Part shown: in pieces, positions 1-64,000 of the stretch
Layout of the letters: the number at the start of each line of letters is the position of its first letter
Numbering within the stretch: the stretch's first letter is position 1
Source: Lantana camara
Taxonomy: Eukaryota > Streptophyta > Magnoliopsida > Lamiales > Verbenaceae
Direction: 5' to 3'
Length of the DNA: 64,000 nucleotides
Assembly (NCBI GenBank): GCA_037501455.1
Contig: CM074860.1
Location: 49,672,501 to 49,736,500, forward strand
Translations under genes and position numbers: made by a program
The notes under the pieces: model-generated
Databases searched by the model: none
The model's input: only the letters and a program-made list of their open reading frames with translations
Told to the model about the DNA's origin: nothing

Positions 1-2409
1 TTAGAAACTAATCTTTTATGTGACTAAATGAACTTGAATGATATTTTAGAAGAACGAACATGTTGTGATTTCTCCATATGAATTTGAGACGTTCTCAATG
101 TTATGTTTGTTGTAAATTGTGTTTCAAGTATAAAATTTAGATACATGAAGGATGCTTGAACAACTTAAGAATTGATGCATGAGAGGAGTTAGAATTGTAA
201 TATCTTGATTTACTCTTACTACTCGAAAATGGTATATTATGAATTACGATAAATTGATAATTGTCATTGTTTGTAAGTAATTAATTCCTAGTTGAATAAT
301 TGTATAAACACTTTAAACGAACAATTATGCTTAGTAATCAACTAAGGGGATGTATGTGTAATAATTCTAAACTTTTATAAATAACTTAGGGGATGTAAGT
401 GTAATATTTATGAAACTATGAATGTGAGTTGAGCTTGTGTACCAAACATGTTGTGAAGTTGTAAAGTATGATCTTAAGTGAATTAAACGCACTCTTTATT
501 TGTATCAAGCATGCCATCTACCTACCACAACTTTGTATGTTTATATGATCAAGTTGCTCTTACTTATGCACTTTATAACTCGACATGGACTTGATGCTTA
601 ATTCTAATATTATAATTGAACCCTGTGACATTGGATGATTTAATATGCATTTTGTGAATACATTGACTTCCTAAATGGATCTTGCATCTTTGGATATGGA
701 ATTGCGTGTTGGTTGCTTGTAAATATGACCTTGTTGAGCATTGATATGCCTTGAATGACCACGACACCATATCAAAGCACAACATGAACACTTATGCATA
801 ACCACGATCATGTTGAGCAACGCCGTGCGTCTTATTTGGTTCATCTAGAGTCTAAGTCTGGGCTTCTGTATGTCTTGTCACAGAGTTTGGTGGTGCCGGT
901 GGACCCGAGGTTTAGAGTGTTTGGCCCTTCACACTCTCAGACTCTACTTTCACGAGGTGAGGTTTAGGATTTTGTATAGTTATGCGACCTATGACCTTTA
1001 ATGCTAAATTCTACCCTTGCATGCGAGTATACCTTACTATAAGTACGTATGTGGTGGATATGATATGTTTATGATATTGAGCGTGTGTTCTGCGTGGATG
1101 GGTGCTTACGGGCTTAAATTCCATCGCGTGGGTTCTGCGTGGATGGGTGCTTACGGGCTTAAATTCCATCGCGTGTGATTTGCGTGGATGGGTGTCTAAG
1201 GGCTTAAATTCCATCGCGTGGGAATATATAAAAATAAGTTTTGAGGCATATGTAAGCTATTTTGGAAAATTCAGTTCTGTTATGATTCTGTAGCGAGTTA
1301 GCCATGTTATATGGTATCTGTTCTGTCCTGTTAGATTGTGGATCCGAGGAGCTACGGGTAATGGGGCCTCCGAGACGGTTAGGGCCGTCGGAGTTTCAAC
1401 CATGTGCGTAGTTTCCATTTGAGATATCATTGCGCGGCCTTAGGGTGATGAGGGAGGCGTGATATCTTGAGCCTTCGGCTAAGGCCGGGGATGACTCTTG
1501 TGGGTCGCTACCCTCTTGAGATCGAGTCTATTTCAGACGGTTTATTCTCGATGGTTTGGGGACGGTACATCTTCTACGTCATTGGTGTAGAGGATGGATT
1601 GATTTTGATTTATGTTCTGAGGAGTAAAGGTGGGAAGCTCGTACTCGCCGAGCATGTGTTCTTTTCTGTTATGGAATTATGAATCGGGATAGAGTCCTTC
1701 TGGAAATGGTTTCTAAACTTATATCTATATTTATTTAGGTTATTTCGAAATGTTTTGGTATGCAACACCTATCCCTGGTTCATGAGTCCATCCTTTTATT
1801 TTGTGCTATGCTCTATATATATATATATTGTGGTTGTGCGTTAGCCCCCTCACTCGGTCAAGTTGACTGACCCCTCATTTAAACTTTTAGTTGCAGGTCT
1901 GTTGGCGTTTGCTAGGCGGGAGTGAGTCCTTTGAGTTGCACTTCGTTGGTCTAACCTTTCTAGTTGCATTTGTCTTCCATATACTTTACTTATGTCATGA
2001 CTTGTAGACTTGAGATTATACTTTACCTTTCTGTAGCCTTGTGTGGCATTCGTATTCGGCCCTGTGTGGCACTTGGTGATTATTGCGTTATGTTGATCGG
2101 ATATTCGGGACTAGGTATTTATGCTAGTTGAACCCGTCACCTGTTATGCTTGTTGATATTCGGGACTAGGTATCTATGCTAGTTGAACCCGTCACTTGTT
2201 TTGAATGTTGATTTAAATGCTTCCGCTATCTTGTTTTGAATGTTCGAATTGCTTCCGCACTCTGAGTTTGTCGAGTTAGATCCGCCTAGCATAGCGTGTG
2301 TGTTTATCTCCCGTTCGCTCTGATTCGGATTCGGGCATGGACTCCCATTTCATGACCGGGTCTGGGTCTCAGTGCGGGGGATGTGGTATCCTCCGTTTAG
2401 GGTGTTACA
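1..2409 (+). repeat. 5' LTR of element A (right part; begins before the window)
   Basis: This is the downstream part of a long LTR in + orientation. It ends with TTACA at 2409, and an 8-nt spacer and an initiator-Met primer site follow at once, which identifies it as a 5' LTR. From 1086 to 2409 it is nearly identical to 26238-27516, the 3' LTR of the same element. Blocks shared with the other LTR families here include CGTGCGTCTTAT near 826, the stem CGGTC/GACTG at 1855-1869, TTGCAGGT with GCTAGGCGGGA near 1891-1921, and the GTGCGGGGGATGTGG block near the end. The segment 1-1085 has no counterpart in the 3' LTR. No protein-coding gene is seen; the small open frames are low-complexity chance frames. 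Confidence 0.85.
1086..1220 (+). repeat. 45-bp minisatellite, three units, inside the A LTR
   Basis: Three head-to-tail 45-bp units lie at 1086-1130, 1131-1175 and 1176-1220. Each runs from a TTCTGCGTGGATGGG-like start to CCATCGCGTG. Units 1 and 2 are nearly identical; unit 3 differs at several positions. The 3' LTR of the same element has only two units (26238-26327). Confidence 0.93.
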
Positions 2410-3281
2410 TCCTTAAGTGGTATCAGAGCTCTAGGTTGCAAAACCGAGCTCTTGAGTCGTGTTAACTCTGTTTAGGTCGTACGGCATAGGAATAACTGCG
2501 CATTGCATTTGTTTGACTTGATATTTTGACCCTTCTGCATGAATTGTTTCGTGATTATATGATTGTGTGCACATTATGACTTTGATTATGCAACATCTTA
2601 TTTTATGTTCTTTATAAATTGCCACTAATTGTTACATTTACGTGATATACGTGTTACATTTCATTTGCATCTTTAACCCGCATGCATCGAATTTAGTGTT
2701 TGAATTTCAGGGTGCTCTATGAGTCGACACTAAGATTTCCCTCCGTCAACACTACCTATTGGTACTACAACGAAAACATACCATAATTCGAAGATGAAAG
2801 AATTTTTTACCAAGATCAATGTTTATGAAAAGGTTCAGAGTTGAAGGAATGAGATTTGCTATATTGGCTTACTATCTTAAAGTCAATTGAAAGATGAAGT
2901 TTGACGAATTTTAACCTTGATGATTCGTTTATTTGGAAGTAGTCACCTTGCTGAGGAAATGAGTCAATGGAGGAGAATCTGATCAAGTAGAACCGTTTTG
3001 AAGGAGTTTGATGAGCTTTCGCCTTGATGATTCATTTATTTGGGAGTAGTCACCTTGTTGATGGAAACGAGTTAATGTAGAAGAATCCGATCAAATAAGA
3101 TCCGATCAAGTTCAAGGGATGTGGATAGGTAACCATGTTACTTAAGCAACGAGCTACAAACCATCGGTGAGTGTTGAAGGTTCTAGTGTCGTTTAGAGTT
3201 AACGAACGACAAGGCAAGATTGGTTGTTAGCTCTTTGGGTGTTTCTTCAAGATGAGATGGAAGACATTGTTGATGTGGGAA
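2410..3281 (+). mobile_element. Internal region of element A, left part (non-coding)
   Basis: Leader and internal sequence of A between its primer site and the B array. The leader block with GGTCGTACGGCATAGGAA resembles the leaders of B and C. From about 2700 the strand is purine-rich, but it carries no open frame resembling gag or pol. The region resumes at 23266 after the B array; the two parts total about 2.4 kb, far too short for gag-pol. A is therefore non-autonomous or heavily deleted. Confidence 0.75.
2418..2429 (+). promoter_or_regulatory. Primer binding site of element A (initiator Met tRNA)
   Basis: TGGTATCAGAGC, the standard plant initiator-Met tRNA complement, lies 8 nt after the LTR end at 2409. 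The last bases of the site pair in a potential stem: AGAGCTC at 2425-2431 with GAGCTCT at 2446-2452, around a loop holding TTGCAAAA. Confidence 0.9.
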
Positions 3282-6200
3282 TGTAGCGCCCGGAACGGTG
3301 GGCCACCACATCCCCCGCACCTAAACCCGAACCCACATATGAAATGAATTTCCATACATGAGCCCAAGTCTGAGCGAACAGGAACCTACACTCACGCGCT
3401 AGGCTAAGCGGGGCTACAACTCAAACAGAGCGCGCAAACAAACAATAAGAATGCGGAAGCAGCAACATAAGGATCGAAAAGGAGCTCTATACGAACATAT
3501 ACATCATATACAACGGCCTGACGGCCCAAAAATAGGTCAAGTATATACATCAAAAGTTCATAATCTCCGTAAGACATAATAAGAATTCAGATACAATTCA
3601 TAAAAGTAATCAAAATGCAGCAGGTAAATATGCCGACTCGACCTAAACTCGAAAGTACGACACGACCGACGCACTTCCCCGCCTAGCTCGAGAACCCTGC
3701 AACTAAAGTGTTAAACGGAAGGGGTCAGTCAAAACTCGACTGAGTGAGGGGGGCTAACGCACACCCACACCATAAATATGTAGAGAGCATAGCATAAAAT
3801 CAAAAGGGGTCGATCATGAACCGAGTTGGGGTTTTCATACCAAATCATTTTTAAAACATACATATAATACCAAGGAAATCCTAACTCGTTTCACAACTAC
3901 CAAAGCATAAAAGAAACATAAACGTCCGGCGAGTACGGACCTCCTCAACTCCTCATACAAATCATAAATACATAAGAATTCATAAATTCATAACTCCTCA
4001 ACGCCTTGGTGATCGGGAATCAAACCCTCTCAACCCATATGGATTCTATATACATACGGGGTAGCTAACCCACGATATGCCTTCCCCGGTTATTCACCGA
4101 GGGCTCAAGGTAATAGCGCCTTCTCAACCTCCAAGAGTCGCACGCCACCACCTCAAATGGGATGTGCACAGGCTTAACCCGACGGCCCTTGCCGTACCGG
4201 GGGTCCTTACCCACAATCCCTGGGCCCGGATTCATAAGAAACATGCCAATAACCCATCTTTCAGGGCACAACTCGCTGAATCATAAAGGAAACGTACAAA
4301 GGATTCAAAATCATAAGCTCATATATGCCCATACTTATACCGTTTTCATAAATTCGAAAAAGGGGATTCATAAAATCATAAACGTATCATAAGCATTCGT
4401 ATTTAACCATATAATACATATATAGTCACATGCGGGATAGGAAATCAATAACATAAAGGCCATAGGTCACTTATCTAAAAGAAAAGATCCTAACCCTCAC
4501 CTTGAAGTGGAAGCGGAGTGAAAATCGGACAAAAGAAGCAACCGGACCTAAACCTCGGGCTCTTTAACTTCCTGAAGAGGCTCTGAAACAAAAGAACGCA
4601 AGACCCGAGACTTAGACTCAAGTATGTACCACTTAGACGCTCGGAAATGCATATGTATGAAATGAATGCATATGAAATGCAAGAATGCATCATTTAGATC
4701 ATTTAAATTCAAAACACATACAAACCATATCAAATAAATTCATAAACGTAATTCCTAAAATATAACAAATAATTTAAATCATAAAATCACATTTCATACA
4801 TAAGAATTCATAGAGCCATATTTAATTTAAAACCTCAAATTAAATCATTTAAATTCATTTAATAAATCAAATAACATAATATATATATCATAATATATAT
4901 ATATATATCTATCTAAATATATATACACGTATTGCAGCCCCAAAAACAAACAATTAAAATCCTTCTCATGCATGTAAAGTCCATGCAAAGTTCCATTAAG
5001 TTAGGCCATGCATTGCACACGTTAACCACCCTGCACTTCCATCAATTATCATGCAAAATAGGAAACCATTGGAAACAATCCATGCATCATCCCTACATTA
5101 ACCATGCAAAACTGAAGAAATTCATGAAATGATCAGGTAATGAGCCAAGAAATCCCACGTAAACTCCATGAAAAATCACAAACAAACAACCATGCAAAAT
5201 CCAAAACTTATCATGCAAACTAGGAAAAAGAAGTAAAATATCCCAGCAGCAAATTCATCTCCCCGCCCAGGGGAGACAGTTCAGTCACGGAAGAAGGCGG
5301 AAATCACCCCTGTTCAGCCCTGCTTTCCTACCAATCAATTACCAACTCAATAAGGCATGTAAAGGCAGCAAAATCAGCAGCAAAACAGCACGACAACTTC
5401 CTTAAATCAGCTGGAAACGAACAGCAGCAGCAAAGGTAAAGAAAATGGCACCAACTCATGCTTATAACTCAACAAAAACTCAAGTATATTAAAGGTATCT
5501 CACCCAAATCACAACTACCACCCAAGTCAGCTATAATCAACAATAAATGAAGCACAAATGATCAATAATCCAGCTCCAATTCAAGCAAAACACCAAGGAA
5601 TGAGATGGAATTCAAAAATGGCAATAAAACCTAACTATTCATGTCTTGAATCAAAACTATATCAAACATGGATGAAAATCAGAATTTCTTAGATTAAAAT
5701 GACCACTTAATCATGTACATATCAAATACAAGCTTACCCTTTGAAGATGATGAAGGAAAATGAAGATTAGAGCTCAATCTCTTCAAGGTGTGAATAGTGA
5801 CGGGAATTCACTGCTGCTGCTCCAAAGTTCAGATTTTCCTCTCCTTTCTTGTGTATGGATCGAGATTAAGGCAGCAAAAAGTCATAAAGGACTGAGTTAG
5901 TGGAGTGTGGGTCCAGGTTTGAGGGCAATTGGCCAAGAATTGAGGGACTTATGTGCAAAATGGTGAAAGGTGGTCATATGAGCACGAGACGAAGTTACGG
6001 GCTGATTTCGGTGTATCAAATGAGGTCGAAAAATTACAAGGCCTGATCCATTGCACTCGAATCGTCGAAACGAGTTCAGCGGAGGTGACGGAATTCGAAT
6101 TCAAATTCCCGAGCTCAAGTTACACTACCCGGAACCCAAGGTGCGCTAAGTACATGTTAGCCTCCTTTAGGTTACTCCAACAAAACGAGTCCCGAAAACC

Positions 6201-6822
6201 CAACAATAAACCCGAAAACACATAACGAGCACATATTCAAGTTCACGACTCATAAAACTCCAACATATTAAAACGGCACGAAATTTCGATCTCAAATCGA
6301 ACACGAACGCATCACATTTCAACAAAAGAGCATGTCATTCCAATAATGAAATTCAAAACTCAAGAATTAATAAATAAATTAAAATAAAATAAATAAATAA
6401 AATAAAACAAAATTTTTTAACGAATTAAAATAAGTCAAATTTTTATTAAAAAGGTTATTTTCCAATTAAGTCCAATACTATTAAAAAGTGTCAAATAAGT
6501 CCAATTCAACTTTTCGATTAAGTCCAATATTAATTAAAATTGCACAATTAAGTCCTTAATTCATATAAATCACATAATTCACGAAATTAGCTTGTTCGGG
6601 AATTAAATTCACATATCATAAATTCATAAAATTCATATCATGAATCACTTGAGGCAAATTTCGACATATAATTCAAATATTTCATATAAATTCAAATAAT
6701 TCATATAAAAATTTCAATTAATAAAATATAAATCAATTAAATGCAACAATTAAAAATGAAATTAAAATAAATTAAATTGCGCACATACGTCATACCTGTA
6801 CGGTCGCGGAGTCGGGGTGTCA
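3282..6822 (-). repeat. B array LTR 1 (3' LTR of the left unit)
   Basis: 3541 bp. It reads TGTAGCGCCC at the left and GTGTCA at the right, so in element orientation it starts TGACACCCCG and ends GCTACA (TG...CA). It contains a palindrome TCTCCCC-GCCCA-GGGGAGA at 5258-5276, a stem CAGTC/GACTG at 3726-3742, a donor-like GTAAGC (minus strand, starting at 5737) and an acceptor-like TTGCAG (3707-3712). An AT-rich stretch with TA repeats lies near 4880-4925. No coding sequence is seen in it. Confidence 0.95.
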
Positions 6823-6840
6823 CAATCCTTCCCCCTTAAA
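6823..6840 (-). promoter_or_regulatory. Polypurine tract, left B unit
   Basis: On the minus strand TTTAAGGGGGAAGGATTG abuts the LTR start TGACACC. This is the expected plus-strand primer position. It lies 12 nt beyond the polyprotein stop codon. The same sequence occurs at 15050-15067 in the right unit. Confidence 0.85.
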
Positions 6841-6852
6841 AAGGACTTGCCC

Positions 6853-9800
6853 TCAAGTCCGGCTCGAGTCCTCAAACAACTCCGGATATAACCTTCTCAT
6901 TTTCTCCTCGGTTTCCCAAGTCGATTCCTCGGATTTCTGATCCCTCCAAAGTACCCTGACCAAAGGAATCTTCCGGTTTCTCAAATCTTGCATCTTCCCG
7001 TCCTGAATTGCAACCGGATGCTTTTCTATTGTCAAATCCGGCTCGAACTGAACCTCTTCAACTGGAAGAATTGTTGAGTCATCGGGATAATACTTACGGA
7101 GTTGAGAGACATGAAAAACATTATGTATCCCGGTCATACTTGGCGATAAATCCAATCTATATGCCGTTTCTCCGATTCTTTCCAAAATCTCAAACGGCCC
7201 AAGATAACGAGGACTAAGCTTCCCACCCTTACCTATACGAGTGAAGCCTTTTCTAGGAGACGCCTTCAAAAAGACTCTATCTCCGACTTCGAACTCTAAG
7301 GGCCTTCTTCTCTTATCGGCGTAACTCTTTTGACGGGCCTGAGCTGCTCTCATCCTTTGTCGAATCTTTTGAACTTTCTCAATAGTATCGGCAATCTTTT
7401 CCTTAGACTCGGCTCTCTCGAGTTTATTCTCTTCAGTCCACCTCCAATCCTCAATATCCCAAAATAGAGGAGATCTACACTTTTTTCCATAAAGTGCCTC
7501 ATACGGAGCCATCTTAATCGAACCCTGAAAGCTGTTGTTATAAGCAAACTCAACCAAAGGTAGGTGCTCATCCCACTTATCTTGGAAGTCCAAAGCACAC
7601 GCTCTGAGCATATCCTCTAAGTACTGAATTAGCCTTTCAGATTGGCCGTCTGTCTGAGGATGCGAAGCTGTGCTAAACTTGAGCTTAGTGCCCAAACACT
7701 TCTGAAGATTCTGCCAAAAGATCGAAGTAAACCGTGGATCCCGATCCGAAACAATACTAGCCGGAACTCCATGTAACCTTACAATCTCCCGAACGTACAA
7801 TTCGGCTAGCTTAGGAACTTTCTCAGACATCCGAACCTTGAGGAAATGGGCAGACTTAGTTAATCTGTCCACAATTACCCATATTCCATCAAACCCTCCT
7901 CTAACTCTAGGCAAGCCGGACACGAAGTCCATCGTCACTTGCTCCCACTTCCACTCGGGAATAGGAAGTGGTTGGAGAGTTCCTCCCGGCTTCTGGTGCT
8001 CTGCCTTCACCTTTTGACACGTTAGACACCGCTTCACGAAGTTCGCGACGTCCCTTTTCATGCCATTCCACCAGAATTTCTCTTTCAGGTCCCGATACAT
8101 CTTAGTACCTCCTGGACGAATCGAGTACCTCGAGCGATGTGCCTCCTCAAGTATAATCCTCTTGAGCTCTTCTGGAACACATATTCTTGCTTCAAACCTT
8201 AACAATCCGGAATCATCAATCCCAAACTTAGAATTTGTATCATCCTTAGAACGAGTTACCAACTTTTGAATTTCCACATCTAAATTCTGAGCTTCCAACA
8301 ACTGTTGTTTCAAATCTGGTATTACTGTAAGATTGGCCAACCAAGTTCCCGAAACCAAGATCTCTGAACCCGAACTTGAAGAACCTGCTTCCAAATTAGC
8401 TACACTCACCTTTCTACTCAAGACATCGGCTACCACGTTTGCTTTACCTGGATGGTACTGAATGGTGCAATCGTAATCCTCTAATAATTCCATCCAACGT
8501 CTCTGTCTTACATTCAAATCTTTCTGAGAAAAGAGATACTTGAGGCTTTGGTGATCCGTAAATACCTCGAAGGTGGTACCATAAAGGTAGTGTCGCCACT
8601 TCATCAAAGCGAACACAACGGCAGCTAATTCGAGATCGTGGGTAGGGTAATTCTTCTCATGCTCCTTCAACTTTCTTGAAGCATAAGCTACCACTCTACC
8701 GTGCTGCATCAAAACACAACCAAGACCCTCTTTCGAAGCATCTGTATACACTGCATAACCCTCGGTACCCTCGGGTAGGGTAAGAACTGGTGCTGAAGTT
8801 AACTTCACTTTCAAAGTCTGAAAACTCGCATCACACTTATCATCCCATTCAAATTTCATTTCCTTCTTAGTCAGACGAGTCAACGGGGCGGCGATTTTAG
8901 AGAAATCCTTAACAAATCTACGGTAGTAACCGGCCAACCCAAGAAAACTTCGGATCTCTGAGACATTTTTCGGTCTCTCCCAACGAAGCACGGACTCAAC
9001 CTTAGATGGATCAACTTCAATCCCATCACCTGAAATTATATGCCCCAAAAACATAACTCGGTCGATCCAGAATTCGCACTTGCTGAACTTTGCATACAAC
9101 TTATGTTCCCTCAAAGTTTCCAAGACGATCCGTAGATGTTGGGCATGCTCTTCAGCCGACCTTGAATACACCAGAATGTCGTCTATAAAGATCACCACGA
9201 ACTTGTCAAGAAAAGGCCTGAACACTCGGTGCATCATGTCCATAAAAACGGCTGGAGCGTTGGTTAATCCAAATGGCATGACAACAAATTCAAAGTGCCC
9301 ATATCTTGTGTTAAAACCAGTCTTCGGAATATCTTCTTCCCTAATTCGCAGCTGATAATAGCCTTGCCTCAAATCTAACTTGGAGTAGACTTTCGAGCCT
9401 TGCAGAATATCAAATAACTCCTCGATGTGAGGCAAAGGGTATTTGTTCTTCACAGTCATCCGATTCAACTTACGGTAGTCTATACACATTCGTAGCGTTC
9501 CATCCTTCTTCTTTACAAATAGAACGGGAGCCCCCCACGGAGAAATGCTCGGACGGATGTAACCGCAAGCTAGAAGCTCATCAAGCTGTGTCTTTAACTC
9601 CTTTAACTCTGCAGGAGCCATTCTATAGGGAGTCTTCGAAAAAGGCTCTGCTCCGGGATAAAGGTCGATTACGAACTCGATGTCCCTATCGGGTGGCAAA
9701 GAACCCAATGTCTCAGGGAATACATCGGCATACTCCCGCACGACCTCCGTCTCCTCAAGTTTGGCCTGATCCTTCGGTCTATTCAAAAGATAGGCCACGA

Positions 9801-11316
9801 AACCTATCGCACCGTCCCGGACCAGTTTACTCGCCTCAACGAAAGAAATAAATGGGCTTGACTTCACCTTCTCGCCCTTAAACACCACTGAACCAAAAGA
9901 AACTTTCTTCTCCCGACAATCCATCTGAGCCCCATGTTCAGATAACCAATCCATTCCTAGGATTACGCCATACCTCTTCATCGGCATCTTAATCAAATCG
10001 GCGAGAAAAACTCTATCTTCAAAACTCACTGGACAACCCCGATAAATCCTGCAAGTAACAAGACTACCGCCAAGAGGCGAACTAACCACATAATCATGCG
10101 TACAGAGGGTAACAGGCAAGCACAACGAAGAAGCAAGATCCCGAGAAATAAAGGAATGAGATGCCCCGGGATCGAACAATGCATGAAATGTAGTGCCATG
10201 AATGCTTACGGTACCTTCAATCAAGGCATTAGGATCAAGATCTGCAGCTTCCTCTTCCTCAGCCCCGAGTGCATAAGCTCTAGCCTGAATTGCGGGCCTC
10301 TGATTGTTCCCCGCTGCCTGTCCTGGCCTTTTGTTCGAGCATTGATTAAGCATGTGATCCGGCGAGCCACAACCGTAGCACCTCTTGTGAAGTTTGAAGC
10401 AATTTTCAACGAGATGATTACCCTTGCAATATTTGCATTGGACTTGAGGTGGTGCTGGTAATGCTAGAGGTTGAGCCTTTTGTCCTGTTGGCTTAAATTG
10501 CTTGTTTTGAGGCTTTGCCGGTGTAAAAGCTTGGTAAGCCGGCCTCTTTCCATATTTGTTCTGACCTCCCGAGCTAGAACCCTGTACGGCCTGAGAAGTC
10601 CTCCTCCTCCTAGCAACCACTCGATCCTCCACTTTCAAAGCCTTCTCGGTGACTAACGCCCAAGTGTCGGTATCAACCGCTTCGAGTGCATCCTTCATAT
10701 CTTCTCTTAAACCTCGAAGAAACTTCAAAGCCTTGTGGCGGTCATCGTTGGCAATGTTGGGAGCATATCTTGACAAACGGTCGAACTCATCAATGTATTC
10801 GGTGACCGTCTTCTCATCTTGTTTCAAGTCCATGAACTCTTGGAGTCTTCGGTCCCTAGCGGCGATTGGAATGTACTTGTTACGAAACTCCCGAGTGAAT
10901 GTTTCCCAATTAATCTCATCACCGGCGGCATCCAAACGGGCTCGGATGCTAGTCCACCAACTATAAGCCTGACCTTGCACCATCGTGAGGGTGCACCTTA
11001 CCTTCTCAACCGATTCACACGGTATCAATTCCCAAATTCTCTCTATTTGAATTAGCCACTCCTCGGCTTGGATATCATTCCCACCTTCAAACTTGGGGGG
11101 GTTCTGATTCCTAAACTCCCGTAGAATGTGAGTGACTTGCCCTCCTTCGTGATTGACAACCGGAGGTGTATTTTGGCGATACCGAGTATCCAAATATGCA
11201 CATAATCTTGCCATGAATCCCTCAGGTTCCATGTTGTTCTCGGCTTGTGGGGAACGATCCCGGTGATGTCTATGGCCCGGAGACCTGTCACGGTGATGAT
11301 CTCTTCTCGGAGGCAT
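6853..11316 (-). CDS. gag-pol: Ty3/gypsy chromovirus gag-pol polyprotein, left copy
   Basis: Single uninterrupted frame. An upstream in-frame ATG at 11340 would give 1495 residues. I prefer the ATG at 11316 because the MPPRR start is usual for plant gypsy Gag. Residues below count from the upstream ATG. Gag spans about 40-250, with two CCHC knuckles at 302-314 (spacing CX2CX3HX4C) and 321-334. The protease motif is D390-P-G-A-S. Reverse transcriptase carries FIDD at 718-721. RNase H has D867, E904 and D929. Integrase has an HHCC zinc domain (H1068, position 1075, C1105, C1108) and a D1138, D1199, E1235 core. A chromodomain-like end lies at about 1440-1491, typical of the Tekay/Del clade. Position 1075 is Arg here, where the family and the sister copy have His, so zinc binding by this integrase is probably impaired. 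It differs from the right copy at six residues by eye. Confidence 0.97.
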
Positions 11317-11490
11317 CCTACAAAATCCAAAGAATTCCAATATACATGCGTGCGGTTAGTACATGACCATGTGCACAATTCATAAAAATTCAAGTAAATG
11401 AGGCACATAAATGCACATAACCACATTGTCCTAATCCGAACGACCTAGACAAACCAACACGACCCTAGAGCTTCGGTTTTGCAACAGAGA

Positions 11491-11502
11491 GCTCTGATAC
11501 CA
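11491..11502 (-). promoter_or_regulatory. Primer binding site, left B unit (initiator Met tRNA)
   Basis: The minus strand reads TGGTATCAGAGC, 8 nt from the LTR edge at 11511. The spacing matches elements A and C. Its end can pair with an AGAGCT copy at 11467-11472, forming a stem with TTGCAAAA in the loop. Confidence 0.92.
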
Positions 11503-11510
11503 CTTTAAGA

Positions 11511-14500
11511 TGTAGCGCCCGGAACGGTGGGCCACCACATCCCCCGCACCTAAACCCGAACCCACATATGAAATGAATTTCCGTACATGAGCCCAAGTCT
11601 GAGCGAACAGGAACCTACACTCACGCGCTAGGCTAAGCGGGGCTACAACTCAAACAGAGCGCGCAAACAAACAATAAGAATGCGGAAGCAGCAACATAAG
11701 GATCGAAAAGGAGCTCTATACGAACATATACATCATATACAACGGCCTGACGGCCCAAAAATAGGTCAAGTATATACATCAAAAGTTCATAATCTCCGTA
11801 AGACATAATAAGAATTCAGATACAATTCATAAAAGTAATCAAAATGCAGCAGGTAAATATGCCGACTCGACCTAAACTCGAAAGTACGACACGACCGACG
11901 CACTTCCCCGCCTAGCTCGAGAACCCTGCAACTAAAGTGTTAAACGGAAGGGGTCAGTCAAAACTCGACTGAGTGAGGGGGGCTAACGCACACCCACACC
12001 ATAAATATGTAGAGAGCATAGCATAAAATCAAAAGGGGTCGATCATGAACCGAGTTGGGGTTTTCATACCAAATCATTTTTAAAACATACATATAATACC
12101 AAGGAAATCCTAACTCGTTTCACAACCACCAAAGCATAAAAGAAACATAAACGTCCGGCGAGTACGGACCTCCTCAACTCCTCATACAAATCATAAATAC
12201 ATAAGAATTCATAAATTCATAACTCCTCAACGCCTTGGTGATCGGGAATCAAACCCTCTCAACCCATATGGATTCTATATACATACGGGGTAGCTAACCC
12301 ACGATATGCCTTCCCCGGTTATTCACCGAGGGCTCAAGGTAATAGCGCCTTCTCAACCTCCAAGAGTCGCACGCCACCACCTCAAATGGGATGTGCACAG
12401 GCTTAACCCGACGGCCCTTGCCGTACCGGGGGTCCTTACCCACAATCCCTGGGCCCGGATTCATAAGAAACATGCCAATAACCCATCTTTCAGGGCACAA
12501 CTCGCTGAATCATAAAGGAAACGTACAAAGGATTCAAAATCATAAGCTCATATATGCCCATACTTATACCGTTTTCATAAATTCGAAAAAGGGGATTCAT
12601 AAAATCATAAACGTATCATAAGCATTCGTATTTAACCATATAATACATATATAGTCACATGCGGGATAGGAAATCAATAACATAAAGGCCATAGGTCACT
12701 TATCTAAAAGAAAAGATCCTAACCCTCACCTTGAAGTGGAAGCGGAGTGAAAATCGGACAAAAGAAGCAACCGGACCTAAACCTCGGGCTCTTTAACTTC
12801 CTGAAGAGGCTCTGAAACAAAAGAACGCAAGACCCGAGACTTAGACTCAAGTATGTACCACTTAGACGCTCGGAAATGCATATGTATGAAATGAATGCAT
12901 ATGAAATGCAAGAATGCATCATTTAGATCATTTAAATTCAAAACACATACAAACCATATCAAATAAATTCATAAACGTAATTCCTAAAATATAACAAATA
13001 ATTTAAATCATAAAATCACATTTCATACATAAGAATTCATAGAGCCATATTTAATTTAAAACCTCAAATTAAATCATTTAAATTCATTTAATAAATCAAA
13101 TAACATAATATATATATCATAATATATATATATATCTATCTAAATATATATACACGTATTGCAGCCCCAAAAACAAACAATTAAAATCCTTCTCATGCAT
13201 GTAAAGTCCATGCAAAGTTCCATTAAGTTAGGCCATGCATTGCACACGTTAACCACCCTGCACTTCCATCAATTATCATGCAAAATAGGAAACCATTGGA
13301 AACAATCCATGCATCATCCCTACATTAACCATGCAAAACTGAAGAAATTCATGAAATGATCAGGTAATGAGCCAAGAAATCCCACGTAAACTCCATGAAA
13401 AATCACAAACAAACAACCATGCAAAATCCAAAACTTATCATGCAAACTAGGAAAAAGAAGTAAAATATCCCAGCAGCAAATTCATCTCCCCGCCCAGGGG
13501 AGACAGTTCAGTCACGGAAGAAGGCGGAAATCACCCCTGTTCAGCCCTGCTTTCCTACCAATCAATTACCAACTCAATAAGGCATGTAAAGGCAGCAAAA
13601 TCAGCAGCAAAACAGCACGACAACTTCCTTAAATCAGCTGGAAACGAACAGCAGCAGCAAAGGTAAAGAAAATGGCACCAACTCATGCTTATAACTCAAC
13701 AAAAACTCAAGTATATTAAAGGTATCTCACCCAAATCACAACTACCACCCAAGTCAGCTATAATCAACAATAAATGAAGCACAAATGATCAATAATCCAG
13801 CTCCAATTCAAGCAAAACACCAAGGAATGAGATGGAATTCAAAAATGGCAATAAAACCTAACTATTCATGTCTTGAATCAAAACTATATCAAACATGGAT
13901 GAAAATCAGAATTTCTTAGATTAAAATGACCACTTAATCATGTACATATCAAATACAAGCTTACCCTTTGAAGATGATGAAGGAAAATGAAGATTAGAGC
14001 TCAATCTCTTCAAGGTGTGAATAGTGACGGGAATTCACTGCTGCTGCTCCAAAGTTCAGATTTTCCTCTCCTTTCTTGTGTATGGATCGAGATTAAGGCA
14101 GCAAAAAGTCATAAAGGACTGAGTTAGTGGAGTGTGGGTCCAGGTTTGAGGGCAATTGGCCAAGAATTGAGGGACTTATGTGCAAAATGGTGAAAGGTGG
14201 TCATATGAGCACGAGACGAAGTTACGGGCTGATTTCGGTGTATCAAATGAGGTCGAAAAATTACAAGGCCTGATCCATTGCACTCGAATCGTCGAAACGA
14301 GTTCAGCGGAGGTGACGGAATTCGAATTCGAATTCCCGAGCTCAAGTTACACTACCCGGAACCCAAGGTGCGCTAAGTACATGTTAGCCTCCTTTAGGTT
14401 ACTCCAACAAAACGAGTCCCGAAAACCCAACAATAAACCCGAAAACACATAACGAGCACATATTCAAGTTCACGACTCATAAAACTCCAACATATTAAAA

Positions 14501-15049
14501 CGGCACGAAATTTCGATCTCAAATCGAACACGAACGCATCACATTTCAACAAAAGAGCATGTCATTCCAATAATGAAATTCAAAACTCAAGAATTAATAA
14601 ATAAATTAAAATAAAATAAATAAATAAAATAAAACAAAATTTTTTAACGAATTAAAATAAGTCAAATTTTTATTAAAAAGGTTATTTTTCAATTAAGTCC
14701 AATACTATTAAAAAGTGTCAAATAAGTCCAATTCAACTTTTCGATTAAGTCCAATATTAATTAAAATTGCACAATTAAGTCCTTAATTCATATAAATCAC
14801 ATAATTCACGAAATTAGCTTGTTCAGGAATTAAATTCACATATCATAAATTCATAAAATTCATATCATGAATCACTTGAGGCAAATTTCGACATATAATT
14901 CAAATATTTCATATAAATTCAAATAATTCATATAAAAATTTCAATTAATAAAATATAAATCAATTAAATGCAACAATTAAAAATGAAATTAAAATAAATT
15001 AAATTGCGCACATACGTCATACCTGTACGGTCGCGGAGTCGGGGTGTCA
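11511..15049 (-). repeat. B array LTR 2 (shared middle LTR)
   Basis: 3539 bp, TG...CA ends in element orientation. It serves both as 5' LTR of the left unit and 3' LTR of the right unit. It differs from LTR 1 by one fewer TA step near 13130 and a few substitutions, and from LTR 3 by a few substitutions and a 13-bp segment that LTR 3 lacks. The palindrome TCTCCCC/GGGGAGA is at 13485-13503. Confidence 0.95.
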
Positions 15050-15067
15050 CAATCCTTCCCCCTTAAA
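15050..15067 (-). promoter_or_regulatory. Polypurine tract, right B unit
   Basis: Identical to the tract at 6823-6840. It abuts the middle LTR and lies 12 nt beyond the polyprotein stop. Confidence 0.85.
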
Positions 15068-15079
15068 AAGGACTTGCCC

Positions 15080-18000
15080 TCAAGTCCGGCTCGAGTCCTC
15101 AAACAACTCCGGATATAACCTTCTCATTTTCTCCTCGGTTTCCCAAGTCGATTCCTCGGATTTCTGATCCCTCCAAAGTACCCTGACCAAAGGAATCTTC
15201 CGGTTTCTCAAATCTTGCATCTTCCCGTCCTGAATTGCAACCGGATGCTTTTCTATTGTCAAATCCGGCTCTAACTGAACCTCTTCAACTGGAAGAATTG
15301 TTGAGTCATCGGGATAATACTTACGGAGTTGAGAGACATGAAAAACATTATGTATCCCGGTCATACTTGGCGATAAATCCAATCTATATGCCGTTTCTCC
15401 GATTCTTTCCAAAATCTCAAACGGCCCAAGATAACGAGGACTAAGCTTCCCACCCTTACCTATACGAGTGAAGCCTTTTCTAGGAGACGCCTTCAAAAAG
15501 ACTCTATCTCCGACTTCGAACTCTAAGGGCCTTCTTCTCTTATCGGCGTAACTCTTTTGATGGGCCTGAGCTGCTCTCATCCTTTGTCGAATCTTTTGAA
15601 CTTTCTCAATAGTATCGGCAATCTTTTCCTTAGACTCGGCTCTCTCGAGTTTATTCTCTTCAGTCCACCTCCAATCCTCAATATCCCAAAATAGAGGAGA
15701 TCTACACTTTTTTCCATAAAGTGCCTCATACGGAGCCATCTTAATCGAACCCTGAAAGCTGTTGTTATAAGCAAACTCAACCAAAGGTAGGTGCTCATCC
15801 CACTTATCTTGGAAGTCCAAAGCACACGCTCTGAGCATATCCTCTAAGTACTGAATTAGCCTTTCAGATTGGCCGTCTGTCTGAGGATGCGAAGCTGTGC
15901 TAAACTTGAGCTTAGTGCCCAAACACTTCCGAAGATTCTGCCAAAAGATCGAAGTAAACCGTGGATCCCGATCCGAAACAATACTAGCCGGAACTCCATG
16001 TAACCTTACAATCTCCCGAACGTACAATTCGGCTAGCTTAGGAACTTTCTCAGACATCCGAACCTTGAGGAAATGGGCAGACTTAGTTAATCTGTCCACA
16101 ATTACCCATATTCCATCAAACCCTCCTCTAACTCTAGGCAAGCCGGACACGAAGTCCATCGTCACTTGCTCCCACTTCCACTCGGGAATAGGAAGTGGTT
16201 GGAGAGTTCCTCCCGGCTTCTGGTGCTCTGCCTTCACCTTTTGACACGTTAGACACCGCTTCACGAAGTTCGCGACGTCCCTTTTCATGCCATTCCACCA
16301 GAATTTCTCTTTCAGGTCCCGATACATCTTAGTACCTCCCGGATGAATCGAGTACCTCGAGCGATGTGCCTCCTCAAGTATAATCCTCTTGAGCTCTTCT
16401 GGAACACATATTCTTGCTTCAAACCTTAACAATCCGGAATCATCAATCCCAAACTTAGAATTTGTATCATCCTTAGAACGAGTTACCAACTTTTGAATTT
16501 CCACATCTAAATTCTGAGCTTCCAACAACTGTTGTTTCAAATCTGGTATTACTGTAAGATTGGCCAACCAAGTTCCCGAAACCAAGATCTCTGAACCCGA
16601 ACTTGAAGAACCTGCTTCCAAATTAGCTACACTCACCTTTCTACTCAAGACATCGGCTACCACGTTTGCTTTACCTGGATGGTACTGAATGGTGCAATCG
16701 TAATCCTCTAATAATTCCATCCAACGTCTCTGTCTTACATTCAAATCTTTCTGAGAAAAGAGATACTTGAGGCTTTGGTGATCCGTAAATACCTCAAAGG
16801 TGGTACCATAAAGGTAGTGTCGCCACTTCATCAAAGCGAACACAACGGCAGCTAATTCGAGATCGTGGGTAGGGTAATTCTTCTCATGCTCCTTCAACTT
16901 TCTTGAAGCATAAGCTACCACTCTACCGTGCTGCATCAAAACACAACCAAGACCCTCTTTCGAAGCATCTGTATACACTGCATAACCCTCGGTACCCTCG
17001 GGTAGGGTAAGAACTGGTGCTGAAGTTAACTTCACTTTCAAAGTCTGAAAACTCGCATCACACTTATCATCCCATTCAAATTTCATTTCCTTCTTAGTCA
17101 GACGAGTCAACGGGGCGGCGATTTTAGAGAAATCCTTAACAAATCTACGGTAGTAACCGGCCAACCCAAGAAAACTTCGGATCTCTGAGACATTTTTCGG
17201 TCTCTCCCAACGAAGCACGGACTCAACCTTAGATGGATCAACTTCAATCCCATCACCTGAAATTATATGCCCCAAAAACATAACTCGGTCGATCCAGAAT
17301 TCGCACTTGCTGAACTTTGCATACAACTTATGTTCCCTCAAAGTTTCCAAGACGATCCGTAGATGTTGGGCATGCTCTTCAGCCGACCTTGAATACACCA
17401 GAATGTCGTCTATAAAGATCACCACGAACTTGTCAAGAAAAGGCCTGAACACTCGGTGCATCATGTCCATAAAAACGGCTGGAGCGTTGGTTAATCCAAA
17501 TGGCATGACAACAAATTCAAAGTGCCCATATCTTGTGTTAAAACCAGTCTTCGGAATATCTTCTTCCCTAATTCGCAGCTGATAATAGCCTTGCCTCAAA
17601 TCTAACTTGGAGTAGACTTTCGAGCCTTGCAGAATATCAAATAACTCCTCGATGTGAGGCAAAGGGTATTTGTTCTTCACAGTCATCCGATTCAACTTAC
17701 GGTAGTCTATACACATTCGTAGCGTTCCATCCTTCTTCTTTACAAATAGAACGGGAGCCCCCCACGGAGAAATGCTCGGACGGATGTAACCGCAAGCTAG
17801 AAGCTCATCAAGCTGTGTCTTTAACTCCTTTAACTCTGCAGGAGCCATTCTATAGGGAGTCTTCGAAAAAGGCTCTGCTCCGGGATAAAGGTCGATTACG
17901 AACTCGATGTCCCTATCGGGTGGCAAAGAACCCAATGTCTCAGGGAATACATCGGCATACTCCCGCACGACCTCCGTCTCCTCAAGTTTGGCCTGATCCT

Positions 18001-19543
18001 TCGGTCTATTCAAAAGATAGGCCACGAAACCTGTCGCACCGTCCCGGACCAGTTTACTCGCCTCAACGAAAGAAATAAATGGGCTTGACTTCACCTTCTC
18101 GCCCTTAAACACCACTGAACCAAAAGAAACTTTCTTCTCCCGACAATCCATCTGAGCCCCATGTTCAGATAACCAATCCATTCCTAGGATTACGCCATAC
18201 CTCTTCATCGGCATCTTAATCAAATCGGCGAGAAAAACTCTATCTTCAAAACTCACTGGACAACCCCGATAAATCCTGCAAGTAACAAGACTACCGCCAA
18301 GAGGCGAACTAACCACATAATCATGCGTACAGAGGGTAACAGGCAAGCACAACGAAGAAGCAAGATCCCGAGAAATAAAGGAATGAGATGCCCCGGGATC
18401 GAACAATGCATGAAATGTAGTGCCATGAATGCTTACGGTACCTTCAATCAAGGCATTAGGATCAAGATCTGCAGCTTCCTCTTCCTCAGCCCCGAGTGCA
18501 TAAGCTCTAGCCTGAATTGCGGGCCTCTGATTGTTCCCCGCTGCCTGTCCTGGCCTTTTGTTCGGGCATTGATTAAGCATGTGATCCGGCGAGCCACAAC
18601 CGTAGCACCTCTTGTGAAGTTTGAAGCAATTTTCAACGAGATGATTACCCTTGCAATATTTGCATTGGACTTGAGGTGGTGCTGGTAATGCTAGAGGTTG
18701 AGCCTTTTGTCCTGTTGGCTTAAATTGCTTGTTTTGAGGCTTTGCCGGTGTAAAAGCTTGGTAAGCCGGCCTCTTTCCATATTTGTTCTGACCTCCCGAG
18801 CTAGAACCCTGTACGGCCTGAGAAGTCCTCCTCCTCCTAGCAACCACTCGATCCTCCACTTTCAAAGCCTTCTCGGTGACTAACGCCCAAGTGTCGGTAT
18901 CAACCGCTTCGAGTGCATCCTTCATATCTTCTCTTAAACCTCGAAGAAACTTCAAAGCCTTGTGGCGGTCATCGTTGGCAATGTTGGGAGCATATCTTGA
19001 CAAACGGTCGAACTCATCAATGTATTCGGTGACCGTCTTCTCATCTTGTTTCAAGTCCATGAACTCTTGGAGTCTTCGGTCCCTAGCGGCGATTGGAATG
19101 TACTTGTTACGAAACTCCCGAGTGAATGTTTCCCAATTAATCTCATCACCGGCGGCATCCAAACGGGCTCGGATGCTAGTCCACCAACTATAAGCCTGAC
19201 CTTGCACCATCGTGAGGGTGCACCTTACCTTCTCAACCGATTCACACGGTATCAATTCCCAAATTCTCTCTATTTGAATTAGCCACTCCTCGGCTTGGAT
19301 ATCATTCCCACCTTCAAACTTGGGGGGGTTCTGATTCCTAAACTCCCGTAGAATGTGAGTGACTTGCCCTCCTTCGTGATTGACAACCGGAGGTGTATTT
19401 TGGCGATACCGAGTATCCAAATATGCACATAATCTTGCCATGAATCCCTCAGGTTCCATGTTGTTCTCGGCTTGTGGGGAACGATCCCGGTGATGTCTAT
19501 GGCCCGGAGACCTGTCACGGTGATGATCTCTTCTCGGAGGCAT
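15080..19543 (-). CDS. gag-pol: Ty3/gypsy chromovirus gag-pol polyprotein, right copy
   Basis: Intact frame of the same length and domain order as the left copy: Gag, two zinc knuckles, DPGAS protease, reverse transcriptase with FIDD, RNase H, HHCC-DDE integrase, chromodomain-like end. An in-frame ATG lies upstream at 19567; I chose 19543 (MPPRR). All zinc and catalytic residues I can identify are present, including His at position 1075 (codon 16343-16345). The six differences from the left copy are at 335 (Pro here, Ser there), 512 (Thr/Ile), 1075 (His/Arg), 1213 (Arg/Gln), 1336 (His/Arg) and 1432 (Leu/Phe). With flanking LTRs, primer site and polypurine tract intact, this unit looks structurally competent for transposition. 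Its 5' LTR (LTR 3) carries a 13-bp deletion of unknown effect. Activity itself is not shown by sequence. Confidence 0.98.
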
Positions 19544-19717
19544 CCTACAAAATCCAAAGAATTCCAATATACATGCGTGCGGTTAGTACATGACCATGTG
19601 CACAATTCATAAAAATTCAAGTAAATGAGGCACATAAATGCACATAACCACATTGTCCTAATCCGAACGACCTAGACAAACCAACACGACCCTAGAGCTT
19701 CGGTTTTGCAACAGAGA

Positions 19718-19729
19718 GCTCTGATACCA
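19718..19729 (-). promoter_or_regulatory. Primer binding site, right B unit (initiator Met tRNA)
   Basis: TGGTATCAGAGC on the minus strand, 8 nt from the LTR edge at 19738; the same arrangement as at 11491-11502. Confidence 0.92.
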
Positions 19730-19737
19730 CTTTAAGA

Positions 19738-22700
19738 TGTAGCGCCCGGAACGGTGGGCCACCACATCCCCCGCACCTAAACCCGAACCCACATATGAAA
19801 TGAATTTCCGTACATGAGCCCAAGTCTGAGCGAACAGGAACCTACACTCACGCGCTAGGCTAAGCGGGGCTACAACTCAAACAGAGCGCGCAAACAAACA
19901 ATAAGAATGCGGAAGCAGCAACATAAGGATCGAAAAGGAGCTCTATACGAACATATACATCATATACAACGGCCTGACGGCCCAAAAATAGGTCAAGTAT
20001 ATACATCAAAAGTTCATAATCTCCGTAAGACATAATAAGAATTCAGATACAATTCATAAAAGTAATCAAAATGCAGCAGGTAAATATGCCGACTCGACCT
20101 AAACTCGAAAGTACGACACGACCGACGCACTTCCCCGCCTAGCTCGAGAACCCTGCAACTAAAGTGTTAAACGGAAGGGGTCAGTCAAAACTCGACTGAG
20201 TGAGGGGGGCTAACGCACACCCACACCATAAATATGTAGAGAGCATAGCATAAAATCAAAAGGGGTCGATCATGAACCGAGTTGGGGTTTTCATACCAAA
20301 TCATTTTTAAAACATACATATAATACCAAGGAAATCCTAACTCGTTTCACAACCACCAAAGCATAAAAGAAACATAAACGTCCGGCGAGTACGGACCTCC
20401 TCAACTCCTCATACAAATCATAAATACATAAGAATTCATAAATTCATAACTCCTCAACGCCTTGGTGATCGGGAATCAAACCCTCTCAACCCATATGGAT
20501 TCTATATACATACGGGGTAGCTAACCCACGATATGCCTTCCCCGGTTATTCACCGAGGGCTCAAGGTAATAGCGCCTTCTCAATCTCCAAGAGTCGCACG
20601 CCACCACCTCAAATGGGATGTGCACAGGCTTAACCCGACGGCCCTTGCCGTACCGGGGGTCCTTACCCACAATCCCTGGGCCCGGATTCATAAGAAACAT
20701 GCCAATAACCCATCTTTCAGGGCACAACTCGCTGAATCATAAAGGAAACGTACAAAGGATTCAAAATCATAAGCTCATATATGCTCATACTTATACCGTT
20801 TTCATAAATTCGAAAAAGGGGATTCATAAAATCATAAACGTATCATAAGCATTCGTATTTAACCATATAATACATATATAGTCACATGCGGGATAGGAAA
20901 TCAATAACATAAAGGCCATAGGTCACTTATCTAAAAGAAAAGATCCTAACCCTCACCTTGAAGTGGAAGCGGAGTGAAAATCGGACAAAAGAAGCAACCG
21001 GACCTAAACCTCGGGCTCTTTAACTTCCTGAAGAGGCTCTGAAACAAAAGAACGCAAGACCCGAGACTTAGACTCAAGTATGTACCACTTAGATGCTCGG
21101 AAATGCATATGTATGAAATGAATGCATATGAAATGCAAGAATGCATCATTTAGATCATTTAAATTCAAAACACATACAAACCATATCAAATAAATTCATA
21201 AACGTAATTCCTAAAATATAACAAATAATTTAAATCATAAAATCACATTTCATACATAAGAATTCATAGAGCCATATTTAATTTAAAACCTCAAATTAAA
21301 TCATTTAAATTCATTTAATAAATCAAATAACATAATATATATATCATAATATATATATATATATCTATCTAAATATATATACACGTATTGCAGCCCCAAA
21401 AACAAACAATTAAAATCCTTCTCATGCATGTAAAGTCCATGCAAAGTTCCATTAAGTTAGGCCATGCATTGCACACGTTAACCACCCTGCACTTCCATCA
21501 ATTATCATGCAAAATAGGAAACCATTGGAAACAATCCATGCATCATCCCTACATTAACCATGCAAAACTGAAGAAATTCATGAAATGATCAGGTAATGAG
21601 CCAAGAAATCCCACGTAAACTCCATGAAAAATCACAAACAAACAACCATGCAAAATCCAAAACTTATCATGCAAACTAGGAAAAAGAAGTAAAATATCCC
21701 AGCAGCAAATTCATCTCCCCGCCCAGGGGAGACAGTTCAGTCACGGAAGAAGGCGGAAATCACCCCTGTTCAGCCCTGCTTTCCTACCAATCAATTACCA
21801 ACTCAATAAGGCATGTAAAGGCAGCAAAATCAGCAGCAAAACAGCACGACAACTTCCTTAAATCAGCTGGAAACGAACAGCAGCAGCAAAGGTAAAGAAA
21901 ATGGCACCAACTCATGCTTATAACTCAACAAAAACTCAAGTATATTAAAGGTATCTCACCCAAATCACAACTACCACCCAAGTCAGCTATAATCAACAAT
22001 AAATGAAGCACAAATGATCAATAATCCAGCTCCAATTCAAGCAAAACACCAAGGAATGAGATGGAATTCAAAAATGGCAATAAAACCTAACTATTCATGT
22101 CTTGAATCAAAACTATATCAAACATGGATGAAAATCAGAATTTCTTAGATTAAAATGACCACTTAATCATGTACATATCAAATACAAGCTTACCCTTTGA
22201 AGATGATGAAGGAAAATGAAGATTAGAGCTCAATCTCTTCAAGGTGTGAATAGTGACGGGAATTCACTGCTGCTGCTCCAAAGTTCAGATTTTCCTCTCC
22301 TTTCTTGTGTATGGATCGAGATTAAGGCAGCAAAAAGTCATAAAGGACTGAGTTAGTGGAGTGTGGGTCCAGGTTTGAGGGCAATTGGCCAAGAATTGAG
22401 GGACTTATGTGCAAAATGGTGAAAGCACGAGACGAAGTTACGGGCTGATTTCGGTGTATCAAATGAGGTCGAAAAATTACAAGGCCTGATCCATTGCACT
22501 CGAATCGTCGAAACGAGTTCAGCGGAGGTGACGGAATTCGAATTCGAATTCCCGAGCTCAAGTTACACTACCCGGAACCCAAGGTGCGCTAAGTACATGT
22601 TAGCCTCCTTTAGGTTACTCCAACAAAACGAGTCCCGAAAACCCAACAATAAACCCGAAAACACATAACGAGCACATATTCAAGTTCACGACTCATAAAA

Positions 22701-23265
22701 CTCCAACATATTAAAACGGCACGAAATTTCGATCTCAAATCGAACACGAACGCATCACATTTCAACAAAAGAGCATGTCATTCCAATAATGAAATTCAAA
22801 ACTCAAGAATTAATAAATAAATTAAAATAAAATAAATAAATAAAATAAAACAAAATTTTTTAACGAATTAAAATAAGTCAAATTTTTATTAAAAAGGTTA
22901 TTTTTCAATTAAGTCCAATACTATTAAAAAGTGTCAAATAAGTCCAATTCAACTTTTCGATTAAGTCCAATATTAATTAAAATTGCACAATTAAGTCCTT
23001 AATTCATATAAATCACATAATTCACGAAATTAGCTTGTTCGGGAATTAAATTCACATATCATAAATTCATAAAATTCATATCATGAATCACTTGAGGCAA
23101 ATTTCGACATATAATTCAAATATTTCATATAAATTCAAATAATTCATATAAAAATTTCAATTAATAAAATATAAATCAATTAAATGCAACAATTAAAAAT
23201 GAAATTAAAATAAATTAAATTGCGCACATACGTCATACCTGTACGGTCGCGGAGTCGGGGTGTCA
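19738..23265 (-). repeat. B array LTR 3 (5' LTR of the right unit)
   Basis: 3528 bp. It is the outermost 5' LTR in element orientation and starts TGACACCCCG at 23265. Compared with LTR 2 it lacks 13 bp near 22426, between two AG dinucleotides that look like microhomology, and has a few substitutions. The palindrome TCTCCCC/GGGGAGA is at 21714-21732. The right flank is TAGGT. Confidence 0.95.
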
Positions 23266-24150
23266 TAGGTAATAGAACACCTAGATGAAGAAAGACTTTA
23301 TCCAAGTTTCAGGATCATATACCATGGATTAGTTTGGGAAGTACTTAGCACCACGATCATCCAACGAAACTCTGAGGTAAATATCTGATTGACAAACGAA
23401 TCATGGACAACTCCTTGAAGATGAGCAAACTAAGATTTAACACACAAATGAGAAATTCTTGGGAGAAACTGAGGATGATTCTAGTTGAGCAAGGATTACG
23501 GTCTAGTAAGGGGTTTGGTGGTAAACAAGCGTTGTTGAGTTACCACTTTACGAAAAGACTCAAGACAAAGAGGTTCAAATGACGAGGTTACATCATTGTC
23601 GGTTTAAACGACTCCTACTGCTTTATCTCGACTTTCCTATCAAGATTTTTACACTTTGGTTAACGGTACGCCAAGCATTCATGGCATTTGCATACATGCA
23701 TTGTTTAAATACTCTTACCTCGTTTTGCTTGATGTGGGTGATGACTATTGTTGTTTTAATTGTGATAACTTGGATACTTGATCTAGTATTTGTAACTTGA
23801 AAATTTCTACTCGTTATGAACCGTTGTTGGGATGATGAATGAGTTATGTACTTATGTGAACTATTCATGCCTACATGATTTAAAACTCTCTTGATTGCTC
23901 ACTAACTTCCCATATAACATACATACATACTATAACCTTGTTTTATAGGGATTCCATCGCGATATCCCCCTTGAGTTGAGGTATGAGCGTTGAATCTATA
24001 CTCAAGATACCGATATCTGTTATACAAGGTACACCAAACATGCATCACATACTTTTTGTCAAGTGTTACTCCGATGTGTGTATGTTTGAATAACTTATCA
24101 GTGGATTTATGTGCAAGAGAGACCTTAGGTTCCCTCTTCCTACGTGTTGG

Positions 24151-24455
24151 GGAGATGTAGGATTCTCTCTATTTATGTGATAGAAAGATGTTGGAATCTT
24201 TCTAAGTTTTGTGCGCGAGAGTTGTTGGATTCTCTTGTACTTAGATATTCAGAGATGTTGGATTCTCTTGAATCTAGGTGTTTGAGGAATGATGGATTTT
24301 CTCAAACTAGAATGTTGGGAGATGTTGGAATCTGCCCGACTTAGGTTGAGAGACGGGGTTCTCTCAATTATGTGCTCGAGAGACGGGGTTCTCTCACTTG
24401 TGGGTGCTGAGGGACGGGGCTGTCTCACTTACGTGCTGAAAGATGGGATTCTCTC
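24151..24455 (+). repeat. Array of about ten short hairpin units upstream of the A polypurine tract
   Basis: About ten diverged units, 28-35 bp apart, each with short inverted arms around a loop of 5-8 nt rich in G and T. The clearest are AGAAAGAT/ATCTTTCT at 24182-24203, TTGAGAGA/TCTCTCAA at 24346-24367 and GAGAGA/TCTCTC at 24378-24395. Loops read CGGGGT or GTTGGA. The arms vary between units but mostly stay complementary. A shorter version is present at the same place in element D. Confidence 0.85.
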
Positions 24456-24747
24456 TTGTTTGTTGTGGTTGCGTTATGCGTTGATCTAACTACGGGTAGC
24501 AAGTGGTGCATATGAGATGACATCAAGGTTGGGTGCAGTTGCAGCTATCTGATCATGGGAATGACCGACCGAGTTCGAAACAACTAACGGATCAAGTACT
24601 CGCACGGACCTCGACGATAACAAGACATCCTAAAGGAGGTTCGGTGTAGATGATAGGAGTAAGCCTCATCATTAGAGTTATGATCTCACACGAGTTCGGG
24701 AGAAGGGTTGGAGCACTACAACTCGAGGATCTACATTTTAGCAGTGG

Positions 24748-24764
24748 AACCTGGGGACCAGGTT
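24748..24764 (+). other. Palindrome just upstream of the A polypurine tract
   Basis: AACCTGG-GGA-CCAGGTT, perfect 7-bp arms with a 3-nt centre, ends 6 nt before the purine-rich tract. Element D has the same structure at 35043-35059 with a matched change at the outer pair. Confidence 0.75.
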
Positions 24765-24770
24765 CTCTTA

Positions 24771-24784
24771 AGGGGGCAAGGTTG
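24771..24784 (+). promoter_or_regulatory. Polypurine tract of element A
   Basis: AGGGGGCAAGGTTG directly abuts the 3' LTR start TGACACCCCG at 24785. Confidence 0.85.
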
Positions 24785-27516
24785 TGACACCCCGTATTCT
24801 CGAAGGGCGTCCTGACGATATTAACAAGTCTCTACACTTGTCTGTGTTTAATTTAAGAGTTCTTGAATTATGTGATCTAATGTAAACCCAATTTAATATG
24901 TGATCATTCCGATTATTCTAAAATTAATGGTTAAGTTGATTTTAAATCCATCATGTTACTTAACTTGTTTAATTTCGGTTTACTTGAATTCCTTGAGATT
25001 AATTATCAATCATATGTTTACGAAGTGTCGTTAAATTGTACGAAAGGTTTCTAAAATTAAATTGAATTAAACTCTAATTGGTAAATCTCTATTTCATTTT
25101 AATTTATAAAATTAATTCGGAGCTTGAATGTTCATTCGTAACTTTACCAATTTTATTTACGATTATTTGTACGAGATATTTCACTTTGCTACGCGATAAG
25201 GATACCCGGTTGTATATAGCTTGTGCACAAGACAGATTTCTCCCAATCTCTTTTATCTCTCTCTCTCTCTTCTCTTTCTCCTCTCCCACTCTCTCTCCCG
25301 CAGGTACTATGCGCATCTTTGGTTACGAGCCCATAACTCGATCGTTTCTCGACGAAATTCAATAAATGAATAGTCCATTTCGATTATCTCGGTGAGATGT
25401 ACGCAAGAGTACTAATTTCACGGCCTAACGACAAACTGTGGAGGAGTTATCGCCAGATTTCAGTAGCAGCGGCGGAGGTGTCGGACCACCGCCACTTCGT
25501 CGGCCTTTCGCGGCGGTTTCCGGCCACCTCATCGATGTATGCGCCGAAGACCCAGTAAGAGGACTTCCTGGCGTAGTGTTTGACGTTGGCGGCGCGGCCA
25601 TCCGGGTCGCGACGGCACCGCAGGCGCTGCCTAAAACTCGCGGCGGCGAGCCCGTCACTCTAGCGGCGCGATTCCGCCGCTTCCGGCGGTGGTTTTTGAC
25701 GGGGCTTGATGGTTTCCAAGGTTTTTCGACCCCCTGAGTTCATTTCCGGCATCAATTTCACCAGATCTTGGCCGTAGGTGGTGGTTTCGGCGACGTGTGC
25801 GGTGGTAGAATATTCGGCGGCCAACGGGGGCCTTTTCCGGCCATCTTTTGGCCTCGGGCTCTTCACGAAAGTTGTTCGGAACGACGAAAACTAGTGGCCT
25901 TTGATCACACGACTCCTGATTCGGCCAATTGTCGGCGGATCGCGGTGGCAGAGTGGCGGTGCAACGGCGGCGCTAGCTCCGAGGATTTTTCCGGCGAGCT
26001 ACTTTAGGGCTTTCGAAGAGCTCGTCAGGGGTAAGACAATGCCTTTTACAGATCGCATTTTGGTTCACCGGTTTGGAAGTAATTTGAGTTTGAAGATTTT
26101 AGGATTTTCGTGTTCTTAGATCTGAAATTGGAGGAGATTGACTTGGAATTTCCAGAAATTGATCGAGGATTCGGAACCGGCACGAAGACTTCATTCAGGA
26201 CTGATTTTTTGGGATTTTTCCAGCGACCTTCGGCATGGGTTCTGCGTGGATGGGTGCTTACGGCCTTAAATTCCATCGCGTGTGATTTGCATGGATGGGT
26301 GTCTAAGGGCTTAAATTCCATCGCGTGGGAATATATAAAAATAAGTTTTGAGGCATATGTAAGCTATTTTGGAAAATTCAGTTCTGTTATGATTCTGTAG
26401 CGAGTTAGCCATGTTATATGGTATCTGTTCTATCCTGTTAGATTGTGGATCCGAGGAGCTACGGGTAATGGGGCCTCCGGGATGGTTAGGGCCGTCAGAG
26501 TTTCAACCATGTGCGTAGTTTCCATTTGAGATATCATTGCGCGACCTTAGGGTGATGAGGGAGGCGTGATATCTTGAGCCTTCGGCTAAGGCCGGAGATG
26601 ACTCTTGTGGGTCGCTACCCTCTTGAGATCGAGTCTATTTCAGACGGTTTATTCTCGATGGTTTGGGGACGGTACATCTCCTGCGTCATTGGTGTAGAGG
26701 ATGGATTGATTTGGATTTATGTATAGAGGAGTAAAGGTGGGAAACTCGTACTCGCCGAGCATGTGTTCTTTTCTGTTATGGAATTATGAATCGGGATAGA
26801 GTCCTTCTGGAAATGGTTTCTAAACTTATATCTATATTTATTTGGGTTATTTCGAAATGTTTTGGTATGCAACACCTATCCCCGGTTCATGAGTCCATCC
26901 TTTTATTTTGTGCTATGCTCTCTAAATATATATATTGTGGTTGTGCGTTAGCCCTCTCACTCGGTCAAGTTGACTGACCCCTCATTTAAACTTTTAGTTG
27001 CAGGTCTGTTGGCGTTTGCTAGGCGGGAGTGAGTCCTTTGAGTTGCACTTCGTCGGTCTAGCCTTTCTAGTTGCATTTGTCTTTCATATACTTTACTTAT
27101 GTCATGACTTGTAGACTTGAGATTATACTTTACCTTTCTGTAGCCCTGTGTGGCATTCGTATTCGGCCCTGTGTGGCACTTGGTGATTATTGCGTTATAT
27201 TGATCGGATATTCGGGACTAGGTATTTATGCTAGTTGAACCCGTCACCTGTTATGCTTGTTGATATTCGGGACTAGGTATCTATGCTAGTTGAACCCGTC
27301 ACTTGTTTTGAATGTTGATTTAAATACTTCCGCTATCTTGTTTTGAATGTTTGAATTGCTTCCGCACTCTGAGTTTGTCGAGTTAGATCCGCCTAGCATA
27401 GCGTGTGTGTTTGTCTCCCGTTCGCTCTGATTCGGATTCGGGCATGGACTCCCATTTCATGACCGGGTCTGGGTCTCAGTGCGGGGGATGTGGCATCCTC
27501 CGTTTGGGGAGTTACA
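24785..27516 (+). repeat. 3' LTR of element A
   Basis: 2732 bp, starting TGACACCCCG after the polypurine tract and ending TTACA. From 26238 onward it matches the 5' LTR closely (two 45-bp units instead of three). 24785-26237 is unlike 1-1085 of the 5' LTR. It contains a pyrimidine-rich CT stretch (about 25250-25300) and a GC-rich segment with CGG repeats (about 25440-26030), ending at a donor-like GTAAGA at 26031. The stem CGGTC/GACTG is at 26962-26976, and the acceptor-like TTGCAG ends at 27003. The GC-rich open frames have no recognisable domain. Confidence 0.85.
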
Positions 27517-27760
27517 GAGTGAATCCTCTCAAAAGGAAATATGCACAGGAGGTGTGTCCGGCGATCCCACGGCGTCCCGAATGCTCCTTACCCATATTCC
27601 CGGGGCCCAAACAATTCAAGAACAAGTTCAAGTACAAGTAGTCTATCTTTCAAGACCATTTCTCACTACAAAACCATACGTATCCCAAGCTTTTTAAAAC
27701 AAAGCAAAATAAAGGATATATACGTACAAAAGCATTTTTCATACTCTTGATTGACACCAT
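27517..27760 (-). repeat. LTR-like fragment, minus orientation
   Basis: Beginning exactly at the end of element A. The block with CGGCGATCCCACGGC and CTTACCCATATTCCCGGGGCCC resembles the CCGACGGCCCTTGCC...CTTACCCACAATCCCTGGGCCC block of the B LTR (about 4180-4230), but is too diverged to be the same family. It is probably a fragment of another related LTR, cut by the A insertion. The right boundary is approximate. Confidence 0.45.
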
Positions 27761-29623
27761 TCCATTATATGCTAACTTGATTCGAATTTCCCTTGTTAAC
27801 TCTGACTTAGGAGTTCACAGAAAATCCCTTATAATTCTATCACCTCCAGATCGGAATTCCATACATAGAAATGTTAAATGAGCCATTTCCCTTATATCCC
27901 GTAAAGTCTTCACCCAAATTTAGTAACGTAGCTTCTCTCTTAACAACTTAACCATTACATCCGTCTTATTCATTTCCAATCGCCACCAGTAGGATTTCCA
28001 AATTCTCCTTAATTTGCATCCCCGTTGTTATTACTAACATATTTATTCGAGCACCTCTTCCATCCTCCAACTTATCTCTCGGTCATGCTCTCCCCCTTAA
28101 ATTTTTTTTTTTTTTTTTGCTCTTACATGTCGAATTCCCTTAATCCTTCTTCTCTATTCTTATTCGATCCGAACACTCCGAAGCCAAATCTAATCTCACT
28201 TTCCTTTGGAGTTCCTTTCCACCGACCTACCCCTTACTTGAAGTTCTTTATTTTCCGAAGTCATCTTCCTTATCATGTGCCATCCTGTTATTGCTTTTCC
28301 TCATCATCCCGATGTGGCCAGTCGAAAAGATACTTGATGAGTGAGGTGAAAGAACTTCCTACCAAATAAACACTAAAATCCATGTCGGGCAAAGATGTCA
28401 ATGCATGAGTCACGTTAACACCAAGCCACCATTCAACACATTAGCGCAACGAAACCAAATAGAAATGCACGGATAAACATAAGGCCAAAAGAATAAATAA
28501 TTCATGCGAAGTATGATGCACGTACTATGAATGTTTTGGAACCTGTCACCAATGTGGTAAGTTGTTAGCTCGGTATCTTTTCCTCATTCCTCCAATCACA
28601 AGGTCACTTTGACTTGCTAATCATGCTTCTTCTTTCCCACGGTCTTCAAGTTTTCCATGAATCTTTGTGCATCGACTCTCTTAAAAAAAACTACCCTGAC
28701 TGCGTTTCCGAATCCTACTTCGAGTCATCACCCGGATCAAGATTTCCTTGTTTATCCTTTACGAGTTTAGATTAGGGAATAGAACTTGCTTTTCAATTGC
28801 CCCCACTTGCGTGCATGCTTTTCTTCCAAAACGTCTTTGCCTTTCTTTACCATTTCCATTCGTTGCTCCATATTTCCCAATTCAACCTCACAACCCGACA
28901 ATTCAGCTTGGGTTTAAATAATAAACTCAAATCCTGTCCTTGGTATTATCACCTTCCATAAATTTGTATTTATCACCTTACTTGCCTTTCTTTACTCCCT
29001 TCCCAACTCGTTTTCCATCTTAGTCAAAATCCATAGCCCCAAATTTAAACTCTTCCAGATCTTGGCTTCTACAAGCTCGATTCTAGCCATTAGGTTTATT
29101 TAGAAATCCCTGTTTGACGACTCAAGACGCTTAATTCCCACCGGATGTGTTTTAGTTTGAATCTTCACAATCCTCGCTATCTCTTAAGTCGAACTTCCAT
29201 TTCAGCTCCTATCCCTTGAACTCTAACTCTATCTATGAGGACGCGCCTCTCGAATTCTACATATCTTTCCCCGATGCATCATTCCTATCCTCCATGCCTC
29301 AGAAAGAACTTGCAGTAAGGTGTTGTTAGCATGATACTTGGCCGTGGTTTGATAATATCTTCATAACCTATAATTCATAACTTATTTCAAAGATATATGC
29401 ATGCGATTAGTACATGCATATGGCACATATTCACACGAAAGGCACGGATCCAATATAAAATGCAACAGATAATTCGACAAGATTAAAAGGAAAGAAAATT
29501 TTATGTTCAAGATCAATGCAATGCACACATTATCACGTAGTTCCTATGCCGAACGACCTAGACTGACCCACACGACACGAGAGCCCGATTTTTGCAACCC
29601 AAGGCTCTGATACCACTTAAGGA
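27761..29623 (-). mobile_element. Internal remnant of element C, minus orientation (non-coding)
   Basis: Read on the minus strand from 29623 it starts with the spacer, primer site and a leader like those of A and B (GGTCGTTCGGCATAGGAA; then GTACTAATCGCATGCATA, which in B precedes gag). The remainder is purine-rich on the minus strand, with no gag or pol frame. A purine tract TTAAGGGGGA (minus strand, 28091-28100) next to a 17-T run may be a decayed polypurine tract, but no LTR start follows it. Confidence 0.6.
29604..29615 (-). promoter_or_regulatory. Primer binding site of element C (initiator Met tRNA)
   Basis: TGGTATCAGAGC on the minus strand, 8 nt from the LTR edge at 29624. Its end pairs in a potential stem: GGCTCT at 29603-29608 with AGAGCC at 29580-29585. 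This is a C-G version of the AGAGCT/AGCTCT stem of A and B. Confidence 0.9.
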
Positions 29624-31499
29624 TGTAGCACCCGAGCGCAAGGTACCACATCCCCCGCACCGAGACCCGACCCGACCCGAATATGAAATGGACGATCCAT
29701 ACCTGAGCTAAATCACGGCGAACGGGGACATACACACACTCTATGCTAGGCGGGACTAACCCTTGAACCATAAAATCAGAATAAACATTAAAGCGGAAGC
29801 AAAATCTGAACATATATCATACATATATATCATGAGCATCAAAGTTCCAAAAATAACCATATACATCGTTCAATACCATCAAGTCTCCAAACATGTACGC
29901 TCCATTAATAATCATATACAATGATCAAAAGTGCAATATGCAAGTGTAAGACCAAATACAAGAGCTAAAAGCGAATGTAAGACCTATGACTCGAAATCCC
30001 GCCTAGCTCCCTTGACACCTGCACAACACAACTGAAAGCCAAACGGGTTCAGTCCAAAAGGGACTGGTGGGTATAAAAAACAGGGCATAAATATAATATA
30101 CAACGGTAATTAAACATTCACATGCAAGCTATAATCCCAAGTGAGGTTTTTAAAGAGTTTCCCAAGTGGGTGAATAGAAATCATCAAAAGGGATTATAAC
30201 GATTCATTAACATTAGGTCATTATTGGCCCGGCGAGTGGGCGTGTATTATCTCCAACCAACTCCTCGTGTAATTCATTAACATTCATTCATTCATTCTGT
30301 TCATGCATATCATTCTTTCGTGCGCATTCAATAACATTTACACCTTCTTCCTCCGGGTTGGTGGCGGGTTTGCAAGGCCCATCCACCCATTCATTGACCA
30401 AAAAGGGAACATGACTCCCCAGATGGCACTCAGCGTCCATTCCTCGCTAACTCCTAACGAGGTCCGGTTACGCAGTTCATTAGTGGGACTAGTGTGAGGG
30501 ATCGCCGTCAGCCCTTGCCTCTTCGGGTCACCACTCACACCAAGTCCCTGGGCCCTATTCATTGTGGATATTCATTCATTCTCGCCAAAACATTAGGTAG
30601 GGTTCATGAAAGAAGGGCTTTACGTTGAAAACATTTACTCTTGAAAACGACTCTATATACATATATATATATTTGGCCGAAATCTTTTCACATTGGGAAT
30701 ATATAGGGCCATTTTACTAAATAGTAGAGAAACCCACCTTAAACGGCAGAAAGGATAACACACGAGCTTCATTGACCGGCCTTATCTGCTACGAAATCAA
30801 AATTTGTGCAATAAAAGGTGAAATGAGACTCAATATGACCAATTAAGACGCTCGGCAATGTCATGATCATAATATAAATGTATAAAGGATAAGATTATGT
30901 CATGAAAATATTCATGTACACTATTAAAGAATTTAAATCATATAATCATGGCATTCAATCAATCGTTCACATTCATTCGAATTCATAATTTCACATTTCC
31001 AATCAATTCAATTCAAGAATTTCAAATAGAATCAAAGCACAAGTTAAATCATATTTCTAATTAGAAAATAGACAATTAAATTCATTCAATTTAAAAAAAT
31101 CGGAAATTAAATAAAACATGAAATAGGTAACAATTAAATTCTAAAATTCAATTAAATCAAATAACATTTAATATTTAATAAACATATATAAATATATATA
31201 TAATTATATATACATATATTATATTATATTATATATATAAACCCCATGCATACGTACAGGAACATGCACAACAACATGCATGCAATTCCTTATTAAAATG
31301 CATGCAAATTCCTAAATCGTGCATGTAATTCCTTAAACCATAAACAATATTTCATGCATTAACTATCTAATCCCAACATATGCATGCATGAAGCTCATCC
31401 TTGTACTGCACATAAACATGCATTACAATTACTAACAACCAACAACCATGCAAAAGGAAGGAAAGGAACACAGCAGGCAATAGACGCCCCAGACCAATC

Positions 31500-31624
31500 T
31501 CCCCGCCCGGGGATACTTTCCACGCCAAAAGTCCCCGCCCGGGGACTTTAATGCAGAGAAGTTTCTGTAAAAGGGCTCCCCGGCCGGGTACTTTCAGGTT
31601 CAAAATCTCCCCGGCCGGGGAGAT
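31500..31624 (-). repeat. Four GC-rich palindromes in the C LTR
   Basis: TCCCCGC/CCGGGGA at 31500-31513. A 22-bp palindrome with AAAGTCCCC arms and one central mismatch at 31528-31549. CCCGGCCGGG at 31578-31587. A perfect 20-bp ATCTCCCCGGCCGGGGAGAT at 31605-31624. Centres are GGCC or GCCC. Confidence 0.93.
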
Positions 31625-32062
31625 GTACCACAGACGCAGACGCAGCAGCAACTCAACAACAACCCCTGTTTTCCTTGCTTAAAACGCAGTAACAGCTAAT
31701 GCAACAAACAAGCAGGATATTCATCGACACAAGGCTTGAAATGCAGCAACATACCAGCCCTAACAACTCACTAAAACTGATAGCAAAAGCAAGAAGACGC
31801 CGCAGTTGACAGCAGCACCAAACCGTTCAAAAACAGGGCAAAAACCCACGAAAAAACAGAGCATACTGATCTCATTTATCCCCAACATGTTCAGGTAATT
31901 CAAGCTATCAGAAATACAGCAAAACAACTCCAAATTAGCATACAAGTAATATAACTTATAAATACATGCATGCACTAATTAAAATATAAAATGCATGCAC
32001 CAATTAATCACAATGAATTGCATGAGTTCATGCAAATATTTTAAACAATACGTACCACAATT

Positions 32063-32065
<3 letters not shown>

Positions 32066-32099
<34 letters not shown>
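32066..32099. repeat. TA dinucleotide microsatellite
   Basis: Uninterrupted TA repeat of about 34 bp inside the C LTR. Confidence 0.95.
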
Positions 32100-32106
<7 letters not shown>

Positions 32107-34751
32107 ATTATATTTGATATTAATATATTAAAATAAAGTAATTAACATTTAATATTATATAAGTTAATATTAATAAAACTTAAAATATAATAATTAACAT
32201 AATTAACATTAATTAATTAAAATTAAATTAAATATATAAAACACGTATAATAATTAATTCGCGCAATTTGGTAAACACATACGTCATGCTGTACTACCTA
32301 AAAACTGGGGCGTTACAGGTATAAATGATCAAAGAAAAACCTCAAAGGTACTTCGTTTTGAGGTTTGGATCAACGAAGGGCGATGACAACCAAGAGAAAT
32401 CAAGGTAAACTAGGTATTCGGAGAAGATTAATTTTGGAAAAGGGAGTTTATAATTTTCAAAATAAAGAGGAATTTGGAGTAAAGAAATATGTCGAGATAC
32501 TTCGAGTTTTGGAATGAGGCTAGTGGAAGAAAGCTAGAGACCACTCTATTTTCGGAATTACAAAAAGGATGACCAAGATACTCGAATCCAAAAAAATTAA
32601 ATTCGTCAATTCCACCCGGAGTGAGAATGAAAGCATCCGATCTTGGAAAGTTTATGAAGTTGCTCGACCACGGGAAATTCTTTAAGGCTAGAGTGAGAAG
32701 GTTTTGGTTAAGATAACAATTATGGTAAAGAAACGGATAAGAGATGAGTTGAGATACTTTGGATGCTAAAATAAAGCTCGGATCGGGATAGAGACCAAAC
32801 CATTTTGGATTTATGAAGGTGACAAGTGGAGGAACCAAGTAATGACGTAATCCATATAAAGCTATGGGAAGTCAAGGTACCCAAATTGATATTCAAGTTC
32901 GATAAATTGATTGAAACGGAATAATAAGATCATAGAATCATGGAAGCCGGATTCATTCACCCTTATGAACTCACGAAGAAGGAAATGAGCAGACAACGAT
33001 CAAGGTGATGACTGTGGTGGAAACCCTACAAGTTGGAACCAAAATTTAGGGAGACTAGCGAAACCGATTTCGTGAATGTGGAAGGATTGGGGTTTAAGGA
33101 TAACTTCGGAGCTTGGGGTCTCACAAGAGGTACAAAGAAGTAAAAAGGAACTTGGGAATTGGTATTTGGGAAGATTGAGGTATCAAGATGTTCAGGTATA
33201 GAAGATTGGAATTTAACAACAAATACGGATCTGGGAAGCATGGATAGATGCAAGAAGAATTAAGGAAGTAGAAGACCGTGGGTAAGTAAGAAGTGGTCGA
33301 TGAATTCGAGAACAAAGGATCAAATTTTCAAACTAAAAGCTTCCCTCATTGGTGAACGATACTTGCATTCATGGCACGTGCATCATCCATTGAATTAAAT
33401 TATTTTAATTTCATTTATGTATATTTAATCGAAATAATTTTCTAAGTGTGTTACATATTTTAATTGTGAATACATGTGACATGCATCGAACATTCTTACC
33501 CGACATGCATATTTAGTGTTTGTTTGATAGAAAGTCTTCTCTACTCCGCTCATCGCCTACCATTTCTAAACGAGTGGAATTTCGATCAAGAAAGAAAAGG
33601 AATCTTGGTTGCAAAGTAGACAAGGGTAAAATGGAAATTTTGAAGAAGTTGGGAATTAGGGTTAAAGAAATGATGGATCAAGGGGGAGAGTACAATCGAG
33701 GAATAAACTCGAGCTTCTGGTTGGGTCAAGAGAACTACTTTTAGTAAGAACAATGGGAATGCAGGACTTGACGAATAACTGGACCCTACGAAAGCTATAA
33801 GTGATAAGATGGAGAACTTTAGCATCCGAACAATGTCTAGACCGTGATTCCAAAACTTCAAGAAGTTGTCGAGAGGAAAGGGTACCTTAGTGGATAAAGT
33901 TGCAAGCTTAAAGGATACTTATAACTCATATCAATAAGATGAAAGAAGGATGATAAATGATTGCGAATAACACCGTTGACCACTCATTCGAAGATAAGCA
34001 CGAACTCAATCTTCCAAGGATTTAAAAGATAGAGTTTTACTCGACGTATCTCGGATACCTAAGATGACAGAGCTATGGAGGAATTAGAAAAGAAAATGGT
34101 AAAGGGGATATCGTGTAAAGGAAAGATCAATCAGATCATCATATTTCCTGACGGGAAAAGTGAGAGTCATTGCAATTGAACCTTTAAGATGGGATCACTT
34201 ACGGGTATGTCCACAATTTTCCATGATAAATCGGGGACACCGTAAGAGTAAGACATCATGATTCTAACCAATGAAAGAATGACTCAAACAACCGAGGATA
34301 CCAAATGTGATTCGTTAGGAGAACGAGTCGATTGGATTGAGGCCAAAAGAACACTTAAGAATTTTGAAGGGCAAAGTGAAAGAGAAGAAAAAGGATTCGA
34401 GACCGAGTTATTTGAAAGATGGGATGGATTGAGGACCGGGCTTGTGGTTAAGGATAGAACGAAAGGAATTGAGAATAACTCAACCATGGGTAAATGCATT
34501 GGTGCGGGTAAAGAAAGCATCATCATCAATTTATCACTACGGTGAACGGTACACCAAACATTCATAGCATATACATACATGCAACTTTAATTTGAACAAT
34601 TTCATGATACTATGTGTGCTTTGATCACTTGCTGTGTTAGCTGCTCTTACATGGACGATATTTGATTAACGTGATATTCCGTACATGCCTCCTATGTGAT
34701 ATATACAAGATTGTTTATTTATCTTTTCCTCTGGTTGTTGCGTTGTTGTTT

Positions 34752-34854
34752 GAGAGACGGAGTTCTCTTGTTGTTGTATAAGAGACGGGGTTCTCTCTTG
34801 TTGTTTGTGAGAGACGGGGCTCTCTCTTTGTTGTTCGAAAGACGGGGTTCTTTC
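34752..34854 (+). repeat. Four-unit hairpin array upstream of the D polypurine tract
   Basis: Units at 34752-34769, 34781-34796, 34809-34826 and 34837-34854 have GAGAGA/TCTCTT, AGAGA/TCTCT, GAGAGA/TCTCTC and GAAAGA/TCTTTC arms around CGGGGT-type loops, about 28 bp apart. The last unit differs from the others at one position in each arm, and these two changes keep pairing. Confidence 0.88.
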
Positions 34855-35042
34855 CTTACCTGCTACTTGCTTAGACTTTCGAGTGTTTAGGCTTCGGTGA
34901 GTTAAGGGTCGTGACTTAAACAGCAATTGAAGATCCCATGTTGCTTGAAGACCTTTTCCGAACTAATTCCTGACAGGGAGTTGCTAACCTGCGTGGGATG
35001 AACACGGGAAATTTTACTCAGAGTTCAGAATTCAAGGCAGTA

Positions 35043-35077
35043 GACCTGGGGACCAGGTCCTCTTAAGGGGGAGAGGT
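35043..35077 (+). promoter_or_regulatory. Palindrome and polypurine tract of element D
   Basis: GACCTGG-GGA-CCAGGTC (35043-35059), then TTAAGGGGGAGAGGTTG abutting the LTR start TGTAATGCCCCG at 35078. Confidence 0.8.
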
Positions 35078-35140
35078 TGTAATGCCCCGACTTTTTGGCC
35101 GTACAGGTATGACGTCACGAGTGGGTTAGACCGAGAGTTA
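35078..35140 (+). repeat. 3' LTR of element D, first 63 bp
   Basis: LTR start TGTAATGCCCCG after the polypurine tract; interrupted after AGTTA (35136-35140) by solo LTR E. It continues at 37584. Confidence 0.85.
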
Positions 35141-35887
35141 TGTAACACCCCGATTTTCAGACAGTCAGGTACGCTCGACACGTGTGGGTTTCGAGTGTTA
35201 GGACTTTATTTATTATTTTCTATTATTTAACTTATACGTGCTATATTAATTTTATAAATTGTGTTTCAACATGATTACGTGAAAATATATGAAATCGTAA
35301 ATATTACATATTTCCCCAAAATATATCACGTTATATGCATCTCTTCTCCAAGCTTCATTCTTCACTTTCATCAAAACATACCATTTGCTTCCTCCTTCAC
35401 CGAGCCAAACCTCCAAGGAAAGAAAAGGGAATTTCATCCATTTCAAGCTAAAATCTTTGAGGAATTGGAAGTCTTAGGCCATCATCTTCATCATATCTCC
35501 ATATTTTCTTCTCCTTCTTTCATTCAAGGTAGGGGTGAGTATATATATGATCTCTTGAAATTTATGTGGGAAACTAGGGTTATGATTTGGATGCAATAGC
35601 TTGATTACTTGATGTTAGAAGCATGAATACTTGATCATAGTTTGAAATCATGCATGAATTCTTGGAGAATTTGATGATATATGATGGATTTGTGTATGAA
35701 CTTGGAATTGATGATTTGAGATGATCAAGCTTGAAACAAGTGGTTGTATTGTGTTTTATTGCACTTTAAGCATGTATATATGTTTTCTCCTATGAATTAT
35801 AATATATGGGATGGATTATGAGAGTTTTGGGAGCTTGGTCCGTAGCTCCCCTGTTCTTCTCCCCTGTTTTCTGAACCTTCTGTGTAA

Positions 35888-36084
35888 CGGGAACGGCCGT
35901 TCCCGCCCCCTTTGCAATAGGGGAACAGCCGTTCCCATTGTTTGAATAATGTGTCAGGCGACGAGGATGGGAACGCCCGTTCCCACTTTGTCTCACAGAC
36001 GGGAACGACCGTTCCCATCTTCGGGGAGCCCGACAGCGGGAACGGCCATTCCCACTTTGAACTGAAACCTGGAACGGCCGTTCC
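35888..36084 (+). repeat. Six palindromes of the GGGAACGGCCGTTCCC type in LTR E
   Basis: 35888-35905 is a perfect 18-bp palindrome. 35921-35936, 35969-35984, 36001-36016 and 36038-36053 are 16-mers with one altered position each. 36071-36084 is a perfect 14-mer. The spacers between copies are unrelated in sequence, so only the palindrome is repeated. Confidence 0.95.
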
Positions 36085-36550
36085 CAGCTCTCTGGTAGCG
36101 CAGAAACTTTCTGCATAAAAATGGAAATTTGGGACGTCGTTCCAACGGGTTATTTGACCCCAAATTGTTATTATATGAATGATTACGTGCCAAAACGTGA
36201 TATTTACATGCTACCTTGTGTATTGCTCGATGTCTCGTATATGATCATGTCGTGCGTCTTATATGGAGTAATAGTCTTGAATTATGGTCTCATGCACGTA
36301 CATTGTCCCGTTTCTTGTCCAGTTATTCTCCAGGGCGGAGATTGTCGAGCATGAGCACGTTCACGCATTCACGAGTCGTGTGTCGCCTGTCAGGTGAGGT
36401 TTAATTACTAGTTATGTAGAACCCGTATAACCTTTACGTGATTTTTGGGCAAAGGTATTTATATTTATAAGTTCATGAAATCACTTATTATTTCAAGTAT
36501 GTTAGTGTTCACGAATCAAGCATGCCATGTTCATGAAAGCAAGTACGTGT

Positions 36551-36859
36551 GCTCTCCTGGCCAGGTCCTCCTTAGTGAGGGCACTGGGCTAGTCTTAGAG
36601 CTGGTGGTTGTCCGTCCAACCACAGGAAGAACAATACCCTATCGTGTGCATATGTTCTCTTGGCCAGGTCCTTCTCAGTGAGGGCGCTGGGCTGGTCTTC
36701 CGGCTGGTGGTTGTCCGTCCAATCACAAGAAGAACAAAGCCCTATCGTGTACCTGTGTTCCCCTGGTCAGGTTCTCCTTAGTGAGGGCGCTGGGCTAGTC
36801 TTAGAGCTGGTGGTTGCCCGTCCAACCACAGGAGGAACAAACCCTATCGTGTTACAAGC
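36551..36859 (+). repeat. Three 103-bp tandem repeats in LTR E
   Basis: Units start at 36551, 36654 and 36757 with exactly 103 bp between starts. Each contains CTGGCCAGGTCCT or a variant, GTGAGGGCGCTGGGCT, CTGGTGGTTG and CCCTATCGTGT. Divergence between units is moderate. Confidence 0.93.
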
Positions 36860-37583
36860 AAGCCTTGTATTGATTGCATGATTTCCATTCCATGAATGTG
36901 CTAATTGAGTACACTATCGCACGATTGTACGGTAATTGAATTGTGTGATCACCTATTAATTTATAATCTAGCAAGCATGTTTATCGATTGCATGAAAGAA
37001 CAAGTATTTGATATTGATAGTTGTATTCTCGGGCGAAAAGTACTTTATTCTGGAACTTATATATTTATCTCTTACAAACCTTTACCCGAGAATATAACTT
37101 GCATGTTATCTGCGCTAATATATATGTAAACCCCTCACTCGGTCTTCACAGACTGACGCCTCCACCTTTCAGGTTATTGCAGGTGCGTGCTAGGCGGGAA
37201 GTGAGTCGAGTCCAGTTGTTAGAGTTGAGTCAAACATGGTGCATTTATTTGATTGTTTAGTTATTGTCCGAGAAATCATGTTTACACTTATATGTTATTT
37301 ATTTTAGGAGATGATAATGTATTGATATGATAAGTTAGAATATACTTTATTTGGTAAATGAGAAAGGACATGAAATGCTAAATGGAAATATTTGATCATG
37401 ATTACTTTATGCTTCCGCTTAATTTCCGTCGCATGTTTAAGTTTTCCCGCCTAGCTTGTCGTCTATTGCATTATCACCCGTTCGCTATAGGTTGGTTTAT
37501 GTACGGATTGGCCATTTCGTATGTGGATTGACCTATAGTGCGGGGGTGTGGTACCTCCACGTGTTAAGGGGTGTTACAAGTTA

Positions 37584-40500
37584 TGTGACTTATATGTGTT
37601 TTAATTGCTAAGTGATTACTTAATTTATTAATTTCTTAAACTAATTGCTACTATGTGATTTTTATGTGCTTTAAGTGCCACTTGGATGTTCTTGGAATTA
37701 ATTGCCATTACGTGATTTATATGAATTTTGTGATTTGTGACTAATGTTACTCAAATTTAGTGGTTACTTATATATTCGCTAATTAATATTTTGTGTCGAA
37801 TATGTACGTATTTGATCTTATATGAAATCCTTGGACTCAATCGAACATTGAATTGGACCCCAATTACCCAACTATCAAACCTTGGGGCCCTAGTTATGAC
37901 ACTTAAATTGCTCAAGGGCCAAAGTGCAAATTCCCCTTTTCTTTCCCCATTTTACACGATGTAAACCCTTCCCTAATCTCATTCTTCTTCTTCTCTCATT
38001 TTCTCTCCCAAGAGATTCCCAAACCCTTCATCTATTCCTTCCAAAATCAAGCCAAGTGAGAAGCAAGAAGGCAAGACAAGTTCATCCAAAATCAAACAAG
38101 AATTCAAGCTCATCTCCTTCCTCTTCATCTCCTTTCTTCTCCAAGGTATTATGTGTATATATATATATGTGTGTGTTTTATATATATATATTTGTTAATT
38201 AAGATGGAGTTTTGTGATCTTGCCTAATAACTTGAACTCTTATCTGAATATGTATGAATACATGATGAGCTATAACTTTTATGATTGATTGATGGAAATT
38301 CTTTGAGTAAGAATGTGTATATATGAATATGTGCATATATGTGTATATATGTAGGTGTGTATATGAATATGGGTTTATGAAATTTGATCCTTTAATTCAT
38401 GAATTTATGAGTGATATGTGTATATATGTTGTAGTTGGTTGTTGTTGTGTGATTTTGGATGAAATGGGAGCTCCTTTGGCCTTCTTAAAGCTATCTTTCG
38501 TCACTCCCCTGTTTCTTCTCGGTTTCCAGCTGAAAACCCTCTACCCGGGTGGGTAGAGCTTGTGCGCATAAGTTTTCCTCGGCCGTGTAGATTTTGCCTT
38601 GTATTTTTCCCGATCGGTTACTCCCTCATCCCAACTCCGAATGACCTGATTTTTGAGCCGTTTGAAATCTCGTGAAGTCTACTAACACCTCCAATTGGAA
38701 TTACCTTAATATCTTTTCTCATTTATGAGTTATGATCGTTTGAAAATTGTGTCGCTACTTCGCCGAAACACTGCACTCACCCAACTTCGGACCTTTGCCA
38801 TTTTCACCTCGTTTTGAACCATGATTCGTGTCATATATCCTTGGATAGGCCTATGTGTCTAGTTTCATTCCCAATAAACATAACTCAATTCCAACTTCTA
38901 CAACTCAAGATATTTCCATTTTTTTACAGCTTGTGCAATTTCAATTATTGTCAACTTTTACCGAATTTTGCCTAAACCTCCCTTCTTGCGTTCCTTTCAC
39001 TCCCTTAGCTCCCTTATGTGAATTTTATGACTTTTATGCATGATTAGTTGATAATATATGATATGTTTGATTATTTATTCTTATTTTAGGGTTTCTTTGA
39101 TAAGTGTAAATGTGACTTGAATATATGAACGTTTAAATGACACGTTTGAAGCTTTCTTATATCCTTTTGCCTCTATAATTATTGTATAAATTGTAAACAT
39201 GTTAAAATGTGTAATATGATGATAGTTTGAAGATTTTGGCTCGATTTGATATGATTCATGAATGATATGGAATGAATGAATATGAACCCTTCATGTATTG
39301 AACGTTTTGAATGAATTACTTGGTTATGTGACATCATAACATGAGTTATGCTCTTTATACATATCATATCATGTACATCACATGCCGTGCGTCCATGTGG
39401 TTTCATATTGAGTCAATTCTCACGAGTACACATTGTTCCCTTTCTTGTAAAGTTCATCTCCATGGCGGAGATATCGTGATCAATAAGCACACGGCCTAGC
39501 TTGTATCCTTGTATTGTCGTCTTTCAGGTGAGGGTGTTTTCGTTCTAGTTATATATTAGACCCTACAGCCTTATGTGACAAGTTTGGCCAAAACCTTATG
39601 TATATATATATATGTATATGTGTTATTTTTCAAAGTGGAGTCATCGAGTAACATTTTCTCCAAAATTATGGAATATGTTATGTTTCTTATGAATTAAATG
39701 TTTTGGCGAGATTTATGCATGTATGTTATGTTCACGGGCCCAGGAATTTAGTACATGCGGCTATCCGGGGAGGCAAGGGCCGACTGTGATCCCATATGCT
39801 AATTCCAATTTTGTTTAACGACGAAAGGGATCTCGTTAGGAGTTTTGACGAGAAAATGCTAGTCGGGCAATGAGGACTCATGAACCTCATTGCCACTATG
39901 TATGAGGTGGTCGGGTCTTGCTAACCCGTCCACCACCCGGAGGAAGAAGGTTAGAACTTATTTTATGATTTTGTTTATGTTATGATATGGTTATGCACCG
40001 TGCGGGAAGACCAGGATACGGATTGCCCAAACGATTATGTCTTATGTTATATGACTTGCATGTACTATGATATATTGTATGATCACGTATTCAAATGTAT
40101 TATTGATATTTGTCGTACACGGTCGGAGTTTGGTTGGAGATGATGCACGCTCACTCGCCGAGCCTTTATGTTTACGTATGAATTATGAACTTAATGAATT
40201 TAATATGATTAGTCATAAAGTCCGAGCATTACTTAGTTATTTTCTTGCCCTTTTGGGAACTAATTTTAAATAAAACTTTACTCGGGATTTATGACTTGCA
40301 TGCGCATGTTTTTATACATACGTATATTGCTCCTGCTCACTCAGTCTTCTAGAGACTGACCCCTCTTCCCCACTTTTCAGTTCTTGCAGGTTTGGGCTAG
40401 GCGAAGGTCATATTTTAAGTCTCTTGTCGAGTCACACGTGTACACTCGAGTCCCATTGTATATCGTTGTGATTAATTGTATCTCTTTATGTATTCGGGCT

Positions 40501-40827
40501 TGTGTGCCATTTATGATTCTTAATTATGGTTCGGGACAGGTTGTATGCCTAGTTGAACCCGTTGTTAGGTTGTGTGTTGGAACTCAATTATGTTATGAAA
40601 TGTTTTATGTTTGGAGCTATTATTGGAATTTATGTAAGTGATTATTACTTCCGCACTGTGTTGAGCATTATGATTTATTTGGTACAGGGTTAGATTCCGC
40701 CTAGTTAGGATATTTTTATTTTGTCTCCCGTTCGCTATTAGTCCGGTTCATGCTTGGATTGTCCATTTAATGTGTGGACTAGACTTGTAGTGCGGGGGAT
40801 GTAGCGCCTATCGTCCCGGGTGCTACA
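37584..40827 (+). repeat. 3' LTR of element D, remainder
   Basis: Continues the LTR split by E and ends GTGCTACA at 40827; reassembled length about 3.3 kb. It contains a pyrimidine-rich leader-like stretch, a donor-like AAG|GTATT at 38146, a palindrome CTCTACCC-GGGT-GGGTAGAG at 38539-38558, a CGTGCGTCCATG block near 39386, the stem CAGTCT/AGACTG at 40342-40358, and an acceptor-like TTGCAG ending at 40389 followed by GCTAGGCG. Confidence 0.85.
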
Positions 40828-41020
40828 CATGTTATCAGGCTGGGTCGAGTTAGTTATCGGGTGACCTGAAAATATTTCAGGTCAACCCGAACCGAACCCC
40901 GACCTTATAGCGTCAGGTTAGGGTTAGGGGTGGCGGGTTCAATTCGGGTTCGGGTTGGGTCAGGGTTGAATTTTTTGGTGTTATACTCCCCCTCTCGACC
41001 CGAACCCACCCGAATTGACA
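40828..41020. mobile_element. hAT transposon terminus fragment
   Basis: Dense CGGGT/ACCCG sub-terminal repeats, including GTGACCTGAAAATATTTCAGGTCAAC-like inverted arms, closely resemble 54090-54249, the right end of the hAT element in this window. The fragment ends CGAATTGACA and lacks the terminal CCCCTA, so the end is lost or mutated. The LTR of D abuts its left side, suggesting D inserted into this hAT copy. Confidence 0.7.
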
Positions 41021-41299
41021 TTTTCATGTGACTGATCTTTTTGCGTTATTTCTTCTTTAATTTATGTCGAATAATGCCCAAGGTCAAAAGGTTCTGACTA
41101 ACTCATCACGATTCTCACTATCATCTGCAGTTCCACACCCATCATTTTCCTGGATAGATTTTCTTCCTATGGATTTATAAATATTTTAAGTGAATAATTA
41201 ATTAAATTATTATTTATTTACCAAGCCCAGGACACTTGGATTTAATAGACTTCATGAACTACGAGTCAAGTTGGAAGTTAAATATTCATCCCCAAATTT

Positions 41300-41554
41300 G
41301 AAAAGAAGTATTGATGATCGATGGCAGTAGATTACCATGATGATTACGGGAAGTATTTGTTATCTTGGTTTATGATAGATGTGGTAGTTTGATGACATGT
41401 TTATTGTTTGTCTTTTTATTTGGCAACTTTGAAAAGAAGTATTGATGATCGATGACAGTAGATTACCATGATGACTCGGGAAGTATTTTTTATCTTGGTT
41501 TATCATAGATGTGGTAGTTTGATGACATTTTTTTTGTTTGTCTTTTTATTTGGC
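41300..41554. repeat. 131-bp tandem duplication
   Basis: The block starting GAAAAGAAGTATTGATGATC at 41300 is repeated from 41431 with a few substitutions and small indels; offset 131 bp. Confidence 0.92.
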
Positions 41555-44347
41555 GTTTTTCCGCAGAGATTGTAGGACAACTTGTACATATTATAAGTAA
41601 ATCTAAAATCTTGAAATAAGAAAAAAATAAAACTGCAATAACAACTCTCATACGAGAGAATAACTACACTAATGAGAGAGAAACAATTAAAAAAAGAAAA
41701 CAAACAATAAAGAAAAAAAACAGAGAATTAAGTTTCAAAAAAATACAAGCCTCAGTTAAAAAAAGGAATTTAGATTTGATACAAATCTACGAAAAGAGAC
41801 CACAACTTCTAAAAAAACGTTTTCCTAATTAAGTACTAACATTTGCCCAAGCATGAAGACTGACAGACAAAGTATAGTTAACCTTTGTTAAATGTCGGGT
41901 ATACAAACATGTCATCTTGGAAGTAACTCAAGAGATCTACTATTTATTAGCTCTATTTATTGAAAAGCCCAGGATTAGCCGTTTAAATATTAATATAAAA
42001 AAGATAACAAGGCAATCAATCAATAATGTGATGATCAATCAATAGGACAAGAGTCACAAGACGAATAGAAGGAAACAAGGGATTATGTTGGCCACAATGA
42101 ATTAAAAGTCTCTTTTCGGATAACGATTCGATATTTGAACATACAAGAGGTGGATAACATCTATTGTAGATTGTGAGCACATGGACAAAGTACAGTCTGC
42201 TAAATTAAAAGCAAAACAATCCCCTCATATCAGGATTTTGCCTAATTAATATATATGCATGTGTGTGTGTGTGCGGATATATAGGTGTCACATGGGTGTG
42301 TGTGTGTGCCATCCAAGGACACCACATGAATTCTCTTAGACACCAAAACAACCTTAATCTCATAATAATAAATCAAAGATTTGAGATTCTTGCATTAACA
42401 ATTTTATTCAGTACAGAGGCATCTGTATTCAGTATACCGATCATGTCATGCTCACACAAGGGTAAAGATTGAGCAATATCTGCTATATAAAACTTTACAA
42501 GTCCTTGATGCTCACACATGCATCCGAGATTCTTCTAAAAGATTGATCCTATTATCCTATATTATTGTCACATATTCTAGTTAGCAATTGACTATGATAA
42601 TTCTTGTTGGTGAATCATTGTTCTTTTTGGTTGTTGAGTGATTGTCTAAGATTTTATCGTACAAGACTACAAGCAATCATAATTACAATAATTTAGATGC
42701 CATATATGTGGCTGGGTTGAGCTAAACATTTGAAGATTTAATTATTCGTAGAATTGGTCTTGATTTGTTTTGTTTTCTTTGTTTTCCAGGGGTCGATTAT
42801 TATTATTGGATATTAATAAATAACTACTTCAATACACCGGAACAAAGGTCATTAATAATGAAAATTCAGTGTAAGCGAAGCACAATTCATAGTTTAGTTT
42901 AAAGGAAAATTTAAGAGTTCTGAATAAACTTGAAAATGATCCAAATCTCAAGAATAAAAAGCTTCGCGCTGATGTACTTAAAAAATTTGATTGAACTTGA
43001 GCATGATGGTTATTGTTCGAGATTTGAATTCCAGATCTATTAAAGAACGAGGGAAGGTTAGAGATCAAATTGAAATTTTATTCAATTTTAGTGTCGGTCC
43101 TCTTACATTTATGTTAGGGAAATATTTTAATAATCCAATTAAAAGAACGACCGATAAGCATTGAGAGTATCTAATCAGAATAATAAGTCTTACCAAACTC
43201 AAAATAATAATGTAATAATTATCCGGTACCGGCCAAGAGAATTGAGTAGTGGAGTCTAACCCACATTAATTTGGTGATATTGCACTCATAACCATAGTAG
43301 TGTTCGATGATTGCACTATTTAATTTGTCTCATAGTTTTACACATAATATCAAATTTGATACCAAACCCTAATGGTCACATGAGTCGTACATGTTAAGTG
43401 CGTGTACTCCGTGATTAAACTGAAAGTAAATTTTTATGATGATTACATCAAGCGCCACATCTATTTGACCATATCTATTTGTATCGTAAGATTCTTTTCT
43501 CGATTTCTTTACATATATTTAATAAGTTTTGTTAACTTAAAAAGATCATGTTTTTTAAGATATCATTTTTGGGGGCGGTATAATAAAATTATGTCAAGTT
43601 AATCTCCTATTTATTTATGAATTTTTGAAATTTAAATTTTCGTATACTTGGACAACGAAAAAGGAATAAACACTTTCTAGAAGGTTTGAGTTTCTTTCAA
43701 AGAACTAATTATATGTCACATTACATATAAATTCCGTTTCATGGACACATTACCAAATCCATATTTTATAGTTTTAAAAGTTAGAATATATAGTTGAAAC
43801 TTGAAATGCAACGTTTGGCGTGCCATTAGTTTGATAGGGAAATTTTATAATCTAACAGCAATAGCCAGGACACGAGATAATTATTTAATGTGCATGATTG
43901 AGGCTAGTAGGTTAGCCTTATGGAGGCCTATGTAAATCATAAATTAATAATAACATGTGAATCCATGCTTACCCATGGCAAAAAGATTTTTCTCCCCAAT
44001 TAAACCTGCGATGAGAATAAATAGAATAATTATATTGCTGGCAACCTATTGTACATATATTAATTGTGTGTGTTTGTATTATTAAAGTTGTTACAACTGG
44101 AAATGGGCCCTCACAAGAAACTGCAATGAAGGTCTAGACCATGTGTAAAGATACTGTTGCAGCTGAAAATAACTTAGAAAAATAGTTGCGCAGATTTTGT
44201 AGTGCATTAAAACCAGAATAGTTGTTCCATATTGGTGAAATATAAAATTAGTGATTTGATTTGATACAAAGGAAATCAGTCTAGGAAACCAAACATCCCC
44301 AATATTGTTACATCTTCATATGATCTATCTTGGATATGGTTAAGACG

Positions 44348-44382
44348 CAGAGAGAGAGAGACAGAGAGTGTGTGTGTGTGTA
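44348..44382. repeat. GA/GT microsatellite
   Basis: An AGAGAGAGAG run followed by GTGTGTGTGTGTG. Confidence 0.9.
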
Positions 44383-47300
44383 ATATCTTATGTAATTTGT
44401 AGTTTTCTAAAGTATTTGGGAGAGTTAGAGAGCTGGAATGCAATGGTTTTGGAAATGTACAAAGTTTTGGAGTTGGTTATTATTGAGGTAGCTTGAAATT
44501 TTGAATTGTGTAAAATTTTTAAAAAATTTATTTTGTCGTGTCCTATGGGATATTTTGCCGGATACGTTTTATATAAAAAATTTTAAAAAAATATTTATAT
44601 TATCATATTCGTATCGTGTTATGTTTGTATTATCGTATTTGTATTGTGCATGGTACCCAGAAAATTTTGGAAATTTTGGTCATAAATCAACGTTTGAGAA
44701 ATAAATGAAGTATCAAAGATTTGTTATTTGTAATGTCAAATCAGATAAAGATAATGTACATTGTTATTAGATACGAATCACACATTTTTTTAGTCGAAAG
44801 TCGAAACCAATATCGGATGAATAAAGAATTAAATATACAAGTTGACTACTTTAATTAATGTGTGGGAATATCATGTCTATATAGGTAGGAAAAGTAAGAA
44901 CATTTTGGGCTAACTATAAGGTTTAAGTTGAACATTATCATAACTTTTTGTCTATTATTAATAGACCCACGTTCATCAGTTCATTCATTTATTTTACTAG
45001 AATTACAGACAAACGTACAAATTTGCATTTAAATCCTAATATATAATTAAAAATTAAAAATTTGTTATTCTCATAATGCTAATATTGAAATAAGCCATCT
45101 TTGTAACTTAGAGTCGAAGATCGTTCATCCGTAAACACTAATATAGGACGATTTCATTTTAAGAAAAGAGAAATAAATTCTTATCTCGATATTCACAATA
45201 ATCATAGCAAAATCATATTTTTTTGCACTTTATATCCAGCTCAAATTATATTAGAAATAAATGCAGATACGTATATATATTTTTGGCGTGTGAATAAACA
45301 TAATACATAATTCTCTGAAGTCTCAACTTTAGATTCAGACAAAAGCATTAATTAGTAGCTTTATTTATAATCATTCTAATTTAGAAAAGCAACTTATCAT
45401 ATACTTTTACTTAGGGGTGTCAAAAAGCGACCCGACCCGAAAACCCAACCCTACCCACCCGTTAAAATATCGGGTTAGGGTTGGGGTTTTTCGGGTCGGG
45501 TTGAATTCGGGTCGGACCCGAGGATGAGAGAGAAATTTTGTGTGGGTTTCAGGTCAACCCGGGTTGATCCGAAAAATCATTCGGGTGACCCTATAACCCG
45601 GAACCCACCCGACGCAGCCGACCCACCGAAAAATATGGATACTATATAATAGTGAAACTCTAACTCTGACCTAAAGTTTCCATTTTCCTTCTTGCAATTT
45701 CAGCAGCGGCAATACAGAATCCCTTTCATCCATCTCATAGAATCCCTTTCACCCACCTCTCCGGCAGCCTTCCTTGTCTCGCCGGCGACATCGTCATCGA
45801 GTCTACAGGTACGTTATTCTAACATTTGTTCTCTTCTTCTCCTTTGTTTTATTTTTTTAATTTCTTCTAAATTTACAGTTGCTTTCTTCTCTCTCAGCTC
45901 TCGCTCACCTCTCGGAGCTACGCTTTTCCCATAGCTGCCTTCATTGTGTCGCCGACGAATATAGGTCAGTCATTCAACCTTTTTATCTCACCTCTTCCCT
46001 TTTTTCTTTTAATTTCTTCTAAATTTATGGTGGAATTTCGACCCCCATTTTTTCCCCTAATTTCTTATGGATTTATAATGGAATTTCCCCATTCTTTTTG
46101 TAGATTATCCGTCTTGCTTGAACCTTTACTCATTGGGATATACCTGAAATAAAAGATAAGAGACAAAAAGGAAAAGGTGAGGCTACTTTTCTAAATGTAA
46201 ATGTGAATAAATTAGTGTGAGAGATCAGATCTATAAATATCGGTTAGATTTTGTATAGGATTTGTATTTCTGAGATCAGATCTATGATATTCTTCTTAGA
46301 ATTTTGAGATACCGTAATCTTTGAAAGATTTTCCTCTTATTTGGAGCTTCCCTGAACAAATATTGTTCTTGTTTTCTGATGTCTATTATTTTCTTTCTTG
46401 CTTTATTTTGCAATTAGTGTCAAACAAATAAATCTTGAAAAAATTCTTATTTCTTAATGTAATTATATAATCTGTTATATATATATAATCTTAAAACAAT
46501 CTGTTGAAAACAGATCGGCACAAATTTCAGATTGTATGAACTAAACAATAAATTTTAGATAAAACATATGAACTAAAATAAAAAATAAAACTGAGATAAA
46601 ACAGATTGAGCTTAAATTAAAAAAAATTTGAGATAAAACAGATTCTTTTATTGTTTTTCTAGATTGTATTTGAGCTAAAAAACTCAGATTTTATTTGAGC
46701 TAAAAAAACTCAAAAGATTTTGTTATTGATGTTATTACAAGAGAATATTATGCCATTTAATGAAGCATAGTATGTTTTATTATTTTCAGATTCTTTGTTA
46801 CTAATGTTATTTGAGCTAAAACAGATTTTTTTCTAGATTGTATTTGCTTTATATGCTATTTTATATGGTCAGATTCTTTTATGCCCTTTAATGAAGCTAT
46901 TTGGTTTTAATCTAGAAATCTGTTATAATGCAAATATAATCTAGAAAACAAAATCTTTTATGCTTTAAAATCAGATTGCATCATTTTAAAGGAAATTGAT
47001 TCTTGTATATAATCAGATTATAATGATTCTTTGTTTTATTATGCCATTCTTTGTTAAATAGCTTCATGCCATTAAAAAAAATCAGAATTTTAAAGCTTCA
47101 TGCCATTTTGAAGCATAAAAGATTTCCTTTATAATCAGATTATAATGATTCTTTGTTTTATTGTGCCATTCTTTGTTAATGGCAGATTGTATAAAATCAG
47201 ATTCTTTGTTTTATTATGCCTAACAGATTCTTTTATGCTTTAAAATGATGCAATTTTGTTTTAATATTTTCAGATGGATCCAGATCGAATTGACATCGAT

Positions 47301-47690
47301 TTAGATGGAGAAGATGACACTGCTAACAATATAAAAGGTGAACCCTCTGAATGTACATTAGGAAAGAGCAAGAGAAATACAAAATCAAAAGCGTGGGACT
47401 ACTTCGGGCTGTACATTAGGGCTGTTTTTACTTATTTGGAGCCTCAAGTAGTTCACTTTACTAGGAATACAGCTAGGGCTGATGTGATGAAACTTTATAA
47501 AATGGAAAAGAACAAACTTGTGCAAGAATTGCGTTCAATCAAGGGGAAAATCTGTTTTACTACGGATTTATGGACTTCCATAGCCACTGATGGATATATT
47601 TGTTTGACTACTCATTATGTTAATTATGATTGGACATTGCAAAAAAGAACACTACAAAAAAATTTACTTTTTGTGACAAAGTTCTTGTGA

Positions 47691-48115
47691 CGATATATAT
47701 GATTGTCACATTAGGTTAGTCTTTCATGACGATAATTAATTTTGTCACGACAAAATTGAATTTTTTATGACAAAACTTCTATTTGTCACTAAAGTATTAA
47801 ACTTATACGACAAATTAAAATTTGTCATAATACGTTTGTGACGATATATATGGTTGTCACATTAGGTTAGTCTTTCATGACGATAATTAATTTTGTCACG
47901 ACAAATTTGAATTTTTTATGACAAAACTTCTATTTGTCACTAAAGTATTAAACTTATACGGCAAATTAAAATTTGTCATAATACGTTTGTGACGATATAT
48001 ATGATTGTCACATTAGGTTAGTCTTTCATGACGATAATTAATTTTGTCACGACAAAATTGAATTTTTTATGACAAAACTTCTATTTGTCACTAAAGTATT
48101 AAACTTATACGTTTG
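47691..48115 (+). repeat. Three tandem copies of a ~150-bp sub-terminal unit of the CACTA element
   Basis: Units start at 47691, 47841 and 47992, the third truncated near 48113. Each begins with ACGATATATATG-like sequence and contains several TTTGTCAC and ATGACAAAA motifs. Copies are over 95% alike by eye, so the amplification is recent. Confidence 0.9.
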
Positions 48116-50276
48116 TCAACAAATTAAAATTTTAAAAATTAAAAATTTGTCGTAGTTAATTTTGCGAGAAGAGACGAAAACTTTTTTCAATTTTTGTGAC
48201 TAATTCTTTTGTCGCTCAAAAAATGAAGTTTATGATGAATTTTTTTTGTAGCAAGAGATTGCTTTGTTGTGACAAAATATATTTGTCATACATAATACAA
48301 ATATTTATTTTTTAATATAACTGTGACAAAATTCTTATTGTCACAATAGTTGTTTGTCGTGAAAATTTAATCTTGTCATATAAAATATTTTAATTTTACA
48401 TAATAATTTTAGTTGTGATAAATCCATATTGTCACTATAGAGATATAATGCTATGACAAGTATTTGTTTGTAACAATATATTATTCTATTGTGCCAAAAT
48501 ACAATATTTTCATATAAATTTTTATTATTTTATAAATTATTTTATAGTGACAAGCTTTTATTGTCATTATAAAAATATATTATGTGATTACATTAAAATT
48601 TTATTTCCAAAAAAATTAATTATTTAATTTATCAATTAAAGGTCATGAGACGTATTAAAAAATATTATATTGAGATCATCTTACTAAACCTAAAACTAAA
48701 ATTAATATTAAAGTTTTTTAATATTTATTTTCTGTTTATAAACATTTTCTTTAATGAAGTAGTTGTTACTTGTTAATGAACTAGGTAAAATAAAACTTAA
48801 AGGCCCACACACGACTATGTAAAACCTATCACTCTTCACAATATTTCCCACTCTCCTGAAAACCACCCAACAAATTTACGGAAACACTTCTTGCCCAAAA
48901 ACTCAAACCTTTCCTTCACTTCTAATTCGTTTTTCTCTTGATTATTGAAGGGATCTTCGTCATCAACCTCTCATACATGGTTACTTGGATTTATTAATTT
49001 TGATGCAAAATTGTTTTGTGGGCCTTTGGGAATTATCGATTTGGAGGTGAAAGATTCAATCTTTCACATTCCTTAATCCAATCTATTAGATGGGCTTTCT
49101 GTGATGTTTGATTTTTTGCTAAATTTGTGGAAGAAGCCGGCAAAATATGAGATGGTGGGCGTTCGAGTATTGGCGCCCGATTAGAAGGAGGTTCTCGTTT
49201 TGGATCTGGGCACTTTTCGCGTGGTTGTTTTACTGATTAAGACCGGTTAGTTTTCCCTATTACTATTTTCCGATACAAAAGTTTTTATCATGATATTCAC
49301 CTAGTGTCTGATAAATGTTTTAGAATTTAATCCCAAAGGAAGTTTATCTGTTTGATTTTTTTACTTTCTTTAACAGTTCGAGGTCACCAATACTTTTCCA
49401 AGGCTTGAGTTTCTACCGAGGCTATCTTGCCTATTTATCTTGTTGATCCAAGACTTTTTGGTACTGCTCATTACTTTGGTTAACTTAAAACTAGGGGTAG
49501 TACCTGATTCTTGCTTCTTATATTTTAAAGTTTTTTCGAGAAATTGGTTCATCTTGATTTTTGTGTAATTTGCTTTTATTTCTTGTTAAAAGTAGTGCAT
49601 GTTTGTAGTGTGATTTCAGCCTTATTTGAGAAATAATGTGGGAGTGTTCTGGTTCCATTTGTCAAATTGTGTGTATGAAAAAGCAAAGTTGAATTGCAAC
49701 GTGGGCAACAGATCTTCACATTGTGAGATATTTAATTGGGATTAGAATGTGGGCATGATTTGTTGCCATAATTTCTTGAATTTTCATGAGTCTAATTTTC
49801 ATCTTACTAAACCATTTGTGTTTTCTTAACCCGTTTTTGGCAGCTCTGAGAACAGTTTCTTATGGAGTGTTTGTCTAACTTGAAACAAAGTTTGATGAAG
49901 AGGGGTCTAAACTTTGTGATTTAACCTGGAAAACCAGAGCAAATTCTTTCTTCCCTTGCAAAATCAAATGAAGCTCACACTGTAAAGGGTCTTTAAAATC
50001 AATTTTTTTTCTACTAATCATCGGTTGAACTTTTTATTTTATCTTTTGTAGCAATAAACACAAGTTTTTTTGGTTTAAATTATAGGTTTATGCACATAAA
50101 AGAAACTTGCAGCGAAGAGATGAAAGTTGAGAGATAAGTTTCCAAGAATTTGGAGAAAGTCAAAAAATTAGAACTAATTTGGGGATGTACAATACACCAT
50201 ATTGATGATCTTCCATTAAGCGCGATTCCTTACACGATCCTCGGTTTCGAAAGGTACTCACAATTATTTATGTTGA

Positions 50277-50992
50277 GAGTATAGCGATGCTTTTTCAGCA
50301 AAAATATTGGATGCAGGGCAGTGCAAAGAATTGAAAATGGGTTCACATATAGGTGTGGTTGCGGCATCTGCCAATCCTCCGCATTTCATCCATTTATGTT
50401 ATAACTTATAAGTCTCCTAATGGAGAAGTCAAAACCAAGTGACTTAGTTGGAAAAGACTTGACTTTTGACAGGTAAATATATATGTTAATTTTTTAAATT
50501 GAATTTAGTCCACATTATTTGAGTGGAACAACCTTATATTTGAAAAGTTTTGAACATGTGACTATGATTGAGTGGTGGGTATAATATCAAGACAGAAGCA
50601 GGTTGTTGTATTGGGTTGATGAGATTTGATATGGGAGGCTCGGCAGCAGTGTTTGACGCTGCAAGAGCTCCTGGTCAAATCAAGCCTGCTAGAGTTGAGG
50701 TGGAACTTCCTTTTTCTTTTTTATATTTATGTTGAGAGTTTTTTAGGGATATTCTGTATAGTTGGTTGTTTCATTCTAGGTTATCAGCAGCTGTTACCAT
50801 TCATGTTCATATGTCATATGCTAAATAGTCTATTATTTTTCCTGATTATTAAGATGTGGATTAAGCGAAAATTATTAATCAGTGACATGTATACAGGTTC
50901 ACTTAATTGATTCCACTTGTGAGAATATGATAAGTGGATCAGGTATGTGGCCTGGAGACATCGTTACAGTTTCAAATGGGAAAAAGATTGAG
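50277..50992 (+). pseudogene. Captured leucine aminopeptidase gene fragment (M17 family), with introns
   Basis: Three blocks match the catalytic domain of plant leucine aminopeptidases. 50277-50472 encodes EYSDAFSAKILD, QCKELKMGS and ASANPPHFIHLCY, and, after two frameshifts, GKDLTFD. About 50597-50699 encodes LMRFDMGGSAAV and GQIKP. 50897-50992 encodes [17 protein letters not shown] and SNGKKIE. The gaps have GT-AG borders (donor 50473, donor 50700, acceptor 50896, donor 50993), so genomic DNA, not a cDNA, was captured. Frameshifts, in-frame stops and lost residues show it is not a working enzyme. The sequence stops before the NTDAEGR metal-binding block. Orientation is the same as the hAT transposase. 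Confidence 0.9.
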
Positions 50993-53900
50993 GTATTTTT
51001 CCGAAACAAAGTTATGAGTCTAATGTACACTTTTTTTATTGTCTATGCTCCTTTTTCGGACATTATATCCTATTTCAAATAGGTACGACTTTCTTGTATA
51101 CTCCATTTTCTGGACATATTCACTATACAATACCAGTTTCCCCAACTAAAGTTAAGATATATTAATAAGAGTGTATTTTGGTTCCATTAAAAAGATCATT
51201 TTCAAAAATTAAATCATTGTTGTCATTTGGCATATTTTAGCATCTATTTTTATGTTTTTTCTTTTTCCAGTTCCTTTTTGTAGCATCTATTATCTTTTTA
51301 TAATTTTTTCCGTAACAATTTATATTTTTTGTATGCAGAGAATGATTCCACCAGATTGATTGTTATTTTACAAAGGTCGGACAAGATTGACTTCCATCTA
51401 ATAGAGAATAGAGAATATTTTGACTCTAGGATTTAGTATTTTAAAACAATTTGCTAAAGATTTAGCAATAGATAGAGTGCATGTAATTTTGAATATTCTA
51501 ATATAATGTCAATACAAATATTTTTTATGATATTGAATAATCCAATATTTCTGTTGGGTTGAGTTGATATCTTTGTCTTGTATTATTGAATTGATTTAAT
51601 AATCTTTGCCCATTTTGTTTATATGTTTGGGTGATGAATGAACTTTGATCACAAGCTAGGGAATTGGTTTAGGTTTTTGTTAACAAAATGGTTTGTCACT
51701 AAAAATTACATTTTAAAATTTTAACAACAAAAATTTATCCCTGTAAAAAAAATTATTGTGACAAACATATTTTGTCATGAAAAGTACCCAATTTACTGCA
51801 TCTCTTGTGACAAAATTATGCTATGATGACGATAAAGAAATACTATTGTGACAAATATTTCGTCACAAAAACAAAATTTGTTGTGACAAATCTGACTTTT
51901 GTCACATGATATTGTGACGAATAGAGAAATTGTCGCCCAGACTTTATACGACGGGGCTTTTGCGACAGGGTCTGTGACAAAATATTTCGTCACAACAGAT
52001 CTTTGGTGACAAAATATTCATTTCTTGTGACAAATTTATTTGTCACGAAAAATTGTTTTTTTTGTAGTGGAATCATTGGTTTTGCGTATATGCCCCCACC
52101 ACACACTGGCATTGCATTATGTGACAAGATTTGGAGTTTGTTGGTTGAATGGGGTCTTGATAATAAGGTTTTGACGATGACATTAGATAATGCTTCTGCA
52201 AATGACCTATTTATTCAGTTTTTCAAGGAACAACTTGCGATGAAATGTAAATTATTGGGTGGTGGAGATTATTTGCATGTTCGTTGTTGTGCGCATATCT
52301 TGAATTTAATTGTGTGAGAAGGTTTAAAAGAAATTGATTCTTGTGTTGATGAAGTGCGTGAATGTGTGAAGTATGTGAAGGGTAGTCAAGTGAGAAAGGA
52401 GAGATTTCTTGCTTCCGTTAGGCATTGTGGGGTTTATTCAAGAAAGGGTTTAATACAAGATGTGCCCACTAGATGGAATTCTACCTACTTGATGCTTCGT
52501 AGTTCTTTGCACTATCGTTGAGCATTCAAGCATTTGAAGTTGGTTGACTCGAATTTTAGCCATTGCCCAACAATTGTGGAGTGGGAGAAGGTCGAAAAAC
52601 TTTGTAAGTTTAAAGTGTTTTATGAGGCCACAAACTTGTTTTCTGGGACAAAATATCCTACTGCCAACCTTTACTTCCCTAAAGTTTTTCAAGTTGAGAT
52701 CACATTGCAACATCATTTGACATGTGATGATATGTTTATGAAATCGATGGCCGTGTCTATGTATGAGAAATTTCACAAGTACTGGAGTGATTATAGTACA
52801 TTGTTTGCCATTGCTCTGGTCTTTGATCCGAGATTCAAGATGCAATTTGTGGAATTTGCTTATAAGAAACTTTATGGGGCTGATTCTGATGACGAGGTAA
52901 AGAAGGTGAAAGAGAAATTGTGGTCTTTATTTGATGAGTATATGCTTGATGTTACTAAGTCATCCCCTAGTTTATCTGCATCTGCTTCTTCAAGCTCTCG
53001 TGGTGGTGGCACAATTGATGATTTGCCTTCTCATTCTCCTAGTGGTATATTTGATGTTTTCGAAGTGAGTGTTAATTGTTTTTTGTTCATTAATTATTCG
53101 AACTTATTGTTTGATTTATTTTCATATGATTTTAAACATATATATTTTATTTTTGTAGGAATTTGACTCGATCACAAGCAATGAAGCTCTCCCTCTAAAG
53201 AACCAATTGGAGCATTATTTACATGAACCGAAGATCGATAGAGGTGCGAAGATTGACATTCTTACTCATTGGAAAGCATATTAATATAGGTATCCGGAAC
53301 TTGCTCATATGGCAAAGGATATTTTAAGTGTTCCTATTTCTACGGTTGCCTCTGAGTCGGCTTTTAGCACCGGTGGGAGGATACTTGATCAATATCGTAG
53401 TGCAATGAAACCCGATGTTGTTGAGGCATTGATATGTTGCAAGGATTGGTTATTCGGGGAACAAGGTATGAAATTCATACTTTTAGTTTTTTATTTGTTT
53501 TGTTAAAATATGTCCTCTAATATTCTTTTTTGTTGTAGTTTCTAATGATATCCAATTGGATGAGTTAACCGAAAACATCATGGCTTTGTATTTGAATCAA
53601 AATGATGATCAATCTACTACGGCTACTTGTATTGATGATTGAAAGTAAGTAATCTCTTTTATGTCTCTTATATTTAATATGTGAAAATCATAATAAGAAT
53701 TTAATTCTAGTTAACTTGCATATTCTTTTTTGGTAGGATGGCTTGATGAAGAGTTTGTTGGAAGAAGATGCCCATGATATGGGATTATGCTTTGATGTTT
53801 AATTTGAAGTATTTTGAACTTTTATTTTATAATTGTCTGAAGTTTGTTTTGCTTTGGAGTTAAGTTGAAGTTTATATGGAATTAGGCAGATTTTGGAACA

Positions 53901-54257
53901 AGTGTCTGATGTCTGAAGTTCAGACCACAATTGCCAATTCTATAGTTTTCTTTGTTTTGGAATAACACAATTTATGTTTGAAGTTCATAGCAGAAATGCA
54001 GGTACAAGTTGTTTGTATTTCATTGCTCAAGTGCAGGAACAATTTCTTTGATTTATCGGGTCGGGTCGGGTCAATTCAGGTGGCTCAGGTCATCGGGTTG
54101 ACCTGAAAATTTTCAGGTCGACCCGAACCCAACCCGAACCCGGTAGGTTCAGGTTCGGGTTGACCTTCCCGTGTTCGTTTCGGGTTCGGGTTGGGATTTT
54201 TTCTGTAATACCCCCACCTCAACCTGACCCACCTGAATTGACACCCCTACTTTTATT

Positions 54258-54913
54258 TGAAGACCCCTTCTTGTGTATGTTAATAGTTATTCACTTGTCT
54301 CAAAATGAGAATTATCATTAAACTAAATTAATTATTATTTAATTTTTCACTGCGAGCAACTTGCATCCCCTAATCTAAGGTGGCTCGCCCATATGTGTTG
54401 TGAACTTGTGATAATAACGGTAAAGAAAGTTTTAGTTATGCAATATTATTTTTTTGGAGCTAATCTCCATCATATTTATAAAATAATATTGCATAACTAA
54501 CGCCTTCTAACAATATTACGAGTGTGAGGTGGGTTCGTAAAAAATCAACATCAAAGTCCCACCCATTTAAAAATTGTATTAAACCATAATCTGTCTCCAG
54601 GCATATTGGTTGAAAGTGCATGACCATAACCCTCTGCATTATTTATTCATTAAGAATAGATAATAGTATTACCATACAATTAATAAATTTTTAAAAGATA
54701 TTTTAATTTTAAAAAACAAAGATATCTGGCTCGCGTATATTTCTATGGAAGTTTAATGTGAATACCCACAGACATGAACGTATTCGAGAACCTAATTAAT
54801 TATGAAATTATTGAAGCAATATTTTGTAGAAAGTAGAAACTGCAGAACTAAACAAAACCCCGGCGACATAATCTAAAGATAAATATTCCATAAGATTAAC
54901 TTTTAAATCTTTA
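54258..54913. other. Short AT-rich spacer with a hairpin
   Basis: No gene. It contains the 21-bp perfect inverted repeat at 54432-54500 and ends with the left target duplication of the LINE-like insertion (TTTTAAATCTTTA, 54901-54913). Confidence 0.6.
54432..54500. repeat. 21-bp perfect inverted repeat with 27-nt loop
   Basis: TTAGTTATGCAATATTATTTT at 54432-54452 (arm) is exactly complementary to 54480-54500. It could be a miniature element remnant or a hairpin precursor; no flanking duplication was recognised. Confidence 0.9.
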
Positions 54914-55625
54914 GTTTTAGTTGACTTTAGATTTTAAGTGTTTTCTTTAATTTCTCTTCCTATTCTCTCTCTGAGCAAGGCAAAAGCTTTCCTCTCAACT
55001 CTGATCCGGCGGTGGAGAACACAATTCCACCGTCGGATCGGTCCAGATCTGTTCTGTTTTACTCAATTCTTTTTCGTTCATCGGGATCCACCCAGATCTG
55101 TTGTCACTCTCACGGATCTACGATAAGTTTCATCACCAATCTTCCAGATCTACTGGCATCCTCCCAGATCTAGTGGATGTCTCTGTTCACAGACGATTTC
55201 TTTATATGTTTTTTTTTTCTTTTTGGTATGTTTTCTTTCGTCTCTTCCGTATGGAAGCTTTATCTATTCCGTATAGAAGTTTTGTCCCTTTCGTTTGGAA
55301 GTTTAGTTTTATCTTTTCCTGTGTTTATCTGAGAAATTTTCTGGCTGAGTTATCTGTTGTAGGCCCAGCTATCTGTGCTCAATTCGGAGAAAAAGCGACT
55401 GTGGAACTCCAGCCGCATCAGATCAAGATCAACTTGAGAGGACCAATCTTCAAAGAGTCCTTTTGTTTTGCTAATTGTGATGCTAATATAATAGCTCACA
55501 AATCTATTGGTATTGCGGCTTCGGCCTGCGTTAATTTTTTTGTTATTGCTTCTTGTATTTTTCTTATTGTTACTCATGATTTACTATAATATTCCTCTTT
55601 GAAGGTTTTGGTTGTCAAAAAAAAA
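54914..55625 (+). mobile_element. LINE-like retroposon, internally deleted, with 13-bp target duplication
   Basis: Flanked by perfect TTTTAAATCTTTA copies (54901-54913 and 55626-55638) and ending in an A run at 55617-55625, the signature of target-primed reverse transcription. A pyrimidine-rich, CAGATCT-containing 5' part resembles a non-LTR 5' untranslated region. A reading frame near the 3' end (about 55350-55589) has the ANIIAH motif seen at the end of plant LINE RNase H domains. Most of a LINE is absent, so it is internally deleted or a chimera. The family assignment is tentative; the retroposition signature is firm. Confidence 0.75.
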
Positions 55626-55638
55626 TTTTAAATCTTTA

Positions 55639-56155
55639 ATTAACTTGGGATTTTGTGTACGTGGTCGTGGTAGTGGACACCCGCACACATAATTGAAAAG
55701 TTGCAGTGATAGTTAATCTTATCAATTTGAAAAAGCTTCCCATTTGATGAGATCTAAAATCAATCTGACCCCTTAAAAACAAAAATGTGCTCAAATTAAG
55801 CCTTTAATTCCTAAAAAGATGAACCGTTGTAATTGAGTGATACTTGTACCATAAGAAAACTAGAATTTCAAAAAGTATTTCTTTCCGAAAATAAATACAC
55901 AGTATTTATAGTAGGTGTGACAATACAAAATATTCTTCTGTCACAGGTCATAATCCTGGAATGTTGTAACCCTATTTTTAACGAATTGAATTATTTAAGT
56001 CCAATTCGAGCCTTTACTTAATTTTGGGCCTGTCTTTTCTAATTGGCTCAACCTAGTGAGTGACTATATTTATTTGAAGTATATTAGATCATTCTTCAGC
56101 CCAACCATGTAATTAGGCCTAAAGAAGTTTGCTTTCAAACAATCGGCTGCGTGAT
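55639..56155. other. AT-rich spacer, no gene recognised
   Basis: No coding or transposon signature apart from the 8-bp duplication TGCGTGAT (56148-56155) at its right edge. Confidence 0.6.
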
Positions 56156-56758
56156 TAGGGGTGTACATAAACCCGCATAGCCCGCCTAATCCGCCCGATC
56201 CGAACGGATCCGCCCGAAATCCGTCGGTTGAAATTCTTTAAAATTTAATCGCGGTTGAAAAATATTGCAACCCACCACTTTTCGATCGGATGGTGGGTCT
56301 AAAAATTCAAAACCGCCTAAACCGCAACCCGTTATATGTATATTTATATTTTATATATAGTTGTTGCATAAGACGATTATTATATGTATATCTTATAGAT
56401 TATACATATATATATATGTTGTTTAATAAACTAGAAAGTTATATAATATTATATTTATGAAATCATATTCTTCATTTAATAATATAAATATAATATTATT
56501 TTTAATTTTTAGTCCACTTAAAAATTAGTATGTATTAGTGTTGCAGTAGGTTATAAATTAAAATAAGTTCAAATACTCTTTATATATTTTTTATTATTGA
56601 ATTAAAATTGTAAGTACAAATTTTTTTTATAAAATATATACATAAAACTCATCAAACCGCTAATCCGCCCACAATAAAACCTTTACCCGCTCTACCCGAA
56701 TCGCTCGGTTTGAGAAAATTATTATGTATTTATGGTTTACATTTTTGTGAACCCACAT

Positions 56759-59700
56759 TGTAGCACCCGAGCGTAAGGTACCACATCCCCCGCACCGAGA
56801 CCCGACCCGTATATGTAATGGAAGTCCATACACGTGCCAAATCACGACGAACGGGGACACAACACACAAGCTATGCTAGGGGGGAGCTAACCCTTAATCC
56901 ATTCAAGGATACGATAATATAAAATCAGAGTGAAAACAAAATGCGGAAGCAAATATTAACATATATATCATACCACAAGCTACCAAGCTCCAAAATAGAC
57001 ACACAAGTTCTAATCAAGTATTCCATAGCCCACACGGCCTAACAAAATTATATATGCTCCATATACAAAATCATATACAAAATAGAGTATGAATATGAGT
57101 GAAACATGAAGAGAGTGCTAAACACTAATGCAAGACCTAGACAACTTGTATTCCCGCCTAACACTCCTTAACCTGCACAAAACCACTGAAAAACAAACCG
57201 GGTTCAGTTTATAGGACACTGGTGGGTATAAAACAGGGCATAAGTATAAATATCGTGGAATTTAAACACATACATGTAAGCCATAATCCGGTATGAAGTT
57301 TTACAAAATTTCCCAAGTGGGTAAAACAAGAAGAACATCTACGGGATTACAACTATAATATTCATTCATATTTAAACATAGGGTTTTATGGCCCAGCGAG
57401 TGGGCGTGCACAATCTCTAACCTACTCCTTGTGTAATCATAACGTAATTCATTGTTTATCACTCATATATCTTTCGTGCACATCCATATCATGATCATAA
57501 TCATATACATACACCTTTTTCCTCCGGGTGGTGGACGGGTTTGCAAGGCCCGACCACCTATACATATCATTGTAGCTAGTGGGGTACATTAATCCTCAAA
57601 AGCCTGGTTCACTTTCCTCATCAAAACTCCTAACGAGGTTGGTTTTGCCGTAAATTTGGTTGGAACTAGTATATGGGATCACTGTCGGCCCTTGCCTCCT
57701 TGGGTAGCCACATACACTAAGTCCCTGGGTCCCGTGTTTTCATATCATGCTCTCGCCAAAATCATAGGTAGGATTTCATAAAAGAAAGGTTTACATTTGA
57801 AATCATTTACTCAAGAAAAGACTCGATATATAAATATACTAATTTGGCTCAAATCCTTTCACATAAGGGTATATTAGGTTGTCATAGCTATCAGAAGAGA
57901 AACGCACCTTAAAGTATCAAAAGAAAGACACAAGCGTCTCAAGGCTCGCCCTCATCTCCGACCGTACCCAAATCTGTGCAAAAGAGAAGGTATAAGACTC
58001 AAAATGACCATATATAACACACGACATGCTATGTTCATTCTATGAGATGCATAACAAGTAAAATGATGCCATGAAGTCATGAAATCAAGCAATTCATTCA
58101 ATAAGTGCAAGTATATTCAATACATGAAAGTTTCATATTTAAACGAGTTCATATCTTTCATATTTCATATCAAATTAATTCACGAATTTCATATATCTAT
58201 CATAACACATACTTTAACATGTATACAATTCATATGAATCATAAAAGAAGGTAAAAGTTATCATTTAGGGTTCACAATCCAAGTATCAAAGCATTCACGC
58301 ACGTTATGGAGCAATAAAGGCACGTTCATGCATAACTCGGAAAATAATCATCCAAATCAAGAAAATTCGCAACACACAAGATAACACATTATATGACATG
58401 TTAATGAAGTGTATGAACCAAAAATGAACCGAGAAAACCATGGAAAACATGTTAAAATTTTGAAATCTCATGCATGATATGAGAGGGTCGCGGCCGCAAC
58501 CCATTTCCTTCATGAAATGGTAGCGGCCGCTACCTCCAATTTTCAGCAAATAAGTCCAGATTTCTCGAGGGTCAAAACATGCTCAAAATATGGTCACGGG
58601 GGCGACCTAAAATGCACTGATTTTGGTCACGGGCGCGACCAATAAATCAAGGACAAATAACTTTGCAGCCGTGGTCGCGACCAAGAATGAACTTGGCGCG
58701 ATCGCGGCCTTGACATGCACACCCAACAGAAAATTTCACGCAGCAACAGGTCTGGAAGCTCCCCAACACAAACACCAACAATTAGACAACATAAAGATGA
58801 ATGAAAGAGCAACAAAACATCATGAAGTCAGTCCCTAAACAAGCCACAACCGCTGCACGAATCCAAACATGAGCAAGGAAGGAGAAAAGATCAAGTTTCA
58901 CCAATTTCATTCAAACTTCATTAATGGTATCTCATTTATTACTCAACCACCATATAATAAAAGTCCATAGGGATTAAAGTAGATGTCTTAGGATCAACTT
59001 TCATACATTAAACAAAAGGAATCACAAGGAAACAAGGATAATCAACATATGAGCTCAAAACCTTACTATTCACACATTTCATCAAAGCATGCTCAAAAAT
59101 CCATGAAATTCAGAGATTAAGGTGTCAAAAGGAAGAGGAGAAGGTGGAGAATAACATCCTTAGCTTACCTTTCGAATATAGAGTGAAACGGACGAGAATT
59201 AAGCTCTTGAAGGTGAAAGTGAATAGTATTCTTTTTCTTCTCCAAAGGGGTCTCGGTTTGCAGCTGAGTTTAGGCCTAGTTTTGTGAGTGAAATGGAATG
59301 AGAGACAATTTGGCTGATCAAGGGTTAAGTTAGCTTCAAGTGGGTGCAAGTTTCACTCAATTTGGTTAACTATGGTTCAAGATATGGTTAAAAAGGTGGA
59401 GGGTGATCATTTTAGCGAGATGTCATGTTTCGGGTGAAATTCGGGGGTCCAAACGAGAATAGAAAAATATGAGCTTGGATCATTGACCCAAATCATCGAT
59501 ACAAGTCCAGTGGAGTTGACGGAACTCGAATTCGAGCTCCCGAGCTCAAGATATGCCGCCCGGAACCGGAGGTACGCTAGATGCCCTTTAACCCCCATTT
59601 CGGTCCCGTCTCCAAAATAAAATTCAAAACCACATCAAACGAGATCGAAAACATAAAATGAGCATATAAACATGTTCATAACACATAAATCTACAACATA

Positions 59701-59935
59701 CTAAATTTACACAAAAACCAAAAATCAAATCATATAGAAATGGCACGCGATCAAGTCACATAAAAGCATAACGTTCAAGATGTCATAGAAATTCATATTA
59801 ATAAATTCATATATTCAAAGAATTAATAATTTAAAATAAGAATAGAATATATAAATGCATAATTAAATTAATTTAAATGCGTAAATAGTTATCACATAAA
59901 TCATACTTGTACGACTGAAAAGTCGGGGCGTTACA
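56759..59935 (-). repeat. Solo LTR G
   Basis: 3177 bp, + strand TGTAGCACCC to GGGGCGTTACA. Flanks CACAT (56754-56758) and CGCAT (59936-59940) match at 4 of 5, consistent with an old target duplication with one change. No internal sequence remains. It contains the palindrome cluster (58485-58704), a donor-like GTAAGC (minus strand, starting at 59168) and an acceptor-like GTGCAG (57173-57178). Lineage shared with C and H. Confidence 0.9.
58485..58704 (-). repeat. Six GC-rich palindromes in LTR G
   Basis: GGGTCGCGGCCGCAACCC (58485-58502, one CpG-type mismatch). GGTAGCGGCCGCTACC (58519-58534, perfect). GGTC...GACC forms at 58592-58607 and 58623-58642. TGGTCGCGACCA (58672-58683, perfect). A CGCGATCGCG core near 58697-58706. 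Confidence 0.92.
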
Positions 59936-60001
59936 CGCATATTTCGGGTCGGGTAACATTTTACTTATAAATCCGCCCGTGCCTGACCGTGTTCACCCCT
60001 A

Positions 60002-60764
60002 TGTGTGATAACAACTTTAATGAATTCCTTTAGGAGGTTAGCTTATTCTCATCCAGAGGTATGATCTTACTTTTAACTGCCACGTGGGCTAACTGCACCT
60101 TGGTGACATTGTAACCGTTCGAAACATAGCCTGATTAAAAACGATAAGTTGAGGGCAGTGGTAAAGCATTTATACACCCCGATCCAATTTTATAAACCTT
60201 CATGCATTGCATTCATACGTGAATAATGTGTTTATATGTGACTTACAGTGTTTTAAGGGGGAATTCTCTACCTCTAGCCTAGTTTACTATTCATTTTCTG
60301 AGCCTACTTTGCCAATCTTGTCACTCGAACCTAGAGGTTCATAACTCATGTTTTCCAATCGTTTGAACATGTTTTCCAATCTTCAGAATCCTTTCTTGAA
60401 CCACAAGGGCATTTTAGAAACTTACCGTCAAAAGTTACTATTTATCCTTGAAATGAGTTTTTGATGAAGACACCTTTTGCTACTCAAGTTTATAGTCAAA
60501 TCGATCCTTGTGTCGATACGAGTCTATTGGTATCATTCTTAACTTCAAAATGTATTTCGGATTTTATTTTAAAGGAAACATTTACGAAAAGCCCTACTTA
60601 CTATTCCTACAACGAACAGTTTTTCGTTCGGAGAACTTTTACTCTTCAAATTTACAGTCAAAACACTCCTTGATTTATTTCAAAACATTTGGATATATTA
60701 TACCTCTTAATTCAAGTCCTAGCTTGGTTTTTAAAGAAAACGTTTTCAAAATGAGTTTACTATT
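60002..60764. other. Spacer, no gene recognised
   Basis: Begins with the duplicated TGTGTGAT. A TACACCCCGATCC near 60174 and TTTTAAGGGGGAATTC near 60253 are reminiscent of LTR borders and a polypurine tract, but do not form a consistent element. Confidence 0.4.
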
Positions 60765-61094
60765 TGTAACGCCCCCACCCGTACCAGAACAAGAGGAGAG
60801 CGGCGTCTCAACCCCCGCACTGAAGCACCTCTCAAGTAATGGTGTGAGCCATCACTCAAGAAATACTCCAGCGAACGGCTATCTATCAGAACTATACATG
60901 TACAACGATGTGGCTATGCAGCGGAAAATCAGAGTATTTTAAAACTTTTCAAAACATGTGCGTGATGGCATGTAACAAGCAAGACCATATTGATCGTGTA
61001 AGAGAGACTCGGCATATCAGAACATATAACATATTCACATATAAGTACCGATACAGCAGAGTTCAAAATATCGGTAACAGAGTAGCAGAAAGAG
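60765..61094. repeat. LTR end fragment of another family (J)
   Basis: Begins TGTAACGCCCCCACCCG, an LTR-edge-like sequence unlike A-H, and continues to AAGAG at 61094, where LTR H starts. No primer site or polypurine tract lies on the left, so orientation is undecided. Confidence 0.4.
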
Positions 61095-62935
61095 TGTAGC
61101 ACCCGAGCGTAAGTTACCACATCCCCCGCACCAAGACCCAACCCGTATATGAAATGGAAGTCCATACACGTGCCAAATCCACGGCGAACGGGGACACAAC
61201 ACACACGCTATGCTAGGCGGGACTAACCCTTAAACCATTCAATCTCAAGACAATGTCAAATCAGAGCTAAAGTAAAACGCGGAAGCAAGAACCACATATA
61301 ATATATACGATGAGCCACCAAGCTCCAAAAATAGATATACAAAAGTATTCAAGTATTCAAGTATTCAAGGCCACACGGCCTACAATATCATAACGCTCCA
61401 TATCAAAATCATATACAGAATGGTAATAAGAGTATGAGACCAAAATGAAGTGCTAAACAACAATGTAAAAACCTAGATGCCTTGTATTCCCGCCTAGCAC
61501 TCCTATGCCTGCACAAAACAACTGAAAACAAACCGGGTTCAGTCTAAAAGAGACTGGTGGGTACAAAAGCGGGGCATAAGTATAAATATCGCAGAATTGA
61601 AACATATACATGCAAGCCCTAATCCCATAGAAGTTTGATAAGCAATTTCCTAGCGGCAAAACAAAGAAAACATCAATGGGATTACGACTATCATTTTTAT
61701 TCATAATTAACATAAGGTTTAAGGCCCGGCGAGTGGGCGTGCATCATCTCCAACCTTCTCCTCGTGTAATCATATTCATAAATTCATAAGTTTTCATACA
61801 TAACATATGTGCACATACATAATGATCATAATCATTCATATACACCTTCTTCCTCCAGTGGTGGGCGAGTTTGCAAGACTCGACCACCTCATACATAATG
61901 GCTAGTGAGGTACATGAATCCTCAATAGCCCGACTAGCGTTTTCTCGTCAAAACTCCTAACGAGATCCGTTTCGACGTAAAATGGTTGGAACTAGTGCAA
62001 GGGTTCACCGTCGGCCCTTGCCTCCCCGGCTCCCCACAATACACTAAGCTCCGTGGCCCGTGATCATATCATACATGCAATCTCGCCAAAACATAAGGTA
62101 GGTGTGCATAAAGGAAAGGTTATACGTTTGAAATCATTTACTCGAGAAAAGACTCAATATATATGTATAATCATATTGTTTTGGCTTAAAACTTGTCACA
62201 TAGGGAAATATATCGGTCAATTCATATCTAATAGAAGAAAAACCCACCTTTCAAACAAAAGATCGACACAAGCGTCTCAAGGCTCGCCTACGTCTCCGAC
62301 CGAACCCAAATCTGTACAAAAGAAAGGTATGAGACTCAATAACCACATATGACGCTCGGCAATGAAGTGAATATGACATGAATGCATAAAGGATCATGTT
62401 ATATCATAAAAATGTTCATGTGCACTATTAAGGAATTTAAAACGTATAATCGAACCATTCGTTCATATATTTAATTCAAATTCATAAATTCATAATTCCT
62501 ATTAATTTAATCTAAAATTCCATTTAATGTTCATAACACTTAACATTCATATTTTCAATTAGGAATAAAAGAAATAAAACGTTCAAACAATAGTCGGTAA
62601 TTTAAATACGCAAAATAGAAATCAACTAATTCTAAAATTGAATTAAATCAAATAATATTTAAAATAACATATAATAAATATAATATATACTAATTATATA
62701 TATATACATATATATACATATATTTATATATCATACGTATATACATATAAATTACATAAATACATGCATGCATGACTTAATCTAATATATATATATTACA
62801 TATATGCATGTAAATTACATAAATATATACATGCATAATCACACACACTCGTGCACTCAACACTCATGCACACATGCATGCACAAACAATGCCCCCATTT
62901 TCATGCATATACTTATACACACACGCACACACTCC

Positions 62936-62938
<3 letters not shown>

Positions 62939-62977
<39 letters not shown>
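62939..62977. repeat. TA dinucleotide microsatellite
   Basis: Uninterrupted TA run inside LTR H, next to CA-rich low-complexity sequence. Confidence 0.95.
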
Positions 62978-62978
<1 letters not shown>

Positions 62979-63140
62979 TCACGCACACACACAAGGAATA
63001 ACAGCAACAACAGCTACACAACACACACACACTCCTAGCAACACCAAGAAGGAAGGAGCAGCAGCAGGAGAAGAGAAAGAAAAGGAAAAGAATGAAGAAG
63101 AAGATCAGACGCAGCAACAGCAGACTTTCGGCAGAAAACA

Positions 63141-63295
63141 GGGGTCGCGGCCGCGACCCCTTTCCTTCCCGAAATGGTAGCGACCGCTACCAGGATTTTT
63201 CGGAATTTTTGAGCAATTAACAGAATACGTGAACAGCCTACTGTTCAGTCGTGGGCGCGACTGAAATTAAGGGAAATAAGGTCGCGGGCGCGACC
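63141..63295 (-). repeat. Four GC-rich palindromes in LTR H
   Basis: GGGGTCGCGGCCGCGACCCC (63141-63160, perfect 20 bp). GGTAGCGACCGCTACC (63176-63191, one mismatch). CAGTCGTGG/GCGCGACTG (63246-63263). GGTCGCGGGCGCGACC (63280-63295, central mismatch only). Confidence 0.94.
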
Positions 63296-64000
63296 TGCGT
63301 GAAACTGCCCTGACGCAGAACTGGAGAGGAAAAAAAACAGAGTACAAACAACCAATCCAATCCCACAAGATCAGTTAAGGCTAGGCATCAAATATGCATC
63401 AGAAATACTCCAAAACAACAATCAAATCAGCTCCAAGAAGAATCAAACGTGAGGTGAAGGCAAGGGTGTTCATTTCAAGCTATAACTTCAAGGGTTCATT
63501 AATGGTAGCTCATGAATGCTTCAAGTACCAGCTAATACATCACCATAAATGTAGAGAGGAGATCAAAACAATCATTCTCGTGCTTGGAATCATTCAAAAA
63601 GCTCATGAATTGAAAGAGATCAAACAAATGCCCAAAACCTAAGTATATTTTCAATCTGTCAAAAATTCATGAAACCTTGCTCAAATTTAGGGATGAACGA
63701 ATGAAAATGACTCATATTGAATGTACATAACATATCCAAGCTTACCTTGTGGATTAATGGAGGTTTGGAAGAGATTTGAGCTTGAATCTCCAAGGATAGG
63801 CTTGAGCTACGGGATTTCTGGAAAACAGAGGATGTTTGGCCAATTTGATCTAAGTGAGAAAGGTTATCTCGGTTTAGGGGATTAAAGGCTGAATAAAGGG
63901 TTGAGTTAGGGTTCCAAAAACTTAAACCATGGTTAATTTGGTCAACAAATGAATAAGTTATGATTTATTTGGTAAAAGGTGGCAGATTGAGTTCCCGTTG

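Follow-up and report, generated by a model that had tools for sequence, protein, structure and literature searches.

What are the short GC-rich palindromes that several related LTR families carry, and would they be read as DNA or as RNA? The question is raised by a stretch of 64,000 nucleotides of the Lantana camara genome (C6:49672501-49736500, referred to here as the window), and it was pursued by searching the whole genome of 1.27 Gb in 378 contigs. A first-pass annotation of the window had noted palindromes in six LTR families, denoted B, C, D, E, G and H, and had suggested that they could be kept as a hairpin or as a dimeric binding site.

Hosts and distribution of the boxes

LTR retrotransposons occupy much of the window. 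B is a tandem array of the form LTR-internal-LTR-internal-LTR with two polyprotein ORFs of 1500 aa, its LTR copies lying at 3280..6823 (minus strand), 11510-15050 and 19737-23265. The ORF at 6853..11355 (minus strand) comprises gag, protease, RT, RNase H, integrase and SH3_Tf2-1, along with a weak chromodomain match (Pfam Chromo, 23.3 bits, E 5.9e-5) that is marginally below the cut-off of 25.1. In B, the family whose polyprotein was examined, RT-RNase H lies ahead of integrase, which is the Ty3/gypsy order. The remaining five, C, D, E, G and H, are LTRs from related families; the LTRs of B and G, for instance, align with 63 % identity across 882 bp. The C LTR (29624..32317, minus strand) is followed by TGGTATCAGAGC, a primer-site-like sequence, and the D LTR (35078..40827, plus strand) is split by E, a solo LTR at 35141..37578 on the plus strand with the target duplication AGTTA. 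G (56759..59935, minus strand) is solo by appearance, and H (61095..64000, minus strand) has its 5' part outside the window. In the loci L002, L003 and L019 a gypsy pol frame is directly followed by an LTR with GGGAACG boxes. Upstream of six LTRs of the GGTCG type no pol was found within 2.2 kb, and the class of these is therefore assigned from LTR similarity. Judged from sequence, and with this basis for the GGTCG-type, the hosts of the boxes are Ty3/gypsy, chromovirus-like LTRs; the B, C, D, E, G and H elements may belong to the Tekay clade.

The palindrome coordinates of the first-pass annotation, 31500-31624 in C, 35888-36084 in E, 58485-58704 in G and 63141-63295 in H besides the B and D sites given below, were correct on rechecking, and the details of number and arm could be refined. 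E carries six GGGAACG-type boxes at 35889..36085 (plus strand), with centre spacings of 32, 48, 32, 37 and 32, and C carries four TCCCCG-type boxes at 31499..31622 (minus strand), spaced 32, 45 and 31. Six boxes in G, some of them decayed, lie at 58486..58709 (minus strand) with spacings of 33, 73, 33, 42 and 27, and four in H at 63143..63295 (minus strand) with spacings of 33, 71 and 33. The box of B is single, as had been claimed: a lone TCTCCCC-type palindrome at 5258..5276, with palindromes identical in type at 13485..13503 and 21714..21732, all on the minus strand. D, also recorded as having a single copy, has one good CTCTACCC-type copy at 38539..38558 (plus strand) and a weak second match 34 bp further. 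The arms are family-specific, as proposed; however, G and H each mix GGTCGCG and GGTAGCG, and H has AGTCG as well.

GC-rich palindromes above a fixed score were counted in chosen cluster regions and in 300 dinucleotide shuffles of each region. Four were observed in E against a shuffle mean of 0.17, three in C against 0.16, two in G against 0.09 and four in H against 0.09. With a shuffle maximum of 2 in each region, the expected enrichment is borne out for E, C and H, which at the lowest score cut stand above every one of the 300 shuffles, whereas G ties the maximum. The entire window holds 28 palindromes against a shuffle mean of 4.9 (12 shuffles, maximum 12). A chance origin of the palindromes is ruled out by these counts. 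The clusters, of 146-236 bp, have a GC content of 0.50-0.59 and a CpG observed/expected ratio of 0.74-1.29, and the boxes coincide with or adjoin the GC maximum of the LTR. There were no Rfam matches at gathering thresholds, and no tRNA was found.

Core and abundance of the boxes

The common element of the boxes was sought by collecting, from all the sequence analysed, each CGNNCG flanked by five pairs that match perfectly, a test in which the CGNNCG core is presupposed. CGG occurs in at least one half of 115 of the 116 symmetric sites, homologous copies included, as against 133 of 407 non-symmetric CGNNCG sites, and a free CGNNCG core was discarded for the CGG rule on this comparison. The centre is GC, AC/GT or CC/GG in 114 of the 116, and GA/TC in one further site. 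The centres GGCC, GCCC and GGGC named by the first-pass annotation are indeed seen, but GACC and GGTC are as well, and CGG in at least one half is the better rule. The arms around this core are diverse: GGGAA, GGTCG, GGTAG, AGTCG, CTCCC, CTACC, GTACC, GTCCC and CAACA are found among the 116 sites, and an ATCC-type box, with asymmetric inner bases, is an additional type.

The boxes are abundant in the genome. The exact 16-mer GGGAACGGCCGTTCCC is present in 15,128 copies (none for its backwards control), GGTCGCGNNCGCGACC, the symmetric GGTCG site, in 7,763 (control 2) and GGTCGCGGCCGCGACC in 2,022 (control 1); the symmetric GGTAG-arm box is GGTAGCGNNCGCTACC. Arrays of GGGAACG boxes were present in 7 of 20 stretches of 10 kb each, taken at set places on C1-C6.

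Boxes occur in pairs

Spacing was analysed in 57 clusters of 2-8 boxes each, a cluster having at least two sites, at least one of them with 0-1 mismatch. Of 195 spacings between neighbouring boxes, 116 measure 31-34 bp, a count that expresses prevalence and not independent events, since arrays share their spacing by descent; of the remainder, 2 fall at 20-30, 40 at 35-60 and 37 above 60 bp. When the 138 consecutive spacings are considered two by two, both are at 31-34 bp in none, exactly one is in 134 and neither is in 4, and hence the boxes form pairs and not runs. At least one spacing of 31-34 bp is found in 56 of the 57 clusters, the exception being a two-box GTACCCG cluster in L007 with a spacing of 91 bp. 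A hand-picked set of 18 representatives has 65 spacings, 39 of them at 31-34 bp, as compared with a mean of 5.6 under random placement (standard deviation 2.2, maximum 15 in 20,000).

The pair spacing is 31-33 bp for GGGAACG, 33-34 for GGTCGCG, 31-32 for TCCCCG, 31 for CTACCCG (in L035) and 31-33 for ATCC-type boxes, and the spacer letters differ between arm types with a common pair spacing. This sharing of the rule by different arms with unrelated spacers is its independent part. Further arrays are spaced 31-45-31 in L035, 33-77-33-79-33 in L053, and 31-42-32 in L001, where an ATCC array with a spacing of 32 follows in the same LTR. Exact palindromes taken without regard to their arms have 26 of 39 neighbour distances (within 16-60 bp) at 32-34 bp. 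Exact GGGAACG pairs with a gap of 4-34 bp number 14,863 genome-wide (backwards control 0); among the matches listed, 50 plus-strand pairs below 4.5 Mb on C1, 25 are at exactly 32 bp, 14 at 42-44 and 11 at 47-49. The spacing between pairs is without helical phasing. Tandem duplication of a box-plus-spacer unit was considered and ruled out, as spacer letters differ and three-box runs are absent.

Turnover of the arms

The first-pass annotation had proposed that arms turn over while symmetry is kept. When the four homologous boxes of six lineages are aligned, the boxes are conserved and the spacers drift. A set of 11 lineages was obtained from 19 four-box sets by removing three sets that were near-duplicates and five whose orientation was uncertain; several half-changed boxes (for example in L053, L055 and L057) were among those dropped. 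Watson-Crick pairs make up 281 of 308 box pairs in this set, compared with 273.5 on column shuffling, which ignores the relatedness of the lineages. The gain stems from two pairs, namely pair 1 of the box S3 (8 G-C, 3 A-T, none mismatched) and pair 4 of S4 (6 A-T, 4 C-G and one C-T mismatch). A wider set of 91 sites, background hits included, gives 59 paired at arm position 4 where 45.3 are expected, and 71 at position 1 where 63.6 are expected. The proposal thus gains compensatory double changes at two pairs, with almost no broken intermediates, but it has to be qualified in two respects. Sites with one GGTAG and one GGTCG half number 1,238 genome-wide (587 and 651 per strand) beside the 7,763 symmetric GGTCG sites, and the partner arm therefore does not always follow. 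In addition, some of the turnover between families looks like a swap of the entire 5' segment of the LTR: L036, with GGTCG/GGTAG boxes, and L040, with CTCTCCCCG boxes, have 85 % identity over 394 bp reaching into the putative exon 2, yet their arms differ. L038 and L040 likewise appear to have swapped LTR segments as modules.

Such swaps, together with arrays that are inherited along with their spacing, would suit an explanation in which the boxes have no function and copying keeps the palindromes perfect through quasipalindrome correction, template switching or LTR recombination. We consider this improbable, as it predicts neither the CGG rule, nor pairs without triplets, nor the conservation of boxes amid drifting spacers. 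The outward growth of symmetry that it does predict is weak: the next pair outside the 16-mer is symmetric in 14 of 28 cases against 11.0 expected (P 0.04), the second in 12 against 8.7 (P 0.09), and pairs 6-8 jointly give P 0.21. No clear symmetry is seen beyond the 16-mer, and outward growth, taken as a mark of selection for a hairpin or of correction, was ruled out on these values.

Position in the LTR and folding as RNA

The palindromes had been described as lying at one fixed place in the LTRs, about 360-470 nt past a donor-like site. The distance is indeed similar: in B, D, E, G and H the first measured box follows the donor-like motif by 367-491 nt, but the position within the LTR is not fixed and ranges over 694-1548 in B, C, D, E and G. 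No donor-like motif was identified in the C LTR. In the six LTRs, AG and GT signals enclose an island of some 48-81 nt, there is a second acceptor-like site, and the boxes precede this exon-2-like island. From these signals, the arrays look to be placed in a putative leader intron in the 5' part of the LTR.

If this intron is spliced, the boxes would be kept only in unspliced genomic RNA, and could serve there as a dimerisation or packaging signal. Self-complementary arms would let RNAs of the same family pair, and family-specific arms would thereby be explained. We regard such a role as unlikely, though it agrees with several observations: the position of the boxes past the donor-like motif in five LTRs and ahead of the island, the compensatory changes in the arms, and the in vitro dimerisation of yeast Ty3 RNA through a 5' palindrome, as described in PMC11381356. 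The E, C, G and H clusters also fold strongly as RNA (z -5.7 to -8.6); however, they do so on both strands, as a cluster of palindromes in general would be expected to do. The regions of B and D scarcely fold, their sense z of -0.4 and 0.0 being on par with shuffles, and in view of this and of their single or near-single boxes they are weak members. The asymmetric centres lean to one strand, with 31 GCCC/GACC against 11 GGGC/GGTC in sense, which would suit an RNA signal. On the other hand, sense-strand wobble shows no significant excess (21 G-U vs 15 A-C), the orientation of L048, L052, L053 and L060 being uncertain in both of these counts, and selection on the sense-strand RNA by wobble was ruled out on this ratio. 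Half-changed arms bring C-T or A-G mismatches, flexible RNA has no obvious need for a spacing of 31-34 nt, and the splicing itself is presumed from sequence signals.

The strong folds in E, C, G and H would also fit boxes that act as a hairpin template for small RNAs, by which the host recognises the element while the letters drift in escape. In maize, the palindrome-rich LTR regions of Sireviruses are described as small-RNA hotspots (PMC10760457, PMC5311732), although an obvious structure peak is reported to be generally absent from maize Ty3 elements (PMC10760457). Box retention, pairing and the CGG centring are left unexplained by such a template, and we hold it to be quite improbable.

A proposed model of paired dimers on DNA

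Between the hairpin and the dimeric site proposed at first, the pairing at 31-34 bp tips the balance towards a dimeric site on DNA. The absence of a clear wobble signal and the tolerance of half-changed arms also favour dimer pairs on DNA over an RNA hairpin, and the CGG rule is counted for the DNA reading as well. The explanation that we prefer, and to which we give about an even chance, is that the boxes serve chromovirus-like LTRs of the Ty3/gypsy class as cis-regulatory sites at the DNA level, similar in kind to the repeated motifs of Sireviruses. Each box would consist of two inverted half-sites of about 8 bp, with a family-specific outer arm and an inner CGG, and would be read by a putative protein dimer of host or element origin. 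The working unit may be two boxes at 31-34 bp, or about three helical turns, so that two dimers would occupy the same face of the DNA. An array of one to four such pairs would likely form an enhancer or repressor platform, and it is from sequence patterns that we infer a function of this kind. A search for a plant LOB-domain factor that reads CGG gave nothing usable among the literature matches listed, and no plant protein with the specificity of the box was identified there.

Stable RNA folding of E, C, G and H and the strand-leaning centres were counted against the DNA reading, as were the location past the donor-like site, the spacing shared by descent, the unphased pairs and the GTACCCG cluster of L007 in which the pair spacing is missing.

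Comparison with known systems

The first-pass annotation knew of no described equivalent of these palindromes, a statement that is contradicted by the symmetric "repeated motifs" described by Bousios et al. 2010 in the LTRs of Sireviruses, which are Ty1/copia elements (PMC2829016). In that description, all but one of 13 motifs carry a CGG-CCG signature, the consensus varies by element, and the clusters, of at least eight copies per element, are found in CpG islands just upstream of a conserved TATA box. The boxes reported here are likewise short dyad-symmetric palindromes, several per LTR (single in B), with family-dependent arms, the CGG-CCG signature and a local GC/CpG peak. They differ in their Ty3/gypsy hosts, in the adjacency of CGG and CCG (CGGCCG), where many Sirevirus consensus motifs have bases between, and in their position past a donor-like site, with no TATA box identified just after them. 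They are also paired at 31-34 bp, a rule for which the text of PMC2829016 that was consulted gave no counterpart. By host element the boxes fall outside the Sirevirus family of repeated motifs, while the way of working is probably shared. What is new is the pairing rule, and we would expect it to be unfamiliar to specialists.

Other systems share single features. Symmetric box I, which PMC2829016 mentions for Tnt1, is likewise a dyad-symmetric regulatory sequence of a plant retrotransposon; however, it belongs to a different element class, and the description given there has no paired CGG-CCG array. The dimerisation palindrome of yeast Ty3 is similarly close to the 5' end of a Ty3 element, but it is 6 nt long and acts as RNA (PMC11381356), whereas arrays of paired 16-mers are seen here. 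Searches on palindromes in Tekay, gypsy or chromovirus LTRs gave nothing else that matches among the literature matches listed, judged by title or the start of the abstract and mainly in the open literature; for the 16-mer and its halves as letter strings, the matches listed look unrelated by title. A 2016 study reportedly found palindrome clusters with hairpin potential, along with small-RNA evidence, in copia LTRs; such clusters are common to the boxes here, which however lie in Ty3/gypsy and not in copia elements.

Taken together, the exact boxes with two of the arm types (15,128 and 7,763) exceed 20,000 in this one genome, and a quantitative grammar can be added to their description, with pairs spaced by 31-34 bp, a CGG in one half or both, and free outer arms. 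This grammar is a handle for finding the binding protein, and it offers a way to ask whether a family of DNA-binding proteins changes in step with the transposon families. It is possible, though we offer it tentatively, that Ty3/gypsy and Ty1/copia elements of plants both use CGG-anchored inverted sites, which here would have become strict pairs at a distance of three helical turns, read by a dimer of dimers, with arms that diverge between families under a constant CGG contact and geometry in a coevolving regulator-operator system. With the present boxes, the symmetric CGG-CCG motifs known from LTRs of the Ty1/copia Sireviruses are extended to the LTRs of Ty3/gypsy elements.

Splice-like signals and inverted repeats within the LTRs

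In the related LTRs B, C, D, E, G and H, an exon-2-like island of ~48-81 nt, as measured between motifs (for example, sense position 1956-2022 of the G LTR), is bordered by AG on its 5' side and by AAG/CAG|GTG on its 3' side, and a second acceptor-like site, TGCAG|G, is found downstream of it. Taken together, the island, its flanking AG and GTG and the second acceptor-like site suggest a leader that may be spliced within the LTR. By eye, a short hairpin of the form CAGTC-loop-GACTG was seen immediately 5' of the second acceptor-like site in the B, C, D and H LTRs, where it is followed by A and CCC and where the stem letters vary by family. The 3' third of all six LTRs also carries a long-range inverted repeat of the type GCTAGGCGGG ... 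CCCGCCTAGC, whose arms, some of them degenerate, are separated by 254-301 nt.

Box arrays, other repeats and related elements

Two further stretches of DNA, L001 (1403-1670) and L011 (8934-9220), each contain two adjoining arrays of boxes (short GC-rich palindromes) with unlike arms, GGGAACG followed by the ATCC type, and a 32-bp spacing is present in every array. Within the window, a long palindrome, TCGGGTTGACCTGAAAATTTTCAGGTCGACCCGA, lies outside the six LTRs at 54093-54126, and a tandem repeat with a 151-bp period occurs in three copies at 47661-48113.

The tandem B array (3280-23265), comprising three LTRs and two internal regions with copies at least 99% identical, was apparently inserted into element A. 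In another stretch, L005, an element with 2.7-kb LTRs spans positions 1-8784. Since its LTRs are 99.7% identical to each other and its internal part matches the B polyprotein weakly, in gag and the gag-protease part, it is likely to be non-autonomous and recent.
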